The notes below the pieces were generated by a model, which did no database searches, was not told the DNA's origin, and saw nothing but the letters and a program-made list of their open reading frames with translations. Below are positions 1 to 64,000 of a stretch of DNA of 64,000 bases, one piece after another. The DNA is from Alistipes sp. GTDB lineage: Bacteria; Bacteroidota; Bacteroidia; Bacteroidales; Rikenellaceae. Within the stretch, counting starts at the first letter, position 1. Each line of letters opens with the position of its first letter. Made by a program: the position numbers and the translations under genes. The stretch covers positions 104,027 to 168,026 of the forward strand of contig JAFNXN010000005.1 of the NCBI GenBank assembly GCA_017379015.1, read 5' to 3'.

Positions 1-1
1 G

Positions 2-358
2 AGCAACGGACTATACTCAACCTACAACCAGTCGCGCCGCATCCTCCACGAGGGATGGAAGAAGCCTGGCGACATCACCGACATACCACGCTATGGCATC
101 ACCCCACAGATGGACTCACGCTTCTTGGAGGATGCCTCGTTCCTACGTCTTAAGAACCTGATGCTTAGCTACTCGCTACCTTCAGAGTGGCTCAAGCGAT
201 CGAAGTTCTTCACCTCGGCACGCATCTACCTACAGGCACAAAACCTATTTACGTTCACCGCCTTCACAGGTATCGACCCTGAGTCCACGGGCAATGTCTA
301 CAAGGCTCAATATCCAATGTCGCGCCAATATTCGCTAGGTGTGGACTTAACATTCTAA
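2..358 (+). CDS. SusC/RagA-type TonB-dependent outer-membrane transporter, C-terminal end
   Basis: Only the last 118 codons are present; the frame is open from base 2, so the gene begins before the window. The visible residues include the typical SusC ending: a segment with DSRFLEDASFLRLKNLMLSY, then YLQAQNLFTFTAFTGIDPE, and a final beta strand ending in Phe (LGVDLTF). In the family this is the last part of the 22-strand outer-membrane barrel that imports oligosaccharides or peptides using TonB energy. The next gene, 7 bases on, encodes the SusD partner, so the pair forms a lidded import complex. The substrate is inferred only from neighbours, which include a protease rather than any glycosidase. 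Confidence 0.93.
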   Translation, partial: SNGLYSTYNQSRRILHEGWKKPGDITDIPRYGITPQMDSRFLEDASFLRLKNLMLSYSLPSEWLKRSKFFTSARIYLQAQNLFTFTAFTGIDPESTGNVYKAQYPMSRQYSLGVDLTF

Positions 359-365
359 ATTCCTG

Positions 366-1898
366 ATGATTATGACTATAAGAACAGATAAAGTTATAGG
401 CTTTGTTGCTTCACTCCTACTTGTAGCAACCACAGCCACATCATGCCTTGAGAAGTATCCCGAGGATGCTATACCTCAGCACCAGGCTATCAACACCTTG
501 GAAGATCTTGATCAGGCGGCAATAGGTCTTTACGAGAGCTTTTTAAGTCCCGCACTCTATAGCGGCTATCTCACCCTACTACCCGATATTCAGTGCGACA
601 TGGTACACGCCATAAATGGCTACACGAACACCTATGGCAACATCTGGCGATGGGATATTCTTGCTACAAACTCCGAGGTCACAGCCGTATATGCGTCACT
701 CTATCAGACTATTGCACGCGCCAACTTCCTGATCGAGTACGCCCCACGTGTTGAGCCTACACTCCAAACGGATGAGGAATGGTTGCAGTATGAGCAGATC
801 TGCGGCGAGGCATACTTTGCTCGCGCCCTGGCCTACTCCGAGCTTATCAAGCTCTTCTGCAAGGCATACGAGAGCCCCGAGCAGGCCTCAAATGAGCTTG
901 GCGTGGTGATTGTAACGAAGTACAACAGCCAAGAGCCTCTAGTGCGCTCATCGCTCGAGAAGTCCTATCAGCAGGTTATCAACGACCTAGATACTGCTGC
1001 CAAGCTACTAGATCTCGACGAGGCATCTATTGGTGGCAACATCTACAACGCCACATACTTCAACGAATACACCACCTACGCACTGCGTGCACGTGTGGCA
1101 CTCTACATGAAGGACTACGACGCGGCGATCAAATACTCATCAAAGCTTATCGATAGCGGTCTTTATCAGCTCTCCTCGGCTACAACACCAATAACATCGG
1201 ACATGACCCACTTCACCTACATGTGGGCATACGACGATGCCACGGAGATCATCTGGAAGGTCGGCTTTACGACCAACTCATACGGAGGTGCGCTAGGCAG
1301 CGTATTCTTCAACTACGACTACTCGTCGATGAAGCCTGACTATGTGCCCTCGGAGTGGATCTTCTCGCTCTACGACCAGAACGATCTGCGCTACGGCAAC
1401 TACTTTAGCACCTTTACCACAGGTCATAGCCACGGCCTCTCATGGCCACTACTGGTGAAGTACTTTGGCAACCAGAACTTCTTCAACCAGCAGATACTCC
1501 ACACCTCGATGCCTAAGCCACTGCGTCTTGCCGAGCAGTATCTCATTCGTGCTGAAGCATACGCACAACAGAGCAACTATCAGGCGGCGGGTAACGACAT
1601 AGGCGCACTCAGAGCAGCACGCTACACATCCTTTAGCGGAGGTGTTACCATGAATGCCAACACTGCGATGCACATCATCGAGGAGGAGCGCATCAAGGAG
1701 CTATACATGGAGGGCTTCCGCCTCATGGACCTCAAACGCTGGCACAAGGGCTTTGAGCGCACGCCACAGAGCGAGTCGATAGCCAACGGCTCGTCACTAA
1801 AGATTGAGGCTAGCAACCCTCTATTTGTTTGGCCAATACCTCAGCACGAGCTCGAGTCGCCAGGAGCGATGATCGAGCCTAACGAGAGTAACAAATAA
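366..1898 (+). CDS. SusD/RagB-family nutrient-binding lipoprotein
   Basis: This 510-residue lipoprotein has a short n-region, a hydrophobic stretch and a lipobox ending TATSC at about residue 27, so the mature protein starts at Cys. The body shows SusD hallmarks: helical TPR-like segments with ARALAYSELIKLF near residue 160, and a C-terminal region with RLAEQYLIRAEAYAQ and EEERIKELYMEGFRLMDLKRW. SusD proteins form the extracellular lid on the SusC channel. The length is normal for the family (about 500-600). A second in-frame ATG two codons downstream is an equally possible start. It is co-transcribed with SusC upstream and a lipoprotein 12 bases downstream. Confidence 0.96.
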   Translation: MIMTIRTDKVIGFVASLLLVATTATSCLEKYPEDAIPQHQAINTLEDLDQAAIGLYESFLSPALYSGYLTLLPDIQCDMVHAINGYTNTYGNIWRWDILATNSEVTAVYASLYQTIARANFLIEYAPRVEPTLQTDEEWLQYEQICGEAYFARALAYSELIKLFCKAYESPEQASNELGVVIVTKYNSQEPLVRSSLEKSYQQVINDLDTAAKLLDLDEASIGGNIYNATYFNEYTTYALRARVALYMKDYDAAIKYSSKLIDSGLYQLSSATTPITSDMTHFTYMWAYDDATEIIWKVGFTTNSYGGALGSVFFNYDYSSMKPDYVPSEWIFSLYDQNDLRYGNYFSTFTTGHSHGLSWPLLVKYFGNQNFFNQQILHTSMPKPLRLAEQYLIRAEAYAQQSNYQAAGNDIGALRAARYTSFSGGVTMNANTAMHIIEEERIKELYMEGFRLMDLKRWHKGFERTPQSESIANGSSLKIEASNPLFVWPIPQHELESPGAMIEPNESNK

Positions 1899-1910
1899 CC
1901 ATTTCGAGAT

Positions 1911-2795
1911 ATGAGAAAGACAAAATATATCAACAGCTTAGTTGCGTTGCTTGCCGCAATACTTACGCTAGGTTGCCAGAGCGAGAATAACACCTACGAG
2001 GGTCCAAACTACATTCTCTTCTCCGCAGAGAGCTACACCTTTGGTGTTATCGACAACGAGGAGTGGCTTGAGGTGCCAATAAGTGCTACGCGCACCGCTA
2101 ATCACAACCGCTACATAGGCGTGGAGGTTGTGGCATCGAAGAGTAGTGCCATCGAGGATCTTCACTACACGCTTGAGTCAACAACACTCTGTATTCCAGA
2201 GGGCAAGCTCACCACATCGCTCCGCATACGAGGCATTGCCGACAACATTAGCGTTGGCAGCAACCCAACAATCACACTCCGCCTTGTCCTTAACGAGGAG
2301 GACGTCTGGGAGGAGTATGGCACAGAGTGCTGCGTAGAGCTACAGCGTTGCTGCAAGTTCGACATTAACAATTTCGAGGGCTACGCCGTGCTAACCTCAA
2401 CATGGTGCATGCAGTATATGAACACCGAGTCGCGCCTTGTACACACACACTCTGAGAGCGAGAATGACGTTGTGGTAATCGAGGATATGTTCTACGAGGA
2501 TTACGACATACGAATAAAGCTCGAAAAGGAGGACCGCCTTAATCCCTTGGCAGGTCTTGACGGCGAACAGGTTGTCGGCTCGACAGGCGAGGCTTTTGGT
2601 ACTATCTATGGCGATGGTAAGCTGCTCATAACAGAGCCTATGGGCACCACCTCATACTATAGCATGTGCGAGGGCTTTGTATTGCTATATACTACGATGT
2701 ATGTCGATGGTGTAGGCACGGTTGGCACATACGTAAATATCCTTGAGTGGATTTCGGACGATGAGGCAGAGCGCATCATGCGAGAGGGCTTCTAG
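1911..2795 (+). CDS. SusCD-associated surface lipoprotein (DUF4843/Calx-beta-like)
   Basis: The 294-residue product starts MRKTKYINSLVALLAAILTLGC, a clear lipoprotein signal with Cys at residue 22 followed by acidic residues, as seen in exported Bacteroidetes lipoproteins. The N-terminal half resembles Calx-beta/DUF4843-type beta-sandwich domains: EEWLEVPISATRTANHNRYI, then a DLHYTLESTTLCIPEG segment followed by strands typical of 'less stringent bond' style repeats. The C-terminal half is rich in aromatic and acidic residues and is not recognised. Such proteins commonly sit directly after SusD and may extend the outer-membrane complex. Assignment to the family is from pattern only. Confidence 0.75.
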   Translation: MRKTKYINSLVALLAAILTLGCQSENNTYEGPNYILFSAESYTFGVIDNEEWLEVPISATRTANHNRYIGVEVVASKSSAIEDLHYTLESTTLCIPEGKLTTSLRIRGIADNISVGSNPTITLRLVLNEEDVWEEYGTECCVELQRCCKFDINNFEGYAVLTSTWCMQYMNTESRLVHTHSESENDVVVIEDMFYEDYDIRIKLEKEDRLNPLAGLDGEQVVGSTGEAFGTIYGDGKLLITEPMGTTSYYSMCEGFVLLYTTMYVDGVGTVGTYVNILEWISDDEAERIMREGF

Positions 2796-2841
2796 TCAAG
2801 CTGCGCGTTAAATATTTTGAAATAAATAAAAATAAAATAAT

Positions 2842-4452
2842 ATGAAAAGATTTTTTAGAGACTCTCTGTCTGTAGCACTTACCATTGCTATAGCTACACT
2901 TCTTGGCACATCATGCAAAAAGGATGATGTCGTAGCCGAGATACCAGGCTGCATTGAGATCATTTGCGAGGTTGGCGATCGTCCAACAATCCCATTCACG
3001 GCTGGTAGCAGCTGGCAGCTATCGTCCGATGCCACATGGTGTAAGTTTATCCAGCCAAGTGGCGAGGTTCAAGACATTAAGGGCAATGCTGGTAGCCACA
3101 CCATAACCCTGCAAATCACCGACGAGGGCATCAAGAGCCAGCCCACATTTGCTAACATCACGATGAAGATGAATGGCAAGAAGGGTATCATCGCCACCGT
3201 GGAGCGTGGTGCCGACAAGCTTTACATGCGCTTTACCGATATTACCGACACGCCTATACAGTCGATCAAGGCAGGATATATCGACTGGGTCGAGTTCCGC
3301 ATAAATGCCAACTTCCGCTTTGCAGCTATCGAGAAGCCCGAGTGGATTGAGTTTGGCATGCGCGATGAGAGCCAAAATATTATTGTCCCCACAACATCGA
3401 TCACGGGAGTACCTGGCGAGCAGCTAGAGGCATACGCACGCATAATTCCCGATGGCGAGCGCGAGCGTTATGCGATCACCGCCGAGGATGGCTATGTCAT
3501 CACCTTCTCGAACGATAATGGCAGCTTCACCCTCGACTACCCCGTGACCTTTGATGGCATGGGCAACGACCAGCTATCGTTTACTGGTCCAACAGACCAG
3601 TGCTACAACTGGGAGGTATCGCTCGATGGCAAGCAGTTCCGCCAGACAGACTCCACAACTGGCACAGTGAGCCAGTTCCAAAACTCTCTCGACTTCTACA
3701 TCACGGCACTCAACGACAACTATACGGTGCTACGCTTCGAGAAGAAGATAGACCGCGGCATCTCGTCGTACGTATGCTACAAGGAGGATGACAGCTCGTG
3801 GATCAACTTCAAGCAGGATCCTAGCGACTTCAGCACCCTCACCATAAGTATCGATCCTACGGAGAACACACGCCACGGCATGGTCATGGTACTACCTATT
3901 GCCGTATGGAACAAGATTCGTGCGAACATCATTGGCAACCTCTTCGAGGTTGATGCCTCATCGGGTGTTGAGCTTCCAACGCTCATCTACGACTATCAGC
4001 AGTATGTCATCTTCGAGTTTGCGCAGCATGACCTAAGCGATGTTGACCAGTACGAGGGAATGTACATCTACCACTCACTCACAACACTTGAGATCCCAGC
4101 AACTGCGTTCACCACATCGTCGACTCTCGAGAAGTACAATGTCGAGACAGCATATACATGCCCCTTTGTGAACTCGATTGCCGACAAGAAGCCAGGTATC
4201 GTCATCGACCCACGCATCGAGGGATGGACCACAGAGCTACACGATAGTGGTAACGCTACTGCCGAGGTGTGGTACAAGGATGAGTTGCTAAAGATCTCGG
4301 ACGACGAGTACTACATTGGCGAGAACAAGGATGAGCGACTATCCCTCTTCCTTTGGGGTCCTAAGAGCGACTTCACGGAGAATGTCTACATCGTGTTCAA
4401 GACCAACGGCACTGCTCGCAAGCTGCTCGTTGTCACCCCTCCCGCCCACTAA
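2842..4452 (+). CDS. BACON/DUF5003-like surface lipoprotein
   Basis: The 536-residue product has a lipoprotein signal ending LLGTSC (Cys at about 25) followed by KKDD. Residues about 40-125 look like a BACON-type Ig-like domain (WQLSSDATWCKFIQPSGE, then a GSHTITLQITDEG segment), and the middle repeats strand-rich segments. BACON and DUF5003-like domains are common in Bacteroidetes surface proteins of SusCD loci, where they act as spacers or binding modules. No catalytic motif was seen. The gene lies 46 bases after the previous gene in an AT-rich spacer and 3 bases before the next gene, so it belongs to the same transcript. The exact Pfam family is uncertain. Confidence 0.7.
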   Translation: MKRFFRDSLSVALTIAIATLLGTSCKKDDVVAEIPGCIEIICEVGDRPTIPFTAGSSWQLSSDATWCKFIQPSGEVQDIKGNAGSHTITLQITDEGIKSQPTFANITMKMNGKKGIIATVERGADKLYMRFTDITDTPIQSIKAGYIDWVEFRINANFRFAAIEKPEWIEFGMRDESQNIIVPTTSITGVPGEQLEAYARIIPDGERERYAITAEDGYVITFSNDNGSFTLDYPVTFDGMGNDQLSFTGPTDQCYNWEVSLDGKQFRQTDSTTGTVSQFQNSLDFYITALNDNYTVLRFEKKIDRGISSYVCYKEDDSSWINFKQDPSDFSTLTISIDPTENTRHGMVMVLPIAVWNKIRANIIGNLFEVDASSGVELPTLIYDYQQYVIFEFAQHDLSDVDQYEGMYIYHSLTTLEIPATAFTTSSTLEKYNVETAYTCPFVNSIADKKPGIVIDPRIEGWTTELHDSGNATAEVWYKDELLKISDDEYYIGENKDERLSLFLWGPKSDFTENVYIVFKTNGTARKLLVVTPPAH

Positions 4453-4455
4453 TGA

Positions 4456-7107
4456 ATGAAAATGGTCATGAAACAAAGAGTATTCATATATTGGTCGACT
4501 CTGCTATGCGCGCTGCTCACGTTTGCCACAAGTTGCGAACGCAGCTCAGATGACTACGTAGCAGAGTATGGCCACGTACAGTTTAAGCTGCTCAAAACCA
4601 CGCAGATGGAGAGTAGCTCAACACGCGCTGCAACGGAGCTAGAGTGGCTCTCGAATGCGCATAAGATCACTGTGGTGATGCAGCATGATGGCTCGACAAT
4701 CACACAGACACTACCTCTGTCGAGCTACGACAAGGAGAGTGCCGAGTGGGGCGTATATAGCGAGAAGCTGCGCCTGATGACTGGCGAGTATAACATCATC
4801 GGCTTCTACATCTACGACAAGCTCGACAACAAGATCCTCGATGGCGATGCAGCTGGCGAATTTAGCGTCACACATGGAGGTCTTACAGTCAAGAAGATTG
4901 GCGTTGAGACCGTTAAGCGTGGCAAGGTGATGTTTGCCCTATTCAAGGCCTTTGCCACACGCTACGAGGCGGAGGGCAACTACCCCTTCTCAAGCATCAA
5001 GACAGTAGATGTCACCGTGCGAAACACCTTCACACAGAAGGAGACGACCTTCACAAAGCTTCCAGCAACCTACTACGAGGCATTTGTCGAGGGATCGTTA
5101 GATGAGGAGCTCTACGAGCGCAATGGTCAGAGTTCATACATAGTATGCGCAGGCAGCCACTGGCTAGAGGCGGGCAACTACATAATCACCTCATACACAA
5201 CATACTCCGACACTAAGGGCAACAATCGCTTGGAGCGTGCCTCGATTGGCGACATAGACAAGGAGCTTATCAGCTTCAGTGTTGAGGACAACCAGACAAA
5301 CATCGCCATTGTCCCTGTGATACTCTCCAAGACTGCTGAGCACATCAAAGACTACGAGGCACTTAAGCAGATTTGGTTGGCACTCGATGGTCCTAACTGG
5401 ACATTCCATGGCGAGGAGTACATGGCACGCACCAACTGGGACTTCAACCGCGACATAGACATGTGGGGCAACCAGCCTGGTGTGACACTTAACGCAGAGG
5501 GTCGCGTCGTAGGACTCAACATCTCGGGCTTTGGAGCTCGTGGCGTGGTGCCCGATGCCATAGGTCAACTCACCGAACTTCAGACACTATATCTTGGCAA
5601 CCACAACGAGCTTATAGGTGGCTATGACGACACCTCCGGGGCTCGCATATCAGCTATGGACTTCCACGACAAGGTACTTAGGAGGGATGGTCGCGAGCAG
5701 CTAAGCGAGGAGCTAAAGAGCATGATCAATCTCGGTGGCGAGCTACGCCCCATTCTCCAGGCAAAGCCTATCAAACAAGATGTCGCATTTGGCAACCTGA
5801 CAAATGGCATCGAGGGTATCTCGCGCGCTGTGATGCGACTTACAAAGCTCGAGCAGCTATTTATTGCCAACTCCCCAATTACCGTAGAGGAGTTCTTCGT
5901 TGATGTCGACCCTGCCTCGGAGTTTTACGCAGAGCGCGACTCGTGGAGCTGGTCAAACTTCACATCGCTAACCGATGTAGAGATCTACAACTGCTCGAAA
6001 CTTAAGGGGCTACCTCTCGAGATGCTTACGGGTGCTCCCGCGATTCAGTCGCTCAACCTGTCGATGAATCAGGGTATATCGGGCGAGCAGCTACTAAGCG
6101 ACTGGGAGGCGATCATTGATGGTGCGTCGGGCGAAGATATTCAGATCCTATACTTCAATAGCGACAACCTTCGCGAGACCCCTTCACACGACTACCTTAA
6201 GCGCATGACGCGCCTTGGTCTTCTCGACCTATCGAGCAACAAGCTCGAGGTGGTACACCCATTTGGCAAGGAGATAAGTCCTACGACACTCTACTACGAC
6301 AACAATAGGATCAAGTCGCTATACCCTGCCGAGGATGGTTACTTCTGCGGTCTTGACCAGCTGGAGACCTTCTCCTGCTCAGTCAACGCGCTCACCACAC
6401 TACCAGACCTCTTTACGGCGCGCTCTGTTCACTCGATGATCACGGCAAACTTCTCGTCAAACGCAATCTCATCACTCGAGAATGGCGATGCTTGGCGAGG
6501 TATCAATGCCTCAACTCTCAACCTTGCGAACAACCGCTTCGAGGAGCTTCCAGCACGTCTGCTTGATAGTGGCTCGCGCATTGAGACTCTGATGCTGGGT
6601 AGCAATGGCATGCGTCGCATTGACGAAGGTGCGCTATCGAGCTCATATAGCCACTATATCACCACTCTCGACCTAAGCTACAACCGTCTTTCGGAGCTTC
6701 CATACGACGATCTTAGCGCAACAAATCTGCCATACCTCTATGGTATCGACCTGTCGTACAACGCCCTTAGCGAGTTCCCATACGCACCACTATCGATCAA
6801 CACGCTAACGGTAATCAGCGTACGAGCACAGCGCGACGATGCTGGAAACCGCACACTATCGGAGTGGCCTACAGGCATCGCAAACTGCCCTAAGCTCTCG
6901 GCATTCTACATCGGCTCGAACGACATTGGACTAGTCGAGGATACCATCTCGCCATACATCCTTATCTTCGAGATCAAGGACAACCCCAACATCTCGATTG
7001 ATCTAAGCTCGGTGTGCGACTACATCAAGATGGGATACTACCTACTAATCTACGACACAACTCAGGATATTCGTGGTTGTGATGCTATTGAACTCGACTC
7101 TAAATAA
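4456..7107 (+). CDS. Leucine-rich-repeat surface lipoprotein
   Basis: The 883-residue lipoprotein has a signal ending FATSC (Cys near residue 27) followed by ERSSDD. The first ~280 residues form an unrecognised beta-rich domain resembling the DUF4458-type region found before LRRs. From about residue 300 there is an LRR N-cap-like segment (LKQIWLALDGPNWTF, then TNWDFNRDIDMWGNQPGV) and then repeats such as LTELQTLYLGNHNELIG, LGLLDLSSNKLEVV, ITTLDLSYNRLSELP and LYGIDLSYNALSEFP. LRR arrays bind proteins, so this protein probably captures a protein or peptide substrate at the cell surface. It shares this design with the next gene, which suggests paralogy. Confidence 0.88.
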   Translation: MKMVMKQRVFIYWSTLLCALLTFATSCERSSDDYVAEYGHVQFKLLKTTQMESSSTRAATELEWLSNAHKITVVMQHDGSTITQTLPLSSYDKESAEWGVYSEKLRLMTGEYNIIGFYIYDKLDNKILDGDAAGEFSVTHGGLTVKKIGVETVKRGKVMFALFKAFATRYEAEGNYPFSSIKTVDVTVRNTFTQKETTFTKLPATYYEAFVEGSLDEELYERNGQSSYIVCAGSHWLEAGNYIITSYTTYSDTKGNNRLERASIGDIDKELISFSVEDNQTNIAIVPVILSKTAEHIKDYEALKQIWLALDGPNWTFHGEEYMARTNWDFNRDIDMWGNQPGVTLNAEGRVVGLNISGFGARGVVPDAIGQLTELQTLYLGNHNELIGGYDDTSGARISAMDFHDKVLRRDGREQLSEELKSMINLGGELRPILQAKPIKQDVAFGNLTNGIEGISRAVMRLTKLEQLFIANSPITVEEFFVDVDPASEFYAERDSWSWSNFTSLTDVEIYNCSKLKGLPLEMLTGAPAIQSLNLSMNQGISGEQLLSDWEAIIDGASGEDIQILYFNSDNLRETPSHDYLKRMTRLGLLDLSSNKLEVVHPFGKEISPTTLYYDNNRIKSLYPAEDGYFCGLDQLETFSCSVNALTTLPDLFTARSVHSMITANFSSNAISSLENGDAWRGINASTLNLANNRFEELPARLLDSGSRIETLMLGSNGMRRIDEGALSSSYSHYITTLDLSYNRLSELPYDDLSATNLPYLYGIDLSYNALSEFPYAPLSINTLTVISVRAQRDDAGNRTLSEWPTGIANCPKLSAFYIGSNDIGLVEDTISPYILIFEIKDNPNISIDLSSVCDYIKMGYYLLIYDTTQDIRGCDAIELDSK

Positions 7108-7120
7108 AGAAGATAAGACT

Positions 7121-8785
7121 ATGAAGAGAGTTTACACCATATTGGCTTTGGCGTTAATCATCACTATCGCCTCGTGCCAGAGAGATAATACCATGATCGA
7201 GGGCTTTGAGGCAAACATCAGCAATATCGAGGCTGAGGCTCATGGTGGCGAATATAAGCTTCTTATAAGCTCCGATAGAGAGTGGACCGTGACTACCGAT
7301 GTCCCTTGGATCATGATCTCACCAGCAAATGGCTATGGCAAGGTGCAGTGCAGCGTGAAGATCGACTCTACGCTAGTACACGACAGTCGCTCGTCAAACA
7401 TACGCTTCTCGTCTGAGGGTGAGATACTCAAAGATGTAGAGGTGATGCAGAAGGGATATGCCGTGATGGCATCGCCACGTAGCGAGCTAATCGACATTGC
7501 AGCGTCGGCAACACGCTCATCGCGCCACTTCGACATCGACATCACCACAAACGTCGAGTTTAAGACCAGAGTCGAGTACGACTCGGAGGATGAATGGCTC
7601 AATGTGGGCAACTACACGCTGACACTCGACCGCGGCGCACGCCCACGCCACACCACCCTAGGCGTTAACTGGGAGATGAACACCGAGGCTAAGCCTCGCG
7701 AGGCTAAGATCGTGCTAAGCACCGAGAGTGGAGAGATACTCTCGACAGTAAGCGTAAAGCAGGCAGCAGCACCACTTATCGAGGATAACCGCGCTGGCGA
7801 CTCACTCGCCATTGTGACCATCTACGAGAAGCTTAACTGCTGGGCAGAGAATGTTATCTCGACAAGCGAGAGCATGAATCGCTGGGAGTGCCTACGCCTA
7901 TGGCGAGCTACGGATAGCTCACTACCTGAGCCTGAGGCAGTAGGACGTGTGCGCGACCTTGACCTAAGCTACTTCAACACTGAGGATGACCTTCCTATTG
8001 AGCTCAAACACCTCAAATATCTTGAGACGCTATCGCTCTATGGCAATGTCAACACCATGCTTAAGGATATACACATTTGCGACGAGCTGTGCGAGCTTAA
8101 ATATCTTAAGGATCTGCGCATTGCAGCATTTGGCATTGTGTCGCTACCCGAAAACTTCGTGAAGCTTGGTGCAACACTCGAGACCCTTGACCTAAACTCT
8201 AACAATCTCACCGAGATTCCCGCTATCCTTACACGCGAGAACTTCCCTAAGCTCAGATCGCTAAACCTAGCGACAAACCGTCGTAGGATTGTCGCCGATC
8301 TTCGCGGCGAGGAGGGTGCTGGTCTAGGCGATAACACCGCAAAGAGCGAGAGATTTAAGAGGCTACTACTATGGGAGGAGCTCGAAGAGTTATACCTATC
8401 TTATAACTACATAGAGGGTCCTATCCCCGACTTTACGGTGGGCGAGGATGGTGTGCGTGGCTACACTGCGGAAGATGTCAAGGAGCGTGGCGACAGCCTC
8501 AACTGGGCTGTTGAGAGCTCACTCCCACGCATTCTACCCAATATGCGTCATCTGATGCTCAACCTCAACTTCTTCACAGGTAAGCTGCCCGACTGGTTGC
8601 TCTACCACCCACGACTCATGGAGTGGAGTGCCGAGACGCTAATCTACCAGCAACAGGAGAAGGGTATCGACAGTGAGGGACGTAGCGTAGGCTTCGACAA
8701 CACCCCCACATCGCGCGAGTACTACTTTGAGCGTTATCCACTGCTCAGAGGTCGCTACGAGTTTAACGACGAAATAGAAGAGTAA
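7121..8785 (+). CDS. BACON plus LRR surface lipoprotein
   Basis: The start chosen is ATG at 7121 (MKRVYTILALALIITIASC), which gives a clean lipoprotein signal 13 bases after the previous stop; an upstream in-frame ATG at 7073 would overlap that gene and bury the signal. The 554-residue product has two BACON-like Ig domains: residues about 25-110 (EWTVTTDVPWIMISPANG) and about 115-215. From about 265 there are LRRs: LRDLDLSYF-type units, YLETLSLYGN, LETLDLNSNNLTEIP, LRSLNLATNRR and LEELYLSYNYIEG. It is a smaller, differently headed companion of the upstream LRR protein and probably works in the same surface complex. Confidence 0.87.
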   Translation: MKRVYTILALALIITIASCQRDNTMIEGFEANISNIEAEAHGGEYKLLISSDREWTVTTDVPWIMISPANGYGKVQCSVKIDSTLVHDSRSSNIRFSSEGEILKDVEVMQKGYAVMASPRSELIDIAASATRSSRHFDIDITTNVEFKTRVEYDSEDEWLNVGNYTLTLDRGARPRHTTLGVNWEMNTEAKPREAKIVLSTESGEILSTVSVKQAAAPLIEDNRAGDSLAIVTIYEKLNCWAENVISTSESMNRWECLRLWRATDSSLPEPEAVGRVRDLDLSYFNTEDDLPIELKHLKYLETLSLYGNVNTMLKDIHICDELCELKYLKDLRIAAFGIVSLPENFVKLGATLETLDLNSNNLTEIPAILTRENFPKLRSLNLATNRRRIVADLRGEEGAGLGDNTAKSERFKRLLLWEELEELYLSYNYIEGPIPDFTVGEDGVRGYTAEDVKERGDSLNWAVESSLPRILPNMRHLMLNLNFFTGKLPDWLLYHPRLMEWSAETLIYQQQEKGIDSEGRSVGFDNTPTSREYYFERYPLLRGRYEFNDEIEE

Positions 8786-8788
8786 GAC

Positions 8789-10831
8789 ATGAAGAGATAC
8801 GTAATAATCATCGCCATGCTAGTGGCAATAAGTGGTTGCACAAAAGATATTGAGCCACTTGCACCCACAACACCACCATCTACAATAGCTCCAATCCCCG
8901 AGGGTAGCAACCAAGGTGAGATGATCATCAAGTTTAAGCCCGAGATGGAGAGTATTCTGGATGCTACACTCACACGCTCTGGCGAGTGCGCCACACGCTC
9001 TGGAATACCCTCGACAGATGAGGTGCTAGAGATCCTCAACGCCTACTCTTTTGAGCGAGTATTTCCCCTAGACCCACGCCACGAGGAGCGCACACGCGAG
9101 GCGGGCCTGCACCTATGGTATATCGTTAAGTTTGACACAAGCGAAGATCTCGAGAGTGCATATAAGCGTCTGTCACAACTTGGCGAGGTGGACAAGGTAC
9201 AATGCAACAGAGAGATTGAGCGTGCCTACAACCCCTCGTCAGCACCCCGTTTCGTGAGTTGTGACGAGGCAATAGCTGCGGCAACGACACGTAGCTCGAC
9301 ACTACCATTTAACGATCCTGAGCTCTACCGCCAGTGGTGCTACATCAACGACGGCACTGCCACCTTTGCACAGGAGTGGGCAGGTGTGTTGGCTGGTTGC
9401 GATGCTGGTTGCGAGGAGGCATGGGAGCTATGCACGGGCGATGAGGAGATCATCGTAGCGGTATTCGATGAGGCTGTGATGTGGAGCCACCCCGACCTTC
9501 AGGATAACATCTGGATAAACGAGGGTGAGGAGCTTCACGCCGGCAAGGATGCCGATGGCAATGGATATGTTGACGACAAATATGGCTACAACTTCGTGCG
9601 TAACACAGGTGTTACGTCATGGACATCAAATGGCAGTACGGGACATGGCACACACGTAGCTGGAACAATAGCTGCGGTCAACGATAACGGCATAGGCTGC
9701 TCGGGCATCGCAGGTGGCGGCAAGGGCAACAAGGGTGTCAAGATCATGACATGCCAGCTCTTCGACGGCATGAACTCCTGCTCACTAGCCATGGAGGCGC
9801 GCGCCATGAAGTATGCTGCCGACAATGGTGCAGTGATCCTTCAGTGCTCATGGGGCTACAACTCATCGAAGGCAAACGCCATCCTCGGCTACACACCAGG
9901 ACCTGCTACGGAGGAGGAGTGGGCAGCCCTATACCCACTGGAGAAGGAGGCTATAGACTACTTCATCCACTGCGCAGGCTCGCCAAATGGAGTTATCGAC
10001 GGAGGCCTTGTGATCTTCGCCTCGGGAAATGAGTATGCTGCACAGTCATCGTTCCCTGCCGCCTACTCAAAGTGTATCTCCGTTTCGGCTCTCGCTGCCG
10101 ACTACACACCCGCCTCATACTCTAACTATGGCAAGGAGGTACTTCTCTCGGCACCAGGTGGCGATTTGGAGTACTACGGAACGCCAGGCGCGAACGACAA
10201 CATCTACGACGAAAATGGCATACTCCAAGAGCAGGGAGGCATCTACTCGACACTTGTTGTTAATGGCGTTGCTGGCTATGGCTACTACGAGGGAACATCT
10301 ATGGCATGTCCTCACGTCTCGGGTGTGGCGGCACTAGGTCTTGCATACGCCAAGCAGCAGAAGCGTCACTTTACCGCAGAGGAGTTTCGCGATTTGATGT
10401 ACGACACGGCACGCGACATTGATGAGTACTTCATAGGCGAAAAGCTATTCTACATGAACCACTCCTCGGCGGGAGCAGCACCCATGAAGATGATGCTAGG
10501 CGACTATCGCGGCAAGATGGGTCGATTAGTAGATGCTGGTGCGCTTCTTAAGGCTATTGATGGTAGCGGTCGCGATATGCGCTTACCTAATATATATATA
10601 GCACCCGGCACTACGCAGCAACTCAACCTTGAGAGATACATCGCACAGAGGGCTACGCAGGCAAGCGTAACAAACCAAGATATAGCGCGTGTAACACTCG
10701 AGAACAACATCCTTACCATTGAGGCTAAGGCCGTAGGACAGACATCGCTAAGCATAAGGTGCGAGGATGGCTCGACACACTATGCGACAATCACCGTACG
10801 CAAGGGTGCAAACGATAACGGATGGTTATAA
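8789..10831 (+). CDS. Lipoprotein subtilisin-like serine protease (S8 family)
   Basis: The 680-residue lipoprotein (signal MKRYVIIIAMLVAISGC) has a propeptide-like region (GEMIIKFKPE near 43) and a full S8 catalytic domain. The triad reads Asp227 (IIVAVFDEAVMWSHPDL), His286 (GSTGHGTHVAGTIAA) and Ser504 (GTSMACPHVSGVAAL), with oxyanion Asn414 (FASGNEY). The Asp motif is D-E-A instead of the usual D-[ST]-G, but the triad is intact. After residue 600 there is a small Big-like beta domain. A membrane-anchored protease inside a SusCD operon, with LRR and BACON proteins and no glycosidase, supports protein or peptide as the substrate of the locus. Confidence 0.95.
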   Translation: MKRYVIIIAMLVAISGCTKDIEPLAPTTPPSTIAPIPEGSNQGEMIIKFKPEMESILDATLTRSGECATRSGIPSTDEVLEILNAYSFERVFPLDPRHEERTREAGLHLWYIVKFDTSEDLESAYKRLSQLGEVDKVQCNREIERAYNPSSAPRFVSCDEAIAAATTRSSTLPFNDPELYRQWCYINDGTATFAQEWAGVLAGCDAGCEEAWELCTGDEEIIVAVFDEAVMWSHPDLQDNIWINEGEELHAGKDADGNGYVDDKYGYNFVRNTGVTSWTSNGSTGHGTHVAGTIAAVNDNGIGCSGIAGGGKGNKGVKIMTCQLFDGMNSCSLAMEARAMKYAADNGAVILQCSWGYNSSKANAILGYTPGPATEEEWAALYPLEKEAIDYFIHCAGSPNGVIDGGLVIFASGNEYAAQSSFPAAYSKCISVSALAADYTPASYSNYGKEVLLSAPGGDLEYYGTPGANDNIYDENGILQEQGGIYSTLVVNGVAGYGYYEGTSMACPHVSGVAALGLAYAKQQKRHFTAEEFRDLMYDTARDIDEYFIGEKLFYMNHSSAGAAPMKMMLGDYRGKMGRLVDAGALLKAIDGSGRDMRLPNIYIAPGTTQQLNLERYIAQRATQASVTNQDIARVTLENNILTIEAKAVGQTSLSIRCEDGSTHYATITVRKGANDNGWL

Positions 10832-10834
10832 CAG

Positions 10835-11623
10835 GTGAAGAGGCTTAGTTACATAGTACTTACGCTTGCATCGCTACTCAACGTGGCGACACTCTCGGCA
10901 CAGCTAAGCACGCTGCCCACGCGCCAGCAACTCGATAGCATGGCAAACCCATCGCTCTCGACAACAGCATCGCGAGGCATACGTGCAGACAAGGAGCATG
11001 TTGAGCTGGGTGAGATCGACGGCACGAGGAGCATCAGCATTGAGTTTCTTCTGCGCAACACCACATCTCGGAGCGTAACAATAAAGGAGTATCGCTCGAC
11101 ATGCGGCTGTCTACGCGTAGAGAGCCACCCAACAACACTCCACGCGGGCGAGTCAACCACCCTACGTGCTACACTCACCCCCTCGGGACATAACGGAGCG
11201 TATGAACGACGCATATTGGTATATACCTCGCTTGACGAGAAACATCCCACAGAGCGACTATCGGTAAGCTACACGCTGCACTCAAGCGATAAGTTTGCGC
11301 ACCTCACTCGACAGATGGGACCTCTGCGCATGAGCCGCAAGGGCGTGCTACTCGACAACCTTAAGGTGGGCACAACACGCACTGAGCGCATCATCGTGGC
11401 AAATACGAGCGATAAGAGCATAACGCTGAGTGCTAGACCAACAATCGAGGGTCTGCAATTCAGCCTCAAGCCCACGACGCTTAAACCCGACGAGCAGGGC
11501 GAGATAACGATTAGCTACACGCCTGAGCAACTCCCCGAGAAGAACCTTGAGACGATGCTGATCGTAGAGGGCATCGAAGCAAAACCTACAGATAGAATGA
11601 TCCGAATAATTTTAAAGAGATAG
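10835..11623 (+). CDS. DUF1573 domain protein, secreted
   Basis: The 262-residue protein starts with GTG at 10835 (read as Met), followed by KRLSYIVLTLASLLNVATLSA|Q, a signal peptide without lipobox Cys. The spacing to the previous stop is 3 bases, as between the preceding genes, which supports the GTG start. DUF1573 features are FLLRNTTSRSVTIKEYRSTCGCLRV near residue 75 and the following TTLRATLTPSGHNGAYERRI; a second similar Ig-like unit follows (VANTSDKSITLS). DUF1573 proteins are periplasmic or surface beta-sandwich proteins of unknown exact role that often accompany SusCD systems. The family's SCGCT motif is TCGCL here. Confidence 0.85.
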   Translation: MKRLSYIVLTLASLLNVATLSAQLSTLPTRQQLDSMANPSLSTTASRGIRADKEHVELGEIDGTRSISIEFLLRNTTSRSVTIKEYRSTCGCLRVESHPTTLHAGESTTLRATLTPSGHNGAYERRILVYTSLDEKHPTERLSVSYTLHSSDKFAHLTRQMGPLRMSRKGVLLDNLKVGTTRTERIIVANTSDKSITLSARPTIEGLQFSLKPTTLKPDEQGEITISYTPEQLPEKNLETMLIVEGIEAKPTDRMIRIILKR

Positions 11624-11625
11624 AT

Positions 11626-12072
11626 ATGAGACTATTAAGAGTACTACTTATGGCGACTATCGCACTCTGCACATGCGCATCGTGTGGCAAGGAGGCACCA
11701 TTTGAGGATGTCACACAGAAAGATACTACTGTGACATACAGCACGATTGAGGGTTGCTGGCAACTCACACACCTCGATGGAATGGAGCTACTCGCCGAGA
11801 CGATGCTATATGCCAAGTTCTCGCGCCACGATCGCAGCTTCGAGCTATGGGATAACATAGGCTCGATGTATATGCGCAAGAGCACAGGCTACTTCACGAT
11901 CACCCAAGATGAGAGTGGCGCATGCTGGCTAAGTGGCAGATACGATAATGGCGTAGGCGACTGGATGGAGGAGTATCGCATTGAGATGCTTGACGCAGAG
12001 AGGATGCAGCTTAGGGCAACAAGCTGCATGGAGTTTAAGCGCATAGAGAGACTACCCGAATTTAACCAATAA
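11626..12072 (+). CDS. Small lipocalin-like lipoprotein
   Basis: The 148-residue product has a lipoprotein signal (MRLLRVLLMATIALCTCASC). The mature part begins an antiparallel beta pattern with IEGCWQLTHLDG near residue 42, resembling the G-x-W start of lipocalin-like and META-type domains common in Bacteroidetes, and later strands include FELWDNIGSMYMRKSTGYF and YRIEMLDAERMQLR. It follows the DUF1573 gene by 2 bases and precedes the next lipoprotein by 12. No enzymatic motif is visible; a ligand-binding or structural role in the surface complex is a guess. Confidence 0.7.
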   Translation: MRLLRVLLMATIALCTCASCGKEAPFEDVTQKDTTVTYSTIEGCWQLTHLDGMELLAETMLYAKFSRHDRSFELWDNIGSMYMRKSTGYFTITQDESGACWLSGRYDNGVGDWMEEYRIEMLDAERMQLRATSCMEFKRIERLPEFNQ

Positions 12073-12084
12073 CACAATAACTTT

Positions 12085-14529
12085 ATGAGACTACACCAAT
12101 TAGCAGCTACCCTACTGGTAGCTATGGTTGCGCTTGTCGGCACAAGTTGCGACAAACCACAAACGGAGATACCCGTAAATAAGCCTACGATAGGTATTCT
12201 TGATCCTACGTTTGACCATACAACAATGAGTGCAAAGGTGATGATTGCACCCTCGACAGATGCTACAGCATGGTACTGGTGCGTAACTGAGGCATCGGAG
12301 ACCTCTGAGCCAAACTATACAAAGGTTGAGGGCGCAGCAGCCCAGGAGGTCGAGTTTAAGGCGACGTACGGCGTGGAGTACACCATCAAGGCTTATGCCG
12401 AGAATAAAGCTGGTAAGAGCGACATCGCCGAGAAGAGATTTTGCGCTATGCCCGAGGGCGAGGTGGCAGTTGCTCTTGGCGAGGTTACACTCCATGAGGA
12501 GAGTATGCACGCCATGATAACAGTCTACCCCTCAAAGGCGACTACAAAGTGGTACTGGGGCGTTGTCGACTCAGAGGATGAGAGTGCTCAAATCGAGTGG
12601 ACTGCCGACGAGTACGCCAACGAGAAGGTTGTGACATTCAACTATGAGTGGGGCAAGCGACTTGTGTTCAAGGCCTATGCCGAGTGTGGCACAATCACAA
12701 GCGACGTGGTATCGAAAGAGGTCTATTTTGCCCCTGCAATTCCAACAATCTCCGTATCGAAGCCCCACTTCGATGAGGCAGCGATGAGCGTCAGCTTCGA
12801 CGTCACACCATCCGAGGATACAGACCACTGGTACTGGGGTATCTACGATGATGCCTTAGATGCAAACTACAACGTTGAGGAGGGCAGCGAGGCTAAGAGC
12901 GTAGAGTTTAAGGTTGAGTACGACAAGGAGTACCAGTTTATCTTCCGCACCGAGAACGCTATTAACGAGGGTGAGGAGAAGATCGTGGACTTCTACGTTA
13001 TCTCGCCTGTGGCCGACATAACCATCGAGAACCTCACGGCATATACGCTTGATGCCGTAGTGAGCAAGAAGGAGCACTGCGTGCGCTATGTGGCGGGTGC
13101 TGTACACACCTCGGCATTCGACCGTAACATCTTCATCGAGCAGGCACAGTCATCGCTAAATCCTGACCCAAGCTACCCATTTGCCGTGTTCAACTCTGCC
13201 ACCGAGAGCCGCACATTCTCGGAGCAGGACCTCGTGCGCAACTCACGCACCGATAGCTCGGAGAGTGCTGGTATCATGCTTACTTCAGGCACGTCATACA
13301 CCATCGCCGTATATGGCGAGGATGCAAATGGTAACTACAACGTTACAACCAAGGAGGTAGTAATCCCCGCAGCAGAGATCAACGGCAACATTGACCTTAC
13401 TATCGAGATGGGCGAGATTACCGAGACATCGGCAATAGCAACAGTAAGTGCCGCAGAGCCTTGCAAGCTCATCATGGGCTGTGTAGATCCCGAGATCACC
13501 AAGGCCGACACAGAGGACCCATTCGACTTTACAACTGCCTCTGAGGAGGAGATCAAGGAGTTCCTCGCTACCACAGCGCGCGCCGTGCCATCGATCTACA
13601 GCGAACCTATCACTCGCATGCTTGGCGACCGTCTTGCCATCGACCATACATACTTCGCGTATGCAATAGCAGTTAAAGATGGTAAGATTGGCGAGGTGAC
13701 ATACACTGAGTTCAAGACCAAGCGTCCTTCGCTTACGGGCATAGCTAAGATTACCGGTGCAACTATCGAGCCTCAGACAACACACGAGATACTTAGCGTG
13801 AAGCTCACGACCGACCAGAATGCTACAAAGGTCCGCCTATATGCAGCACCATCGAACGATCACCTTGCCTACGCCGACACTCTAGAGTTTGTGATGGATG
13901 CCGATAGCTACCAGAACTACCGCGAGGAGTATGAGGTTGTCGATGGCGTGGCTACAGGCATCGTAGATGTTTACCACCCTGGCGACAAATACTATATCTA
14001 TGCCTCGGCAGTAGATGCATCGGGACGCGCTGGCGAGATGGTCTGTGTGGCTCGCATGGCTGGCTACGATACCGACTACTACACCACCATGGAGGAGATC
14101 ATCGAAGAGGGCTCGTTGAGCTACAACGGCACTGGCACGGCAACACTCACCGCATCGGACATCAAGATTGTTGATGAGCGTGTAAACGTAACACTCACCG
14201 CGACCAACTTTAGCTCAAACGTAGATAAGGTGTGGTTCATGCGCCTTGCGAGCTGCAAGATTGCAGATATTGAGAACGAGGTTAAGTCTAACCTTGAAGA
14301 CTATGCCGAGATAGGCAAGATCTATGGCTCATACAAGATCGTTAAGGAGGGCTGGGCATATAAGTACGTTGATGACCTCGAGAACTCGTTTGACCCTAAG
14401 TTCGAGGCACTGTTGCAGTATAGCACAGCGTATGGTGGCGACATCATCGTGATGGTTATCCTCGACACTGCTGGCAAGGTAAATATACATAGCTACTTTG
14501 CTGGTGGCATAGGTGTTACAGAGATGTAA
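12085..14529 (+). CDS. Lipoprotein with tandem FN3/Ig-like repeats
   Basis: The 814-residue lipoprotein has a signal ending ALVGTSC. The N-terminal part carries at least three approximately 95-100-residue repeats, each with a W-Y-W core: ATAWYWCVTEAS near 55, TKWYWGVVDSED near 155 and DHWYWGIYDDA near 250, each followed by a segment like VEFKATYGVEYTIKAYAENKA. Later domains show related strands (YTIAVYGEDANGNYN, YFAYAIAVKDG). This is the last gene of the SusCD operon; a strong terminator follows at 14548. The repeated sandwich architecture suggests a spacer or adhesin; a later lipoprotein at 21751 has similar domains. Confidence 0.75.
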   Translation: MRLHQLAATLLVAMVALVGTSCDKPQTEIPVNKPTIGILDPTFDHTTMSAKVMIAPSTDATAWYWCVTEASETSEPNYTKVEGAAAQEVEFKATYGVEYTIKAYAENKAGKSDIAEKRFCAMPEGEVAVALGEVTLHEESMHAMITVYPSKATTKWYWGVVDSEDESAQIEWTADEYANEKVVTFNYEWGKRLVFKAYAECGTITSDVVSKEVYFAPAIPTISVSKPHFDEAAMSVSFDVTPSEDTDHWYWGIYDDALDANYNVEEGSEAKSVEFKVEYDKEYQFIFRTENAINEGEEKIVDFYVISPVADITIENLTAYTLDAVVSKKEHCVRYVAGAVHTSAFDRNIFIEQAQSSLNPDPSYPFAVFNSATESRTFSEQDLVRNSRTDSSESAGIMLTSGTSYTIAVYGEDANGNYNVTTKEVVIPAAEINGNIDLTIEMGEITETSAIATVSAAEPCKLIMGCVDPEITKADTEDPFDFTTASEEEIKEFLATTARAVPSIYSEPITRMLGDRLAIDHTYFAYAIAVKDGKIGEVTYTEFKTKRPSLTGIAKITGATIEPQTTHEILSVKLTTDQNATKVRLYAAPSNDHLAYADTLEFVMDADSYQNYREEYEVVDGVATGIVDVYHPGDKYYIYASAVDASGRAGEMVCVARMAGYDTDYYTTMEEIIEEGSLSYNGTGTATLTASDIKIVDERVNVTLTATNFSSNVDKVWFMRLASCKIADIENEVKSNLEDYAEIGKIYGSYKIVKEGWAYKYVDDLENSFDPKFEALLQYSTAYGGDIIVMVILDTAGKVNIHSYFAGGIGVTEM

Positions 14530-14547
14530 TAGAGGTACAATACTTAG

Positions 14548-14590
14548 AACAAGAGCGAGGGCCAGTGTGGTTCTCGCTCTTGTTTTATTT
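14548..14590 (+). terminator. Rho-independent terminator of the SusCD operon
   Basis: A perfect 12-bp stem (AACAAGAGCGAG at 14548-14559 with CTCGCTCTTGTT at 14573-14584) encloses a 13-base loop and is followed by TTTTATTT. It lies 18 bases after the last operon gene. Confidence 0.85.
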
Positions 14591-14633
14591 AAGAGTAGCA
14601 CGCAAACCGATGGTTTGCTAAAGGTAGAGGAAA

Positions 14634-14757
14634 GGAGGATTAGGGAGGCTAGGGAGGTTAAGGAGATTAGGGAGTTTAGGGAGTTTAAGGAGTTTAAAGG
14701 AATTAGAATAGACTCATTAAATTCCCTAATTTCTCTAAATTCCCTAAATTCACTAAT
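14634..14757. repeat. Inverted array of 9-bp tandem repeats
   Basis: From 14640 to 14702 there are seven head-to-tail 9-mers of the type TTAGGGAGT (variants TTAGGGAGG, CTAGGGAGG, TTAAGGAGA, TTAGGGAGT twice, TTAAGGAGT, TTAAAGGAA). After a short AATTAGAATAGACTCA spacer, 14717-14757 carries the reverse-complement type (ATTCCCTAA, TTTCTCTAA, ATTCCCTAA, ATTCACTAA). The two arms can fold into one long imperfect hairpin. Because the unit is 9 bp, both strands stay open for translation, but the possible peptides have no start context or known domain and are probably not genes. Confidence 0.85.
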
Positions 14758-14784
14758 CAGTGCATTAATTAGCCCCACGCCACT

Positions 14785-14908
14785 AATTTCTTGTCAGAGT
14801 GGTGCTAATGTGGTGCTGACACGAGAAAGCCCGGATGGGACATACATGACGTATTTCCCATTCGGGCTTTTGATTGAAGTGCCGCAGTAGTGCCACTATC
14901 ACAAGAAA
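14785..14908. repeat. Nested-palindrome element, copy a
   Basis: The outer arms are AATTTCTTGTCAGAGTGGTG at 14785 and GTAGTGCCACTATCACAAGA ending at 14908. The inner hairpin pairs AAAGCCCGGATGGGA (14826-14840) with TCCCATTCGGGCTTT (14856-14870) and has the apical motif ATAC-ATGAC-GTAT. It belongs to the family also seen at 14914, 39043, 44489, 44616, 44745 and 54081. The inner hairpin followed by TTTTGATT could act as a terminator. Confidence 0.85.
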
Positions 14909-14913
14909 GAAAC

Positions 14914-15042
14914 AATTTCTTGTCAGAGCGGTGCTAATTTGCCGCCGATGAAGAAATTGGGCTGGAAGGGACATACTAAGCGTATTTCCCTTTCAGCCCA
15001 ATGATTGAGGTGGCGAAGTAGCGCCACTATCACAAGAAATTT
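14914..15042. repeat. Nested-palindrome element, copy b
   Basis: This tandem neighbour of copy a has outer arms AATTTCTTGTCAGAGCGGTG (14914) and GCGCCACTATCACAAGAAAT (ending about 15041). The inner stem pairs ATTGGGCTGGAAGGGA (14956-14971) with TCCCTTTCAGCCCAAT (14987-15002), one G-T mismatch, with apical ATAC-TAAGC-GTAT. Its right end touches the lpxA stop codon at 15044. Inner stem bases differ from copy a while pairing is kept. Confidence 0.85.
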
Positions 15043-15043
15043 A

Positions 15044-15829
15044 TTATCTGCGTGACTGATACTGCTTGATAACACCACGCTTAGAGCTACGTATAAACTC
15101 GATAAGCTTGTTACGCTCGGGGCTCTCAGCAACCTCGGCCTCGGCCTTGTCGCAGCCCGCCATATAGTTGAGCTCGCTCTGGAACAACACGCGGCAGGTA
15201 TTGTGGATAGACTCGATCTGCTCCTCGCTAAAGCCACGACGCGAAAGACCAATCTTGTTGATACCAGCGTAGTGAGCCTCGCCATTAGTAACGATGATAA
15301 ATGGAGGAACATCCTGCACAAGAAGCGCACCACCCTGAATCATTGCGTGGTCGCCAACGCGAATCCACTGGTGGAGTGCTGCATGGCCACCGATAACTAC
15401 CCAGTCGCCAATCTCCACCTCGCCAGCGAGCGACACTCGGTTGGCTATGACGCAGTGGCTGCCGACAACATCGTCGTGAGCAACGTGAACATAGGCCATG
15501 AGCAGGTTGTGGTCGCCAACAACGGTAGTACCACGCGATGCAGTACCACGCGCAATAGTCACACACTCACGAATATCGTTGTAGTCGCCAATAACAGCTG
15601 TTGTCTGCTCGCCGGCAAACTTTAAGTCCTGAGGCAGGCAGGCGATACAAGCACCGGGATGCACCTTGTTACCCTTGCCAAGACGAGCACCATTATAGAT
15701 GATGGCGTGAGGACCAATCCAACAATCATCACCGATGACTACATCGCCCTCAACATAGGCAAATGGCTCGATGGTAACATTCTTACCAATCTTAGCATCG
15801 GGATGTACATAAGCTAAATTACTAATCAT
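15044..15829 (-). CDS. lpxA: UDP-N-acetylglucosamine acyltransferase LpxA
   Basis: LpxA transfers a 3-hydroxyacyl chain from ACP to UDP-GlcNAc, the first step of lipid A synthesis in the cytoplasm. The start chosen is ATG at 15829 (MISNLAYVHPDAKIGKNVTI), giving 261 residues, close to the E. coli length of 262; a longer frame upstream would overlap the preceding gene. The protein is a left-handed beta helix of hexapeptide repeats (IGDDCWIGPHAII), with the expected catalytic His in LLMAYVHVAHDDVVG and a C-terminal helical region. It lies 23 bases downstream of lpxC-fabZ, an order usual in Bacteroidetes. Confidence 0.96.
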   Translation of the reverse strand: MISNLAYVHPDAKIGKNVTIEPFAYVEGDVVIGDDCWIGPHAIIYNGARLGKGNKVHPGACIACLPQDLKFAGEQTTAVIGDYNDIRECVTIARGTASRGTTVVGDHNLLMAYVHVAHDDVVGSHCVIANRVSLAGEVEIGDWVVIGGHAALHQWIRVGDHAMIQGGALLVQDVPPFIIVTNGEAHYAGINKIGLSRRGFSEEQIESIHNTCRVLFQSELNYMAGCDKAEAEVAESPERNKLIEFIRSSKRGVIKQYQSRR

Positions 15830-15852
15830 AATAACACGTATTAAGTCTAGGA

Positions 15853-17238
15853 TTAACGATTCTTTGCAATCTGTGCTGTGAGCACCGCCTCGCAAGCAAG
15901 CTGACCGCCAACAAATGCCTTACACTCTGCGGTGCAGATGCCACGACGGAAGTCGGTGATGTGGCACTCGAGTTGAAGTGTGTCGCCAGGGACAACCTTA
16001 CGCTTCCACTTCACGCCATCTGCCTTGAGGAAGTATGTCGAGTAGTGCTCAGGATCCTCAACCTTGCTTAGGACAAGGATGCCGCAACACTGCGCCAACG
16101 CCTCGATGATAAGCACACCAGGCATCACAGGCTCCTCGGGGAAGTGACCCACGAAGAAAGGCTCGTTCATCGACACCTGCTTGATACCACCAATGGCATT
16201 CTCCTCGATGTGGAAGACACGGTCGACAAGCAAGAATGGAGGGCGGTGTGGCAGACGTGCCTTGATCTGGTTGATATCGAGGAGTGGCTGCTCCTTAGAG
16301 CTATACTTGAACGATGGCTTCTCGCCGCTGCGACGTATCGAACGGCTGAGCTCCTTCATAAACTCGGTATTGGCAAAGTGGCCAGGACGTGTAGCCCACA
16401 CACGACCCTTGATACGCATGCCTAGGAGGGCAAAGTCGCCAAGGAGATCGAGGAGCTTGTGGCGTGCAAGCTCGTTTGTGGCACGCAGCTGCTGGTTGTT
16501 AAGATAACCGCCAGTGATGCGGATGTCATCCTTGCCGAAGATCTTCTTGAGGTGGTCAAGCTGCTCGTCGGATACAGGGTTCTCAACAACTACGATAGCG
16601 TTGTCGAGGTCGCCACCCTTGATGAGGTTCATCTTCATGAGAGGCTCAAGCTCGTGCAAGAAGACAAACGTACGACACATAGCGATCTTCTCGGCGTAGT
16701 CGTCCGAGGGGTTATATACAGAGTACTGGTTGCCCACAACCTTAGAGTTGTAATCGACGTGTACCGATACCGAGAACTCGTCATCGGGATATATCACGAT
16801 GGCAACACCCTTCTCAGGGAGTGTGTAGACCTGCTTCTCTGTCACCTCATAATATTTGCGCTCTGCGGTCTGCTCCACAGTGCCCACCTCCAAGATACGC
16901 GCTGCATACTCACGCGCCGAGCCATCCATGATAGGTGTCTCAGGGGCATTGATCTCAACAATAGCGTTATCGACCTCTAGGGTCCAGAGTGCCGACATGA
17001 TGTGCTCGATGGTGCTCACCTTAGCCTCACCACGCTCGATGGTTGTGCCACGCGAAGTGTCGGTAACAAACTCACAGAGAGCAGGAACCTCGGGGCAACC
17101 CTCAATATCAACACGACGGAAAACTATACCTGTATTATCCTCGGCGGGACAAACTCTCATATTTACCTGCAAACCAGTATGCAGTCCCTTACCCTCGAAA
17201 GAGATCGGAGCGGCAAGGGTACGTTGTTTAATAGCCAT
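15853..17238 (-). CDS. lpxC/fabZ: Bifunctional UDP-3-O-acyl-GlcNAc deacetylase / 3-hydroxyacyl-ACP dehydratase
   Basis: This 461-residue protein fuses LpxC (about residues 1-305), the zinc deacetylase committing to lipid A, with FabZ (about 315-461), the dehydratase of fatty acid synthesis. LpxC motifs are ISFEGKGLHTG, the zinc-site region STIEHIMSALWTLEVDNA and RVWATRPGHFANTEF. FabZ begins IKARLPHRPPFLLVDRVF and has the catalytic His and Glu in VGHFPEEPVMPGVLIIEALA. The fusion is characteristic of Bacteroidetes. It is the first gene of an lpxC-fabZ/lpxA transcript with a TATATTTG promoter box just upstream on the minus strand. Confidence 0.98.
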   Translation of the reverse strand: MAIKQRTLAAPISFEGKGLHTGLQVNMRVCPAEDNTGIVFRRVDIEGCPEVPALCEFVTDTSRGTTIERGEAKVSTIEHIMSALWTLEVDNAIVEINAPETPIMDGSAREYAARILEVGTVEQTAERKYYEVTEKQVYTLPEKGVAIVIYPDDEFSVSVHVDYNSKVVGNQYSVYNPSDDYAEKIAMCRTFVFLHELEPLMKMNLIKGGDLDNAIVVVENPVSDEQLDHLKKIFGKDDIRITGGYLNNQQLRATNELARHKLLDLLGDFALLGMRIKGRVWATRPGHFANTEFMKELSRSIRRSGEKPSFKYSSKEQPLLDINQIKARLPHRPPFLLVDRVFHIEENAIGGIKQVSMNEPFFVGHFPEEPVMPGVLIIEALAQCCGILVLSKVEDPEHYSTYFLKADGVKWKRKVVPGDTLQLECHITDFRRGICTAECKAFVGGQLACEAVLTAQIAKNR

Positions 17239-17266
17239 TACGATAAATTTTTAAATATATCACGCG

Positions 17267-17274
17267 CAAATATA
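17267..17274 (-). promoter_or_regulatory. Bacteroidetes -7 box of lpxC-fabZ
   Basis: CAAATATA on the + strand reads TATATTTG on the minus strand, matching TAnnTTTG, 28 bases before the lpxC-fabZ start. No convincing -33 box was seen. Confidence 0.5.
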
Positions 17275-17296
17275 CAAATTTTCTCAAAAAAATTAC

Positions 17297-17304
17297 TATT
17301 TTTG
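17297..17304 (+). promoter_or_regulatory. Bacteroidetes -7 box of the TonB-like gene
   Basis: TATTTTTG matches TAnnTTTG and ends 18 bases before the ATG at 17323. It is divergent to the lpxC promoter, with only 22 bases between the two boxes. Confidence 0.45.
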
Positions 17305-17322
17305 CTCGGAAATAATGTGGTT

Positions 17323-18195
17323 ATGAGCAATAAAGACCTCAATAAAGAGATAAATAGTTCTACATCAAGCCTCAATGCAAGGCAAGCACAGCATGGGCAA
17401 CAGAGGGTTGCACCTCGACCTCACGTGCGCATCGACCTCAGTCAGACGCGCCATGAGAGCGTGGGCGAATGGCTGTTCAACCATCGTGTAGGACTCCTTG
17501 TTGTCTTTGCAGTGCTAGTGCTCTCGGGCACGGTGCTCGCCACAGCGCGCTACACCGTGGAGCGCACAGAGCTTGAGTATCTCATCGAGATTGCCCCCGA
17601 GGAGTTTGAGGAGCAGAAGCGCGAGGAGCAAAAGCCCCAAATTTCGGAAGAGGAACTTTATCAGCGTATGCAGAGTGTGCGCAACGTGATCTCGAACGAC
17701 GCCGCAACGGAGGAGTCGTCGGGCAGCAGCTCAGAGTTTGACGAGGAGATAGAGCAACTTATGGAGGATGTTGCCGAGGGCATGGATGCCAACCGCACAG
17801 CCTACGAGGAGGGTCTAAGCTCGATACGAGGCAAGGGCGACAGCGGCAAGGGTGGCGGCAACGAGAAGGGTGATGGCAAGAAGGAGGGCGACCAGAGCAA
17901 GGGCAAGTATCAAGGTTCATGTACCGTGAGCTACAGCTTCTCGGACCCTGTTCGCAACCATCGCAACCTTCACGTGCCAGCATACACTGCACGCGGAGGC
18001 GGTGTCGTGGTAGTAGATGTATCGCTCGACCGCAACGGTAGCGTGGTATCGGCATCGGTAGCCTCGTCGACAAACGCTAGTCTCAACAAGATTGCACTAC
18101 AAGCAGCACGCAACTACAACACACGATTTAACATCGACAGCTCGGCACCTTCGCCACATAGAGGCACAATAACATACACATTTGTAGCACAGTAG
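17323..18195 (+). CDS. TonB-like energy-transducing protein
   Basis: The start chosen is ATG at 17323 (MSNKDLNKEINSS), right after a promoter box; an upstream open frame from 17002 lies inside the antisense lpxC gene. The 290-residue protein has a cytoplasmic N-terminus, one membrane helix (GLLVVFAVLVLSGTVLATA near residue 62), an acidic/coiled periplasmic stretch, a Gly/Lys-rich linker (GKGDSGKGGGNEKGDGKKEG) and a C-terminal domain with VVVVDVSLDRNGSVVSASV and ALQAARNYNTRFN, as in TonB C-terminal domains. TonB proteins pass proton-motive force to outer-membrane transporters such as SusC. No exbBD genes are adjacent. Confidence 0.82.
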   Translation: MSNKDLNKEINSSTSSLNARQAQHGQQRVAPRPHVRIDLSQTRHESVGEWLFNHRVGLLVVFAVLVLSGTVLATARYTVERTELEYLIEIAPEEFEEQKREEQKPQISEEELYQRMQSVRNVISNDAATEESSGSSSEFDEEIEQLMEDVAEGMDANRTAYEEGLSSIRGKGDSGKGGGNEKGDGKKEGDQSKGKYQGSCTVSYSFSDPVRNHRNLHVPAYTARGGGVVVVDVSLDRNGSVVSASVASSTNASLNKIALQAARNYNTRFNIDSSAPSPHRGTITYTFVAQ

Positions 18196-18199
18196 AGCA

Positions 18200-18607
18200 G
18201 TGACAGGATTGGACAAAATATGGCGCAGAATATTTGTGATGGTGGTTGCCTTGATCATTGGGGCAGCCAGCAACATCACAGCTACGCCCCTGCACGAGAT
18301 AAGTAGCCACCTCAACTGCTACTCGGAGGCGGCACACTCGGAGCCCGCGCAGCCCACATTTGAGTTGCAGCGTCCAACACTTGGGCTTACCACCACAAAT
18401 CAACTATCGCAGGCTTCAACCCCTGCAGTACGCACCCTACCTCGCACCCTACGCCATGTGCCACGATGCACAGCATGCTCTGCCGCAGTGCGCTCGATAG
18501 ACTCGACAACAACGGCATCAAGATACGGATTGTATAACCATAAAATATTGTTCTATACTCATCCTCGCCACTACTACCTTAATGGCTTGATGAGGCTTAT
18601 TATTTAG
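18200..18607 (+). CDS. Hypothetical exported or membrane protein
   Basis: A GTG at 18200, 4 bases after the TonB-like gene, opens a 135-residue frame with a basic n-region (KIWRR) and hydrophobic segment (IFVMVVALIIGAASNITA), consistent with a signal peptide or membrane anchor. The remainder is Thr/Ser/Ala-rich with several Cys (CTACSAAV) and no recognised domain. An ATG at 18239 is an alternative start but loses the basic n-region. Function is unknown; close spacing suggests co-transcription with the TonB-like gene. Confidence 0.45.
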   Translation: MTGLDKIWRRIFVMVVALIIGAASNITATPLHEISSHLNCYSEAAHSEPAQPTFELQRPTLGLTTTNQLSQASTPAVRTLPRTLRHVPRCTACSAAVRSIDSTTTASRYGLYNHKILFYTHPRHYYLNGLMRLII

Positions 18608-18674
18608 TCGACGCGATACTTCATAGCGTTTTTATAAAGTATTTTTAATCAACTAAATAACAGATAGAACAAAC

Positions 18675-19169
18675 ATGAATACAGAGAATTTATGCAAGGC
18701 ATTGTATGCCTTGCCCGGAGGTGTTGTCGAACCACGCCGTCAGAGTGTCACAACACCAACAATCATCGCCCTTGTAGGCGTCGCTCTTTTGATTTTGAAC
18801 CACACGCTCGTAGATGACTCGCAAGAGATATTATCTATGTCGCTACTCACAGCATCCATAGCTATGATACTTTACGGAGCTCTTGTCACCCTGGTGCGCC
18901 TCAACAGCAACAAGCAGGTGCCCTACGACAACGAGGTGCATAGCTTCATGAAGTATCGCGAGCGTTACTACGATCCACAGCTCGTAGCTCCGCTACGCAA
19001 GGCTATAGAGTGTGGAGATATTGAGGCGATAGAGACTATGCCTACGACAAATATTGCCGCAGTAACACTTGTCGAATATCGCTCATCAAGGCGAAGAGCA
19101 TACGCTCTCTATCAATATGGCGAAGCTGAGTACAAGCCTCTGTCCGAGCCAGTTGTCGTAGACAAATAA
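18675..19169 (+). CDS. Hypothetical two-helix membrane protein
   Basis: The 164-residue protein has two predicted membrane helices, about residues 29-47 (IIALVGVALLILNHTLV) and about 55-74 (SLLTASIAMILYGALVTLV), followed by a roughly 80-residue soluble C-terminal part (SFMKYRERYYDPQLVAPLRKAI). No known domain is recognised. It precedes the K+/H+ antiporter gene by 43 bases and may be co-transcribed; a link to the antiporter is only inferred from position. Confidence 0.7.
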   Translation: MNTENLCKALYALPGGVVEPRRQSVTTPTIIALVGVALLILNHTLVDDSQEILSMSLLTASIAMILYGALVTLVRLNSNKQVPYDNEVHSFMKYRERYYDPQLVAPLRKAIECGDIEAIETMPTTNIAAVTLVEYRSSRRRAYALYQYGEAEYKPLSEPVVVDK

Positions 19170-19212
19170 GAAAAGTTAAAACAAAATAACGTAACCCGTA
19201 AACATCAACTAT

Positions 19213-20700
19213 ATGCTAACAGAGAACTTCCTATTTATTGGTGCACTACTACTCTTTGCAGCCGTATTTGCCGGCAAGGCGGCCTATAGGCTCGGAGCAC
19301 CCACACTGCTACTATTCTTGGGCGTGGGTATGCTCTTTGGATATTTCGAGGTTGTCGAGTTTAAGTCGGCAGAGTTTGCCCAATTTATAGGTATGGTAGC
19401 GATGTGTATCATACTCTTCTCTGGAGGTATGGATACAAAGTTTGCGGAGATCAAACCCGTCATGGCACCTGGAGTTGTTATGGCAACAATGGGTGTCATG
19501 CTTACGGCGGGTATTGTCGGCACGTTTATCTACTTCGTTGCCCCACACTTCGGCATAGAGCTTTCGTTCAGCATGGCACTGCTCATCGCAGCAACCATGT
19601 CGTCAACCGACTCAGCATCGGTATTCTCGATACTACGCTCCAAGAAGCAGGGGCTGCAACAGAACCTACGCCCGCTGCTTGAGTTGGAGAGTGGTAGTAA
19701 CGACCCTATGGCATATATCCTCACGGTGATGCTCGTAGGCATCGTTGCCGATGGTCACTCGATAGACTGGTGGGAGGCGATGCGCACATTCATCATACAG
19801 ATGCTCGTGGGTGCAGGTCTCGGCTATGGCTTTGGTCGTATCACCGTATGGATAATGAACAGGATAAACATCCGCAACATCCCATCGCTATACTCAGTGC
19901 TGCTGCTGGCATGTGCCTTCTTCACATTCTCGTTCACCACGATGGTCTACGGCAACGGATACCTTGCAGTGTATATCGCTGGTCTGGTGGTGGGCAACTA
20001 TCGCATAACATATCGCAACATGCTGAGCACCTTCTTCGACAGTTTCACATGGCTGCTACAGATCATACTCTTCATCATCCTTGGTCTGTTTGTCGACGTT
20101 GAAGCACTTCTTGAGCCAAAGGTGCTGTTTATGGGTGTTGCCGTGGGACTCTTCATGATCTTCATAGCTCGCCCCACTGCGACATTTGCAAGTATGATAC
20201 CATTCAACAACTTCTCTGGCAAGGCACGAACATACATCTCATGGGTAGGTCTGCGTGGCGCAGTACCCATCATCTTTGCCCTCTACCCTATCACACGAGG
20301 CATCGACAATGCTGAGTACATCTTCAACGTTGTATTCATGGTCACAATCGTATCGCTCATTGTGCAGGGCACCACAGTTAGTAGCATGGCAAACTGGCTG
20401 GGACTATCGTACGATGAGCCTGAGAGCACCTTTAAGTTCACCGTTCCCGACCACATACGAAGCGAGTTCTCGGAGATTGGCGTTACGGCATCAATGCTCC
20501 ATAATGGCGATACACTCAAGGATATTCATCTTCCAGGACACACCCTCGTGGTGCTGGTATGCCGCGACACGAAGTACTTTGTGCCCAAAGGTCACACACA
20601 GCTAAAGTCGGGCGATAAGCTCTTGGTGGTATCGGATGACAACGAGGAGCTACTACAGAAGGTCGAGGACCTCGGCATCAAGCACATGATAAAGGTCTAA
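19213..20700 (+). CDS. Potassium/proton antiporter, CPA1 family with TrkA-C domain
   Basis: The 495-residue inner-membrane protein belongs to the NhaP2/CvrA type of CPA1 antiporters, which exchange K+ (or Na+) for H+. It has about 12 hydrophobic segments, the family motifs AATMSSTDSASVFSILRSK and LLELESGSNDPMAYIL near residues 130-165 (ion-site acidic residues), and VGLRGAVPIIFALYP near 345. Residues about 410-495 form a cytoplasmic TrkA-C-like regulatory domain (TLKDIHLPGHTLVVLVCRD). Length is normal for family members with one such domain. Confidence 0.92.
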   Translation: MLTENFLFIGALLLFAAVFAGKAAYRLGAPTLLLFLGVGMLFGYFEVVEFKSAEFAQFIGMVAMCIILFSGGMDTKFAEIKPVMAPGVVMATMGVMLTAGIVGTFIYFVAPHFGIELSFSMALLIAATMSSTDSASVFSILRSKKQGLQQNLRPLLELESGSNDPMAYILTVMLVGIVADGHSIDWWEAMRTFIIQMLVGAGLGYGFGRITVWIMNRINIRNIPSLYSVLLLACAFFTFSFTTMVYGNGYLAVYIAGLVVGNYRITYRNMLSTFFDSFTWLLQIILFIILGLFVDVEALLEPKVLFMGVAVGLFMIFIARPTATFASMIPFNNFSGKARTYISWVGLRGAVPIIFALYPITRGIDNAEYIFNVVFMVTIVSLIVQGTTVSSMANWLGLSYDEPESTFKFTVPDHIRSEFSEIGVTASMLHNGDTLKDIHLPGHTLVVLVCRDTKYFVPKGHTQLKSGDKLLVVSDDNEELLQKVEDLGIKHMIKV

Positions 20701-20846
20701 TAAGAGGCTGAGTGGCGAGGACGAGATAGCTTGAAAAATAGACTGAAGGACTAAGAGAAGGTCGTGACTAAATGATGATACCCGACATCTCTTGATCCTT
20801 TTGTCAAATTGTCACTTTGTCCCAAGGTGAAACAGATACAAGAAAG

Positions 20847-20890
20847 GCCCGAATTGGAAATACTCTCTGAAAAGTATTTTCAATTCGGGC
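20847..20890. terminator. Bidirectional terminator between antiporter gene and argR
   Basis: An 18-bp stem pairs GCCCGAATTGGAAATACT (20847-20864) with AGTATTTTCAATTCGGGC (20873-20890), one G-T mismatch, 8-base loop, followed by TTT and preceded by AAA on the other side. Placed between converging genes. The ATTCGGGCTTT end matches that of the inner hairpin at 14826-14870. Confidence 0.8.
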
Positions 20891-20896
20891 TTTGGG

Positions 20897-21361
20897 TTAT
20901 AGTGATCGGATGGATGGAAAGAGCATATAGAGCTGCTCCATAAGGTTTGTCATATCGTAATCCTCGCGGAGCACCAACAAGATGGTGTTGTCGCCAGCAA
21001 TTGTACCAAGCACATCTGAGATACCCTTGCTATCAATAGGCACCGATATGGCACTTGCATAGCCAGGCTTGGTGGTGATGACACAAAGGTTGCCCGAGAA
21101 TGCTATGTCGGTGATGTTATCCGTGATGTTGGTCGAGATGGAGTGGTCGTGGCGAGTATTGTTGGGCAACACGTAGATATAGCCCTTCTCCTTATGGGGC
21201 ACCTTGGCCACATGCATAAACTTTAGGTCGCGCGACAATGTAGATTGAGTGATCTTGATGCCAAGGTCCTCCAAACGAGCAATAAGCTCCTCCTGCGAAG
21301 AGATAAACTCCGAGCGAATGATCTTTCGAATATACGAAAGGCGTTGTGTCTTCTGATTCAT
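20897..21361 (-). CDS. argR: Arginine repressor ArgR
   Basis: ArgR is a hexameric transcription regulator that binds operator (ARG box) sites with arginine as co-repressor. The 154-residue protein has the N-terminal winged helix (IRSEFISSQEELIARLEDLGIKITQSTLSRDLKFM, split here into its helix pair and recognition segment around residues 14-50) and the C-terminal arginine-binding/oligomerisation domain with GTIAGDNTILLVLRE near residue 120. Length matches the family. No arginine biosynthesis gene is adjacent. The roughly 190-base leader contains palindromes that could be auto-regulatory. Confidence 0.95.
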   Translation of the reverse strand: MNQKTQRLSYIRKIIRSEFISSQEELIARLEDLGIKITQSTLSRDLKFMHVAKVPHKEKGYIYVLPNNTRHDHSISTNITDNITDIAFSGNLCVITTKPGYASAISVPIDSKGISDVLGTIAGDNTILLVLREDYDMTNLMEQLYMLFPSIRSL

Positions 21362-21514
21362 AATTACCCCTTGATTTAGAATTTGATAAAGACAAATACG
21401 CTAACCTGCCAGATTGCCTAAAGGGGATTAAACCATCGCACAAAGGTTAGTTGACTATCTCTTTCAAACGATAAATTTATACTAGTTCAAATTGTGTCTA
21501 TATTCACTCATATT

Positions 21515-21531
21515 TGGAACGAAGAGTTCCA
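21515..21531. promoter_or_regulatory. Palindrome in the argR leader, candidate operator
   Basis: TGGAAC-GAAGA-GTTCCA is a perfect 6-bp inverted repeat with flanking ATAT on both sides, located 24-40 bases downstream of the argR -7 box. It may be a regulatory site, but it does not closely match the E. coli ARG box. Confidence 0.35.
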
Positions 21532-21554
21532 TATTTAATTGTGAAACGTTCATA

Positions 21555-21562
21555 CAAATATA
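21555..21562 (-). promoter_or_regulatory. Bacteroidetes -7 box upstream of argR
   Basis: CAAATATA reads TATATTTG on the minus strand. It predicts a leader of about 185 bases before argR. The leader also carries a CCCC-TT...AA-GGGG type inverted repeat (about 21365-21430) just before the start codon. The rest of 21362-21750 shows no gene. Confidence 0.45.
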
Positions 21563-21658
21563 CAAAAATTAGCGCGATAGTACAATAGTTCTTTTAAAAA
21601 AAATCAATCCAAACCCCATATTTTACCCCAAAGTTATTGTTATTAAGGATAATATCGC

Positions 21659-21666
21659 TATATTTG
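21659..21666 (+). promoter_or_regulatory. Promoter of the 21751 lipoprotein
   Basis: TATATTTG (-7) is preceded by ATTG ending at 21639, a 19-base spacer typical for the TTTG/-33 to TAnnTTTG arrangement. It lies 84 bases before the ATG. Confidence 0.55.
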
Positions 21667-21750
21667 TGCGAATTTTGGTTACACGTGACTTAGCGTCAAC
21701 GTCCAGAGAAAAAGATAAAGAATAAATTATTAATATTAACTAAAAACCTA

Positions 21751-23310
21751 ATGAGCAAATTAACCATGAGAAGATTATTTTCACTATTCAGTGTGGCGAT
21801 CATCGCACTTTTCGCAGTGGGATGTGACACTCCATCGAACGATGAGGGCGCAGGATCTGGCATCACATTCAAGTTCCAGAATGCTAAGGTTACAGCCACA
21901 TCTATCGAACTTCAGGTAGTGCCATCAGACGCTACAATCAACTACGTAGCAGTGTTGGTTGAGAGTGCCGAGATCGCCGAGAAGAGCGACGCTCAGCTTA
22001 TCGAGGAGCTTCTTGGGGCTGACGATCTTAAGCTTAAGAAGGGTCCTCAATATCTTATTGGCAAGAACCTAAAGTCTGCAACTGAGTACACCGCAGTAGC
22101 CTTTGCAGTATCAGAGAGCCAGAAGGCAACACGCTTTGCAATTGCCACTGAGGAGGCATCAGAGCCTATCACATCGTCTCAGTTCGACGTCGACATCGAG
22201 GTTAAAGAGATCACTGCAACATCGGCAGTAGCAACAGCAAAGCCTAACAGCTCAGCTAACCGCTACTACTTCCGCGTGATTACTAAGATGGAGCTCGACA
22301 GCTTTGGCATCTACAACGACGACTACCAGATCTTTGAGTACATCATCGAGAACCCAAGCAGCGGTGAATACATCACACAGGGCGAGACAACTCTCAACTG
22401 CCGCCTCAACGCCGAGATGGAGTATCTTGCTGTAGCTTTCAACTTCGAGAACTGGGAGGCTGTACACAAACAGGAGGAGCCTATCAAGCTATTCCGCTAC
22501 GCCTTTGAGACTCCTAAGGGCGAGCAGGTTAACCCTGACGACCTCTTCACCACATCTAACCTCACCACCACCGCATCAGGCTTTGCTCTTGATGTAACAC
22601 CTGTAAAGGGCGAGGATGCTTACTGGACATACTACGTATGGACAAAGAAGAGCTTCGATGACACCGTTAAGAACGAGGCAAGCGCAAATGTTGTGATGCG
22701 TAGCTACTTCGGTCTTCAGAATCTTGCTGTGGAGCAGGGATACCTATTTGCCGACATCATCAAGACCGACAAGTTGGGCAAGGTGGGATCTAACCAGATC
22801 ACAAACTACGAGATATTGAAGAACAACACCGAGTATGTGATTGTATTGTTCTATATCGACCCTGAGAATGGCGATCCTACATCGGTTTACGACTACAACT
22901 ACGTAGCTATTGAGTTCACAACAAACGCTCCATCATCTGACAAGGTAGACATGCAGATTAGCGAGCCTATCATCGAGAGCACAGGTTTTGCAAACTACGC
23001 CATTAAGTTCAACATCCTTGTTGACGACAACGCAGTAAGCCTATCGAAGGGCGCAAACCTCTGGAATGATGACACCATTGGCAAGTACTGGGATCCAAGC
23101 GACTGGAACTCTATCCGCGCATTCTTCTGGTTGTACCCTGTTGATGAGGAGACTCTCGCACAGGCAAAGAGCAGCACAGGTTGCGTTCTCTCATTCACAT
23201 CTGAGGGCGCACAGGACTACGTATTCTTCTTCGAGGCTGTAAATGCTGAGAACACTCCTACACAGCACGTTGTACGTGTAACTCCAGAGATGTTTGCTAA
23301 CGCTCAGTAA
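21751..23310 (+). CDS. Repeat-domain lipoprotein
   Basis: The 519-residue lipoprotein begins MSKLTMRRLFSLFSVAIIALFAVGC; the second Met (codon 6) is an alternative start. The mature part contains FN3-like sandwich segments of the type VTATSIELQVVPSDATINYV (near 50), ITATSAVATAKPNSSANRYY (near 152) and a later DVTPVKGEDAYWTYYVWTK. The style resembles the 12085 gene of the SusCD operon, suggesting related surface proteins. It has its own promoter, and the next lipoprotein gene follows after 14 bases, so both are likely one transcript. Function is unknown. Confidence 0.7.
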   Translation: MSKLTMRRLFSLFSVAIIALFAVGCDTPSNDEGAGSGITFKFQNAKVTATSIELQVVPSDATINYVAVLVESAEIAEKSDAQLIEELLGADDLKLKKGPQYLIGKNLKSATEYTAVAFAVSESQKATRFAIATEEASEPITSSQFDVDIEVKEITATSAVATAKPNSSANRYYFRVITKMELDSFGIYNDDYQIFEYIIENPSSGEYITQGETTLNCRLNAEMEYLAVAFNFENWEAVHKQEEPIKLFRYAFETPKGEQVNPDDLFTTSNLTTTASGFALDVTPVKGEDAYWTYYVWTKKSFDDTVKNEASANVVMRSYFGLQNLAVEQGYLFADIIKTDKLGKVGSNQITNYEILKNNTEYVIVLFYIDPENGDPTSVYDYNYVAIEFTTNAPSSDKVDMQISEPIIESTGFANYAIKFNILVDDNAVSLSKGANLWNDDTIGKYWDPSDWNSIRAFFWLYPVDEETLAQAKSSTGCVLSFTSEGAQDYVFFFEAVNAENTPTQHVVRVTPEMFANAQ

Positions 23311-23324
23311 TACAAAATTTATAG

Positions 23325-24722
23325 ATGAAAAAGCTATTTAACCTTTTCGCTCTACTCTCGCTCGCCACAGGCTTTGTGGCGTGCGAGAATAGTGAGCAGC
23401 CCACACCCGATAACACCGAGTACACCGTAAATCTTGCTGCCGACAAGAGCGAGATCAAGGCTGATGGCACCGACACCGTCACCTTTACCGTTAAGGTGAA
23501 TGGCGAGGTAAAAACCGACGAGGTGATGATCATCTGCCTAGAGGACAACTCAGTACTTGAGGGTCAAACATTCACAACAACAACCCCTGGCGAGTACCGC
23601 TTCAAGGCGTCGTACAAGACCTTTACATCAGATAGCATAACAATCACAGCTACCTCAACTGACACTCCAAAGCCCGAGATCAACGTTGAGCTTAAGGCAG
23701 ATAAGACAGAGATCGTAGCCGATAACAGCGACACCGTGACATTTAGCGTGGAGGTAAACGGCGAGGATAAGAGCTCTGAGGCGACCATCAAGATCGTGAA
23801 CTACAACACAGAGCTCGAAGGCAATAGCTTCGTATCAGATGTTGCTGGCGAGTTCACGTTCGTTGCCGAGTATGAGGGCACACAGTCTAACGAGGTGAAG
23901 GTTACAGCAACTGCAGTAGAGATCCCTCAGCAGAAGACATTGAAGCTCAGCGTATCGAAGATTCGCATCAAGGCTGACGGCGTGGATAGCGCGACATTCA
24001 CCGCTATGTATGGCGAGGAGGATGTAACAGCTGCTTGTGAGATTCGCACAACTGCGGGCGATGTAATCGAGGGAGGTGTGTTTAGCACCACAACCGTAGG
24101 ATCATTCAACGTCTACGCCTTGTATGACAACCAGCGTTCTAACACCGTGAGCATCGACTCGTACGATCCAAATGCTACAATAGCATACGAGATCGGCACA
24201 ATCCACGAGGTGAACGGCGTAAAGGGTGTCATCTACGCTATCAAGGACAACTACGTCTATATGTTCTCGATGGACGAGGCCGACTTGCAGTGGTCAACAG
24301 AGAATGTATGGTGCAACTGCAACAGCAGCAAGGGTGAGTGGAACACCTACGATCCATTCGACCCACAGTACTCACGTGCCGATGGTGGCGTTCGCGACAT
24401 CAAGAATTATCCAGCCTTCAAGTGGTGTATGGACCACGGCGATGGTTGGTTTATGCCTTCGTCGCTAGAGTTGCAGTGGATGTGGGATGCAGTATCGGGT
24501 GGTACTCACCGCTTCGACAGCGAGAGCGTAGCTCAGTACAACAAGCTACTCACCGATAATGGTGGTATGCCATTTGTTGAGACCTACTACTGGTCGTCGA
24601 ACGAGACCTCGGCGGACCTTATAGAGCTAATCGCCTTTATGAACGATAGCGTGGTATGTCTGGACCCACAGAAAACCAACTACTACACAGTACGTGCAGC
24701 CTACCGCTTTCCTCTCGAGTAA
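23325..24722 (+). CDS. Lipoprotein with three Ig-like repeats and a FISUMP/DUF1566-like C-domain
   Basis: The 465-residue lipoprotein (signal ending TGFVAC) has three tandem Ig-like repeats of about 85-90 residues, each opening with a Big-like pattern: LAADKSEIKADGTDTVTFTV, LKADKTEIVADNSDTVTFSV and LSVSKIRIKADGVDSATFTA. The last ~190 residues resemble the Fibrobacter-type/DUF1566 domain: AFKWCMDHGDGWFMPSSLEL, then YYWSSNE and a final VRAAYRFPLE. These domains have a C-type-lectin-like fold in many members, so a ligand-binding role at the cell surface is plausible. A perfect hairpin terminator follows. Confidence 0.8.
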   Translation: MKKLFNLFALLSLATGFVACENSEQPTPDNTEYTVNLAADKSEIKADGTDTVTFTVKVNGEVKTDEVMIICLEDNSVLEGQTFTTTTPGEYRFKASYKTFTSDSITITATSTDTPKPEINVELKADKTEIVADNSDTVTFSVEVNGEDKSSEATIKIVNYNTELEGNSFVSDVAGEFTFVAEYEGTQSNEVKVTATAVEIPQQKTLKLSVSKIRIKADGVDSATFTAMYGEEDVTAACEIRTTAGDVIEGGVFSTTTVGSFNVYALYDNQRSNTVSIDSYDPNATIAYEIGTIHEVNGVKGVIYAIKDNYVYMFSMDEADLQWSTENVWCNCNSSKGEWNTYDPFDPQYSRADGGVRDIKNYPAFKWCMDHGDGWFMPSSLELQWMWDAVSGGTHRFDSESVAQYNKLLTDNGGMPFVETYYWSSNETSADLIELIAFMNDSVVCLDPQKTNYYTVRAAYRFPLE

Positions 24723-24756
24723 AGCGAGAAAATAGCTGACAAGATCTAATATAAAA

Positions 24757-24791
24757 TGGGGATGACTAAATTATTTTTAGTCATCCCCATA
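24757..24791. terminator. Terminator after the 23325 lipoprotein
   Basis: A 15-bp perfect stem pairs ATGGGGATGACTAAA (24757-24771) with TTTAGTCATCCCCAT (24777-24791). A run of T does not follow directly on the + strand. A related GGGGATG(A/T)CTAA stem occurs at 53998-54031. Confidence 0.6.
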
Positions 24792-24826
24792 TGTTTAGAA
24801 GTTGAAGAAAAAGATGTAGTTTTAGG

Positions 24827-24886
24827 CTTGCGAAGCCCGAAAAAGCGGAGTTTACTGAGCGTAAATGAGCATTTTGAGGGCAAGCG
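24827..24886. repeat. Second repeat family, copy 1 (nested hairpin)
   Basis: The 33-base core 24843-24875 matches 29590-29622 at 31 of 33 positions by eye (starting AAAGCGGAGTTTAC). Inside is the small stem GTTTAC/GTAAAT; an outer stem GCTTGC (24827) with GCAAGC (24881) encloses it. The outer stem differs from copy 2. Confidence 0.65.
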
Positions 24887-24936
24887 TAACGACAAAATAC
24901 ACTTTTTATTCAGCTTCATTTGTAATTTATATTTAC

Positions 24937-24944
24937 TATCTTTG
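24937..24944 (+). promoter_or_regulatory. -7 box of thiL, leaderless transcript likely
   Basis: TATCTTTG is a perfect TAnnTTTG box ending only 4 bases before the ATG at 24949, so transcription should start at or within a few bases of the start codon. Confidence 0.55.
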
Positions 24945-24948
24945 CCCC

Positions 24949-25884
24949 ATGAAAAAGTCCGAATTCTCATTTATTGGCGACATTGCCACAATGTTTGGCT
25001 CGCTACCCCACCGCGGCTTTGAGCCTATCGGTGATGACTGCACTGTTTTGGATATGGGTAGAGATGCCCTGGTGATGACTACAGATATGCTTGTCGAGGA
25101 TGTTCACTTTCTGCGTGGCGCATCATCGGCTAAGGAGATAGCACACAAGAGCCTCATGGTGAACCTCTCGGACGTGGCGGCAATGGGTGCAAAGCCTATA
25201 GCTACGCTACTAAGCCTCTCGCTACCCGAATCGGCACAGGGCGAGTGGAGCGAGGAGTTTATGCAAGGATACTACGAGGCAAGTGCGCGTCATGGCGTAG
25301 CACTCGTCGGTGGCGACACCACAGCCTCGCGCGACCGCATAACGATTAACGTGGTGGCAATAGGACGAGCACCAAAAGAGAATATCAAGCGACGCTCCGC
25401 AGCGCGCATAGGCGACACGATAGCCGTCACGGGCAAGCTAGGAGCATCATCTAAGGGCTTGGTCGACATAATGTTTGGCGATATGAACACCGAGGCGGCA
25501 CGCATACATCGCCTCGCTCAGGCACGCCTCGCCGAGGGCGAGTGGCTCGGGCAACGTAGCGAGGTACACGCCATGATGGATATATCGGACGGCATAGCCT
25601 CAGACATACGCCATATCATGGAGCTATCCGATGTCGGTGCCGACATTGAGCTTCGTGCGATACCCACAGACTACGACATACGTTATGCCACGACAGGCGG
25701 CGAGGACTTCGAGCTGCTTCTTACCGTAGATAGCACCTCGTTCGACGCTCTTGCCAAGGAGCTTCACGCAGCCACAGGCACAACGCTTACGGCAATAGGC
25801 ACAGTAACACCATCACGCGAACTTAGATGGCTAGAAGATGGCACTCCACGCGAGTTGGAGCTAAAGGGATTTACGCACTTTTAG
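24949..25884 (+). CDS. thiL: Thiamine-monophosphate kinase ThiL
   Basis: ThiL phosphorylates thiamine monophosphate to the active cofactor thiamine diphosphate using ATP. The start is ATG at 24949 (MKKSEFSFIGDIATMFG); an in-frame ATG at 24865 lies upstream of the promoter box and is excluded. The 311-residue product shows PurM/ThiL-fold motifs: the Mg-binding GDDC (PIGDDCTVLDM near 22-32), MTTDMLVEDVHFL, KSLMVNLSDVAAMGAKP and GGDTTASRDRITINVVAIG, and the C-terminal TTGGEDFELLLTV. Length fits the family. It converges with the following gene and the stop codons overlap by 4 bases. Confidence 0.95.
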   Translation: MKKSEFSFIGDIATMFGSLPHRGFEPIGDDCTVLDMGRDALVMTTDMLVEDVHFLRGASSAKEIAHKSLMVNLSDVAAMGAKPIATLLSLSLPESAQGEWSEEFMQGYYEASARHGVALVGGDTTASRDRITINVVAIGRAPKENIKRRSAARIGDTIAVTGKLGASSKGLVDIMFGDMNTEAARIHRLAQARLAEGEWLGQRSEVHAMMDISDGIASDIRHIMELSDVGADIELRAIPTDYDIRYATTGGEDFELLLTVDSTSFDALAKELHAATGTTLTAIGTVTPSRELRWLEDGTPRELELKGFTHF

Positions 25885-26552
25885 TAGATATAGGGAATAA
25901 GCCTATATCTAACACGGCACATATAGTCGCCATAGCCCTCTAATTCTTGTTCAAGAAGTGACTCCTCATTTTTGATGCGCTTGATAATAAGAGGGATATA
26001 GAGTAGCATTAGTGCAAACGATAGCGGCGAGGCTAGCACAAGAGGCATCGCCAAGAAGAGGATGATGGTGGCCGTGTACATCGGGTGGCGCACGATGCCA
26101 AATAGCCCCGTATCCACAACCTTTTGTCCTGCCTGCACCTCGATAACACGTGACAGATAGGCATTCTCACGTAGCACCTCGGCATAGAGCATATAACCCA
26201 CTAGGAAGACTCCAGCAGAGAGCCACACTGTCCAATCGGGCAACAACAACCAGCCAAATCGCCAATTAAATCCAGAGAGCAAGAAGACAGCGATAAAGAG
26301 CAAGCCGCTGAGTTTAACAACAAGGCTCTGCTCCGATACTCGCTCCTTGGCACTAAGACGCTTTGCGAGCAGCTCGGGCGAGCGCACGAACATAACGACA
26401 CCAACCATAAAGATCGGAATAAACAACACTGCCATAAAGAGCCACCCCTGCCAATACTCCAGAGAGCCTGCCGGGAGCATCACAAGAGCACCTACAACAA
26501 GCAGACCAGTAAGATATTTACCGAGGGCACTAATAAGTAACTTGAGATGCAT
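25881..26552 (-). CDS. Isoprenylcysteine/phospholipid methyltransferase-family membrane protein
   Basis: The 223-residue membrane protein has about five hydrophobic segments and the PEMT/ICMT signature in its C-terminal half: TGLFGIVRHPMYTATIILFL followed by MPLVLASP and a final NEESLLEQELEGYGDYMCRV. These motifs bind S-adenosylmethionine in integral-membrane methyltransferases; the bacterial substrates are mostly unknown. Its stop overlaps the thiL stop on the other strand by 4 bases. Confidence 0.85.
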   Translation of the reverse strand: MHLKLLISALGKYLTGLLVVGALVMLPAGSLEYWQGWLFMAVLFIPIFMVGVVMFVRSPELLAKRLSAKERVSEQSLVVKLSGLLFIAVFLLSGFNWRFGWLLLPDWTVWLSAGVFLVGYMLYAEVLRENAYLSRVIEVQAGQKVVDTGLFGIVRHPMYTATIILFLAMPLVLASPLSFALMLLYIPLIIKRIKNEESLLEQELEGYGDYMCRVRYRLIPYIY

Positions 26553-26592
26553 AGTCTATCGTTTTAGCAGTTCGCGAAGGGGCGCAACACTC

Positions 26593-27651
26593 TTAGCGAT
26601 ATGTGATCTCTGTTTCGATGATGAAGCTGGGTGTTGTATCATCGTACAGATAACGAACACTCTTGCAGATATTGGAGTGCTCATCGTGATAGTAGTTCTC
26701 TCTAACCACATCTATGCCAATGCCATAGTAGCTCTCAGCACGACCCTCATCGTCGTAGCTAAACAACTCTCGAAAAGACGTATCACGCTGATTTTCAACA
26801 TAGTAATAGTAACCACAAAGTTTACCAGAAGAGTGGTAGACAAGAACTATATGAGGGGAGAATACATTATCGTCATCACGAACTAAAATAGTACAAATAT
26901 CGCCATTATCATTATACTCAAAACGATACTCTAAGAAGGATTCATTATAGAGAGTATGCTCAACTACCTCCACAACACGTCCCTTCGAATCGTATCTATA
27001 TTCACATAAAGGCATAGTCTCTCCATTAACAACCTTTGACTCCTTGACAAGTCTACCATCCTCATAGGCACTCAGCTCACTATACAACAGACTATCATTG
27101 TCATAGCAATGAGTCGCTATAAGATTTCCCGACACATCATATTCATACTTCGACACTACGAATGATTCATCATTGAAGCTACTATGCTCCTCAATACATC
27201 TTCCATTCTCGTCATATTCATACGATGTTATTATAGTTAATGAATCTTCATCTGTGTACTCAACACTTCTCAAAATACGACCATCACTATCATGAACATA
27301 CCTACAACTCTCGCTCAATGAAGTAAGATCGTATTCCTCATAGCTGATAACATCACCACGAAGATTAAAAGTATAGGTTTCAGCACCCATAAACTCGAGT
27401 TGTAGAACACCTGAATCATCGATATGTGGCGCATAAAACTTTGTTGTCACATGTTCAACATCTCCATATAGTGGATTATACTCCCCAGTGAAATTAAGAG
27501 CACCTATAGAGAAGAAGGTATAACTACCATTCCAGTGCTGACGCCCAGTAACTGCTGCATGAGGCATCTGCGCCGAGAGGGATAGGATGCCTACAAAGAA
27601 TAGAACAAAAAGTAAAGATAGTCTCTTCATAATTATAGTTTTAGGAATCAT
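26593..27651 (-). CDS. Secreted YD-repeat-like protein
   Basis: The 352-residue protein starts at ATG 27651, overlapping the flippase stop as ATGA; an alternative start at 27630 (MKRLSLLFVLFFVGILSLSA) gives a cleaner signal peptide cleaved before QMPHA. The body holds at least six degenerate YD-type repeats, e.g. YEYDENGRCIEE, YEYDVSGNLIATH, YRYDSKGRVVEV, FEYNDNGDICTI and FSYDDEGRAESY. YD repeats form beta-rich shells in Rhs proteins, but here there is no toxin domain and the length is small. The gene is visibly more AT-rich than its neighbours. Function unknown. Confidence 0.75.
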   Translation of the reverse strand: MIPKTIIMKRLSLLFVLFFVGILSLSAQMPHAAVTGRQHWNGSYTFFSIGALNFTGEYNPLYGDVEHVTTKFYAPHIDDSGVLQLEFMGAETYTFNLRGDVISYEEYDLTSLSESCRYVHDSDGRILRSVEYTDEDSLTIITSYEYDENGRCIEEHSSFNDESFVVSKYEYDVSGNLIATHCYDNDSLLYSELSAYEDGRLVKESKVVNGETMPLCEYRYDSKGRVVEVVEHTLYNESFLEYRFEYNDNGDICTILVRDDDNVFSPHIVLVYHSSGKLCGYYYYVENQRDTSFRELFSYDDEGRAESYYGIGIDVVRENYYHDEHSNICKSVRYLYDDTTPSFIIETEITYR

Positions 27652-29099
27652 CTTAAAATCAACTCTTTAAAAAGCATAACGCCCTCCTTAAATACCCTGA
27701 GCCTAAAGAGATATGCCAAAGCGACATATAACACCACGGCAACAGATATGTCGAGCGCAAGGCGCAGAGCAACATGAAGCTCAGCTATGTAAGGTTGCAG
27801 GAGGAGTATAGCACCGAACATCACAGCCGAGAGAAGCAACGAAGGAGCGAGCTGACCAAGCAACCTAGCCCATGAGATAGGCATAAGTCGCAATGCCAAG
27901 TGAGTGTTAAGCATGAACTCTACAACTGCCATTGCTGTCATACCCCACGCCACGGACTCCACGCCACGAGGGATGACATAGAGGAGCACAAGGGTCATAA
28001 TCAGGCGTTTAACAACCTCTAGTCGCACAATTACACGTCCATCGCTCCTTGTCTTCAAGACATTATACGACACCACGGCAAGGGGATAGAACAACCCTGA
28101 GAGCGACAATATCTCAAAATAGGGCACCGTGGGCATCCACCTCTCGCCCAACAACAGCATAAACATATCCGAGGCGATGGCTACAAAGCCCAGCATCGCG
28201 GGAAATAGCACAAAGCCCAAGAGGCGCATAATACGCAGATAACCCTCCGAGAACTTAAAGTCATCGTCCGCAATCTTCGACAGTGCGGGATAGGTTACAC
28301 CCTGCACTGCCTGAACAGCAGAGGTTACGGGCAGATCCTTAAGTTTCTGAGCCTGCGAGTAGAAGCCAAGGGTTGTGGTGGTATGCAGCTTGCCGATGAA
28401 GAGCTGCGCAACATTATTATATATAGAGGCTATTAGATCGGTAGCGAGTAGTCGAAGGCTGAATGGTGCCATGGCTCTGAGGGCTGCAAGGCTCGGACGC
28501 GCCGTGGTCGTCCACCTACGAAGCACCCAGAAGGCTATGGCCTTAATGCCCATCTGCAATAGGCGTTGAGCCACAAGGCTCCAAATGCCACACCCAGCAA
28601 AGGCCATCACAACAGCCGTGACACCGCTAATAAGTGAGGCAAGAAAGACAATCTTTGAGAGTAGCGCAAAGCGGAACTCTCGAGTAAACATCACCGTCTG
28701 CACCACGCAGAGCGAGTTGATAGGAAGCACCAAGAAGAGCACTGGTGCTATATGAGCGATAGCGGGGCTATCGTATAATCGGGCAAGTGGCGAGGCGAGT
28801 AGAACCAAGAGTGCATAGAGCACAAGCGACACCACCACATTGAACCTGAGTACCGAGCAGTACTCCTCGTCCGTAGGATTAGGCTTACGTATCAGCGTCT
28901 GCGAGAAGCCACTATCGACAATGGCGAGCGACACCGAGGTAAAGAAGGTCATAATTGCCATCACGCCGAAGTCGGAAGGGGCAAGCTGGCGGGCAACAAC
29001 GATGCTCACAACCATCTGAATGATCATCGTCAGGAGCTTCTCCGAGAAGCTCCACGCCACGCCTGACGCAACCCTATGTTCCAACTTTTGCTGCGACAT
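27648..29099 (-). CDS. Polysaccharide flippase of the MOP/WzxC type
   Basis: The 483-residue membrane protein shows the O-antigen/teichoic-acid exporter pattern: an N-terminal amphipathic segment (GVAWSFSEKLLTMIIQMVV), then ARQLAPSDFGVMAIMTFFTS and about 12-14 membrane helices. Members flip lipid-linked saccharides to the periplasmic side. It lies directly after aroQ (1 base gap) and before the YD-repeat gene (4-base overlap), so these three are probably one transcript. No glycosyltransferase genes are adjacent, so the substrate cannot be named. Confidence 0.9.
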   Translation of the reverse strand: MSQQKLEHRVASGVAWSFSEKLLTMIIQMVVSIVVARQLAPSDFGVMAIMTFFTSVSLAIVDSGFSQTLIRKPNPTDEEYCSVLRFNVVVSLVLYALLVLLASPLARLYDSPAIAHIAPVLFLVLPINSLCVVQTVMFTREFRFALLSKIVFLASLISGVTAVVMAFAGCGIWSLVAQRLLQMGIKAIAFWVLRRWTTTARPSLAALRAMAPFSLRLLATDLIASIYNNVAQLFIGKLHTTTTLGFYSQAQKLKDLPVTSAVQAVQGVTYPALSKIADDDFKFSEGYLRIMRLLGFVLFPAMLGFVAIASDMFMLLLGERWMPTVPYFEILSLSGLFYPLAVVSYNVLKTRSDGRVIVRLEVVKRLIMTLVLLYVIPRGVESVAWGMTAMAVVEFMLNTHLALRLMPISWARLLGQLAPSLLLSAVMFGAILLLQPYIAELHVALRLALDISVAVVLYVALAYLFRLRVFKEGVMLFKELILR

Positions 29100-29100
29100 A

Positions 29101-29517
29101 CTAACCTATAAAGTATTCAATAGCAAGGCGATAGGACTCCATGCCAAAGCCCATTATCGTACCACACGCCGCGGGCGCAATCATCGACTGATGACGAAAC
29201 TCCTCGCGTGAGAGTATTGACGAGATATGCACCTCGACAACGGGTGTGGTGACCGCAGCAATAGCATCACGCAACACCACCGAGGTATGAGTATAGCCAC
29301 CAGCATTTAGCACCACGCCATCGTAGTTACCCTCCGCAGTCTGAATGGCATTGACAAGCTCACCCTCGATATTTGACTGATAGTAGTCGATAGTATGCTC
29401 TGAGTAACGTGCGCGAAGAGCTCCGAGGTAATCCTCGAAGCTCTCACGACCGTATATCTCAGGTTGGCGACGCCCCAAGAGGTTGAGGTTCGCCCCATTG
29501 ATAATTAAAATTTTCAT
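29101..29517 (-). CDS. aroQ: Type II 3-dehydroquinate dehydratase AroQ
   Basis: AroQ converts 3-dehydroquinate to 3-dehydroshikimate in the shikimate pathway. The 138-residue protein has the family motifs ILIINGANLNLLGRRQPEIYG with the catalytic Tyr at 22, LNAGGYTHTSVVLRDAI, VEVHISSILSREEFRHQS with the catalytic His region, and AACGTIMGFG. The usual NGPNLN reads NGANLN here; other key residues are intact. Length matches the family (140-150). Confidence 0.96.
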   Translation of the reverse strand: MKILIINGANLNLLGRRQPEIYGRESFEDYLGALRARYSEHTIDYYQSNIEGELVNAIQTAEGNYDGVVLNAGGYTHTSVVLRDAIAAVTTPVVEVHISSILSREEFRHQSMIAPAACGTIMGFGMESYRLAIEYFIG

Positions 29518-29582
29518 CTTTTATACTCTACAAGTGTAGATATATAAAGTTAGATGTTGTGACTATTTTGAAGCTGCTCGCA

Positions 29583-29629
29583 GTCTGGCAAAGCGGAGTT
29601 TACAAAGCGTAAATGAGCATTTGACAGAC
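29583..29629. repeat. Second repeat family, copy 2 (nested hairpin)
   Basis: The 33-base core 29590-29622 is shared with 24843-24875, the only differences being AA versus TG in the loop. The inner stem is GTTTAC/GTAAAT; the outer stem is GTCTG (29583) with CAGAC (29625), different in sequence from copy 1. It lies between buk (3' end) and aroQ (5' end); nothing else is seen in 29518-29665. Confidence 0.65.
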
Positions 29630-29665
29630 AAGGCAGATGCCAAAAGAGTCGAACAGATAACTTTA

Positions 29666-30733
29666 CTAGTATTCTTTAGCCACAGTCTCGCCCTTCAATA
29701 CACGCAAAGCGTTCTCAGCCAACGACTCAAGCTCGTTCTCGCCAGGGTAGATCTTGATAGGAGCGAGGAACTTACAGTAGTCAACAACAACGTCGTTCAC
29801 ACAGTCGTTCCAAGCGATACCACCAGTAAGAAGAATAGCGTCAACCTCACCCTTCAATACCACTGCCATCTCACCAATCCACTTAGCGATAGAGTATGAC
29901 ATGGTCTTAAGCATGAAGCGAGCCTCCTCGTCACCTGAAGCAGCACGTACCTCGTTGAGCTCCTGCACGTTGTTGCAGTTTACATGGTCAACAAGACCAC
30001 CCTTACCTGCCAAGAGCTTCTTGATCTCAGCCTTGTCGTATTTGCCAGAGAAGCAGAGGTCTACAAGGTCACCAGCAGGAAGAGTACCTGCGCGCTCTGG
30101 TGCGATTGGTCCGTCGCCGTCAAGTGCGTTGTTAGTGTCGATAACACGACCCTTAGAGTGTGCCGAAACAGAGATACCACCACCCATGTGTACTACAACA
30201 AGGTTAAGCTCCTCGTAAGGACGACCAACCTCTGCTGCATAGCGACGAGCGATAGCCTTCTGGTTGAGGGCGTGGAAGATAGAGCGACGTGGAAGCTCCT
30301 TGATACCACTTACACGTGCCATATCCTGAAGCTCGTCAACAACCACTGGATCAGCGATATAAGCCTCAACGCCAGCAGCGTCTGCGATACGACGTGCGAT
30401 GAGTGCGCCAAGGTTACTTGCATGCTGACGCTTAGGTGCCGAGAGGTCGGCAATCATAGTCTCGCCAACACGATATACGCCACCCTCGATAGGGCGCATA
30501 AGACCGCCACGACCGATCACAGCATCCAACGATGAGAGCTCGATGCCGTCAGCCTTCAAAGCGTCGAGGATGATCTCCAAACGCCACTCAAGCTGGTCAG
30601 CAACCGATGCAAAGCGAGCAATCTCCTCTGCCGAGTGGCTAAGCTTTAGGGTCTTAACCTGCTCAAGATCGTGGAACAAAGCCACCTTTGTAGATGTTGA
30701 ACCTGGGTTGATGGTCAATATATTATAAGCCAT
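29666..30733 (-). CDS. buk: Butyrate (or branched-chain acyl) kinase
   Basis: This ASKHA-fold kinase makes ATP from an acyl phosphate, releasing butyrate, isobutyrate or isovalerate. The start chosen is MAYNILTINPGSTSTKVALF at 30733; an ATG three codons earlier (30742) is possible. Motifs seen are the phosphate-binding NPGSTSTK, VIGRGGLMRPIEGGVY, the VVHMGGGISVSAHSKGRVI segment, and AILLTGGIAWNDCVND. Length 355 matches butyrate kinases and is shorter than acetate kinase. It follows ptb by 33 bases, the usual partner. Confidence 0.93.
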   Translation of the reverse strand: MAYNILTINPGSTSTKVALFHDLEQVKTLKLSHSAEEIARFASVADQLEWRLEIILDALKADGIELSSLDAVIGRGGLMRPIEGGVYRVGETMIADLSAPKRQHASNLGALIARRIADAAGVEAYIADPVVVDELQDMARVSGIKELPRRSIFHALNQKAIARRYAAEVGRPYEELNLVVVHMGGGISVSAHSKGRVIDTNNALDGDGPIAPERAGTLPAGDLVDLCFSGKYDKAEIKKLLAGKGGLVDHVNCNNVQELNEVRAASGDEEARFMLKTMSYSIAKWIGEMAVVLKGEVDAILLTGGIAWNDCVNDVVVDYCKFLAPIKIYPGENELESLAENALRVLKGETVAKEY

Positions 30734-30766
30734 TTTCTTCAATTTTAATATTTCTAACAGAGCCTA

Positions 30767-31669
30767 TTATTTTGCTGACAAGCAAGCCAAAGCGATTGAG
30801 TAGAGCTTAGTCTTGGTTGAGTCACCACGTGAGGTGAGCACGCAAGGAGCAGTAGGACCTGCAACCATTGCTGCAAGCTCAGCACCACCAAACTTAGAGC
30901 AAGCCTTGAAGAATACGTTACCAGACTCGAGGTTAGGGAACAACAAGCAGTCAGCATCACCAGCTACAGGGCCCTGCAACTTCTTGATCTTAACGCTCTC
31001 CTCGTCGATAGCTACGTCCAAAGCCAATGGACCCTGGAACAAACCATTGCCAAGCTCACCAGCAGCACCAAGCTCACCAAGCTCCTTAGCCTCAACAGAG
31101 CTTACAACCTTTGGAAGAAGCTGCTCTGAAGGTGCGATGAACGCCATCTTTGGGCACTCGATACCGAGGTTGTTTGCGATCTGAAGAAGATACTTAGCAA
31201 TCTGCTTCTTCTGGTCAAGAGTTGGGCATGGAAGAACAGCTACATCGCTGACAACCAAGAGCTTGTGATAAGCAGGAACCTCCAAAACAGTAACGTGGCT
31301 AAGAGTTGTGCCAGCAGGCAACAAACCCCACTCCTTGTTAAGGATACCGCGCATATACTTATCAGTAGGTACTACACCCTTCATCAATACGTCGTACTCG
31401 CCATTGTGAACAGCCTTAACAGCGATCTCAACAGCCTTTACATCCTCCTTCTCCTCGATGATGGTGTACTGGCTCATATCTACGCCCTCAGCCTCGCAAG
31501 ACTTCTTGATCTCCTCAGGGTCACCAACCAAGGTTACCTCAGCAAGACCAGCCTTGATTGCCATATCGGTAGCACCGATAGAGTGTGTATCCTGGCCGTA
31601 TGCCACAATCATCTTCTTCTTGCCACGAGCCACCGCTGCAGCAACAATCTCGTCCAAATGCTTAATCAT
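30767..31669 (-). CDS. ptb: Phosphate butyryltransferase
   Basis: Ptb converts acyl-CoA and phosphate to acyl phosphate, feeding the kinase. The 300-residue protein has family motifs YDVLMKGVVPTDKYMRGILN, the LDVAIDEESV region after FQGPLA, VAGDADCLLFPNLESGNVFF and VLTSRGDSTKTKLYSIALA. These are Ptb-like rather than Pta-like (no long N-terminal part). It is between buk and ackA in one likely operon. Confidence 0.93.
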   Translation of the reverse strand: MIKHLDEIVAAAVARGKKKMIVAYGQDTHSIGATDMAIKAGLAEVTLVGDPEEIKKSCEAEGVDMSQYTIIEEKEDVKAVEIAVKAVHNGEYDVLMKGVVPTDKYMRGILNKEWGLLPAGTTLSHVTVLEVPAYHKLLVVSDVAVLPCPTLDQKKQIAKYLLQIANNLGIECPKMAFIAPSEQLLPKVVSSVEAKELGELGAAGELGNGLFQGPLALDVAIDEESVKIKKLQGPVAGDADCLLFPNLESGNVFFKACSKFGGAELAAMVAGPTAPCVLTSRGDSTKTKLYSIALACLSAK

Positions 31670-31704
31670 AGTAGTTTTCAGTTTTTATTTGTTAGTTAAT
31701 TTTG

Positions 31705-32907
31705 TTACTTTGTAAGTCTGTAGGTATCCTTAGCAATTACAAGCTCCTCGTCAGTGCAGATCACAGCAGCCTTAACGCGTGAACCCTCCTTAGAGATCTC
31801 GTAGTCGGTGCCACGCTTACCGCGGTTACGTACCTCGTCGAACTCAAGACCCAAGAACTCCATATTGCGAAGAACATACTCACGAACCTCTGGCGAGTTC
31901 TCACCAACACCACCAGTGAAGATCACGAGGTCAACACCGCCCATCTCGGCTGCATACTCACCAACGAACTTCTTGATGCGGTTGCCATACATGTCGCGAG
32001 CGATGATAGCGCGCTCGTTACCCTCGTCGTAAGCAGCATCAATATCGCGCATATCGCTTGAGATGCCAGTGAGTCCCTGAACACCCGACTTCTTATTGAG
32101 CATATTGTCGAGCTCGGCGTAAGACATACCCTCCTTCTGAGCAATGTAGGTCGCTGCACTAACATCCATCGAGCCAGCACGTGTACCCATCACAAGACCA
32201 TCGAGTGGCGAGAAGCCCATTGATGTGTCGAACGACTTACCATTCTTGATGGCTGTCACCGAAGCACCGTTACCGATATGGCAAGTTACGATCTTCGAGT
32301 TCTCGAAGTCAAGACCAAACATCTCCGCACCAACACGTGCAACAAACTTGTGGCTTGTACCGTGGAAACCATACTTACGAACGCGATACTTCTCATAGTA
32401 CTCGTAAGGAATTGCATACAAGTAGTTGATAGCAGGGATAGTGTGGTGGAACGATGTGTCGAATACGGCTACCTGCTTGATGCCTGGCAACACCTTCTCC
32501 ATTGAGAGGATACCCTCAAGGTTAGCTGGGTTGTGAAGTGGAGCGATAGAGTACAACGACTCGATCTTAGCCTTAACCTCATCGTCAACAAGGCAGCTAT
32601 CTGTGAAGAACTCACCACCATGAGCTACACGGTGACCAGCAGCCTTAAGCTCGTCGAGCGACTTAATCACGCCATGCTCAGCATTTGTCAAAGCGTCGAG
32701 CACAAGACGAATACCAGTAGTGTGGTCAGGAATTGGGCAGTGAAGCTCAAACTTATCCTTACCCTGTGGCTTATGAGTAAGGTCACCCTCTGCAAGACCG
32801 ATACGCTCTACCAAGCCCTTGGCAAGTAGAGTCTGCGACTGCTCCTGAACATCAAGCACCTGGTACTTGATAGACGAGCTACCGCAGTTGAGAACAAGAA
32901 TTACCAT
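31705..32907 (-). CDS. ackA: Acetate kinase AckA
   Basis: AckA interconverts acetyl phosphate plus ADP and acetate plus ATP. The 400-residue protein has the two signature regions: ILVLNCGSSSIKYQVLD at the N-terminus and YRVRKYGFHGTSHKFVA near 180, plus TCHIGNGASVTAIKNGKSFD and MGTRAGSMDVS. It is the first gene of the ackA-ptb-buk set, whereas ackA is usually next to pta. A TACCTTTG -7 box lies 68 bases upstream. Confidence 0.97.
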   Translation of the reverse strand: MVILVLNCGSSSIKYQVLDVQEQSQTLLAKGLVERIGLAEGDLTHKPQGKDKFELHCPIPDHTTGIRLVLDALTNAEHGVIKSLDELKAAGHRVAHGGEFFTDSCLVDDEVKAKIESLYSIAPLHNPANLEGILSMEKVLPGIKQVAVFDTSFHHTIPAINYLYAIPYEYYEKYRVRKYGFHGTSHKFVARVGAEMFGLDFENSKIVTCHIGNGASVTAIKNGKSFDTSMGFSPLDGLVMGTRAGSMDVSAATYIAQKEGMSYAELDNMLNKKSGVQGLTGISSDMRDIDAAYDEGNERAIIARDMYGNRIKKFVGEYAAEMGGVDLVIFTGGVGENSPEVREYVLRNMEFLGLEFDEVRNRGKRGTDYEISKEGSRVKAAVICTDEELVIAKDTYRLTK

Positions 32908-32974
32908 GTCTGAAATATTTTGTAGTTAATATGTTTGTCGAATAACAAGAGGACAATTTCCCCTTAAAACTCAA

Positions 32975-32982
32975 CAAAGGTA
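32975..32982 (-). promoter_or_regulatory. -7 box of ackA-ptb-buk
   Basis: CAAAGGTA reads TACCTTTG on the minus strand, 67 bases before the ackA start. The rest of the 372-base gap 32908-33279 is AT-rich and contains the divergent promoter at 33209. Confidence 0.5.
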
Positions 32983-33208
32983 ATAAAATTACCGCGAACA
33001 ACCAATATTTTATCACACTTTTTTTAATATATATTAATGAAGAGGATAAACAACACTGTTTTATGTCTATTTCGATTTACTATATCGTCAATCAACAAAC
33101 TACCTTATAATCCAATTTTAAACTTTATTGCGCATTGCGACTTTATGCGCTCGGAAAATAAATAAAAAGAAATAGCTACACACACGCACCATTATCAAAA
33201 AGATTTGC

Positions 33209-33216
33209 TATCTTTG
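33209..33216 (+). promoter_or_regulatory. -7 box of the DUF349 gene
   Basis: TATCTTTG matches TAnnTTTG and lies 63 bases before the ATG at 33280. Confidence 0.55.
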
Positions 33217-33224
33217 TGCAATTA

Positions 33225-33252
33225 GTGCGCGACGCACGCACGCGGAGCGCAC
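33225..33252. repeat. GC-rich palindrome in the DUF349 leader
   Basis: GTGCGC (33225-33230) pairs with GCGCAC (33247-33252), enclosing ACGCACGCACGC. It lies just after the predicted transcription start in an otherwise AT-rich region. Confidence 0.4.
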
Positions 33253-33279
33253 GTATAACCAATCTAATACTTTTGAGCG

Positions 33280-35223
33280 ATGGCTACTGAAAACATTAAC
33301 CTTGTGGCTCCTGAGGAGCTTGTCGGCACCCCAGCCGAAGATACGCAGACGACATCTAACACGGTCTCAAACCAGACACCGAACTTCGACAACAACGAGT
33401 TTAGCACACCCACAATGAGCGAGCAGTTTGCCGACGAGGAGGCTGCACTAGCTGCTGACGAGGCAGGACTCAACCTCGGCGACGAGACTGCCGAGGAGCA
33501 GGAGGCAGCACCCCACACTGGCGACGACATCTCTGGGCTCTCCGAGGCTGAACTGGTTGCACTCTTTGCCGCAAAGATCGAGTCGGAGCCAGTACAGACA
33601 CTGCGTCCAGTAGTCGAAGCTATAAAGATAGCATTCTACAAGCAACGCCGCGCCAAGGTAGATGCCGAGCGCAAGGCATTCATCGAGGCGGGTGGCGACG
33701 AGAACGAGTTCACGCCAACAAGCAACGAGGAGGAGCAGCGTCTTAAGGAGCTATTCGCCATCTACCGCGAGCAGCGCGACAAGCACATTGCCCTCATGGA
33801 GCATGCCAAGGAGGAGAACCTCAAAATAAAGCTCCAGATCATCGATGAGCTTAAGGAGTTGGTGAACTCAGACGAGACGATGAACACCACCTTCACACGT
33901 TTCCGCGAGTTGCAGACACGCTGGAAGGAGACAGGCCTTGTTCCACAGCAGAACGTCAAGGACCTCTGGGAGACATACAACCTCCACGTCGAGAACTTCT
34001 ACAACTTCATCAAGATCAACAAGGAGCTTCGCGACCTCGACCTTAAGAAGAACTACGAGGCGAAGATCTCGCTCTGCGAGCAGGCCGAGGCACTTACCTT
34101 CGACAGCCAGATTGTGGAGTCATTCCGCAAGCTTCAGAAATTGCACGACGAGTGGCGCGAGACAGGTCCTGTGGCAATCGAGTTTAAGGAGGCTCTATGG
34201 GAGCGTTTCAAGGAGGCATCGAGCCGCATCAACAAGCGTCACCAGGAGTATTTCGAGGGCATTAAGGCTGAGCAGACAAAGAACCTAGCACTCAAGAGCG
34301 AGCTATGCGAGAAGGTAGAGGCTATGACCGAGCAGCCTACACTATCACGCAAGGAGTGGAACAAGCTAAGCGACGAGCTTCTTGAGATCCAGAAGGTTTG
34401 GAAGACCATCGGCTACGCCCCAAAGAAGGATAACAACCGCATCTACGAGCGTTTCCGCGCAGCATGCGACAAGTTCTTCGAGCTCAAGCGCGAGTTCTAC
34501 GCTGGCGTGAAGGGCGAGATGGAGCACAACTTAGCCCTCAAGCAGGAGCTATGCGAGCAGGCAGAGGCACTTGCCACATCGGAGGATTGGAAGCATACAA
34601 CAGATGAGCTTATCGCACTTCAGGCAAAGTGGAAGCAGGTGGGTCCTGTGGCACGCCGCCACTCTGATGTTGTGTGGAAGCGTTTCCGCGCAGCATGCGA
34701 CAAGTTCTTCGAGCGCAAGGCAGCACACTTCTCTACAATCGACTCTACACATGAGGAGAACCTCAAGCTCAAGCAGGCACTGCTTGCCGAGATGAAGGCT
34801 GCCGACATCAAGGCCGGAGGCTTTGAAGCCATCAAGGAGTTCCAGCGTCGCTGGAGCCAGATTGGCTTTGTGCCCATCAAGCACAAGGATGCTCTCCAGA
34901 AGGAGTATAAGGCTCAGGTGGACGCCATGTTCTCGGTGCTACGCTCAACAGAGCGCGATCGCTCGATGAACCGCTTCAAGGAGCGTGTGGCGAGCATGAA
35001 GGGTGGCAACCAGCTACGCTCTGAGCGCGAGAAGCTATTCAACAAGGTGCGCCAGATGGAGCAGGATATAGCCCTTCTAGAGAACAACATCGGCTTCTTC
35101 TCGAAGTCGAAGAATGCTGAGGCACTAATCGCCGACGTACGCGAGAAGATCGAGCGTGCAAAGCGCGACATGGCACAGCTTATCGAGAAGATCCAGCTTA
35201 TCGACGCCGAGAGCAACAACTAA
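33280..35223 (+). CDS. DUF349 coiled-coil protein
   Basis: The 647-residue soluble protein has an acidic, low-complexity N-terminal region (about 1-95) and then tandem DUF349 units, each containing a W-K/R-x-[TV]-G-x-[VA]-P signature: LQTRWKETGLVPQQN, LHDEWRETGPVAIEF, IQKVWKTIGYAPKKD, LQAKWKQVGPVARRH and FQRRWSQIGFVPIKH. The C-terminal 60 residues form a coiled coil (KVRQMEQDIALLENNIGFF). DUF349 proteins are widespread in Bacteroidetes with unclear function. It precedes pyrG by 37 bases. Confidence 0.9.
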   Translation: MATENINLVAPEELVGTPAEDTQTTSNTVSNQTPNFDNNEFSTPTMSEQFADEEAALAADEAGLNLGDETAEEQEAAPHTGDDISGLSEAELVALFAAKIESEPVQTLRPVVEAIKIAFYKQRRAKVDAERKAFIEAGGDENEFTPTSNEEEQRLKELFAIYREQRDKHIALMEHAKEENLKIKLQIIDELKELVNSDETMNTTFTRFRELQTRWKETGLVPQQNVKDLWETYNLHVENFYNFIKINKELRDLDLKKNYEAKISLCEQAEALTFDSQIVESFRKLQKLHDEWRETGPVAIEFKEALWERFKEASSRINKRHQEYFEGIKAEQTKNLALKSELCEKVEAMTEQPTLSRKEWNKLSDELLEIQKVWKTIGYAPKKDNNRIYERFRAACDKFFELKREFYAGVKGEMEHNLALKQELCEQAEALATSEDWKHTTDELIALQAKWKQVGPVARRHSDVVWKRFRAACDKFFERKAAHFSTIDSTHEENLKLKQALLAEMKAADIKAGGFEAIKEFQRRWSQIGFVPIKHKDALQKEYKAQVDAMFSVLRSTERDRSMNRFKERVASMKGGNQLRSEREKLFNKVRQMEQDIALLENNIGFFSKSKNAEALIADVREKIERAKRDMAQLIEKIQLIDAESNN

Positions 35224-35260
35224 ACAAGAATACTAAGGAGCACTAAAAAATATAGATGCC

Positions 35261-36886
35261 ATGAAACTATCTAAACCAAAGTACATTTTCGTGACTGGAG
35301 GCGTAGCCTCGTCATTGGGCAAGGGCATTATCTCAGCCTCAATAGCTCGACTACTTCAGGCTCGTGGTTACTCGGTGACCATCCAAAAGCTTGACCCATA
35401 TATCAATGTTGACCCAGGTACGCTTAACCCTTACGAGCACGGCGAGTGCTACGTGACAGAGGATGGTACAGAGACCGACCTCGACTTGGGTCACTACGAG
35501 CGTTTCACATCAATACAGACAACCAAGAACAACAACGTCACCACGGGTAAGATCTACCAGTGCGTGATCGACAAGGAGCGCAGTGGCGAGTTCTTGGGTA
35601 AGACCGTACAGGTGATCCCTCACATCACCGACGAGATCAAGCGTCGCGTGCAGCTGCTTGGTGCTACCAAGAAGTACGACGTGATCATCACCGAGATTGG
35701 TGGTACGGTAGGCGACATCGAGTCGTTGCCATTCATCGAGTCTGTACGTCAGCTTCGCTACCAGCTTGGCTACCAGAACACCGTTCTTGTACACCTCACA
35801 CTCATCCCATATATGGCAGCATCGGGCGAGCTTAAGACAAAGCCTACGCAGCACTCCGTAAAGGAGCTTCTCTCGTACGGTTTGCAGCCCGACATTCTCG
35901 TGCTACGCTCGGAGCACGACCTAAGCCAGGATATTCGTCGCAAGGTGGCACTCTTCTGCAACGTAACTCCAGAGGCGGTAGTGCAGTCAATCGATGTGCC
36001 TACAATCTACGAGGTACCACTACGCATGCATGAGCAGAACCTCGATGGTGTACTGCTCGAGAAGCTTGGCTTGGAGGCAGATCAGGAGCCTAATATGTCG
36101 GAGTGGGAGGCATTTGTTGAGCGTATCAAGAATCCTAAGAGCTTGGTAAACATCGCCCTTGTGGGTAAGTACACCGAGCTTCCAGACGCATATAAGTCAA
36201 TTAGCGAGTCGTTCATCCACGCAGGTGCTGTTAACGAGGTTAAGGTAAAGCTTCACTACGTAAACTCTGAGCACCTCACCCAAGAGAATGTCGAGGAGAA
36301 GTTGGGCAGCATGTCAGCCGTGATGGTAGCTCCAGGATTTGGTAATCGCGGTATCGAGGGTAAGCTCGTTGCCGTGCGCTACGCTCGTGAGCACAACGTG
36401 CCATTCTTCGGCATCTGCCTCGGTATGCAGTGCGCCGTGATTGAGTTTGCACGTAACGTCCTCGGCTGGTCAGATGCCAACTCTAGCGAGATGGCTCAGA
36501 CCAAGCATGCCGTCATCGACCTCATGGAGGAGCAGAAGAAGGTTACTGCCAAGGGAGGCACTATGCGTCTTGGCGGCTATCCATGCCAGCTAGCTAAGGG
36601 CTCACGCGTGGCTGAGGCATACGACACACAGTCTATCGTCGAGCGTCACCGTCACCGCTACGAGTTCAACAGCACGTTCCTCACCGACTTCGAGGCAGCA
36701 GGCATGAAGGCCGTGGGTCTAAACCCCGACACAGGACTTGTTGAGGTTGTAGAGATCCCTGAGCATCGCTGGTTTGTAGGTACACAGTATCACCCTGAGT
36801 ACCACTCTACAGCAGCAAATCCTCATCCGCTCTTCGTACGCTTTGTACAGGAGGCACTTGCATACCGTGATGAGCACAATAAATAA
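35261..36886 (+). CDS. pyrG: CTP synthase PyrG
   Basis: PyrG aminates UTP to CTP using glutamine and ATP. The 541-residue protein has the N-terminal synthase domain (KYIFVTGGVASSLGKGIISA, ending near 270) and a C-terminal class I glutamine amidotransferase domain with nucleophile Cys386 (PFFGICLGMQCAVIEF) and the His/Glu pair in QYHPEYHSTAANPHPLF. Length and domain order are standard. It lies between the DUF349 gene and yidC. Confidence 0.98.
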   Translation: MKLSKPKYIFVTGGVASSLGKGIISASIARLLQARGYSVTIQKLDPYINVDPGTLNPYEHGECYVTEDGTETDLDLGHYERFTSIQTTKNNNVTTGKIYQCVIDKERSGEFLGKTVQVIPHITDEIKRRVQLLGATKKYDVIITEIGGTVGDIESLPFIESVRQLRYQLGYQNTVLVHLTLIPYMAASGELKTKPTQHSVKELLSYGLQPDILVLRSEHDLSQDIRRKVALFCNVTPEAVVQSIDVPTIYEVPLRMHEQNLDGVLLEKLGLEADQEPNMSEWEAFVERIKNPKSLVNIALVGKYTELPDAYKSISESFIHAGAVNEVKVKLHYVNSEHLTQENVEEKLGSMSAVMVAPGFGNRGIEGKLVAVRYAREHNVPFFGICLGMQCAVIEFARNVLGWSDANSSEMAQTKHAVIDLMEEQKKVTAKGGTMRLGGYPCQLAKGSRVAEAYDTQSIVERHRHRYEFNSTFLTDFEAAGMKAVGLNPDTGLVEVVEIPEHRWFVGTQYHPEYHSTAANPHPLFVRFVQEALAYRDEHNK

Positions 36887-36949
36887 ATTAAAGATTGGTA
36901 TTTAGTAGCGAATAAGCATAGAAAAGAAGAAATTAAACGCATATTTTAA

Positions 36950-38869
36950 ATGGATAAAAAGACGATTATTGGCCTTGTGTTGATGGTAGCCGTATTTGTT
37001 GGCTTCTCGTTCTACGAGAGCCACAAGGCAGAGGAGTACAATGAGTGGAAGAGGGGCCAGCTAGAGATGGAGCAGGCACTAGCAGAGCAGCAGGCGGCAG
37101 AGCGTGCCGCAGAGCTTCAGCTATCGGCTGAGGAGCGCATGATGCGCGACTCAATGGAGATGGTGCGCGCCGCAAATGCCGAGCTCTACAAATATGGCGC
37201 AGAGCTTAAGGCAGCACGTGGTGCTGAGGCTAAGAGCTTCAGCCTCGAGAACGACTTTATCAAGGTTGACTTCTCGACTAAGGGTGGTAAGATTGCCAAC
37301 GTAACGCTTCTCGACGAGCGTTACACACGCTATGCCGACGCAGAGCGTAGCGAGCAGGTAGAGCTTAAGCAGCCAGCATACGAGGTGTTTGGCGTCGAGC
37401 TCAAGTCGGTAAACGATGCAACAACATTCCTCAGCGACGAGTTTACGTTCAACGTCGATGTTGAGGAGCTTGAGAGCGCAAAGGTGGTACGCATGACACT
37501 ACCACTAGCGGCCAACGCATCGCTAAGCTACATCTACACCATACATACTACGGGTGAGCCTAGCCGCGACTATGTTATCGACTTCACAATCGAGCAGCAC
37601 AACATCGCCGAGCACATCCCTAGTGCAGAGTCGCTAATGCTCACATGGAAGAGCCGTTCAAATAAGAATGAGCGCAGCTACCAGAATGAGAACATAGCTA
37701 CCAACATCCTCTACTTTGAGGATGGCGACCTCGAGGAGTTAAGTGCCTCGGGCGAGAAGGAGAGCGTCGAGAACATCTCATGGATCGCCTTCAAGCAGCA
37801 GTACTTCACCTCGGCATTTATCTCTAGCGGCGACCTTAAGATCACCGCTGAGCACAAGAACTCTACTAAGGAGGGTGCCGACTTCATGAAGGAGTTTAGC
37901 TCGCAGATTGAGCTTCCTCTAGCACCAGCTACCGACAAGTACAACTACGCCTTCTACTATGGTCCTAACGACCTTGCTGTGATGGAGGATGTAGAGTTCG
38001 AGGGCGAGAAGGCTCACATCGACGAGATCATACCTCTTGGAGGCTGGCTTATCGGCTGGGTAAACCGCTACGGTACTGTGCCTATCTTCCAGTGGCTCAG
38101 CCAGAAGGGTCTTGGCTTCGGCCTTATCATCTTGATCCTTACCATCCTTGTTAAGCTCATCATCCTACCTCTTACCTATAAGAGCTACATGTCGACAGCT
38201 AAGATGCGCGCTATACGTCCAGAGATGGAGGCTATCAATAAGAAGTATCCAAACCCCGACGACGCAATGAAGAAGCAGCAGGCAACCATGGAGCTATACC
38301 AGAAGGTTGGCATCAGCCCTATGGGCGGCTGTCTACCACTGCTCATCCAGATGCCTATCCTTTGGGCTATGTTCCGCTTCTTCCCTGCAAGTATCGAGCT
38401 TCGTGGCGAGGGCTTCTTGTGGGCTCGCGACCTATCGTCGTACGATAGCGTGCTCGACCTACCCTTCAACATCCCATTCTATGGCGACCACGTGAGCCTC
38501 TTCGCGCTACTTATGACCGTAGCACTCTTTGGCTACTCGTTTATCAGCTATAAGCAGCAGGCAGCAACCACCGAGGGTCAGCCAGGAGCAGGCATGATGA
38601 AGTTTATGATGGTCTACTTCATGCCACTCATGATGCTCTGCTTCATGAATAGCTACTCTTCGGGTTTGTGCTACTACTACTTCCTCTCGCAGATGTTCAC
38701 CATGATCATCATGTTTGTCATCCGTCGCTCGGTTGACGATGAGAAGGTTCGCGAGAAGCTCATGCAGCGTAAGCCTAAGAAGAAGACACGCTTCCAGGAG
38801 CGTTACGAAGAGGCATTGCGCCAGCAGCAGGAGACGCTCAACCGCGAGCAGCGTCGCCAGCGCAGATAA
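36950..38869 (+). CDS. yidC: Membrane protein insertase YidC
   Basis: YidC inserts and folds inner-membrane proteins, alone or with SecYEG. The 639-residue protein has an N-terminal membrane helix (TIIGLVLMVAVFVGFSFYES), a large periplasmic beta domain (about 90-355) and the conserved C-terminal five-helix insertase core from about 375 (GLGFGLIILILTILVKLIIL, GGCLPLLIQMPILWAMFRFF), ending in a basic tail (KPKKKTRFQERYEE, RRQRR). It follows pyrG by 63 bases and is followed by two hairpins. Confidence 0.97.
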   Translation: MDKKTIIGLVLMVAVFVGFSFYESHKAEEYNEWKRGQLEMEQALAEQQAAERAAELQLSAEERMMRDSMEMVRAANAELYKYGAELKAARGAEAKSFSLENDFIKVDFSTKGGKIANVTLLDERYTRYADAERSEQVELKQPAYEVFGVELKSVNDATTFLSDEFTFNVDVEELESAKVVRMTLPLAANASLSYIYTIHTTGEPSRDYVIDFTIEQHNIAEHIPSAESLMLTWKSRSNKNERSYQNENIATNILYFEDGDLEELSASGEKESVENISWIAFKQQYFTSAFISSGDLKITAEHKNSTKEGADFMKEFSSQIELPLAPATDKYNYAFYYGPNDLAVMEDVEFEGEKAHIDEIIPLGGWLIGWVNRYGTVPIFQWLSQKGLGFGLIILILTILVKLIILPLTYKSYMSTAKMRAIRPEMEAINKKYPNPDDAMKKQQATMELYQKVGISPMGGCLPLLIQMPILWAMFRFFPASIELRGEGFLWARDLSSYDSVLDLPFNIPFYGDHVSLFALLMTVALFGYSFISYKQQAATTEGQPGAGMMKFMMVYFMPLMMLCFMNSYSSGLCYYYFLSQMFTMIIMFVIRRSVDDEKVREKLMQRKPKKKTRFQERYEEALRQQQETLNREQRRQRR

Positions 38870-38890
38870 TATGATATTCTAACGATAATA

Positions 38891-38930
38891 AGGGGCTGAC
38901 TAGTTTAGATAGTCACCCCCTCGCTGTTTT
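38891..38930 (+). terminator. Terminator after yidC
   Basis: A 12-bp stem pairs AGGGGCTGACTA (38891-38902) with TAGTCACCCCCT (38910-38921), one mismatch, then CGCTGTTTT. Confidence 0.65.
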
Positions 38931-38954
38931 AAGAGAAGTAGTAAATCACAAAAG

Positions 38955-39006
38955 AAGAGGTCTCGGGATAGTACAAAAACGTACAGTCCGAGGTCTCTTA
39001 CTTTTT
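38955..39006 (+). terminator. Second hairpin after yidC with T-run
   Basis: AAGAGGTCTCGGGATAGTAC (38955-38974) pairs imperfectly with GTACAGTCCGAGGTCTCTT (38981-38999) around an AAAAAC loop, followed by ACTTTTT. The apex GTAC-AAAAAC-GTAC has the same design as the nested-palindrome family. Confidence 0.6.
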
Positions 39007-39009
39007 GGG

Positions 39010-39046
39010 ATGTGCCACAGATGCACTCTTATCGTCGAAAACAAAT
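39010..39046. repeat. Truncated right end of a nested-palindrome element
   Basis: The segment GATGTGCCACAGATGCACTC, then TTATCGTCGAAAACAAA, resembles the right arm GTGCCGCAGATGACGCCTTA plus TCACAACAAAT of the family. No left half is seen, so it is a remnant abutting copy c. Confidence 0.5.
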
Positions 39047-39173
39047 TTTTGATTAGAAGGCTGCAGATACAACACTCGGCAAAAATGCCACCGATGGGTA
39101 GTACTTGGGGTACGTCCCATTGGTGGCACTTTTTTGCTAGCGGCAGTAGATGTCTGCCTTATCATCAAAAATT
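39043..39173. repeat. Nested-palindrome element, copy c
   Basis: The outer arms are AATTTTTGATTAGAAGGCTG (from 39044) and GTCTGCCTTATCATCAAAAA (ending about 39171). The inner stem pairs TGCCACCGATGGGTAGTAC (39086-39104) with GTACGTCCCATTGGTGGCA (39110-39128), loop TTGGG, followed by CTTTTTT and preceded by AAAAA, so it looks like a bidirectional terminator. The right end overlaps the stop of the S24 regulator gene at 39172. Confidence 0.85.
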
Positions 39174-39852
39174 ACCCGATGGTGTGCATACGAATAGATG
39201 CCTTCACAAGAGCTATCGCACGTATACGGTCAATCTCCACCTCTTTATCAGCATGGTGCTGGTTCTGGCTTACAAGCTTTACGAAGCCATCGTGGTCGGA
39301 TTTCTGAACATACTTAACGGTGATATACTCTTCGCCATCTATGTCGATAGAGAGGAGATACATATCACCCCAAAATACATCGCGAACGTCGGAGAGCTGC
39401 TTATATAATATAATGTCACCGCTCTTAAGAAGTGGATACATTGAGTCGCCAACAATATATATTGCACCATCACACTTAGGGAGGTTGGGGATATGGATAA
39501 AGTCCTTGGGCTTCACCACGGGCTCCTCAGCAAAAATAGGACGTAGGCCAGCAGTACCCTCGATGGAGTAGAGAGGCACGCTCTGAAGAGGCAACGAACG
39601 ATCGGTACGGTGGAGGTAGGATGTCAGGTCGGGCTCGGCATTAAACATCTTACCCTTACCAGTCTCAAGCCACTCAACATTAAGATTAAATTCCTGAACA
39701 AAGATATTTTTGTTACGCTGAGAGAGGCCAGCCTTTCCAGTTTCAATCATTGAGAGCGCAGCCTTTCCTATTCCAAGTCGCTGAGCTAGTTGATCTTGAG
39801 TGAGCTTCAATTGCTTGCGCATCAGACGAACTCGCATTGCTACAGTTTCCAT
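39172..39852 (-). CDS. LexA/CI-type S24 transcription regulator
   Basis: The 226-residue protein has an N-terminal XRE helix-turn-helix (residues about 6-60: MRKQLKLTQDQLAQRLGIGK followed by AALSMIETGK) and a C-terminal S24 peptidase domain. Ser137 (YIVGDSMYPLLKSGDIIL) and Lys180 (EEYITVKYVQK) form the catalytic dyad. An Ala-Gly pair at 101-102 (EGTAGLRP) is a candidate self-cleavage site. Such proteins repress phage or SOS genes and self-cleave on RecA activation. It is divergent to the 95-aa gene and terminase gene, whose promoter carries a palindrome, so it probably represses that unit. Confidence 0.9.
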   Translation of the reverse strand: METVAMRVRLMRKQLKLTQDQLAQRLGIGKAALSMIETGKAGLSQRNKNIFVQEFNLNVEWLETGKGKMFNAEPDLTSYLHRTDRSLPLQSVPLYSIEGTAGLRPIFAEEPVVKPKDFIHIPNLPKCDGAIYIVGDSMYPLLKSGDIILYKQLSDVRDVFWGDMYLLSIDIDGEEYITVKYVQKSDHDGFVKLVSQNQHHADKEVEIDRIRAIALVKASIRMHTIG

Positions 39853-39888
39853 ATAAAATAAAATGATATTAAATTTTTGTACACAAGT

Positions 39889-39920
39889 ATTGACAAATCA
39901 ATTTATTGAATATATATTTG
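39889..39920 (+). promoter_or_regulatory. Promoter of the terminase unit with overlapping palindromic operator
   Basis: The -7 box TATATTTG is at 39913-39920 and the -33 ATTG ends at 39892 (20-base spacer). The palindrome ATTGA-CAAA-TCAAT (39889-39902) covers the -33 box, a position fitting repression by the divergent S24 regulator. The two ATTTTATT repeats at about 39937 and 39958 lie further downstream. Confidence 0.5.
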
Positions 39921-39988
39921 CACTACAAAGTTAAGCATTTTATTGAGAAGTCCAAACATTTTATTAAAAAAGATTCAAAATATCAAGC

Positions 39989-40276
39989 ATGTACGAAGTT
40001 TCAGATCAACTTTACCTTGAAATTGCAGCTCAGCTAATGGATGAGATCGGCAAAAGAGAGTTCTTCGCAGGCACGGTAGTTCACGTCGAAGAGGAGGTTG
40101 AGTGTAGGCTTAGGTGTACACTCTTCGTAGAACACACAAATGATGCCGAGAGAGGCTCGCGAGTGAAGAGAATAACACCCGTATGGTGGGAGTTTCACAC
40201 AACAGAGGGGAGCGTGGAACGATTAAACGACTTTTCGTTTAGCACCCTTATGGAGCTATCTCTGGGCAAAGAGTAG
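39989..40276 (+). CDS. Small unknown protein of the terminase unit
   Basis: The 95-residue acidic protein (MYEVSDQLYLEIAAQLMDEI) has a helix-like N-terminus and then a strand pattern (FFAGTVVHVEEEVECRLRCT, VWWEFHTTEGSVERLNDF). No known domain, signal or membrane segment is recognised. It is 68 bases after the predicted promoter and 111 bases before the terminase gene, separated by two hairpins. A terminase small subunit or regulator role is possible by position, but no HTH is visible. Confidence 0.65.
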   Translation: MYEVSDQLYLEIAAQLMDEIGKREFFAGTVVHVEEEVECRLRCTLFVEHTNDAERGSRVKRITPVWWEFHTTEGSVERLNDFSFSTLMELSLGKE

Positions 40277-40288
40277 AGAATTTCAACT

Positions 40289-40374
40289 CGGCGGGGAGCT
40301 AACTCACAATCTCGAAGCGATGCCTTAGTCCCCGCCGCAAGCCTCAGCTATCGTCCGCATCGGGACAGAGGCTT
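40289..40374 (+). ncRNA. Two consecutive hairpins upstream of the terminase gene
   Basis: Hairpin 1 pairs CGGCGGGGAGCTAA (40289-40302) with TTAGTCCCCGCCG (40325-40337), one bulged base. Hairpin 2 pairs AAGCCTC (40339-40345) with GAGGCTT (40368-40374), with an inner GTCC/GGAC stem. They fill the 111-base gap before the terminase ATG at 40388 and are much more GC-rich than the promoter region. They could be a leader RNA structure or a packaging-type recognition site; neither is proven. Confidence 0.5.
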
Positions 40375-40387
40375 AAACTAAATTAAT

Positions 40388-41827
40388 ATGACTATGGAGA
40401 AACAGAGCAACATAACAGAGGGCAAAAGCTCATTCTCGGATTTCACACTAAGCGTATATCCATTTATCGAGCTATCCCAATTTCACAAGACATACTACAA
40501 CGTGCTAGAGGCATTTGCCAATGGGCGCATACGCAAGCTCATAGTATCGGTACCACCACAACACGGCAAGAGTGTGGGTGCCACCACCCTACTACCTGCC
40601 TACATGCTCGGTTGCGACCCCGATCTACGCATAGCCATAGCATCATACTCCGGGACGCTCGCATCGAAGTTTAACCGCCGCGTGCAGCGAATCATCGACT
40701 CACGCGAATACCGCGAGATCTTTCCCAACACCACCATCAAGCAGGGTACAAAGCCTGCAAGCTACATTCGCACCTCCGACGAGGTGGAGATCATCGGATA
40801 TAAGGGTGAGCTGCTATCGGTAGGACGCGAGGGATCGCTCACCGGCAACCGTGTCGACTGCTTCATCCTCGACGACCTATATAAAGATGCTATGGAGGCT
40901 CAATCGCCCGTGGTACGTAGCAACTGCTGGGAGTGGTACACCTCGGTGGTGCGCACACGCATGCACAACAATTCACGCGAGCTAATAGTATTCACGCGCT
41001 GGCACGAGGATGACCTGATAGGCAAGCTAATCGAGACGGAGAGGTGCAGGATGATGACAAGCATGAGCGATATCGACAAGGTGGAGGATGGCGAGTGGCT
41101 ATACCTAAACTTTGAAGCGATAAAGAGTTCGCCACCCACAGAGATCGACCCACGAGAGCAGGGCAAGGCACTATGGCCCGAGCAACAAGACGAGAGGCTG
41201 CTAGAGCAAAAGCGCAACCTCGACCCAGCACGTTTCGAGGCGATGTACCAAGGACACCCAACATCACGCGAGGGGTTGCTCTATAGCGACAACTTTCGCG
41301 AATACGACACCCTGCCACGCGACATAGTATCGCGCGGCAACTATACCGACACTGCCGACATGGGCGAGGACTACCTAGCATCGATATGCTATGCATTAGA
41401 TAGCGACGGCGTGATATACATAACCGATGTGGTGTACACGCAGCTGGCGATGGAGCTAAGCGAGAAGATGGTTGCCGAGATGCTTATACGTAACGACACC
41501 CGACATGCCACCATAGAGAGTAACAACGGCGGACGTGGCTTCGCACGCGCCATACAACGTCTAGCCCCCAAGGTGCGCGTAGAGTGGTTTCACCAGAGTG
41601 GCAATAAGGAGGCTCGTATATTATCAAACTCCGCCACCGCGCTACACATGCTGCGCATGCCTCGCGGCTGGCACACACGCTGGCCAGAGTTCTACGCACA
41701 CCTAACAACCTACAAGCGTCTGTTCCGCGCCAACCGCCACGACGATGCTGCCGACGCCGTCACTGGCATCGTAGAACGAGAAGTGAGCACAACGACAGGA
41801 CGCTGGCAACGAATGAGATTTATATAA
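40388..41827 (+). CDS. Phage terminase large subunit, isolated
   Basis: The 479-residue protein has a complete TerL architecture. ATPase domain: Walker A VPPQHGKSVGATTL near residue 57, Walker B DCFILDDLYKDAME near 158, and a coupling motif FTRWHEDDLIG near 200. Nuclease domain: acidic positions in NYTDTADMGEDYLASICYAL near 320, ATIESNNGGRGFARAI near 375, and HDDAADAVTGIVE near 455. TerL pumps and cuts phage DNA during capsid filling. No portal, capsid, protease or tail gene is present on either side; yidC and an S9 peptidase flank the unit. It may be a prophage remnant or a domesticated enzyme; motifs look intact. Confidence 0.9.
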   Translation: MTMEKQSNITEGKSSFSDFTLSVYPFIELSQFHKTYYNVLEAFANGRIRKLIVSVPPQHGKSVGATTLLPAYMLGCDPDLRIAIASYSGTLASKFNRRVQRIIDSREYREIFPNTTIKQGTKPASYIRTSDEVEIIGYKGELLSVGREGSLTGNRVDCFILDDLYKDAMEAQSPVVRSNCWEWYTSVVRTRMHNNSRELIVFTRWHEDDLIGKLIETERCRMMTSMSDIDKVEDGEWLYLNFEAIKSSPPTEIDPREQGKALWPEQQDERLLEQKRNLDPARFEAMYQGHPTSREGLLYSDNFREYDTLPRDIVSRGNYTDTADMGEDYLASICYALDSDGVIYITDVVYTQLAMELSEKMVAEMLIRNDTRHATIESNNGGRGFARAIQRLAPKVRVEWFHQSGNKEARILSNSATALHMLRMPRGWHTRWPEFYAHLTTYKRLFRANRHDDAADAVTGIVEREVSTTTGRWQRMRFI

Positions 41828-41832
41828 AACAA

Positions 41833-41865
41833 TTAAGGGTTATCCACTCGGAGGATAACCCTTAA
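41833..41865. terminator. Bidirectional terminator between terminase and S9 peptidase genes
   Basis: A perfect 13-bp stem pairs TTAAGGGTTATCC (41833-41845) with GGATAACCCTTAA (41853-41865), 7-base loop. The two genes converge here. Confidence 0.7.
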
Positions 41866-41887
41866 CGTCAATTGTACAGTCTCAAAA

Positions 41888-44326
41888 TTACATGATGTCG
41901 TTGTTGAGCTGTGGAATATCTATGGTAGTCTGCTTCTTGCCAAGGAGGTGCTCGGAGAAGTAGTCTGCCATGCGCCAGAAGAAGTACTCGTTCATATCGC
42001 CGAAGCCATGACGCTGACCTGGGAGGATAAGCATGTCGAAACGCTTGTTAGCACGAATCAGGGCATCAACAACACGGAGAGTATTACCTGGATGCACATT
42101 CTCGTCGATGTCGCCGTGTACCAATAGAAGGTTACCCTTTAGGCGTGAGGCGATCTCAGGGTTAGCAGTAATGCGATACTCAAACTGGATCTCGCCATCC
42201 TTCTCAACCTCCATGATGCCGTGGTGCTTCTCCGACCACCAGCGGTTGTAGATATTGTTATCGTGGTTACCAGCGCACGACACCGCAACATCGAAGAAGT
42301 CTGGATACATCAAGATAGCCGCTGTAGACATGAAGCCACCACCCGAGTGACCGTGGATACCTACGCGCTCAATGTCGATGAACGAGTGGCGCGCAGCGAG
42401 CTGCTGAGCCGCAACAACCTTATCCTTAAGACCATAGTCGCGCATATTACCATAACCATAGTTGTGATACCACTTCGAGCGATCGGGGTGACCACCGCGG
42501 TTACCAACAGTGATAACAATAAAACCAAGCTGCGCAAGACGATCGGTACGCACCAATGGATGATACCACGACTGCTCAACAGCCTCGGTCTGAGGACCTG
42601 GGTAGACGTACTCAATAATTGGATACTTCTTGTTAGGATCAAAGTCGTAAGGCTTGTACATCACACCATGGAGGTCGGTGATGCCATCGGCAGCCTTAAC
42701 AACGAAGGTCTCAGGATACTTATAACCAGCCTGCATAAGAGGCTCAATATCAACTGCCTGCAAAGCTAGCACCTTGCGACCATCAGTCGAGTAGAGCTCC
42801 GAAACGGGTGCTGCATCGACACGCGAATAGGTGGTGGTGAAGAAGCGGCGATCTGCCGAGAGCGAGAACTCGCCGTTGAAGTTCTTAGGATCGAGCTGCT
42901 TAAGACCCGAGCCGTCGTAGTTTACGCGGAAGAGGTGCAAGTAGTATGGGTTCTCAGCCTTGTTGTATCCAGTAGCTGTAAAGTAGATAACGCGCTTCGC
43001 GTCGTCAACTCCTAGGACATTTGACACGTGCCACTCACCCTTGGTAATCTGGTTGATAAGCTCGCCATCTACAGAGTAGCGATAGAGGTGCGCCCAGCCA
43101 GTACGCTCCGACCACTGGATAAGCTCGCTGCCCGAGTTGATGAGCGTAGGATTCTGCCACTCGATAGAGGTGTTCATCTCCTCTACGACAACATCCTTAG
43201 CCGTAGCTGTAGCAACATCCACAACACACAAATCGGCACGCTTGATATCACGGCTCTGACGAATCACGTAGAACTTATCGTTGTCGCCAAGCCATGTCAC
43301 ACGCTTAGGACGATCGTAGCGGTCGGCATGGTCGTCAGGCTCGTTGCAGATAAAGAGCATCTGCTCCTTATACTTAGCCATATCTACCTTGCGGCACTCG
43401 AACTTCTCAGTGTCGAACAACTCGAGCCAGAAGTCGGGGCTCTGCTCGCCAGGCATCTGATACTTATAGGTGAAAAGCTCAGGACGCTTCTTGAGGATGT
43501 TGATAACCCAGAAGTCGAGCAACATCGAGGTGTTGCTACGCACAGTAGCAAAGTGCTTAGAGTCGGGCGACCACTGCAAGAATACACGGTAACGCTCACC
43601 CTCCTTAAGCTGCTCGATGCAGTCCTCAAACCAGTGGTAGGCTGTATCATCGGTAGCATCTGTTGTTATCTGATGCTCAACGATTGTCGAGTCCTTGGGG
43701 TCAACAATAAACTTCTCGACATCCTCTGTAGACATATACCATAGGTTGTTATCCTTCTGATATACAGCTATCTTGCCATCAGGCGACACATTAGCCCACT
43801 CTGGATAGCGACCAAGACGCTTCTCGATGCGCTTTAGCTCACGCTTTGCAATGTCCCACTGGTAGTGGAGAATAAGCCCCTTACCCTCATCATCCTTTGG
43901 AGGGTAGATATTATTCTCTACTACGGCAAGCGATGGGATGATGTCGAAGAGCACATACTTATCCTCCTTAAGCTCGATGTTCGAGATTGGAAGATGCTGT
44001 GCATCAAAAGGATACTTAGAGTCGAGCGTCACCTTCTCGGCAAGCTCTGCCATTGTCCAAAGCTCAGTCTGACGACCTGCCGCAGGGTCAACAACATAGT
44101 AGGTTATGGCATCGACTGTCTGCCACTTGTACCAGAACTTGTTGCTATCCTTAAACCAGTTAGGGCGCACAGATGTCTGTGGCACAAGACGGCGAACACG
44201 CGCTGGCGAGAACTGCTCAGCGAGATTGTAGTTTGGCTCTACGACCTCAGGCTCATGCGCCTGTGCCGCAGTTGCGGTTGCTAGCGCAGCAACGGCAACG
44301 ATTAGAAGTTTTAGATTCTTTAGCAT
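41888..44326 (-). CDS. Secreted S9 family peptidase (dipeptidyl peptidase IV-like)
   Basis: The start chosen is ATG at 44326 (MLKNLKLLIVAVAALATATAAQA), a clean signal peptide; in-frame ATGs at 44353 and 44344 add residues before it. The 812-residue protein has an N-terminal beta-propeller region (about 30-540, with the DPPIV-like N-terminal half) and a C-terminal alpha/beta hydrolase domain. The nucleophile is Ser661 in GHSGGGFMSTAA, then HGDIDENVHPGN with the Asp and GQRHGFGDM with the His. These enzymes remove dipeptides from peptide N-termini in the periplasm and fit peptide-based nutrition. Confidence 0.93.
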   Translation of the reverse strand: MLKNLKLLIVAVAALATATAAQAHEPEVVEPNYNLAEQFSPARVRRLVPQTSVRPNWFKDSNKFWYKWQTVDAITYYVVDPAAGRQTELWTMAELAEKVTLDSKYPFDAQHLPISNIELKEDKYVLFDIIPSLAVVENNIYPPKDDEGKGLILHYQWDIAKRELKRIEKRLGRYPEWANVSPDGKIAVYQKDNNLWYMSTEDVEKFIVDPKDSTIVEHQITTDATDDTAYHWFEDCIEQLKEGERYRVFLQWSPDSKHFATVRSNTSMLLDFWVINILKKRPELFTYKYQMPGEQSPDFWLELFDTEKFECRKVDMAKYKEQMLFICNEPDDHADRYDRPKRVTWLGDNDKFYVIRQSRDIKRADLCVVDVATATAKDVVVEEMNTSIEWQNPTLINSGSELIQWSERTGWAHLYRYSVDGELINQITKGEWHVSNVLGVDDAKRVIYFTATGYNKAENPYYLHLFRVNYDGSGLKQLDPKNFNGEFSLSADRRFFTTTYSRVDAAPVSELYSTDGRKVLALQAVDIEPLMQAGYKYPETFVVKAADGITDLHGVMYKPYDFDPNKKYPIIEYVYPGPQTEAVEQSWYHPLVRTDRLAQLGFIVITVGNRGGHPDRSKWYHNYGYGNMRDYGLKDKVVAAQQLAARHSFIDIERVGIHGHSGGGFMSTAAILMYPDFFDVAVSCAGNHDNNIYNRWWSEKHHGIMEVEKDGEIQFEYRITANPEIASRLKGNLLLVHGDIDENVHPGNTLRVVDALIRANKRFDMLILPGQRHGFGDMNEYFFWRMADYFSEHLLGKKQTTIDIPQLNNDIM

Positions 44327-44366
44327 ATTATTTAAGTTTAACATTCTCAACAATAGAACATCAAGG

Positions 44367-44374
44367 CAAAGATA
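44367..44374 (-). promoter_or_regulatory. -7 box of the S9 peptidase gene
   Basis: CAAAGATA reads TATCTTTG on the minus strand, 40 bases before the chosen start at 44326. No feature was seen in 44375-44488. Confidence 0.55.
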
Positions 44375-44488
44375 AGCAAAAAAGATGAAAGCACAAAGCG
44401 TTGAGAGGAGTAAAGAGCAGAGGAGAGGAGAATAGGAAAATTATGAGGGATAGTGACAAAGGGAGTTTAGCGATAAGAAAGCATAGCC

Positions 44489-44623
44489 AATTTGTGTTAG
44501 ACGGTGTTAGGTACAACGCTCGGCAAAAATGCCACCGATGGGTAGTACTTGAAGGTACGTCCCATTGGTGGCATTTTTTTGTTAGAGACCGCAATCGATC
44601 CCTTATCAAAGTATAGTCAATTT
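44489..44623. repeat. Nested-palindrome element, copy d
   Basis: This first member of a three-copy array has a left arm AATTTGTGTTAGACGGTGTT and a decayed right arm (TCCCTTATCAAAGTATAGTC). The inner stem pairs TGCCACCGATGGGTAGTAC with GTACGTCCCATTGGTGGCA around TTGAAG, followed by TTTTTTTG. The inner hairpin arms are identical to those of copy c at 39086, while the outer arms differ. Confidence 0.8.
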
Positions 44624-44748
44624 GTTGTTAGAAGGCGTTAGATGTGGTGCCAAGTCGAAATTGAAACGGATGGGGGAATACTTGGGCGTATTTCCCCATT
44701 CGTAGCAATGAGCTTGGTGCCGCAGATGACGCCTTATCACAACAAATT
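44616..44748. repeat. Nested-palindrome element, copy e
   Basis: The outer arms are AATTTGTTGTTAGAAGGCGT (from 44619) and GACGCCTTATCACAACAAAT (ending 44747). A middle stem involves GTGGTGCCAAG and CTTGGTGCCGC. The inner stem pairs ATGGGGGAATAC with GTATTTCCCCAT around TTGGGC. It matches copy g (54081-54213) at 131 of 133 positions by eye. Confidence 0.9.
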
Positions 44749-44873
44749 TGTTGTTAGAAGGCGTTAGATACAACGCTCGGCGAATTTCGAGGCGATGGGC
44801 TGTACTTGGGCGTACTGCCCATTGACGAGATAATTCGCTAGCGGCAGTAGATGACGCCTTATCACAACAAATT
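44745..44873. repeat. Nested-palindrome element, copy f
   Basis: The same outer arms as copy e (AATTTGTTGTTAGAAGGCGT; GACGCCTTATCACAACAAAT) but a different middle and inner part: CGCTCGGCGAATT pairs with AATTCGCTAGCG, and GATGGGCTGTAC with GTACTGCCCATT around TTGGGC. It shares a 4-base palindromic junction with copy e, and its right end overlaps the proS stop at 44872. Confidence 0.88.
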
Positions 44874-46356
44874 AATAGGATTTGGCAAACAATACACGAT
44901 ACTTCGAAGGCTTACCCGAGAACACGCAAGTACCCTCCTCCTCGACTACATCCATAGGGATGCAGCGGATGGTCGCCTTTGTAGCCTCCTTGATGGCCTG
45001 CTCAGTCTCAGGAGTGCCATCCCAGTGTGCTGAGATGAAGCCACCCTTGGTGTTGAGTACCTCCTGGAACTCCTCCCAGGTATCAACCTTAGTAATCATC
45101 GAGTTACGATAGTCGAGAGCCTTCTGGAAGATGCTCTTCTGGATCTCGTCGAGAAGGTTAGCTACGTAGTCAGCAAGGCCCTCCTGCTTAACAACCTCTT
45201 TAGTGAGGGTGTCACGACGCGCAAGCTCGATAGTGCCATTCTCAAGGTCGCGTGGGCCGAGTGCAAGACGCACAGGCACACCCTTCAACTCATACTCGGC
45301 AAACTTGAAGCCTGAGCGCACGTTGTCGCGAGCATCAATCTTAACCGACACGCCCTTAGCACGAAGCTCACGAGCGATCTCCTCGAAGCGTGCAACAACC
45401 TGCAAACGCTGCTCCTCACCCTTGTAGATAGGTACCATAACAACCTGTATAGGGGCCAACTTTGGAGGAAGCACAAGACCGTTATTGTCAGAGTGAGCCA
45501 TGATGAGAGCACCCATCAGACGAGTAGACACGCCCCACGATGTTGCCCATACATACTCCTGCTTACCCTCCTTCGAGGTGTACTGCACGTCGAATGCCTT
45601 AGCAAAGTTCTGACCGAGGAAGTGCGATGTACCACTCTGCAACGCCTTACCATCCTGCATCAACGCCTCGATGGTGAGTGTGTCGACAGCACCTGCAAAA
45701 CGCTCGTTAGGCGACTTGTGACCCACGATAACAGGCACACCCATCCACTCCTCGGCGAATGTCTTGTAGACGTTAATCATACGCTCTGTCTCCTTGATAG
45801 CCTCCTCGGCTGAAGCATGAGCCGTGTGACCCTCCTGCCACAAGAACTCGGCAGTACGGAGGAAGAGACGCGTACGCATCTCCCAGCGCACCACGTTTGC
45901 CCACTGGTTGCAGAGGATTGGAAGGTCGCGGTATGAGGTAATCCAATTCTTATATGTGTTCCAGATGATTGTCTCAGATGTAGGGCGCACGATAAGCTCC
46001 TCCTCGAGGCGCGCTGCGGGGTCTACCACAACACCCTTACCCTCCTCGTCGTTCTTGAGGCGGTAGTGAGTCACCACAGCACACTCCTTAGCGAAGCCCT
46101 CAACGTGGCTTGCCTCACGCGAGAAGAAAGACTTAGGGATGAAGAGTGGGAAGTAGGCATTCTCGTGACCTGTCTCCTTGAACATACGGTCGAGCACATC
46201 ACGCATCTTCTCCCAAATAGCATAGCCATAAGGCTTGATAACCATACAGCCGCGAACAGCCGAGTTCTCAGCCAAGCCCGCCTTAATAACCAAGTCGTTG
46301 TACCACTGTGAGTAGTTCTCGTCGCTCTTGGTTAGATCCTTTAATTCAACTGCCAT
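44872..46356 (-). CDS. proS: Prolyl-tRNA synthetase ProS
   Basis: ProS charges tRNA-Pro. The start chosen is ATG at 46356 ([21 protein letters not shown]), giving 494 residues of the archaeal/eukaryotic-type (no editing insertion) enzyme; the frame is open to 46446 but that ATG lies upstream of the promoter box. Class II motifs are seen: motif 2 region ([20 protein letters not shown]), [16 protein letters not shown], the [19 protein letters not shown] motif 3, and a C-terminal anticodon-binding domain starting [11 protein letters not shown]. The 3' end touches a repeat array. Confidence 0.97.
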
Positions 46357-46416
46357 AATATGTTTTGTTATGTTTTGATTGCAATGATCAAAATACCTAA
46401 AAGGTATAATCGGCGG

Positions 46417-46424
46417 CAAAGATA
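46417..46424 (-). promoter_or_regulatory. -7 box of proS
   Basis: CAAAGATA reads TATCTTTG on the minus strand, 60 bases before the start at 46356. It argues against the longer frame that begins at 46446. Confidence 0.55.
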
Positions 46425-46515
46425 CAAAATAAACCTCAAATTTCAAAACAAAAATAACCTATATAACAACACATTCAAAAAGACGATATGTTTAAAAAAT
46501 AAGACTATTAGCGAA

Positions 46516-46567
46516 TGGCGTTATCGCTACTTGCCTTAGCGAAATGCAGAGAGGTGGAATAACGCCA
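46516..46567. repeat. Nested inverted repeat in the proS-potA gap
   Basis: TGGCGTTAT (46516-46524) pairs with ATAACGCCA (46559-46567), enclosing CGCTA/TAGCG (46525-46529 and 46537-46541). It sits in a 521-base gap between divergent genes. The rest of the gap (46425-46727) shows no gene. Confidence 0.5.
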
Positions 46568-46727
46568 AAAATTTAGGTTAAACGAGCTATAAAACTAAAA
46601 AGATTTAGCATGCTGCAATGCTTACAAATCACTATGTATCAGAGGTGAATATGCTAAAAATCGCAGGACGCTATGGGGGCGGGGACAAAAAAACATTGGT
46701 CATGTGATTTTTATCGCCAAAATTTAG

Positions 46728-46735
46728 TATATTTG
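46728..46735 (+). promoter_or_regulatory. -7 box of potABCD
   Basis: TATATTTG matches TAnnTTTG and predicts a leader of about 140 bases before potA. No known riboswitch pattern was recognised in the leader. Confidence 0.5.
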
Positions 46736-46877
46736 CAGACAATATATACGTGAGTATATAGTTTGTAGATTTTTTGTGTGGCAGGAGTGGGTGTGTAAAG
46801 ATGTCTATAAATAGAGATATTTTTAGCAATGCGATCGGCCACATGGGGTTTATTAACTACTAATACTTTTTTGCTTA

Positions 46878-48269
46878 ATGGTGAAATCAAATTACATCAT
46901 CGAGCTCTCGAACATCACCAAGGAATATACAGACAAGGTGGTTCTCGACGATGTCAGTTTGTCAGTAAAGAAGGGCGAGTTTCTAACTATTCTTGGTCCT
47001 TCGGGTTGTGGTAAGACCACACTACTGCGTCTTTTGGCGGGCTTTAACAGCGCCACAAAGGGTGAAATCCGTATCGCGGGCGAGGTAATGACAGATGTCC
47101 CTCCTCACCTACGACCTGTAAACACGGTGTTTCAGCGTTACGCCCTATTCCCTAATTACAACGTTTTCGACAACATCGCCTTCGGCCTTAAACTACAAAA
47201 GGTCGACAAGAAGGAGATTGAGCAGCGTGTGAAGCGTGCCCTCAAGATGGTGGGCATGACCGACTATGAGCATCGCGATGTGACCTCGCTATCGGGTGGT
47301 CAGCAGCAGCGTGTTGCCATAGCACGAGCCATCGTCAACCGTCCACAGGTGCTTCTTCTCGACGAGCCACTTGCGGCACTCGACCTTAAGATGCGTAAGG
47401 ATATGCAGATGGAGCTTAAGGAGATGCACCGTTCGTTGGGCATCACGTTCGTCTACGTGACTCACGATCAGGAGGAGGCTCTCACGCTGTCGGACACTAT
47501 TGTGGTGATGAACGAGGGTGTGATCCAGCAGATTGGCACTCCTACCGACATATACAACGAGCCATGCAACGCCTTTGTTGCCGACTTTATTGGCGAGAGC
47601 AACATCCTCAACGCCACAATGATACGCGACCGTCTGGTGCGCTTCATGGGCAAGGAGTTTGAGTGTATCGACGAGGGCTTTGGCGAGAATGTAGAGGTAG
47701 ACGTTGTGGTTCGTCCCGAGGATGTTTACATCATCCGCAATGCTGAGGCTGCGATGTTCCACGGCACAGTGCGCTCGTGCATCTTCAAGGGTGTTCACTA
47801 CGAGATGTTTGTCGACACCCCTGATGGCTACGAGATCATGATTCAGGACTACAACTGCTTTGAAGTGGGTAGCGAGGTAGGCATGATGATCAAGCCTGCC
47901 GACATCCATGTCATGCGCAAGGAGCGTACCGAGAACACTATCGAGGGTACGATGATCGACTCAACTCATGTCGAGATCCTTGGCGAGAGCTTCGAGTGCG
48001 AGGAGCAGGAGGGCATCGCTTCGGGCGACAAGGTCGATGTGTCGTTTAGCTTCGATGCCGTTGAGCTTACCGACGACTCGGAGGATGGCATCTCGTGGGG
48101 TACTATACGCTTCATCCTCTACAAGGGCGACCGCTACCACCTCACCGTACGCACCGACGAGGGCGAGAACGTATATGTCGACACGCACGACGTGTGGGAG
48201 GACCTTGACGAGGTAGGTATCACTATTGCACCATCGGCACTTCGCATCAGCAAGCGTCAGGATAAGTAA
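46878..48269 (+). CDS. potA: Spermidine/putrescine ABC transporter ATPase PotA
   Basis: PotA powers polyamine import. The ATPase domain (residues about 1-240) has Walker [17 protein letters not shown], signature [15 protein letters not shown], Walker [13 protein letters not shown] and the switch His in [13 protein letters not shown]. The protein has 463 residues, longer than E. coli PotA (378), because the C-terminal part appears to hold two TOBE-like modules ([12 protein letters not shown] near 275 and [12 protein letters not shown] near 335, then another beta region ending [12 protein letters not shown]-like). First gene of potABCD. Confidence 0.95.
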
Positions 48270-48289
48270 CATCAATTTTATATCGAACG

Positions 48290-49081
48290 ATGAATAGTTT
48301 GGTAAAATTCTTTTCACGACGCCGCACATGGACCATTCCCTATGCGATATTCCTTGTGCTATTTGTTGTGATGCCGCTTGTTCTTATCATGGTATATGCC
48401 TTTCAGGCGAAGGATGGCGGCTTCTCGCTGGAGAACTTCCAGAAGTTTATCAACCAGCCCGAGGCTGCAAACACCTTCATCTACTCAATAGGCATCGCCC
48501 TGATAACCACCATTATATGTATCATACTTGGCTATCCCGCAGCCTACATCCTCTCGCGTATCAACTCCTCAACAGCCCGCGTGGTGGTGATGCTCTTCAT
48601 CCTGCCCATGTGGATTAATGTCTTGGTACGTACGTTGGCTACCGTAGCTCTGTTCGACTTCCTGCGTCTACCACTTGGCGAGGGTGCGCTCATCTTTGGT
48701 ATGGTCTACAACTTCATACCATTCATGATCTACCCTATCTACAACGTGTTGCAGAAGATGGATCACTCACTCATCGAGGCAGCCGAGGATCTTGGCGCAA
48801 CACCACGTCAGGTATTTACGCGCGTGGTATTCCCACTATCAATGCCGGGCGTTGTCAGCGGCATCATGATGGTATTCATGCCTACGATTTCGACATTTGC
48901 CATCGCCGAGCTGCTCACGATGAATAACATCAAGCTCTTTGGTACAACGATTCAGGAGAATATCAACAACGGCATGTGGCACTATGGTGCAGCCCTGTCG
49001 CTCATCATGCTTATTATTATAGGTATCACATCGCTATTCACCGACTCGTCGGAGGATGGCACTAACGAGGGCTTGCTATGA
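48290..49081 (+). CDS. potB: Polyamine ABC transporter permease PotB
   Basis: The 263-residue inner-membrane protein has about six hydrophobic helices and the EAA loop EAAEDLGATPRQVFTRVVFPL near residue 163, which contacts the ATPase. It is 20 bases after potA and overlaps potC by 4 bases (ATGA), suggesting coupled translation. Confidence 0.95.
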   Translation: MNSLVKFFSRRRTWTIPYAIFLVLFVVMPLVLIMVYAFQAKDGGFSLENFQKFINQPEAANTFIYSIGIALITTIICIILGYPAAYILSRINSSTARVVVMLFILPMWINVLVRTLATVALFDFLRLPLGEGALIFGMVYNFIPFMIYPIYNVLQKMDHSLIEAAEDLGATPRQVFTRVVFPLSMPGVVSGIMMVFMPTISTFAIAELLTMNNIKLFGTTIQENINNGMWHYGAALSLIMLIIIGITSLFTDSSEDGTNEGLL

Positions 49082-49917
49082 TGAAACGAATACTCTCTAC
49101 CGGATATTTGGTGCTACTGCTCATCATGCTCTACGCACCTATCGCCATCATCGCCATCTTCTCGTTCACCGAGTCGAAGGTGCTGGGCAACTGGACGGGG
49201 TTCTCAACAGAGCTCTACACGTCGCTCTTCTCGGGCGGTGTGCGCTACTCGCTGGTTGATGCCCTCAAAAACACCTTTATCATCGCTACAATAGCCGCTA
49301 CGGTCTCTACGATACTTGGAACTATTGCAGCGATTGGCATCAACGACCTTAGCTCGCGAAAGCGTCGAGTAGTCAACTTTATGAACAATATACCTATTCT
49401 TAATCCCGACATTATCACAGGTATATCACTCTTCCTACTCTTCGTATCGCTCGGCATCAGCCAGGGCTACATGACCGTGATTTTGGCACATATCGCCTTC
49501 TGCACGCCATACGTAGTGCTCAGCGTCATGCCACGCCTCACACAGATGAACCCTAACATCTATGAGGCAGCACTCGACCTTGGTGCTACACCGATGCAGG
49601 CTATGCGCCGAATAATCATACCTGAGATTCGTCCAGGCATGATCTCGGGCTTCATCCTAGCCTTTACGCTCTCGATCGACGACTTTGCCGTGACCATCTT
49701 CACAAATGGTACAGATGGCTTGCAGACGCTCTCGACATATATCTATGCCGATGCTCGCAAGGGCGGTCTTACGCCTGAGCTACGTGCGCTATCTACGATC
49801 ATCCTAGTGGTGGTGGTAGTGCTACTTATCGTTGTTAATTATCGTGCCCGCCGCCAGGCTAAGCGTGCTGAGAAGCAGGCTACGCAGGTGACAATAAAAA
49901 CTAGAGAACGCCGATGA
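49078..49917 (+). CDS. potC: Polyamine ABC transporter permease PotC
   Basis: The 279-residue second permease has six hydrophobic helices and the EAA loop YEAALDLGATPMQAMRRIII near 162. The family-typical SIDDFAVTIFTNG segment follows. The start overlaps potB and its stop overlaps potD by 4 bases (ATGA). It ends in a basic cytoplasmic tail (YRARRQAKRAEKQ). Confidence 0.95.
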   Translation: MMKRILSTGYLVLLLIMLYAPIAIIAIFSFTESKVLGNWTGFSTELYTSLFSGGVRYSLVDALKNTFIIATIAATVSTILGTIAAIGINDLSSRKRRVVNFMNNIPILNPDIITGISLFLLFVSLGISQGYMTVILAHIAFCTPYVVLSVMPRLTQMNPNIYEAALDLGATPMQAMRRIIIPEIRPGMISGFILAFTLSIDDFAVTIFTNGTDGLQTLSTYIYADARKGGLTPELRALSTIILVVVVVLLIVVNYRARRQAKRAEKQATQVTIKTRERR

Positions 49918-51347
49918 AACTCAGATATACTAACATTCTAAGAACGCTTGTTGTGGCTCTCGTCGCGCTCTTCAGCGCAAGTTGTGGCGTAAGCGAGGAG
50001 CGCATGCACACCCTCAAGGTCTACAACTGGGGTGACTATATCGACGAGGATCTTCTCTCCGAGTTTGAGTCTTGGTACAAGGAGCATACTGGTGAGAGCG
50101 TGCAGATAATCTACCAGACCTTCGACATCAACGAGGTGATGCTCGCAAAGATCGAGAATGGCATGGCAGACTTCGACGTTGTCTGCCCCTCGGAGTATAT
50201 CATCGAGCGTATGATGCGCAACGAACTGCTACAACCCATCCTCACACCCGAGTTCGAGCAGGAGATCAACGATAAGGGTATCAACTACTTCAACTGCGTA
50301 TCACCATACATCAAAGAGCAGTTCTCGTTGCTCGAAGCCCCTGAGGGTCAAGATCCTAACGACTACTCAGTAGGCTACATGTGGGGTACTACGGGTATTC
50401 TCTACAACACCAAGTATGTAACCGAGGAGGAGGCGATGTCGTGGAATCTGATGTTCGACAAGAGGCTTCAAGATAAGATCTTTGTTAAGGATGCCTTCCG
50501 CGACGTATACTCACCCATCTTGGTATATGCTAAGACCCTAGAGGCTCGTCAAAACGGAACGCTTGGCGAGGATGAGATGCTCGACATTGAGACCATACGC
50601 GAGCTTATGTACGACTCGTCGGATGAGTCGATAGCACTCGTCGAGAGCTACCTCAAGCGCATGAAGGAGCTTGTTGCTGGCTGGGAGGCAGACTTCGGCA
50701 AGGAGATGATGACTCAGGAGAAGGGTTGGATCAACCTTATGTGGAGTGGCGATGCGGTATGGGCTATCGAGGAGGCAGCAGAGGTTGACGTGGAGCTAGA
50801 CTACACCGTGCCCGTGGAGGGTAGCGTTGTATGGTTCGATGGTTGGGTGATCCCCAAGTATGCCGTCAACACACGTGCTGCGCGCTACTTCATCGACTTT
50901 ATGTGTATGCCTGAGAATGCTATTCGAAATATGGATGCTACGGGTTATGTCAGCGTAGTGACCAACGAGGAGGTGCTTGAGTATATCTCTAGCGAGGAGG
51001 ACTACGACGAGGCTATCGACCTCAGCTACCTCTTTGTACATGCCGATGGCACACCTATCGAGGGTGCTGATAGCGTATTTGCAGACCCAGTGCTATACCC
51101 ATGTCGCTCGGTTATCGACCGCTGTGCTGTGATGCACGACTCGGGCGATCGCACCGACAAGATGCTCGAGATGTGGTCGCGTGTCAAGGGCGACAACCTC
51201 TCGACAGGTATGCTTGTAGGCATCATCCTCTTCTTCAGCGTGATGTTCGTCTGGGGTATCGCCCGCAAGGTGAATAACTACCGCAAGAGGCAGAAACACC
51301 TAAAGCGTCGCCACCACCGTGCACAGACAGAGAGGCGAGGCAAATAG
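49914..51347 (+). CDS. potD: Polyamine-binding protein PotD with C-terminal membrane anchor
   Basis: The 477-residue substrate-binding lipoprotein (signal ending ALFSASC) shows PotD features: LKVYNWGDYIDEDLLSEFE, GMADFDVVCPSEYIIERMM, and YMWGTTGILYNTKYV. It is about 100 residues longer than typical PotD (about 350-370) because, after the binding domain, it has a hydrophobic helix (LVGIILFFSVMFVWGIARKV) and a strongly basic tail (KRQKHLKRRHHRAQTERRGK). This predicts a second anchor through the inner membrane besides the lipid. It is the last gene of potABCD. Confidence 0.93.
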   Translation: MKLRYTNILRTLVVALVALFSASCGVSEERMHTLKVYNWGDYIDEDLLSEFESWYKEHTGESVQIIYQTFDINEVMLAKIENGMADFDVVCPSEYIIERMMRNELLQPILTPEFEQEINDKGINYFNCVSPYIKEQFSLLEAPEGQDPNDYSVGYMWGTTGILYNTKYVTEEEAMSWNLMFDKRLQDKIFVKDAFRDVYSPILVYAKTLEARQNGTLGEDEMLDIETIRELMYDSSDESIALVESYLKRMKELVAGWEADFGKEMMTQEKGWINLMWSGDAVWAIEEAAEVDVELDYTVPVEGSVVWFDGWVIPKYAVNTRAARYFIDFMCMPENAIRNMDATGYVSVVTNEEVLEYISSEEDYDEAIDLSYLFVHADGTPIEGADSVFADPVLYPCRSVIDRCAVMHDSGDRTDKMLEMWSRVKGDNLSTGMLVGIILFFSVMFVWGIARKVNNYRKRQKHLKRRHHRAQTERRGK

Positions 51348-51394
51348 CATAAACACGTATTACAATAACATCTAAAAAACTAAACTAACAAACG

Positions 51395-52261
51395 ATGACA
51401 AGAAAGGTATTTTCCCTGCTTGCCACCCTTGCGCTCATTCACTCTGCGCAGGCAACAACACTAACCCCACGACTCAACAGCGTTAGCTCACAGATCACCG
51501 CCCCAACACTCAGCCTCGCATCGGAGGAGGACGAGGAGGAGGGACTCTTCTGGTGGGGCGCAGGTGCTAACATTACGTCAAACTACCTATGGCGTGGCTA
51601 CGACCAGCCATACTCGGGCAATATGTTCGATCCAGCAATCCAGCCTAGCGTGACCCTCGGCCTTGGAGCTTTCTACGTCGACCTGTGGTATAACTTCTCG
51701 ACGATGAGCAAATATCAGGAGCTCGACATGACCCTCGGTTTCGACTACAATAATCTCTCGATCACCCTCTACGACGTGTGGTGCGACTACGGTAAGGCAT
51801 TCTGGACCAACGACTTCCTCGATGACCAGAACCACAGCCTCACGGCGACCATCGAGTACACCTTCTTTGATCGTCTACGCCTACACTGGGGTACAACGTT
51901 CCTACACTCGGCAGACTGGCTCTACAATGAGGATGGCTCACGCAAGCGTCGCGCCTTCTCATCATACTTCGAGGTGGCATACACCCAGCCTGTTAAGGAT
52001 CTGTTCGACATCGAGATTACGGCTGGTGCATCGCCCTGGACAGGTCCCTTCTGGTGCGCTGGTCCTCGCAAGATGGTTGACGGAGCTCCAGAGCTAGACT
52101 TCGACAATATCCCCGAGGGCTTTAATGTCACTAACCTCAGCCTTATGCTCAACAAGGAGTTTGAGGTGGGTGCAGCGACAATTCCCGTGAACTTGGGATA
52201 TGTATTCAACCCAACAACAAAGCGTCACTACGCCATCCTAAAGACTGGCTTTGCGTTCTAA
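51395..52261 (+). CDS. Porin-like outer-membrane beta-barrel protein
   Basis: The 288-residue exported protein has a signal peptide (MTRKVFSLLATLALIHSAQA) and alternating hydrophobic strands with aromatic residues ending in Phe (YAILKTGFAF). The segment GANITSNYLWRGYDQ resembles the N-terminal motif of the Gcw_chp/TorF putative porins. It follows potD by 47 bases, possibly part of the same transcript, hinting at an outer-membrane partner for uptake; this is inference from position. A strong terminator follows. Confidence 0.75.
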   Translation: MTRKVFSLLATLALIHSAQATTLTPRLNSVSSQITAPTLSLASEEDEEEGLFWWGAGANITSNYLWRGYDQPYSGNMFDPAIQPSVTLGLGAFYVDLWYNFSTMSKYQELDMTLGFDYNNLSITLYDVWCDYGKAFWTNDFLDDQNHSLTATIEYTFFDRLRLHWGTTFLHSADWLYNEDGSRKRRAFSSYFEVAYTQPVKDLFDIEITAGASPWTGPFWCAGPRKMVDGAPELDFDNIPEGFNVTNLSLMLNKEFEVGAATIPVNLGYVFNPTTKRHYAILKTGFAF

Positions 52262-52278
52262 ACGAACGGCATATATTG

Positions 52279-52319
52279 AACAAGAGGTTGCCTCGGCGTG
52301 AGGCAACCTCTTGTTTTGC
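52279..52319. terminator. Bidirectional terminator between porin-like and MFS genes
   Basis: A perfect 16-bp stem pairs AACAAGAGGTTGCCTC (52279-52294) with GAGGCAACCTCTTGTT (52300-52315), 5-base loop, followed by TTGC. It serves the converging genes on both sides. Confidence 0.85.
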
Positions 52320-53530
52320 TATCGTAGCCTATACTTATGGAAATGCGGTGCGACCACCCTCCAGAAGAATAGTAGCGCAACGAGTATTAACCCAGCACCG
52401 AGCATATAGCAGTACGAGTAGTCGAACTCCGAGATATAGCCGCCGAGCAACATACCACCGCCAATGCCGACATCCCAACCAGTGAGGTAGGTGGCATTTG
52501 CCGTGGCACGACGCGAGTTAGGCGCGAGGTTGATAAATAGCGTATTGTACGCTGGGAACATGGTGCCATAGCCATAGCCAAAGAGGAATGCCGTGAGGAA
52601 ATAGGTGACATATCCCGCCGTGATGCTCCATGCCGAAACCGTTGATAATAGAGCCTCGCCCACGCCACCGACAAAAGCTATCGCTATGCCTAGCAGTATC
52701 GTCTCGGTGATGAAGCCACGATCTACGCGCTTACCCGAGTGTAGACGTGAGGCGATGAGTCCCGCCGCCATGACGGTAAAGAAGAGACCGGCATTGTGCG
52801 TAATACCCGACTTAGCAGCATATAGAGCCATGTAGCTTGTGGTCATGCCATAGGGGATCGCCAAAAGGAGGAAGGCGACGCATGCACGAATACCCTCCTT
52901 AAGGAAGAAACGATCTGTCGAGAGCCTAAACTCACCCTTAGGCTGAAGCTCGCGACGCGGAGCACGCACCAGAGCACCTAGCAAGAGTCCGACGCAGCCA
53001 GTGACAAGCGAGGTGAGGAATAGAAGCATATAGTTGCCAGACGATGTGACGAAGAGTCCCACCATAGGGCCAAACGCCATTGCGAGGTTGTTGGTAACGC
53101 CATAGTAGCCCAGGCCCTCGCCACGACGCGACGATGGCATGATGTCGATAACAAGGGTATTAGCCGCCGTGGTGAGCATTCCAAATGTAAAGCCATGGAG
53201 GATGCGCAGGAGGATGAATAGCGCGAGGCTCTCAGTTATGAAGAGATACCCAGTAAATGAGGCGACAAAGAGTGTGTATGCCACAACAAAGACCCTCTTT
53301 CGAGGTAGTGAGTCGGCAACAAATCCCGCCATAGGTCGCACGCTAAGCACCGCCACAACATAGCACGACAGGACCACACCCACTAGCGCAGGGCTAATGT
53401 TGAAGGTATCCTTGAGATACAACGGCAGCGTGGGCACAAGGATAAAGAACGAAAACGACATCATAAATGCCGATATGCACACAAATATATAATCGCGCGT
53501 AAAGAGCCGATCTTTAACTTGGGGTTTCAT
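52319..53530 (-). CDS. MFS transporter
   Basis: The 403-residue membrane protein has about 12 helices and MFS motif A (GFVADSLPRKRVFVVAYTL near 68-86), plus a repeated half with SGKRVDRGFITETILLG. The type resembles small-molecule exporters. A 99-residue winged-helix regulator is divergently encoded, with the two promoters interleaved, so the exporter is probably drug- or metabolite-inducible. The substrate is not known. Confidence 0.9.
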   Translation of the reverse strand: MKPQVKDRLFTRDYIFVCISAFMMSFSFFILVPTLPLYLKDTFNISPALVGVVLSCYVVAVLSVRPMAGFVADSLPRKRVFVVAYTLFVASFTGYLFITESLALFILLRILHGFTFGMLTTAANTLVIDIMPSSRRGEGLGYYGVTNNLAMAFGPMVGLFVTSSGNYMLLFLTSLVTGCVGLLLGALVRAPRRELQPKGEFRLSTDRFFLKEGIRACVAFLLLAIPYGMTTSYMALYAAKSGITHNAGLFFTVMAAGLIASRLHSGKRVDRGFITETILLGIAIAFVGGVGEALLSTVSAWSITAGYVTYFLTAFLFGYGYGTMFPAYNTLFINLAPNSRRATANATYLTGWDVGIGGGMLLGGYISEFDYSYCYMLGAGLILVALLFFWRVVAPHFHKYRLR

Positions 53531-53555
53531 ACTTGATGAGTGTAAATTGATAGTA

Positions 53556-53625
53556 CAAATTTACTATATAAAGTTAAATTTGATCAAAAAATATTTGGTT
53601 TATTTTATAAACTTGTTTACATTTG
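53556..53625. promoter_or_regulatory. Divergent promoters of MFS and regulator genes with a shared palindrome
   Basis: For the MFS gene (minus strand): -7 TAAATTTG at 53556-53563 and -33 TTTG at 53585-53588 (21-base spacer). For the regulator (plus strand): -33 TTTG at 53594-53597 and -7 TACATTTG at 53618-53625 (20-base spacer). The palindrome TTTGATCAAA (53579-53588) overlaps the MFS -33 box and is a candidate operator. Confidence 0.6.
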
Positions 53626-53689
53626 CATAAGCAAAAAGGCCTTTGAAGCAGAGAAAAAGTGTATAACCAACTAAAAAACAACTACTAAG

Positions 53690-53989
53690 ATGCTTAAGCC
53701 ACTTAATCCCATACTCCACTCTGAGCTACGCCTCGCCATAATGTCGATACTTATCGCCACGGAGAGCGCAGATTTCGTATATCTACGAACAGAGACAGGT
53801 GCCACAGCGGGCAACCTAAGCGTACAACTCGACAAGTTGCAGCGCGCCGGATATATCGAGATCGAAAAGGGGTTTAACGGCAAACTACCTCGCACAACAT
53901 GCTCGATGAGCGACAAGGGGCGCGAGGCAATGAGAGAGTACATAGACACGCTACAGGAGTATCTGGGAACAGCAATAAAGAGCAGATAG
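53690..53989 (+). CDS. Winged-helix transcription regulator (ArsR/MarR-like, HTH_34 type)
   Basis: The 99-residue protein has the small winged-helix pattern: LHSELRLAIMSILIATESAD, FVYLRTETGATAGNLSVQLD with the recognition helix, and LQRAGYIEIEKGFNGKLPRT with the wing, then SDKGREAMREYIDTLQEYL. It is divergent to the MFS exporter gene and probably regulates it. No effector-binding domain is present beyond the winged helix. Confidence 0.85.
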   Translation: MLKPLNPILHSELRLAIMSILIATESADFVYLRTETGATAGNLSVQLDKLQRAGYIEIEKGFNGKLPRTTCSMSDKGREAMREYIDTLQEYLGTAIKSR

Positions 53990-53997
53990 CGCAAACG

Positions 53998-54086
53998 ATG
54001 GGGATGTCTAATTTCGATTAGCCATCCCCATTTTCGTAGCAATGAGCTTGGTAAAGCAGATGACCCCTTATCACAGCAAAGTCAAT
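53998..54086. repeat. Terminator hairpin joined to a right-half nested-palindrome element
   Basis: The terminator-like stem ATGGGGATGTCTAAT (53998-54012) with ATTAGCCATCCCCAT (54017-54031) and TTTT follows the regulator gene. It continues directly as CGTAGCAATGAGCTTGG and ACCCCTTATCACAGCAAAG, the right half of the family. It looks like an element in which another hairpin replaces the usual inner stem and the left half is missing. Confidence 0.6.
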
Positions 54087-54232
54087 TTGTTGTCAGAAGG
54101 CGTTAGATGTGGTGCCAAGTCGAAATTGAAACGGATGGGGGAATACTTGGGCGTATTTCCCCATTTGTAGCAATGAGCTTGGTGCCGCAGATGACGCCTT
54201 ATCACAACAAATTATCTATCACAACAAATTAT
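54081..54232. repeat. Nested-palindrome element, copy g, with duplicated right tip
   Basis: 54081-54213 is almost identical to copy e (131 of 133 by eye). After it the right tip ATCACAACAAATTATCT is repeated (54201-54217 and 54218-54234), touching the stop codon at 54233. Confidence 0.9.
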
Positions 54233-55702
54233 CTAGTTTACCACATACTTTATCCCCTGCCTAAAATCCCCATCATCAGACTCACTATAACATAGATATA
54301 GTTCGCAGGGGTAGCTTGGCACAACATCTATATCTATGATGCCATCGTCGGCAGCTATAATTTTTCCACAGGGATAATCGACGCGCCCATCCGAAGAGAC
54401 AAGGGCGATGGTCCACGAGTAGCCACTCTTGGAAGAGATGCTAAAATGGTACTCCTCGCCAACATTAAGCCTATAATTCATAGGTATATCGCGGATCTTA
54501 AGGTGGTCCTTACACCCCTTGAATACTACGGGAAGCTCAAGGATAGAGTTCTCACGGATGATAGAGCCTAGCGCGTGGTTGTCTAGACCCATAGATGCCC
54601 ATGTCGAGGCCTTGAGGTTCTTAGTATCACGCACCTTGGGGTGACGCAGCGGACGCTGCTCAGCAAGCCTCGCCCAATCCTCATCAGTAGGCTCAGCAAC
54701 GCCATACTCAAGCAGCGTGGTCCATGACTTCGAGCCTCGCTCGGAGAATGATAGATAGAGCTTGGAGGCATCGCTCACAACATGATCAATGGAGTAGACG
54801 CCACCACCCTCATCGCGCCACTCGCCCAGCTTAGAATAGTAGCGACCATTATCGACAAGGGCAAGATCATACTTTTCGACGCTATCCATCCGAACTACGA
54901 AGCTATAGCTACGACCAACGCTCAGTGATTCGAAGTGAGGTATGGTCCTAAGCTCGAGGTTAGGTGCTATGAGGTCGGCACTACTATGGAAAAACTTTGG
55001 AAGATGGAGCTCACCAGCCAAGGCTAGCTCAAGGTGGGCATGGATATCGAAATTGTAGATGACCAACTCCATGGGGGCATAGGGCAGTCTACGAAACTCG
55101 GCCTCGGTGAGGGGTCGCTCTAAAAACTGATCCTCGGGATTCTCAGGAAGGTGCGAGAAGATCATGAACTCGGGGTCGACATCAAACCATGACCAGACAT
55201 AGTGATTATGGACAAACTGGTTGTGGAAGATAAAACCAGAGCCACGCACAGGGTCGAGCAAGATGTTACGACCATTGTCAAGCGTCACGCACAACCAATA
55301 GTGAAAACCACGCTCATCTATCTCTCCGTCTATATCCTTAGCTTTGCCGTCGATGATACGAACATTATGAATGCCTGCACAGCGAGCCAACTCTAAATAG
55401 AGCCTACAGTAAGCCTCGGGCATACCAACGCGACGCTCAAGACATGTGGCTGCATCGTAGATCCTACCTTGCAGATCTAGGTCTATGCTGTCACATATCC
55501 ACTTGTAGATGGCACGAACACGCTCATAGTCGTTCTCAGAGCGAGCCGTAATCTTCTGCGCTAATGAATGGTAGTCTGGCTTAGGTTGCTGCTGCACAAC
55601 GGCGCAATACTCAGCAGGGGAGGGACAACGACGCGGGTGCGCCCCAGCAACTACTGAAACGAACAACGTGATAAGCAGCAGAACGAGAGTCCTTACATTC
55701 AT
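54233..55702 (-). CDS. Exported transglutaminase-like protein without the catalytic cysteine
   Basis: The start chosen is ATG at 55702 (MNVRTLVLLLITLFVSVVAG), a signal peptide; the frame extends upstream to 55861 but lies partly inside the tRNA gene. The 489-residue protein has a transglutaminase-like core at about residues 58-155: YERVRAIYKWICDSI, then RRVGMPEAYCRLYLELARCAGI where the usual G-x-C-x-G-Y Cys is Pro95, His134 (RGFHYWLCVTLDNG) and Asp150 (ILLDPVRGSG). Without the Cys it is probably not an active transglutaminase or peptidase. The C-terminal part is beta-rich and unrecognised. Confidence 0.8.
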   Translation of the reverse strand: MNVRTLVLLLITLFVSVVAGAHPRRCPSPAEYCAVVQQQPKPDYHSLAQKITARSENDYERVRAIYKWICDSIDLDLQGRIYDAATCLERRVGMPEAYCRLYLELARCAGIHNVRIIDGKAKDIDGEIDERGFHYWLCVTLDNGRNILLDPVRGSGFIFHNQFVHNHYVWSWFDVDPEFMIFSHLPENPEDQFLERPLTEAEFRRLPYAPMELVIYNFDIHAHLELALAGELHLPKFFHSSADLIAPNLELRTIPHFESLSVGRSYSFVVRMDSVEKYDLALVDNGRYYSKLGEWRDEGGGVYSIDHVVSDASKLYLSFSERGSKSWTTLLEYGVAEPTDEDWARLAEQRPLRHPKVRDTKNLKASTWASMGLDNHALGSIIRENSILELPVVFKGCKDHLKIRDIPMNYRLNVGEEYHFSISSKSGYSWTIALVSSDGRVDYPCGKIIAADDGIIDIDVVPSYPCELYLCYSESDDGDFRQGIKYVVN

Positions 55703-55736
55703 AGTAAGTTGGATTGCATGATACAAATTGTGGGGA

Positions 55737-55744
55737 CAAAGATA
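55737..55744 (-). promoter_or_regulatory. -7 box of the transglutaminase-like gene
   Basis: CAAAGATA reads TATCTTTG on the minus strand, 34 bases before the start at 55702. Confidence 0.5.
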
Positions 55745-55775
55745 ATATAATTGGAGGAGAAAGCCTCGAAAGAGA

Positions 55776-55812
55776 TAAAAAAAAGAAGCGGCAATCCTAA
55801 AGATTGCCGCTT
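55776..55812 (-). terminator. Terminator of tRNA-Arg
   Basis: On the minus strand an 11-bp stem AAGCGGCAATC/GATTGCCGCTT (55802-55812 and 55786-55796) is followed by CTTTTTTTT. It begins 3 bases after the tRNA. Confidence 0.85.
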
Positions 55813-55815
55813 GAG

Positions 55816-55889
55816 TGACTCCGCCAGGATTCAAACCTGGAACCGCTTGATCCGTAGTCAAGTACTCTATTCAGTTGAGCTACGGAGCC
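55816..55889 (-). tRNA. tRNA-Arg (anticodon ACG)
   Basis: Reading the minus strand, the gene begins GGCTCCGTAGCTCAACTGAA and folds into a cloverleaf: acceptor GGCTCCG/CGGAGTC with discriminator A, D-arm AGCTCAACTGAATAGAGT, anticodon stem CTTGA/TCAAG with loop CTACGGA (anticodon ACG), and T-arm with GGTTTGAATCC. Length is 74 bases; the CCA end is not encoded. ACG (inosine-modified) reads CGU/CGC/CGA arginine codons. Confidence 0.95.
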
Positions 55890-55910
55890 ATTCCTTTGCT
55901 TTTGCGAGTG

Positions 55911-55942
55911 CAAATGTATAACATATTTTTGATATACGCAAA
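55911..55942 (-). promoter_or_regulatory. Promoter of tRNA-Arg
   Basis: On the minus strand, -33 TTTG at 55939-55942 and -7 TACATTTG at 55911-55918 are separated by 20 bases, a full Bacteroidetes promoter, 22 bases before the tRNA. Confidence 0.65.
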
Positions 55943-55960
55943 TATTTTTGAGAAAAAAAT

Positions 55961-55992
55961 TAAAAAAAATCGGCGAATTTTTTCGCCGATTT
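55961..55992 (-). terminator. Terminator of the coaD-to-tlpA gene series
   Basis: On the minus strand an 11-bp stem AAATCGGCGAA/TTCGCCGATTT (55982-55992 and 55967-55977) is followed by a T-run, 22 bases after the last gene's stop. Confidence 0.8.
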
Positions 55993-56013
55993 CACATGTA
56001 TGCTGATTATCAA

Positions 56014-56520
56014 TTACTTAAGCTCAACACCCAAACTCTCCTGAAGAGCCTGATCAAGATACTCTCCACGAAGATTTATCGCAACAATCGTCCCCTCGGG
56101 GGCAATTAGGAAGTTTGAAGGGATATACTCAACACCATACAATGCGGCAGCCTCCGACTCTTTGCCATCGTAGCCCCACACATTTACCCATGTCATCCCG
56201 TTATCCTCGACAAACTTTTTCCATGCCAACTCGCGACCAGGACCACAGAGCGTAACGCCATAGATCTCAAAGCCCATCTCGGCATACTTCTCGTAAGCCG
56301 CCTTAAGGTATGGGATCTCACTGCGACAAGGACCACACCAAGTAGCCCAAAAGTCGACAAGCACCCACTTGCCCTCGGCGAGTAGCTGAGAGATACTCTG
56401 ATCCTCGTTATTCATATCCTTAAGGGTAAGGTCGATGTAGTTAGCACCGAGCTTAGGACCCTCAGCCATGGCTACATTAAATGCAAAAATGCAGCATAGC
56501 AACGCCAATACTCGTTTCAT
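56014..56520 (-). CDS. TlpA-family thioredoxin, exported
   Basis: The 168-residue protein has a signal peptide (MKRVLALLCCIFAFNVAMA) and a thioredoxin fold with the redox motif WCGPC in VDFWATWCGPCRSEIPYL, near residue 60. TlpA-like proteins reduce disulfides outside the inner membrane, for example in cytochrome maturation. It is 8 bases after a paralogous longer gene; the two probably arose by duplication (same FWATWCGPCR and YGVT-type strands). Confidence 0.92.
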   Translation of the reverse strand: MKRVLALLCCIFAFNVAMAEGPKLGANYIDLTLKDMNNEDQSISQLLAEGKWVLVDFWATWCGPCRSEIPYLKAAYEKYAEMGFEIYGVTLCGPGRELAWKKFVEDNGMTWVNVWGYDGKESEAAALYGVEYIPSNFLIAPEGTIVAINLRGEYLDQALQESLGVELK

Positions 56521-56528
56521 AAGGATAC

Positions 56529-57572
56529 CTATTTAATATATTCAGAGAGTATGCGGTCTACATCCTCGCCACGGAGGTTCTTAGCCACGAGCTTGCCCTC
56601 GGGCGAGTAGAGGAAGTTTGCAGGGATTGAGTTAACATTATACTCCGAGCCAGCCTCCCAGCTACCATCAGCACCAGTACCCCAAACGTTGATCCAGGTC
56701 ATGCCGTTCTCCTCGGTGAACTCAATCCACTTCTGCTCGTCGCCAACACGGTCAAAGGTAACGCCGTAGATCTCAAGACCCAGAGGTGCAAACTTCTCGT
56801 AAGCAGCAACAAGATGTGGGATCTCGCCACGGCAAGGACCACACCATGTAGCCCAGAAGTCAACCAACACCCACTTACCACTCTTAGTAATATCAGACAA
56901 GGTAACCTCCTCGCCACTCTGATTCTTCAACTTTAGGTCGATAAGAGGTGTGCCAATCTGAGTATTCTTAATGGCGCGATAGTCGCTCAAGTACTCATAC
57001 TTCTTGTCGATAAGCTCGAAGAGCTCCGTAGCACGTGCCTCGTCGCCACCAAACTGCTTGAATGTAACGAGCATCTTTACAGATGTAGGATTCTGCACAT
57101 TGGCAACAATGCAGTCGTCGATAGTCTGAATAAGGGTATTGAAGATCTCCTCGCCCTCAGCCTCAGTCTCAGCCGAATAGAGTGAGTTTACCAAGAGGCT
57201 GATCTTCTCGTTGAACTCACGCAAAATCTCATTGTAGCGCGAGCCCTCAACGCTAATTCTCTTCTGCTCGTCATCGAACGAGATGTTCACATCGTTAGAG
57301 TCGGTACACACCTCAGCAAAGGGGCGACCATTGATGTAGATAGTGTAGAACTGCTCGTTCTCAACCTCTGTAGCAAGCGTAAAGCATCGCTCAGCATCGA
57401 GCGTTGTGGTGGCAATATTCTCCTTGCTACCGCTAAGGCGGAGTGCTACCTCGTCACCCTCAGATACCTTTTCAAGGTTAGTAAGCATGCCGTTGAACGA
57501 CATAGGCGTCTTCTTCTCCACACAGGCAACCATTAGCGCCATGATAGAGATCAAATAAAGAATCTTTTTCAT
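56529..57572 (-). CDS. TlpA-family thioredoxin lipoprotein with N-terminal DUF4369-like domain
   Basis: The start chosen is ATG at 57572 (MKKILYLISIMALMVAC), a lipoprotein signal; an ATG four codons earlier (57584) is possible. The 347-residue protein has an N-terminal beta-rich domain of the DUF4369 type (about 25-115), a helical linker and a C-terminal thioredoxin domain with VDFWATWCGPCRGEIPHL near 240. Such proteins are common reductases in Bacteroidetes. It lies 18 bases after ruvC. Confidence 0.9.
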   Translation of the reverse strand: MKKILYLISIMALMVACVEKKTPMSFNGMLTNLEKVSEGDEVALRLSGSKENIATTTLDAERCFTLATEVENEQFYTIYINGRPFAEVCTDSNDVNISFDDEQKRISVEGSRYNEILREFNEKISLLVNSLYSAETEAEGEEIFNTLIQTIDDCIVANVQNPTSVKMLVTFKQFGGDEARATELFELIDKKYEYLSDYRAIKNTQIGTPLIDLKLKNQSGEEVTLSDITKSGKWVLVDFWATWCGPCRGEIPHLVAAYEKFAPLGLEIYGVTFDRVGDEQKWIEFTEENGMTWINVWGTGADGSWEAGSEYNVNSIPANFLYSPEGKLVAKNLRGEDVDRILSEYIK

Positions 57573-57590
57573 ATTAAATATCATTAGTTG

Positions 57591-58202
57591 TTATCGTTTA
57601 ATTCGTTGAGGGTTCGACTTGGCGAACGACTCCCACGAGAGGCTACCCTTGCGCGACTTGCTATCGCCACCTAAGCCCTTACGCTTCTCGCCCGAGGTTA
57701 CCTGCGTGAGGACGTTGGACGAGGTGAACCAGTGACACAGTGCCACCGCCATACCATCCGTGGCATCGAGCTTGCGCGGAGTGTAGTCCGTGCCGAGTAT
57801 CGAGTTGATCATCGTTGCCACCTGCTCCTTAGATGCCTGACCACGACCAGTTATTGCCTGCTTGATGCGCGAGGGGGCATACTCGGCAATAGGCGTAGAG
57901 CTATCTACATTAAGCACCGCAGCAATAGCGACACCCTGAGCACGCCCTAGCTTAAGCATCGACTGCACATTCTCGCCAAAGAATGGCGACTCAAACGCCA
58001 CCTCCTGAGGGTGATAACCCTCCATAAGGCTACTCACACGCTCGAAGATATAGTGCAGCTTCTGGTTTGAATCCTTAATCTTGTGCATATCGATCTCGCC
58101 TAGGACCACCGCCTGAGGCTTTCCAGCAACGATGTCGATGATGCCATAGCCCATGTAGTTGGTACCAGGATCGATACCCATTATGCGCAGAGAATCGACC
58201 AC
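57591..58202 (-). CDS. ruvC: Crossover junction endodeoxyribonuclease RuvC
   Basis: RuvC resolves Holliday junctions. The start chosen is GTG at 58202 (VDSLRIMGIDPGTNYMGYG), which puts the usual 8 residues before GIDPG and 1 base after the lpxD stop; an ATG at 58226 would overlap lpxD by 23 bases. Catalytic acids are visible: Asp in MGIDPGT, Glu in VAFESPFFG, and the Asp pair in LDATDGMAVALCH. The C-terminal ~40 basic residues are longer than in E. coli, as in other Bacteroidetes. No ruvA or ruvB is adjacent. Confidence 0.93.
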   Translation of the reverse strand: MVDSLRIMGIDPGTNYMGYGIIDIVAGKPQAVVLGEIDMHKIKDSNQKLHYIFERVSSLMEGYHPQEVAFESPFFGENVQSMLKLGRAQGVAIAAVLNVDSSTPIAEYAPSRIKQAITGRGQASKEQVATMINSILGTDYTPRKLDATDGMAVALCHWFTSSNVLTQVTSGEKRKGLGGDSKSRKGSLSWESFAKSNPQRIKR

Positions 58203-58203
58203 C

Positions 58204-59238
58204 CTACTCCTCCTCAACTTTTGCAAGGCGTTTCTCTATCTCGCGTAGCTTTGTCGCCATGTCGGGGAGCTGACGGAAGATAGCGAACGATCGGTGATAC
58301 TGCATGCCTGGAAGGGCTGGATAACCAAAGCGTATCTCATCATCAGCAACAGCCTTGTCGATGCCCGACTTCGAGCCAATCTTCACACGGTTGCCAATGG
58401 TGACATGGTCGGCAACACCCACCTGACCCGCCACGAAGCAGTTGCTACCCACCTTTGAAGTGCCAGCGATACCCACTTGAGCCGACATCACGGTATTCGA
58501 GCCGATCTCTACGTTATGACCTATCTGGATAAGATTGTCGAGCTTAACACCCGAGTGAATGGTTGTCGAGTCGGTCTTTGCGCGATCAACGCAGGTGTTA
58601 GCACCAATCTCAACATTATCCTCGATGATAACATTTCCCAGCTGCGGGATCTTGGCAAACGACCCATCCTCGCGAGGTGCGAAGCCAAAGCCATCTGCGC
58701 CAATAACTGCCCCAGAGTGCAATATGCAGTTCTTACCTACCACACACCCCTCATAAATCTTGACACCAGCATAAATCTTAGTGCCCTCGCCAATGGTTAC
58801 ATTATCGCCAATGTAGCACTGCGGATAAATCTGCACATTATCGCCAAGCTTAACACCACGCTCCACAACGGCAAAGTCGCCCACGTAGCAACCCTCGCCA
58901 AGAGTAGCCTCCTCGCTAATCGAGGCGAGCTTTGAGATGCCCTTCTTGCGTGGGCGCGAAGCGTTGTACATCTCCAGGAGATTAAGCACGCACTCGCCAA
59001 CATTAGCCACCTTGATAAGCGTGGCTGTGCACGCCTCCTTTGGCTCGAAGTTCTTGTCAACAAGCACAATGGTTGCATTTGTTGTGTAGAGGTACTGCTC
59101 GTATTTGGGATTAGTAAGATATGCCAATGATCCAGGCTTGCCACCATCAATAGACGATACTGTCGAGACTGTAGCACCCTTATCACCCACAATCTCACCG
59201 CCTAAAAGCGAGGCTATCATCTCTGCTGTAAACTGCAT
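58204..59238 (-). CDS. lpxD: UDP-3-O-acylglucosamine N-acyltransferase LpxD
   Basis: LpxD adds the second 3-hydroxyacyl chain in lipid A synthesis. The 344-residue protein has an N-terminal uridine-binding domain (about 1-100, VSSIDGGKPGSLAYLTNPKY) and a hexapeptide-repeat beta helix (IGDNVTIGEGTKIYAGVKI) with the expected catalytic His near 248 in LDNLIQIGHNVEIGSN. It ends in a helix (KLREIEKRLAKVEEE). It is separated from the lpxC-fabZ/lpxA pair in this genome. Confidence 0.96.
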   Translation of the reverse strand: MQFTAEMIASLLGGEIVGDKGATVSTVSSIDGGKPGSLAYLTNPKYEQYLYTTNATIVLVDKNFEPKEACTATLIKVANVGECVLNLLEMYNASRPRKKGISKLASISEEATLGEGCYVGDFAVVERGVKLGDNVQIYPQCYIGDNVTIGEGTKIYAGVKIYEGCVVGKNCILHSGAVIGADGFGFAPREDGSFAKIPQLGNVIIEDNVEIGANTCVDRAKTDSTTIHSGVKLDNLIQIGHNVEIGSNTVMSAQVGIAGTSKVGSNCFVAGQVGVADHVTIGNRVKIGSKSGIDKAVADDEIRFGYPALPGMQYHRSFAIFRQLPDMATKLREIEKRLAKVEEE

Positions 59239-59257
59239 AATATTCTATGTTAGTATG

Positions 59258-59737
59258 TTACTCTATAAACTCTTCAAGCGATATACCCTCCGGAAGCAGC
59301 TCTGAGGTGTCGTGACCAAACGCTCGCAACTCACGCACCAGCGACGATGAGATGTGCTCAACATCGCGCGGAGCGAAGAGCAACACTGTGCTTAGCTCAG
59401 GAAATATCTCACGATTTGCCCTCTCCATGGTCCTCTCGAAATCGAAGTCGATGGTGTTGCGCGCACTGCGAATTATCGTTGTCGCCCCAACACGTCGCGC
59501 CTCATCGCCCGTAAGCGAGGTGTAGAGCGTAACCTCAACACGCTCCTCGCCCAAGAAGAGTCGCTCGATAAGCTGCTTGCGACGCTCGACACTGAGCAAT
59601 CCTCGCTTCTGAGGGTTGTGACCGATGGCAACAACAACCCTATCGAAGAGATTAAGAGCCTCGTCAACAATCGCCTTATGCCCCTTGGTGAAGGGATCGA
59701 ACGAACCTGGGAATATAGCTACTCGCTGCCTATCCAT
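59258..59737 (-). CDS. coaD: Phosphopantetheine adenylyltransferase CoaD
   Basis: CoaD makes dephospho-CoA from ATP and phosphopantetheine, the penultimate step of coenzyme A synthesis. The 159-residue protein has FPGSFDPFTKGHKAIVDEA with the KGH motif, GHNPQKRGLLSVERRKQLIE, and the C-terminal VEHISSSLVRELRAFG. Length matches the family. First gene of the coaD-lpxD-ruvC-tlpA-tlpA series; a TATCTTTG box lies at 59759-59766 on the minus strand. Confidence 0.96.
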   Translation of the reverse strand: MDRQRVAIFPGSFDPFTKGHKAIVDEALNLFDRVVVAIGHNPQKRGLLSVERRKQLIERLFLGEERVEVTLYTSLTGDEARRVGATTIIRSARNTIDFDFERTMERANREIFPELSTVLLFAPRDVEHISSSLVRELRAFGHDTSELLPEGISLEEFIE

Positions 59738-59758
59738 ATCATAAAGTATATATCTTCA

Positions 59759-59766
59759 CAAAGATA
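59759..59766 (-). promoter_or_regulatory. -7 box of the coaD series
   Basis: CAAAGATA reads TATCTTTG on the minus strand, 21 bases before coaD. Confidence 0.5.
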
Positions 59767-59820
59767 GATAAAAAAACTTGAAAACTAAACATTATATCAC
59801 AAAAGAGTTGGTTTGCAGCC

Positions 59821-60426
59821 CTATTTTTTCATTTTCGCGCGACGTGCAGCACGTCTACTCTCCCTTTTGAGATCACGCAACTCGACATACTCCGTAAATA
59901 TCACCTCCGTATTGGGATTTGACGACCAGACATCTTGGCGTATCGCCTTAGTTCCAAAGCTAAAGCAGAGAAACTTGTGCGGCACGCGATGAACAACCTG
60001 ATAGAGCGTATCGCGCTGCGAGAGCTCAAGGTGCAACGAGTCCAGCTCAACATAGCCCGAGAGCGATACATGATCCTCGTAATGGTCGAACGAACCGGCA
60101 CTATCAAGTGGCACAACAACATCGAGTGCGGTGTGCGTCACACTCTTAGCATAGCTCTCAGCACGGCGCAGGCGCACGCCAAGCGAACGTATCTTACGAG
60201 CATCCTCCTCGCGTAGGCGTCGTAGTTCATCAACCCTAAGCTCAAGTAGCTCGACAGTCGCCACAGCCCGACCATGGCGACTCTTATAGTTCTCTACATC
60301 AACGAGCAGTGCATGCTGATTACCTCTCAGACGATCGCACTCCCTAGTTAGCCGCGCAAACAACAGACCTAGAACGACACACACAATAACCAAAAGAGAT
60401 GTGGTAAAAAATAAAAATCTATTCAT
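59821..60426 (-). CDS. Unknown membrane-anchored coiled-coil protein
   Basis: The start chosen is ATG at 60426 (MNRFLFFTTSLLVIVCVVLG), giving a single N-terminal membrane helix; an in-frame ATG at 60516 lacks this layout. The 201-residue protein then has a coiled coil (about 25-95, VELLELRVDELRRLREEDAR) and a beta-like domain (VSLSGYVELDSLHLEL), ending in a basic tail (RRAARRAKMKK). The layout resembles phage inner-membrane spanins and related unknown Bacteroidetes proteins, but no phage lysis genes are adjacent. Function unknown. Confidence 0.7.
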   Translation of the reverse strand: MNRFLFFTTSLLVIVCVVLGLLFARLTRECDRLRGNQHALLVDVENYKSRHGRAVATVELLELRVDELRRLREEDARKIRSLGVRLRRAESYAKSVTHTALDVVVPLDSAGSFDHYEDHVSLSGYVELDSLHLELSQRDTLYQVVHRVPHKFLCFSFGTKAIRQDVWSSNPNTEVIFTEYVELRDLKRESRRAARRAKMKK

Positions 60427-60565
60427 AGCAAAATAATTTAGAGTTACACTGCAAGATAGCACCTCACGAAGCAGCAATTTTCTAATTATCGTATAAAGAA
60501 CCCGCAAAGTTGACACGCGAGGCTAATAAATTTCAAAAATTAGGTAGTAGTTCTTAAAAAATGTT

Positions 60566-60573
60566 TATCTTTG
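60566..60573 (+). promoter_or_regulatory. -7 box of aspA
   Basis: TATCTTTG matches TAnnTTTG, 61 bases before the aspA ATG. Confidence 0.55.
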
Positions 60574-60634
60574 CATAATGTATAGACTCTAAGATTGAAA
60601 TCTTTAATAAACTTTAAAACATAAACTTCCAACT

Positions 60635-62068
60635 ATGGCTACTAATTATTCAGGTAAAACTCGTCTTGAGAGTGACCTTATTGGTGAGATGCAGGTGCCC
60701 GTTGAGGCTCTCTATGGTGTGCAGACATTGCGCGGTATCGAGAACTTCCCTATCAGCCGCTTCCACCTCTCTGACTATCCATTGTTCATCAACGGCTTGG
60801 CAATCACTAAGCTTGGTGCTGCTATGGCTAACCACCAGCTTGGCCTTTTGACCGACGAGCAGTACAACGCTATCGCTCAGGCTTGCCGCGAGATTATGGA
60901 GGGTCAGCACCACGACCAGTTCCCTTGCGACATGATTCAGGGCGGCGCAGGTACTACTACAAACATGAACGCTAACGAGGTTATCGCTAACCGCGCTCTT
61001 CAGATCATGGGCCACGAGGCAGGCGAGTATCAGTACTGCTCACCTAACGACCACGTGAACTGCTCACAGTCTACAAACGATGCTTACCCTTGCGGTATCC
61101 ACCTCGGTCTATACGCTACACACCAGATCTATATGGAGCACTTCAACGCCCTCATCGAGTCATTCGAGAAGAAGGCTAAGGAGTTTGCTCACATCCTTAA
61201 GATGGGTCGTACACAGCTTGAGGATGCTGTGCCTATGACTCTTGGTCAGACATTCGGTGCATTTGCTCAGATCCTAAAGGAGGAGCGCAAGAACCTCGAG
61301 TTTGCTGCTGAGGAGTTCCTCACAGTGAATATGGGTGCTACAGCTATCGGTACAGGTATCTGCTCGGAGCCTGAGTACTCTGAGAAGTGTATCGCTGCAT
61401 TGCGCGAGATCACTGGCTGGGACATCAAGCTTGCTGAGGACCTCGTGGCTGCAACATCGGACACCACTTGCATGGTGGGCTACTCATCGGCTATGCGCCG
61501 CGTAGCTGTTAAGCTCAACAAGATCTGTAACGACCTTCGTCTATTGGGCTCTGGTCCTCGTTGCGGCCTTCACGAGTTCGACCTTCCAGCACGTCAGCCA
61601 GGCTCTTCAATCATGCCAGGTAAGGTTAACCCAGTTATCCCTGAGGTGATGAACCAGATCTGCTACAAGGTGATCGGTAACGATGCTTGCGTGGCTATGT
61701 GCGCTCAGGAGGCTCAGATGGAGCTTAACGCTATGGAGCCTACCATGGCACAGTGCTGCTTCGAGTCAGCTGAGATCATGATGAACGGCTTCGACACCTT
61801 GCGCGTAAACTGCGTTGATGGCATCAAGGCTAACGAGGAGCAGTGCCGCAAGTATGTTCAGGATAGCTTCGGTATCGTAACAGCTCTTAACCCAATCATC
61901 GGCTACAAGAACTCTACAAAGATCGCTAAGAAGGCTATGGCTACTGGCGGTCGCGTTTACGACATCGTGCTCGAGGATGGCATCCTAACCAAGGAGGAGC
62001 TTGACACTATCCTCTCACCTGAGAACATGATTAAGCCTGTGAAGCTTGACATCAAGCCTCGCCGCTAA
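60635..62068 (+). CDS. aspA: Aspartate ammonia-lyase AspA
   Basis: AspA deaminates aspartate to fumarate, feeding fumarate respiration or succinate formation. The 477-residue enzyme has the fumarase/aspartase signatures: GAGTTTNMNANEVIANRAL near 105, SQSTNDAYPCGIH near 145, and the GSSIMPGKVNPVIPEVMNQ signature near 325. The second-region ATSDTTCMVGYSSAM is also present. Codons here use more T-ending forms (GCT, CTT) than the neighbours, as in strongly expressed genes. It is a single-gene unit with its own promoter. Confidence 0.97.
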   Translation: MATNYSGKTRLESDLIGEMQVPVEALYGVQTLRGIENFPISRFHLSDYPLFINGLAITKLGAAMANHQLGLLTDEQYNAIAQACREIMEGQHHDQFPCDMIQGGAGTTTNMNANEVIANRALQIMGHEAGEYQYCSPNDHVNCSQSTNDAYPCGIHLGLYATHQIYMEHFNALIESFEKKAKEFAHILKMGRTQLEDAVPMTLGQTFGAFAQILKEERKNLEFAAEEFLTVNMGATAIGTGICSEPEYSEKCIAALREITGWDIKLAEDLVAATSDTTCMVGYSSAMRRVAVKLNKICNDLRLLGSGPRCGLHEFDLPARQPGSSIMPGKVNPVIPEVMNQICYKVIGNDACVAMCAQEAQMELNAMEPTMAQCCFESAEIMMNGFDTLRVNCVDGIKANEEQCRKYVQDSFGIVTALNPIIGYKNSTKIAKKAMATGGRVYDIVLEDGILTKEELDTILSPENMIKPVKLDIKPRR

Positions 62069-62079
62069 TATCTTCACCT

Positions 62080-62156
62080 AAGGCAGATAACACTGCCTTT
62101 CAACATGCGATGCCACCAATGGGCGTACATCAAGTACAAACCGTTGGTGGCATCGC
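62080..62156. terminator. Two hairpins after aspA, the second a diverged nested-palindrome inner stem
   Basis: Hairpin 1 pairs AAGGCAG (62080-62086) with CTGCCTT (62093-62099). Hairpin 2 has a 13-bp perfect stem, GCGATGCCACCAA (62107-62119) with TTGGTGGCATCGC (62144-62156); on the minus strand its apex reads GTAC-TTGAT-GTAC. The stem is close to that of copies c and d in opposite orientation. Confidence 0.6.
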
Positions 62157-62640
62157 TGTTATTTGCAGAATGCCAAATGCGCAGCTTTTTGCATCATTTA
62201 CTTACATCATTGCCCTACCCCACCTATTTCAGGACGGGACAACCCACAAAAAAAACAGGAGTCATCCTTGCGGATAGGTATTATAATTTTTAACTAATTG
62301 ATTTTCAGTGTTAGTTTTTACGAAAATTGCGAAATCCTACATAGAAGACTACATGGAGGTTGTGGTTAAATCCATTTCCCGACGAGTAAAATGTGTATAG
62401 CAGTTTTGAACGTACGGCTCTGAAATCGAGCATCTTTCGCTGATGCAATATGTATAAACAAAATTGGTGCGTGACGGGACTACATCGTTCCCTACACGCA
62501 CCACTTTTTGTTCTCGTTCTCCTACAACATAGCGAAGTTGGCGATGTACCACTACTTCCAGACACACAAACATCTGGTAGACAGATAACCGAGCCGAGCA
62601 GTTGCTGAAGGTCTATGATGTCTTGGAGTTCTAACCCCAC
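62157..62640. other. Gene-poor stretch with one strong hairpin
   Basis: No convincing gene is seen. The hairpin TGGTGCGTG (62465-62473) with CACGCACCA (62495-62503) has an inner GGGA/TCCC stem and is followed by CTTTTTG; the inside (GGGACTACATCGTTCCC) resembles the apical part of copy a. Short fragments such as YNIAKLAMYHYFQTH in the + strand could be a decayed gene but cannot be assigned. Confidence 0.4.
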
Positions 62641-62645
62641 AAAAA

Positions 62646-62675
62646 AATGCCCCGTGCTTTTACACACAGGGCATT
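62646..62675 (-). terminator. Terminator of the broken lipoprotein gene
   Basis: On the minus strand AATGCCCTGTGTG pairs with CACGGGGCATT (positions 62675-62663 and 62656-62646), followed by TTTTTTT. It starts 22 bases after the gene's stop. Confidence 0.75.
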
Positions 62676-62697
62676 GCTTGTTTATGTTGGTCGCTGA

Positions 62698-63944
62698 TTA
62701 TTTGCGTGCCTTAAATACGAAGCTTACATTGATACTCTCGATGCGTGCCTCCATATCTGTATAGACTTTTTCAATAGCAGTAGTGTTGCCAGCGGTAATC
62801 TCACCAGCTGCAAGCAGGTTATAAAGCTCCATGTTTGCAAAATAGTTGATAAAATCATTTGTATGCATATACATATGCAACTGGCTATTATCAGCATCCT
62901 GGAACATATACATATCTACCTTACGGTAAGCAGGGTTTTCAGCGCTCAAATCAAGGGTTACCTTGTTGCCTTCTACAGTGATAGGGATTTCGATTGCTAC
63001 ATCTTGACCATTAGCAGGAAGGAAATGTTGCGTAATTGTGTTAGTATTTAGGTCTACACAGAAGAGTTCTGAACGGAACATCATATCAAAGTTGCCGGCA
63101 TTAATGTTGGCCATATTGAAAGTGTGACCCAACATAGTGAAATCCTCATCCTTACCCTTTGCATTGCTTACATACGCTGAGCTATAGTCATATGTACCAG
63201 TAAGGTCGAGGTACTACTTGATGCGGAGGAAAGATACAGTTGATTCTACATAGTTATCTCCCATAGGCAAATAAAAGAAGGCACTCATAATATCGCCCAA
63301 TTCTGTACCATTAGGGATTATACCCAATTTATTAACTACATATCTAGTACCATTTTCCACCGAAGAAAATAACAAGTTACCAACAACCTTGTAGTCCGCT
63401 TCTATTTGGTTAGCATAACTATTTATTTCCGGGTAAAATCCTGTTAAGTAAGATTTACCATTTTCTTTATAGGTAATGATTGTGGTTGATTCTTCTTCAT
63501 TACCAAATACTTTCTGAGTACATACCCACATACCCACATACCTACAACTTCATCCGAGAGGTCGTTTTCGCAATAATCATAAGTCAAACGAACATCATTG
63601 TCGTCAAACATAACAAGAGACAAAGATTTGCCTGCTACGAATTCGAGGCGACCTTCATATGCTTCATTATCACCTTCGAATGCGAGAGTAACCTTGTTGT
63701 TTACTACCTTGATAGTACCTTTCTCCTCGTATAGACTACCACCTTGCATAACACCTGTTGTGGTAAACGAGCCATCGGCCTTGATTACCATAGCCTCTGC
63801 AAGTTCGCCATTCAAGGAAGTCCAAGTACCCACGATGTCTTGGGTGAAATCATGCTCGATAAAGTCATGATCGCAATCCTTATCGCAAGCTGTGAAACCC
63901 AACATTGCCACAAGGACCATTCCAATCATTCTGAAAGTCTTCAT
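62698..63944 (-). pseudogene. Lipoprotein gene broken by an 8-bp repeat frameshift and a TAG stop
   Basis: The start at 63944 gives a lipoprotein signal (MKTFRMIGMVLVAMLGFTAC) and a lipocalin-like first domain (DIVGTWTSLNGELAEAMVIK). Near 63537 the frame shifts at an 8-bp repeat CATACCCA (+ strand 63521-63542, 2.75 copies); removing one copy would restore the continuation VVGMWVCTQKVFGNEEE. In that frame the protein runs to an in-frame TAG at 63214-63216 (after FLRIK) and then reads on as YLDLTGTYDYSSAYV to a stop at 62698. The full product would be about 410 residues. Both lesions are in this sequence; sequencing error cannot be excluded. Confidence 0.75.
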
Positions 63945-64000
63945 AATTACTCTGTTTTTAATTGTTTATAATAAAGTAAAATGTTTTTTGCTTGTTTTAG

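Follow-up and report, generated by a model that had tools for sequence, protein, structure and literature searches.

Hairpin repeats at stop codons in the window

The 64-kb window, the whole stretch of DNA analyzed here, carries several copies of a repeat, about 125 bases long, that forms a hairpin. One or more copies lie directly behind the stop codons of many genes in uncultured gut bacteria. In the window, every copy is on the plus strand. A two-copy array consists of a distal copy at 14785..14908, identified by sequence, fold, and a match to a covariance model, and a stop-side copy at 14914..15041, identified by sequence and model match. The right end of the latter is 2 nt from the TTA (the reverse of TAA) of a minus-strand lpxA-like gene at 15044..15895 (TIGR01852, 306.9 bits; cut-off, 231), the stop of which points toward the element. 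A copy at 39043..39174 (sequence, fold, and model match) overlaps the TTA stop triplet (39172-39174) of the minus-strand gene at 39172..39852, which is helix-turn-helix regulator-like by weak matches, all below cut-off. Distal to this copy is a decayed one of the GAGGTCTC-core type, 38945..39042, which we recognized by eye against other copies and which gave no match of its own in the own-genome model search.

A three-copy array has a decayed distal copy at 44489..44609 (sequence, fold, and model match), a middle copy at 44619..44748, and a stop-side copy at 44745..44873, the last two identified by sequence and model match. The stop-side copy is fused to the TAA (triplet 44872-44874) of proS, encoding proline--tRNA ligase, at 44872..46446 on the minus strand (TIGR00408, 554 bits; cut-off, 437). 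The last site holds a truncated distal copy comprising the right part only, 54033..54080 (model match C6:158051-158106, which is 54025-54080 of the window), and a full copy at 54084..54213 (sequence and model match). A stub at 54214..54230, a partial repeat of the right end of the element, lies between this copy and the stop codon of a minus-strand gene at 54233..55861. At E ≤ 0.001 this gene matches no NCBIfam model, and its TAG stop triplet begins about 20 nt past the full element. Positions 54062-54213 are 96% identical to 44597-44748. The arrays of the window contain no genes, and the elements adjoin housekeeping genes, among them proS and lpxA.

The first-pass annotation of this DNA had named seven copies, including the decayed one at 44489; all are present in the sequence, and each folds nearly end to end. 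It also listed four fragments. The one at 54031 was recovered by the model, and the one at 39010 stands by eye only, as the right end of the decayed copy starting at about 38945. Those at 62107 and 62465 are unconfirmed, since they are absent from the own-genome model matches at E ≤ 0.1.

One fold, many sequences

Folded along nearly their full length, six of the seven copies have z-scores of −7.8 to −13.1 as RNA and −7.2 to −9.2 as DNA; the decayed copy has −4.4 and −5.0, respectively. When the seven copies are aligned, 88.2% of the cells are paired, versus 75.7 ± 1.5 in shuffles, and 33 cells are double changed, versus 12.3. A 93-row alignment, which was fitted to the model and in which two of the rows are the two strands of one sequence, has covariation at 35 of 43 stem pairs. 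Its 610 double-changed cells compare with 196.5 ± 10.7 in shuffled alignments, a value reached in none of 500 shuffles, and with 63 to 155 in slid controls. At the apex, the four RTAC/GTAY pairs form in 99.7% of cells. Stems are replaced between copies while loops stay. The compensatory change and the apex motif proposed in the first-pass annotation both hold, and the model matches and covarying stems bear out its view of a single family with a fixed architecture. The inverted ends of the element are paired, AATTT...AAATT. The arms common to different element types span only about 20 bp, and in some cores the two sides bear A and T tracts. Before the AATTT, the distal flank has a motif of roughly ATTAGCACCRCRACCC, which we considered as a possible target or scar.

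The first-pass annotation had suggested a covariance model search for further copies, and this found them in abundance. With a model made from the seven window copies, we found 66 element places in the same genome, a 1.7-Mb metagenome-assembled genome (MAG), at E ≤ 0.1; opposite-strand doubles among the 103 matches were combined manually to give the 66, and C25:62043, a weak adjacent match, was excluded. Four relatives have 125 to 149 matches each. At E ≤ 1e-6 and with stricter filters, 38 of 61 genomes of the genus are carriers, and 23 have no model match. Detection of elements by regular expressions favors copies whose arms pair, A4 was built from 77 of the sources, and gene-genome matches number 95 of a possible 96 among the matches listed. 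An Rfam scan of the window at gathering thresholds returned tRNA only, so that no curated covariance model matches the element there and membership in an Rfam family was rejected. Literature searches over open-license PubMed Central papers turned up no description of the family.

Position, orientation, and folding strand

Palindromic repeats are common in bacteria, but we know of none that settles at stop codons in one orientation. Here, the stop of the right-hand gene faces the element in 151 of the 162 copies, from 176 in total, for which a right-hand gene could be called; genes were called as plain open frames, and copies next to orthologous genes cannot count as independent. The element is fused to the stop codon in exact register in 71 copies and lies within −12 to +7 nt of it in 111 of the 151. 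Another 20 of the 151 lie 19 to 32 or 152 to 988 nt away, not counting 20 second array members. The exceptions are 11 of the 162 copies with a plus-strand gene to the right. Left-hand genes are plus strand in 74 copies, minus strand in 82, and uncalled in 20, and 8 of the 176 copies lie inside an open frame by this crude calling. Where an element is present, the stop codon is TAA at 27 of 28 sites, versus 32 of 43 where there is none (P = 0.02); this test, like the terminator test below, left out g7 and the query genome G040, the only genome in which g6 was found.

An ordinary MITE, which has terminal inverted repeats and relies on a DDE transposase, might be found behind stop codons simply because selection tolerates it there. 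PMC2229807 describes such palindromes (ERIC/IRU, RUP, Correia/NEMIS, RPE, and YPAL) as imperfect hairpins of about 100 to 200 bp, non-autonomous, mostly intergenic, and present in many copies, and our element resembles them in size, inverted ends, long imperfect hairpin, copy number, and non-autonomy. It differs from them in its one main orientation behind stops and exact stop register, its polar arrays, the replacement of stems with loops kept, and the lack of a visible target duplication. Whatever boundary was tried, no more than 1 of 114 single copies has matching flanks of 4 to 9 bp. TA flanks 76 of these 114 copies on the right, 37 on the left, and 28 on both sides, which does not fit the TA-flanked target duplication expected of a TA-type MITE (ERIC, RUP, or Correia). 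Overall, we consider an ordinary MITE unlikely. The absence of target duplications, the fusion to stops in one orientation, the strand preference of the fold, and the polarity of arrays all go beyond the first-pass annotation.

The strand that folds better is the one antisense to the adjoining gene. The forward strand is the more stable one in 84 of 92 elements as RNA and in 90 of 92 as DNA (92 of 93 rows were kept); this test is independent of the pairs in the model but uses the same copy set. G.U pairs outnumber A.C by 468 to 101 in 106 elements (cut from 150 rows) and by 266 to 88 in 61 elements (cut from 99), an excess that could be inflated because element orientation is that of the model.

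Arrays, mobility, and orthologous sites

Arrays decay away from the stop side. Arms are better preserved in the stop-side copy in 33 of 46 arrays and worse preserved in 4, with 9 ties (P = 5e-7); the stop side was assigned to arrays collectively and not checked singly. Arms of distal copies have 28 G.T versus 5 A.C, and in some distal copies the arm types are mixed. Partial right-end repeats, like the stub described above, occur at the stop side in 7 of 156 copies by regular expression, 4 of them convincing by eye, and never at the left side. By eye, L217, L273, and L338 have further ones at the stop side.

The repeat appears to have spread recently. There are 52 element pairs at least 95% identical with unrelated flanks, involving 56 of 176 elements; 19 of the 52 are within one genome handle or locus. 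The window copy at 14914..15041 is itself 96.8 to 97.6% identical to three copies in G000 whose flanks are unrelated. These are the signs of mobility that the first-pass annotation had anticipated. At orthologous sites (an element follows proS in 8 of 30 among the loci listed), presence and absence vary, and one stop is followed by differing elements in genomes that are 91% identical there. No empty site that would define the exact joint was found in any very close strain.

In orthologs without the element, other 3′ regions occupy the same place. This fits host regulatory hairpins, terminators or mRNA stabilizers, perhaps domesticated and kept for their action in the mRNA of the adjoining gene, as do the location directly behind stop codons and the A and T tracts of some cores. 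However, within 150 nt behind the stop, a hairpin with a T-tract occurs at 6 of 28 sites that carry an element versus 12 of 43 that do not (0 of 28 and 1 of 43 in shuffled sequence). This count, from one crude detector, shows no enrichment at element sites and gives no support to a canonical terminator, to which the first-pass annotation had likened the core, as the general function. The mRNA strand is also the worse folder, near-identical copies have unrelated flanks, and the 23 genomes of the genus lacking a model match speak against such a role as well. We regard this explanation as rather improbable, though less so than an ordinary MITE.

If the palindromes descend from old 3′ ends, gene conversion among them, together with template switching, would spread the repeat without a transposition enzyme. 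At the g4 site, arms are kept and the core differs between G040 and G011 (by eye), which, like the mixed arm types, is what such exchange would leave. Yet the element is present in some orthologs and absent in others, and arms shared by different types are too limited, at about 20 bp, to favor this explanation, to which we give little credence.

The design extends beyond this family of the order. In a second family, the same loops and apex occur with other arms, and 5 of 9 places are at stop codons; at the others, one has a plus-strand gene to the right, one has a minus-strand gene about 250 nt off, and two are unassigned.

Enzymes and known systems

We searched for candidate enzymes with profiles PF01797, PF00078, and TIGR02249. 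RVT_1 is found in 18 of 61 genomes. Folded forward RNA might be reverse transcribed onto the sense strand of the gene, ending at the stop codon, which would explain orientation, polarity, and the stop-side stubs that repeat part of the right end. Among carriers, G003, G025, G040, and G041, all at the scoring cap, are four of the 10 of 38 that have RVT_1, but it was not found in the other 28, including G000, G017, G044, G051, and G059 with their many copies; MAGs are incomplete. RNA-templated copying seems quite unlikely, on a par with gene conversion.

No integron integrase (TIGR02249) over cut-off was found in any of the 61 genomes; this search is without a positive control, since the 14 control genomes also gave none. 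Weaker tyrosine-recombinase matches occur in all 61. attC sites preserve structure rather than sequence and are positioned behind a gene, and attC and CALIN ends carry R and L boxes, RYYYAAC/GTTRRRY. According to PMC8876359, the folded bottom strand of attC determines the orientation of insertion. In both attC and our element, the folded strand is antisense to the gene, a likeness in behavior and not a proof of membership. In contrast to attC, the element comes with no integrase over cut-off, its window arrays are gene-free, and it sits at housekeeping genes (proS, lpxA). We set the attC reading aside on the integrase result, with the caveats of the missing control and that CALINs lack an integrase by definition.

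The Y1 (IS200-type) transposase, PF01797, is absent from all 61 genomes at E ≤ 1e-5, while 5 of 14 controls were positive. REP/RAYT membership was rejected on this ground, and size and ends also differ. According to PMC3733652, REPs are 20 to 40 bp with an unpaired end tag, and CGTC REPs, which lack a known transposase, are present in Bacteroidetes. REP/BIME and CGTC-tagged REPs share with our element many palindromic copies, and the CGTC type also its lack of a known transposase (PMC3733652), but the unpaired GTAG/CGTC end and short length of REPs contrast with about 125 bp and paired AATTT...AAATT ends.

A possible mode of spread

We favor, at roughly even odds, the view that this family consists of non-autonomous hairpin elements, about 125 bp long, which have moved recently and usually land at gene 3′ ends; the searches above gave no enzyme for them. 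The form that is copied or recombined would be the folded antisense strand, as single-stranded DNA or, less likely, RNA, which the data do not separate. A candidate enzyme may recognize the fixed mismatches and the apex rather than stem sequence. It would attach each incoming copy at the stop codon, and arrays would for that reason grow at the stop side. The stop codon itself may be recognized by its sequence, TAA, or by way of gene expression.

More tentatively, and with the doubts outweighing, the family could be a Bacteroidales mobile element of a new class, one homing to stops. Its antisense fold would be read by mismatch and apex geometry and not by sequence, leaving the stems free to change, and copies would be added directionally behind the stop by an enzyme that belongs to none of the IS200, integron, and reverse-transcriptase families. 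If so, it would offer many natural structural variants with covariation and a measurable polarity, and its landing site would connect a mobile element with the points where translation or transcription ends. The family shows how the 3′ ends of genes can be replaced within a genus.

Architecture and covariation of the element

The first-pass annotation had grouped six full copies in the window (14785, 14914, 39043, 44616, 44745, and 54081) and a decayed one (44489) into a single family, and all seven are present in the sequence with one common design. The outer arm is 10 bp long, AATTTSTTGT with ACAASAAATT in most window copies. Inward of it come a 3×3 mismatch region, in which YAG faces ATC, and a second stem; a 2×2 loop, often GA opposite GA, separates this stem from a third one, whose type varies. 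The innermost part is the core hairpin, which has the apex RTAC-N5-6-GTAY. The window copies fold with z-scores from −4.4 to −13.1 as RNA and from −5.0 to −9.2 as DNA. Compensatory stem change on a fixed architecture, also proposed from the sequence, exceeds shuffles already in these seven copies. A larger alignment, fitted to the covariance model, has 93 rows from 77 sources, two of the rows being reverses of each other; in it, both partners have changed in 35 of 43 pairs. There were 610 double-changed cells, compared with 196.5 in shuffles, and 0 of 500 shuffles reached 610; slid-structure controls gave 63 to 155.

Two fragments that had been assigned to the family, one at 62107 and, tentatively, one at 62465, were not found by the covariance model. 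The hairpins at 62107 to 62152 and about 62465 to 62510 stand alone and are similar to the core or to a plain terminator. The window also holds a second hairpin-like repeat, AAAGCGGAGTTTAC...GTAAATGAGCATTT, at 24831 to 24897 and 29579 to 29645. A core like it stands within standard arms at G000:C18:15334 and C25:78964, and repeat families may thus exchange their cores. Directly left of the array formed by the 14785 and 14914 copies, at 14640 to 14760, there are inverted, degenerate TTAGGGA/CCCTAAA-like units; in other genomes, many elements have comparable sequence before them. A motif near ATTAGCACCRCRACCC recurs directly before AATTT in the left flanks of several elements (e.g., loci L142, L199, L203, and L207) and is possibly a remnant of older copies. 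Internal repeats were also seen at 34246 to 34719, within the open frame 33280 to 35223.

Distribution in the genome, genus, and order

A search with the covariance model built from the seven window copies recovered further copies in the window's own metagenome-assembled genome (MAG) and in its relatives. In this MAG (1,710,923 bases, 78% complete), 103 matches at E ≤ 0.1 merged to 66 places, the weakest few having E values between 0.0004 and 0.06. Within the genus, 38 of 61 genomes, the window's own counted, have a match at E ≤ 1e-6, and 11 of the 38 have at least 54 matches each. A joint search of four high-copy genomes, with the best 150 of 411 to 468 candidates scored, gave 125, 140, 145, and 149 matches, counts possibly inflated by opposite-strand doubles. 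The exact right-end pattern AATTTSTTGTGATA is present in 28 of the 61 genomes, with up to 82 occurrences. An exact arm pattern was found in at least 120 stretches of the GTDB collection; the 80 matches listed are all from Alistipes sp. or Rikenellaceae bacterium, and the sample-named ones among those listed are all from ruminant hindgut.

Order-wide, the model matched 2 of 198 genomes, the window's own and G202, which belongs to another family; 6 of 8 genomes of that family have a match at E ≤ 0.001. Where readable, the copies of this second family keep the mismatches and have the apex ATAC/GTAT; their arms differ from those of the window's genus (GGATTGT, GGTTTGT, GGGTTGT, and AATATTGAT). Judged partly by eye, the ten loci represent nine distinct places, five of which sit at the stop of a gene on the minus strand: L344, L346, L350, L351, and L348/L352, the last two being one place. 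L348 and L350 are seemingly orthologous. At L345 the minus-strand gene is about 250 nt away, L353 has a plus-strand gene on its right, and L347 and L349 were left unassigned. Some second-family copies stand in tandem arrays. At L350 (G202) and L348/L352 (G259), some tandem units are regularly spaced about 149 bases apart and nearly identical in sequence, whereas the arrays in the window's genus are mixed.

Position at stop codons

Among 176 distinct copies, 162 had a callable right-hand gene; this gene is on the minus strand, with its stop toward the element, in 151 and on the plus strand in 11. Left-hand genes show no orientation bias (74 plus, 82 minus), and 8 of the 176 copies fall within an open frame by crude gene calling. 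In 71 copies the stop triplet overlaps the element end by exactly two bases, and the gene-sense reading is therefore TAA followed by TTTSTTGTGATAAG. The triplet lies at −12 to +7 in 111 of the 151 minus-gene cases, including 10 at −12, a register that places the stop at a TGA inside the element. It is 117 to 133 from the element in 20 cases, the distance expected for second array members, and elsewhere in a further 20. Of the four window loci, two show exact fusion; at a third the element ends 2 nt from the stop, and at the fourth a partial repeat of its right end separates it from the stop. At the orthologous gene ends compared below, the stop is TAA in 27 of 28 sites with the element versus 32 of 43 without it. 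With a crude detector, canonical terminators were not enriched at element-bearing sites.

We also compared orthologous gene ends. Behind proS, the element is present at 8 of the 30 loci shown (seven fused, one after a short stub); all carriers are within the 14 best-scoring loci, with several element sequence types, and the protein is not shortened. We scanned seven gene ends (g1 to g7, including proS) in 12 genomes with a regular expression loose enough to accept decayed copies and found the element at 28 of 83 sites, a rate biased upward because the genes were picked for carrying elements in the window's own genome, G040. G040 and its relative G011 are 91% identical around proS. By eye, they have the same element at g3 and g5 and different ones at g1 and g2, and at g4 the arms are shared and the core is different; at proS, also by eye, an extra G040 copy lies between the stop and the copy common to G011.

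Strand preference, array polarity, and signs of mobility

Paired columns contain 468 G.U versus 101 A.C in 106 elements and 266 versus 88 in 61 elements. Folding is better on the forward strand, the one antisense to the abutting gene, in 84 of 92 cases as RNA and in 90 of 92 as DNA. In arrays, either of two standard 10-mers is found in 30 of 46 right arms and 34 of 46 left arms of the stop-side (rightmost) members, and in 8 of 49 right arms and 33 of 49 left arms of the distal members. Changes of A to G, converting A-T to G.T pairs, are common in distal right arms: the 49 distal copies have 28 G.T versus 5 A.C arm mispairs, and the 46 stop-side copies have 2 versus 3. Taking the rightmost copy as the stop side, we found more Watson-Crick arm pairs there than in the most distal copy in 33 of 46 arrays, fewer in 4, and equal numbers in 9 (P = 5e-7). 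Because the detector requires 6 or more arm pairs, it should tend to understate this difference. Fifty-two copy pairs have unrelated flanks despite an identity of 95% or more, and 19 of these pairs lie within a single genome or locus. The window copy at 14914 is among these near-identical copies.

An Rfam scan of the window returned only a tRNA. A Y1 transposase was found in 0 of 61 genus genomes, and an integron integrase was over the cutoff in 0 of 61, in a search run without a positive control; other tyrosine recombinases gave weaker matches in 61 of 61. RVT_1 was not found in 28 of the 38 carrier genomes. We looked for target duplications flanking the elements and saw none. The element is like integron attC in some of its behavior, namely, the folded bottom strand and the orientation, and this likeness does not imply that it belongs to an integron. 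The overall pattern fits a mobile hairpin element, for which the folded antisense strand would serve as the substrate and the stop codon as the landing site.
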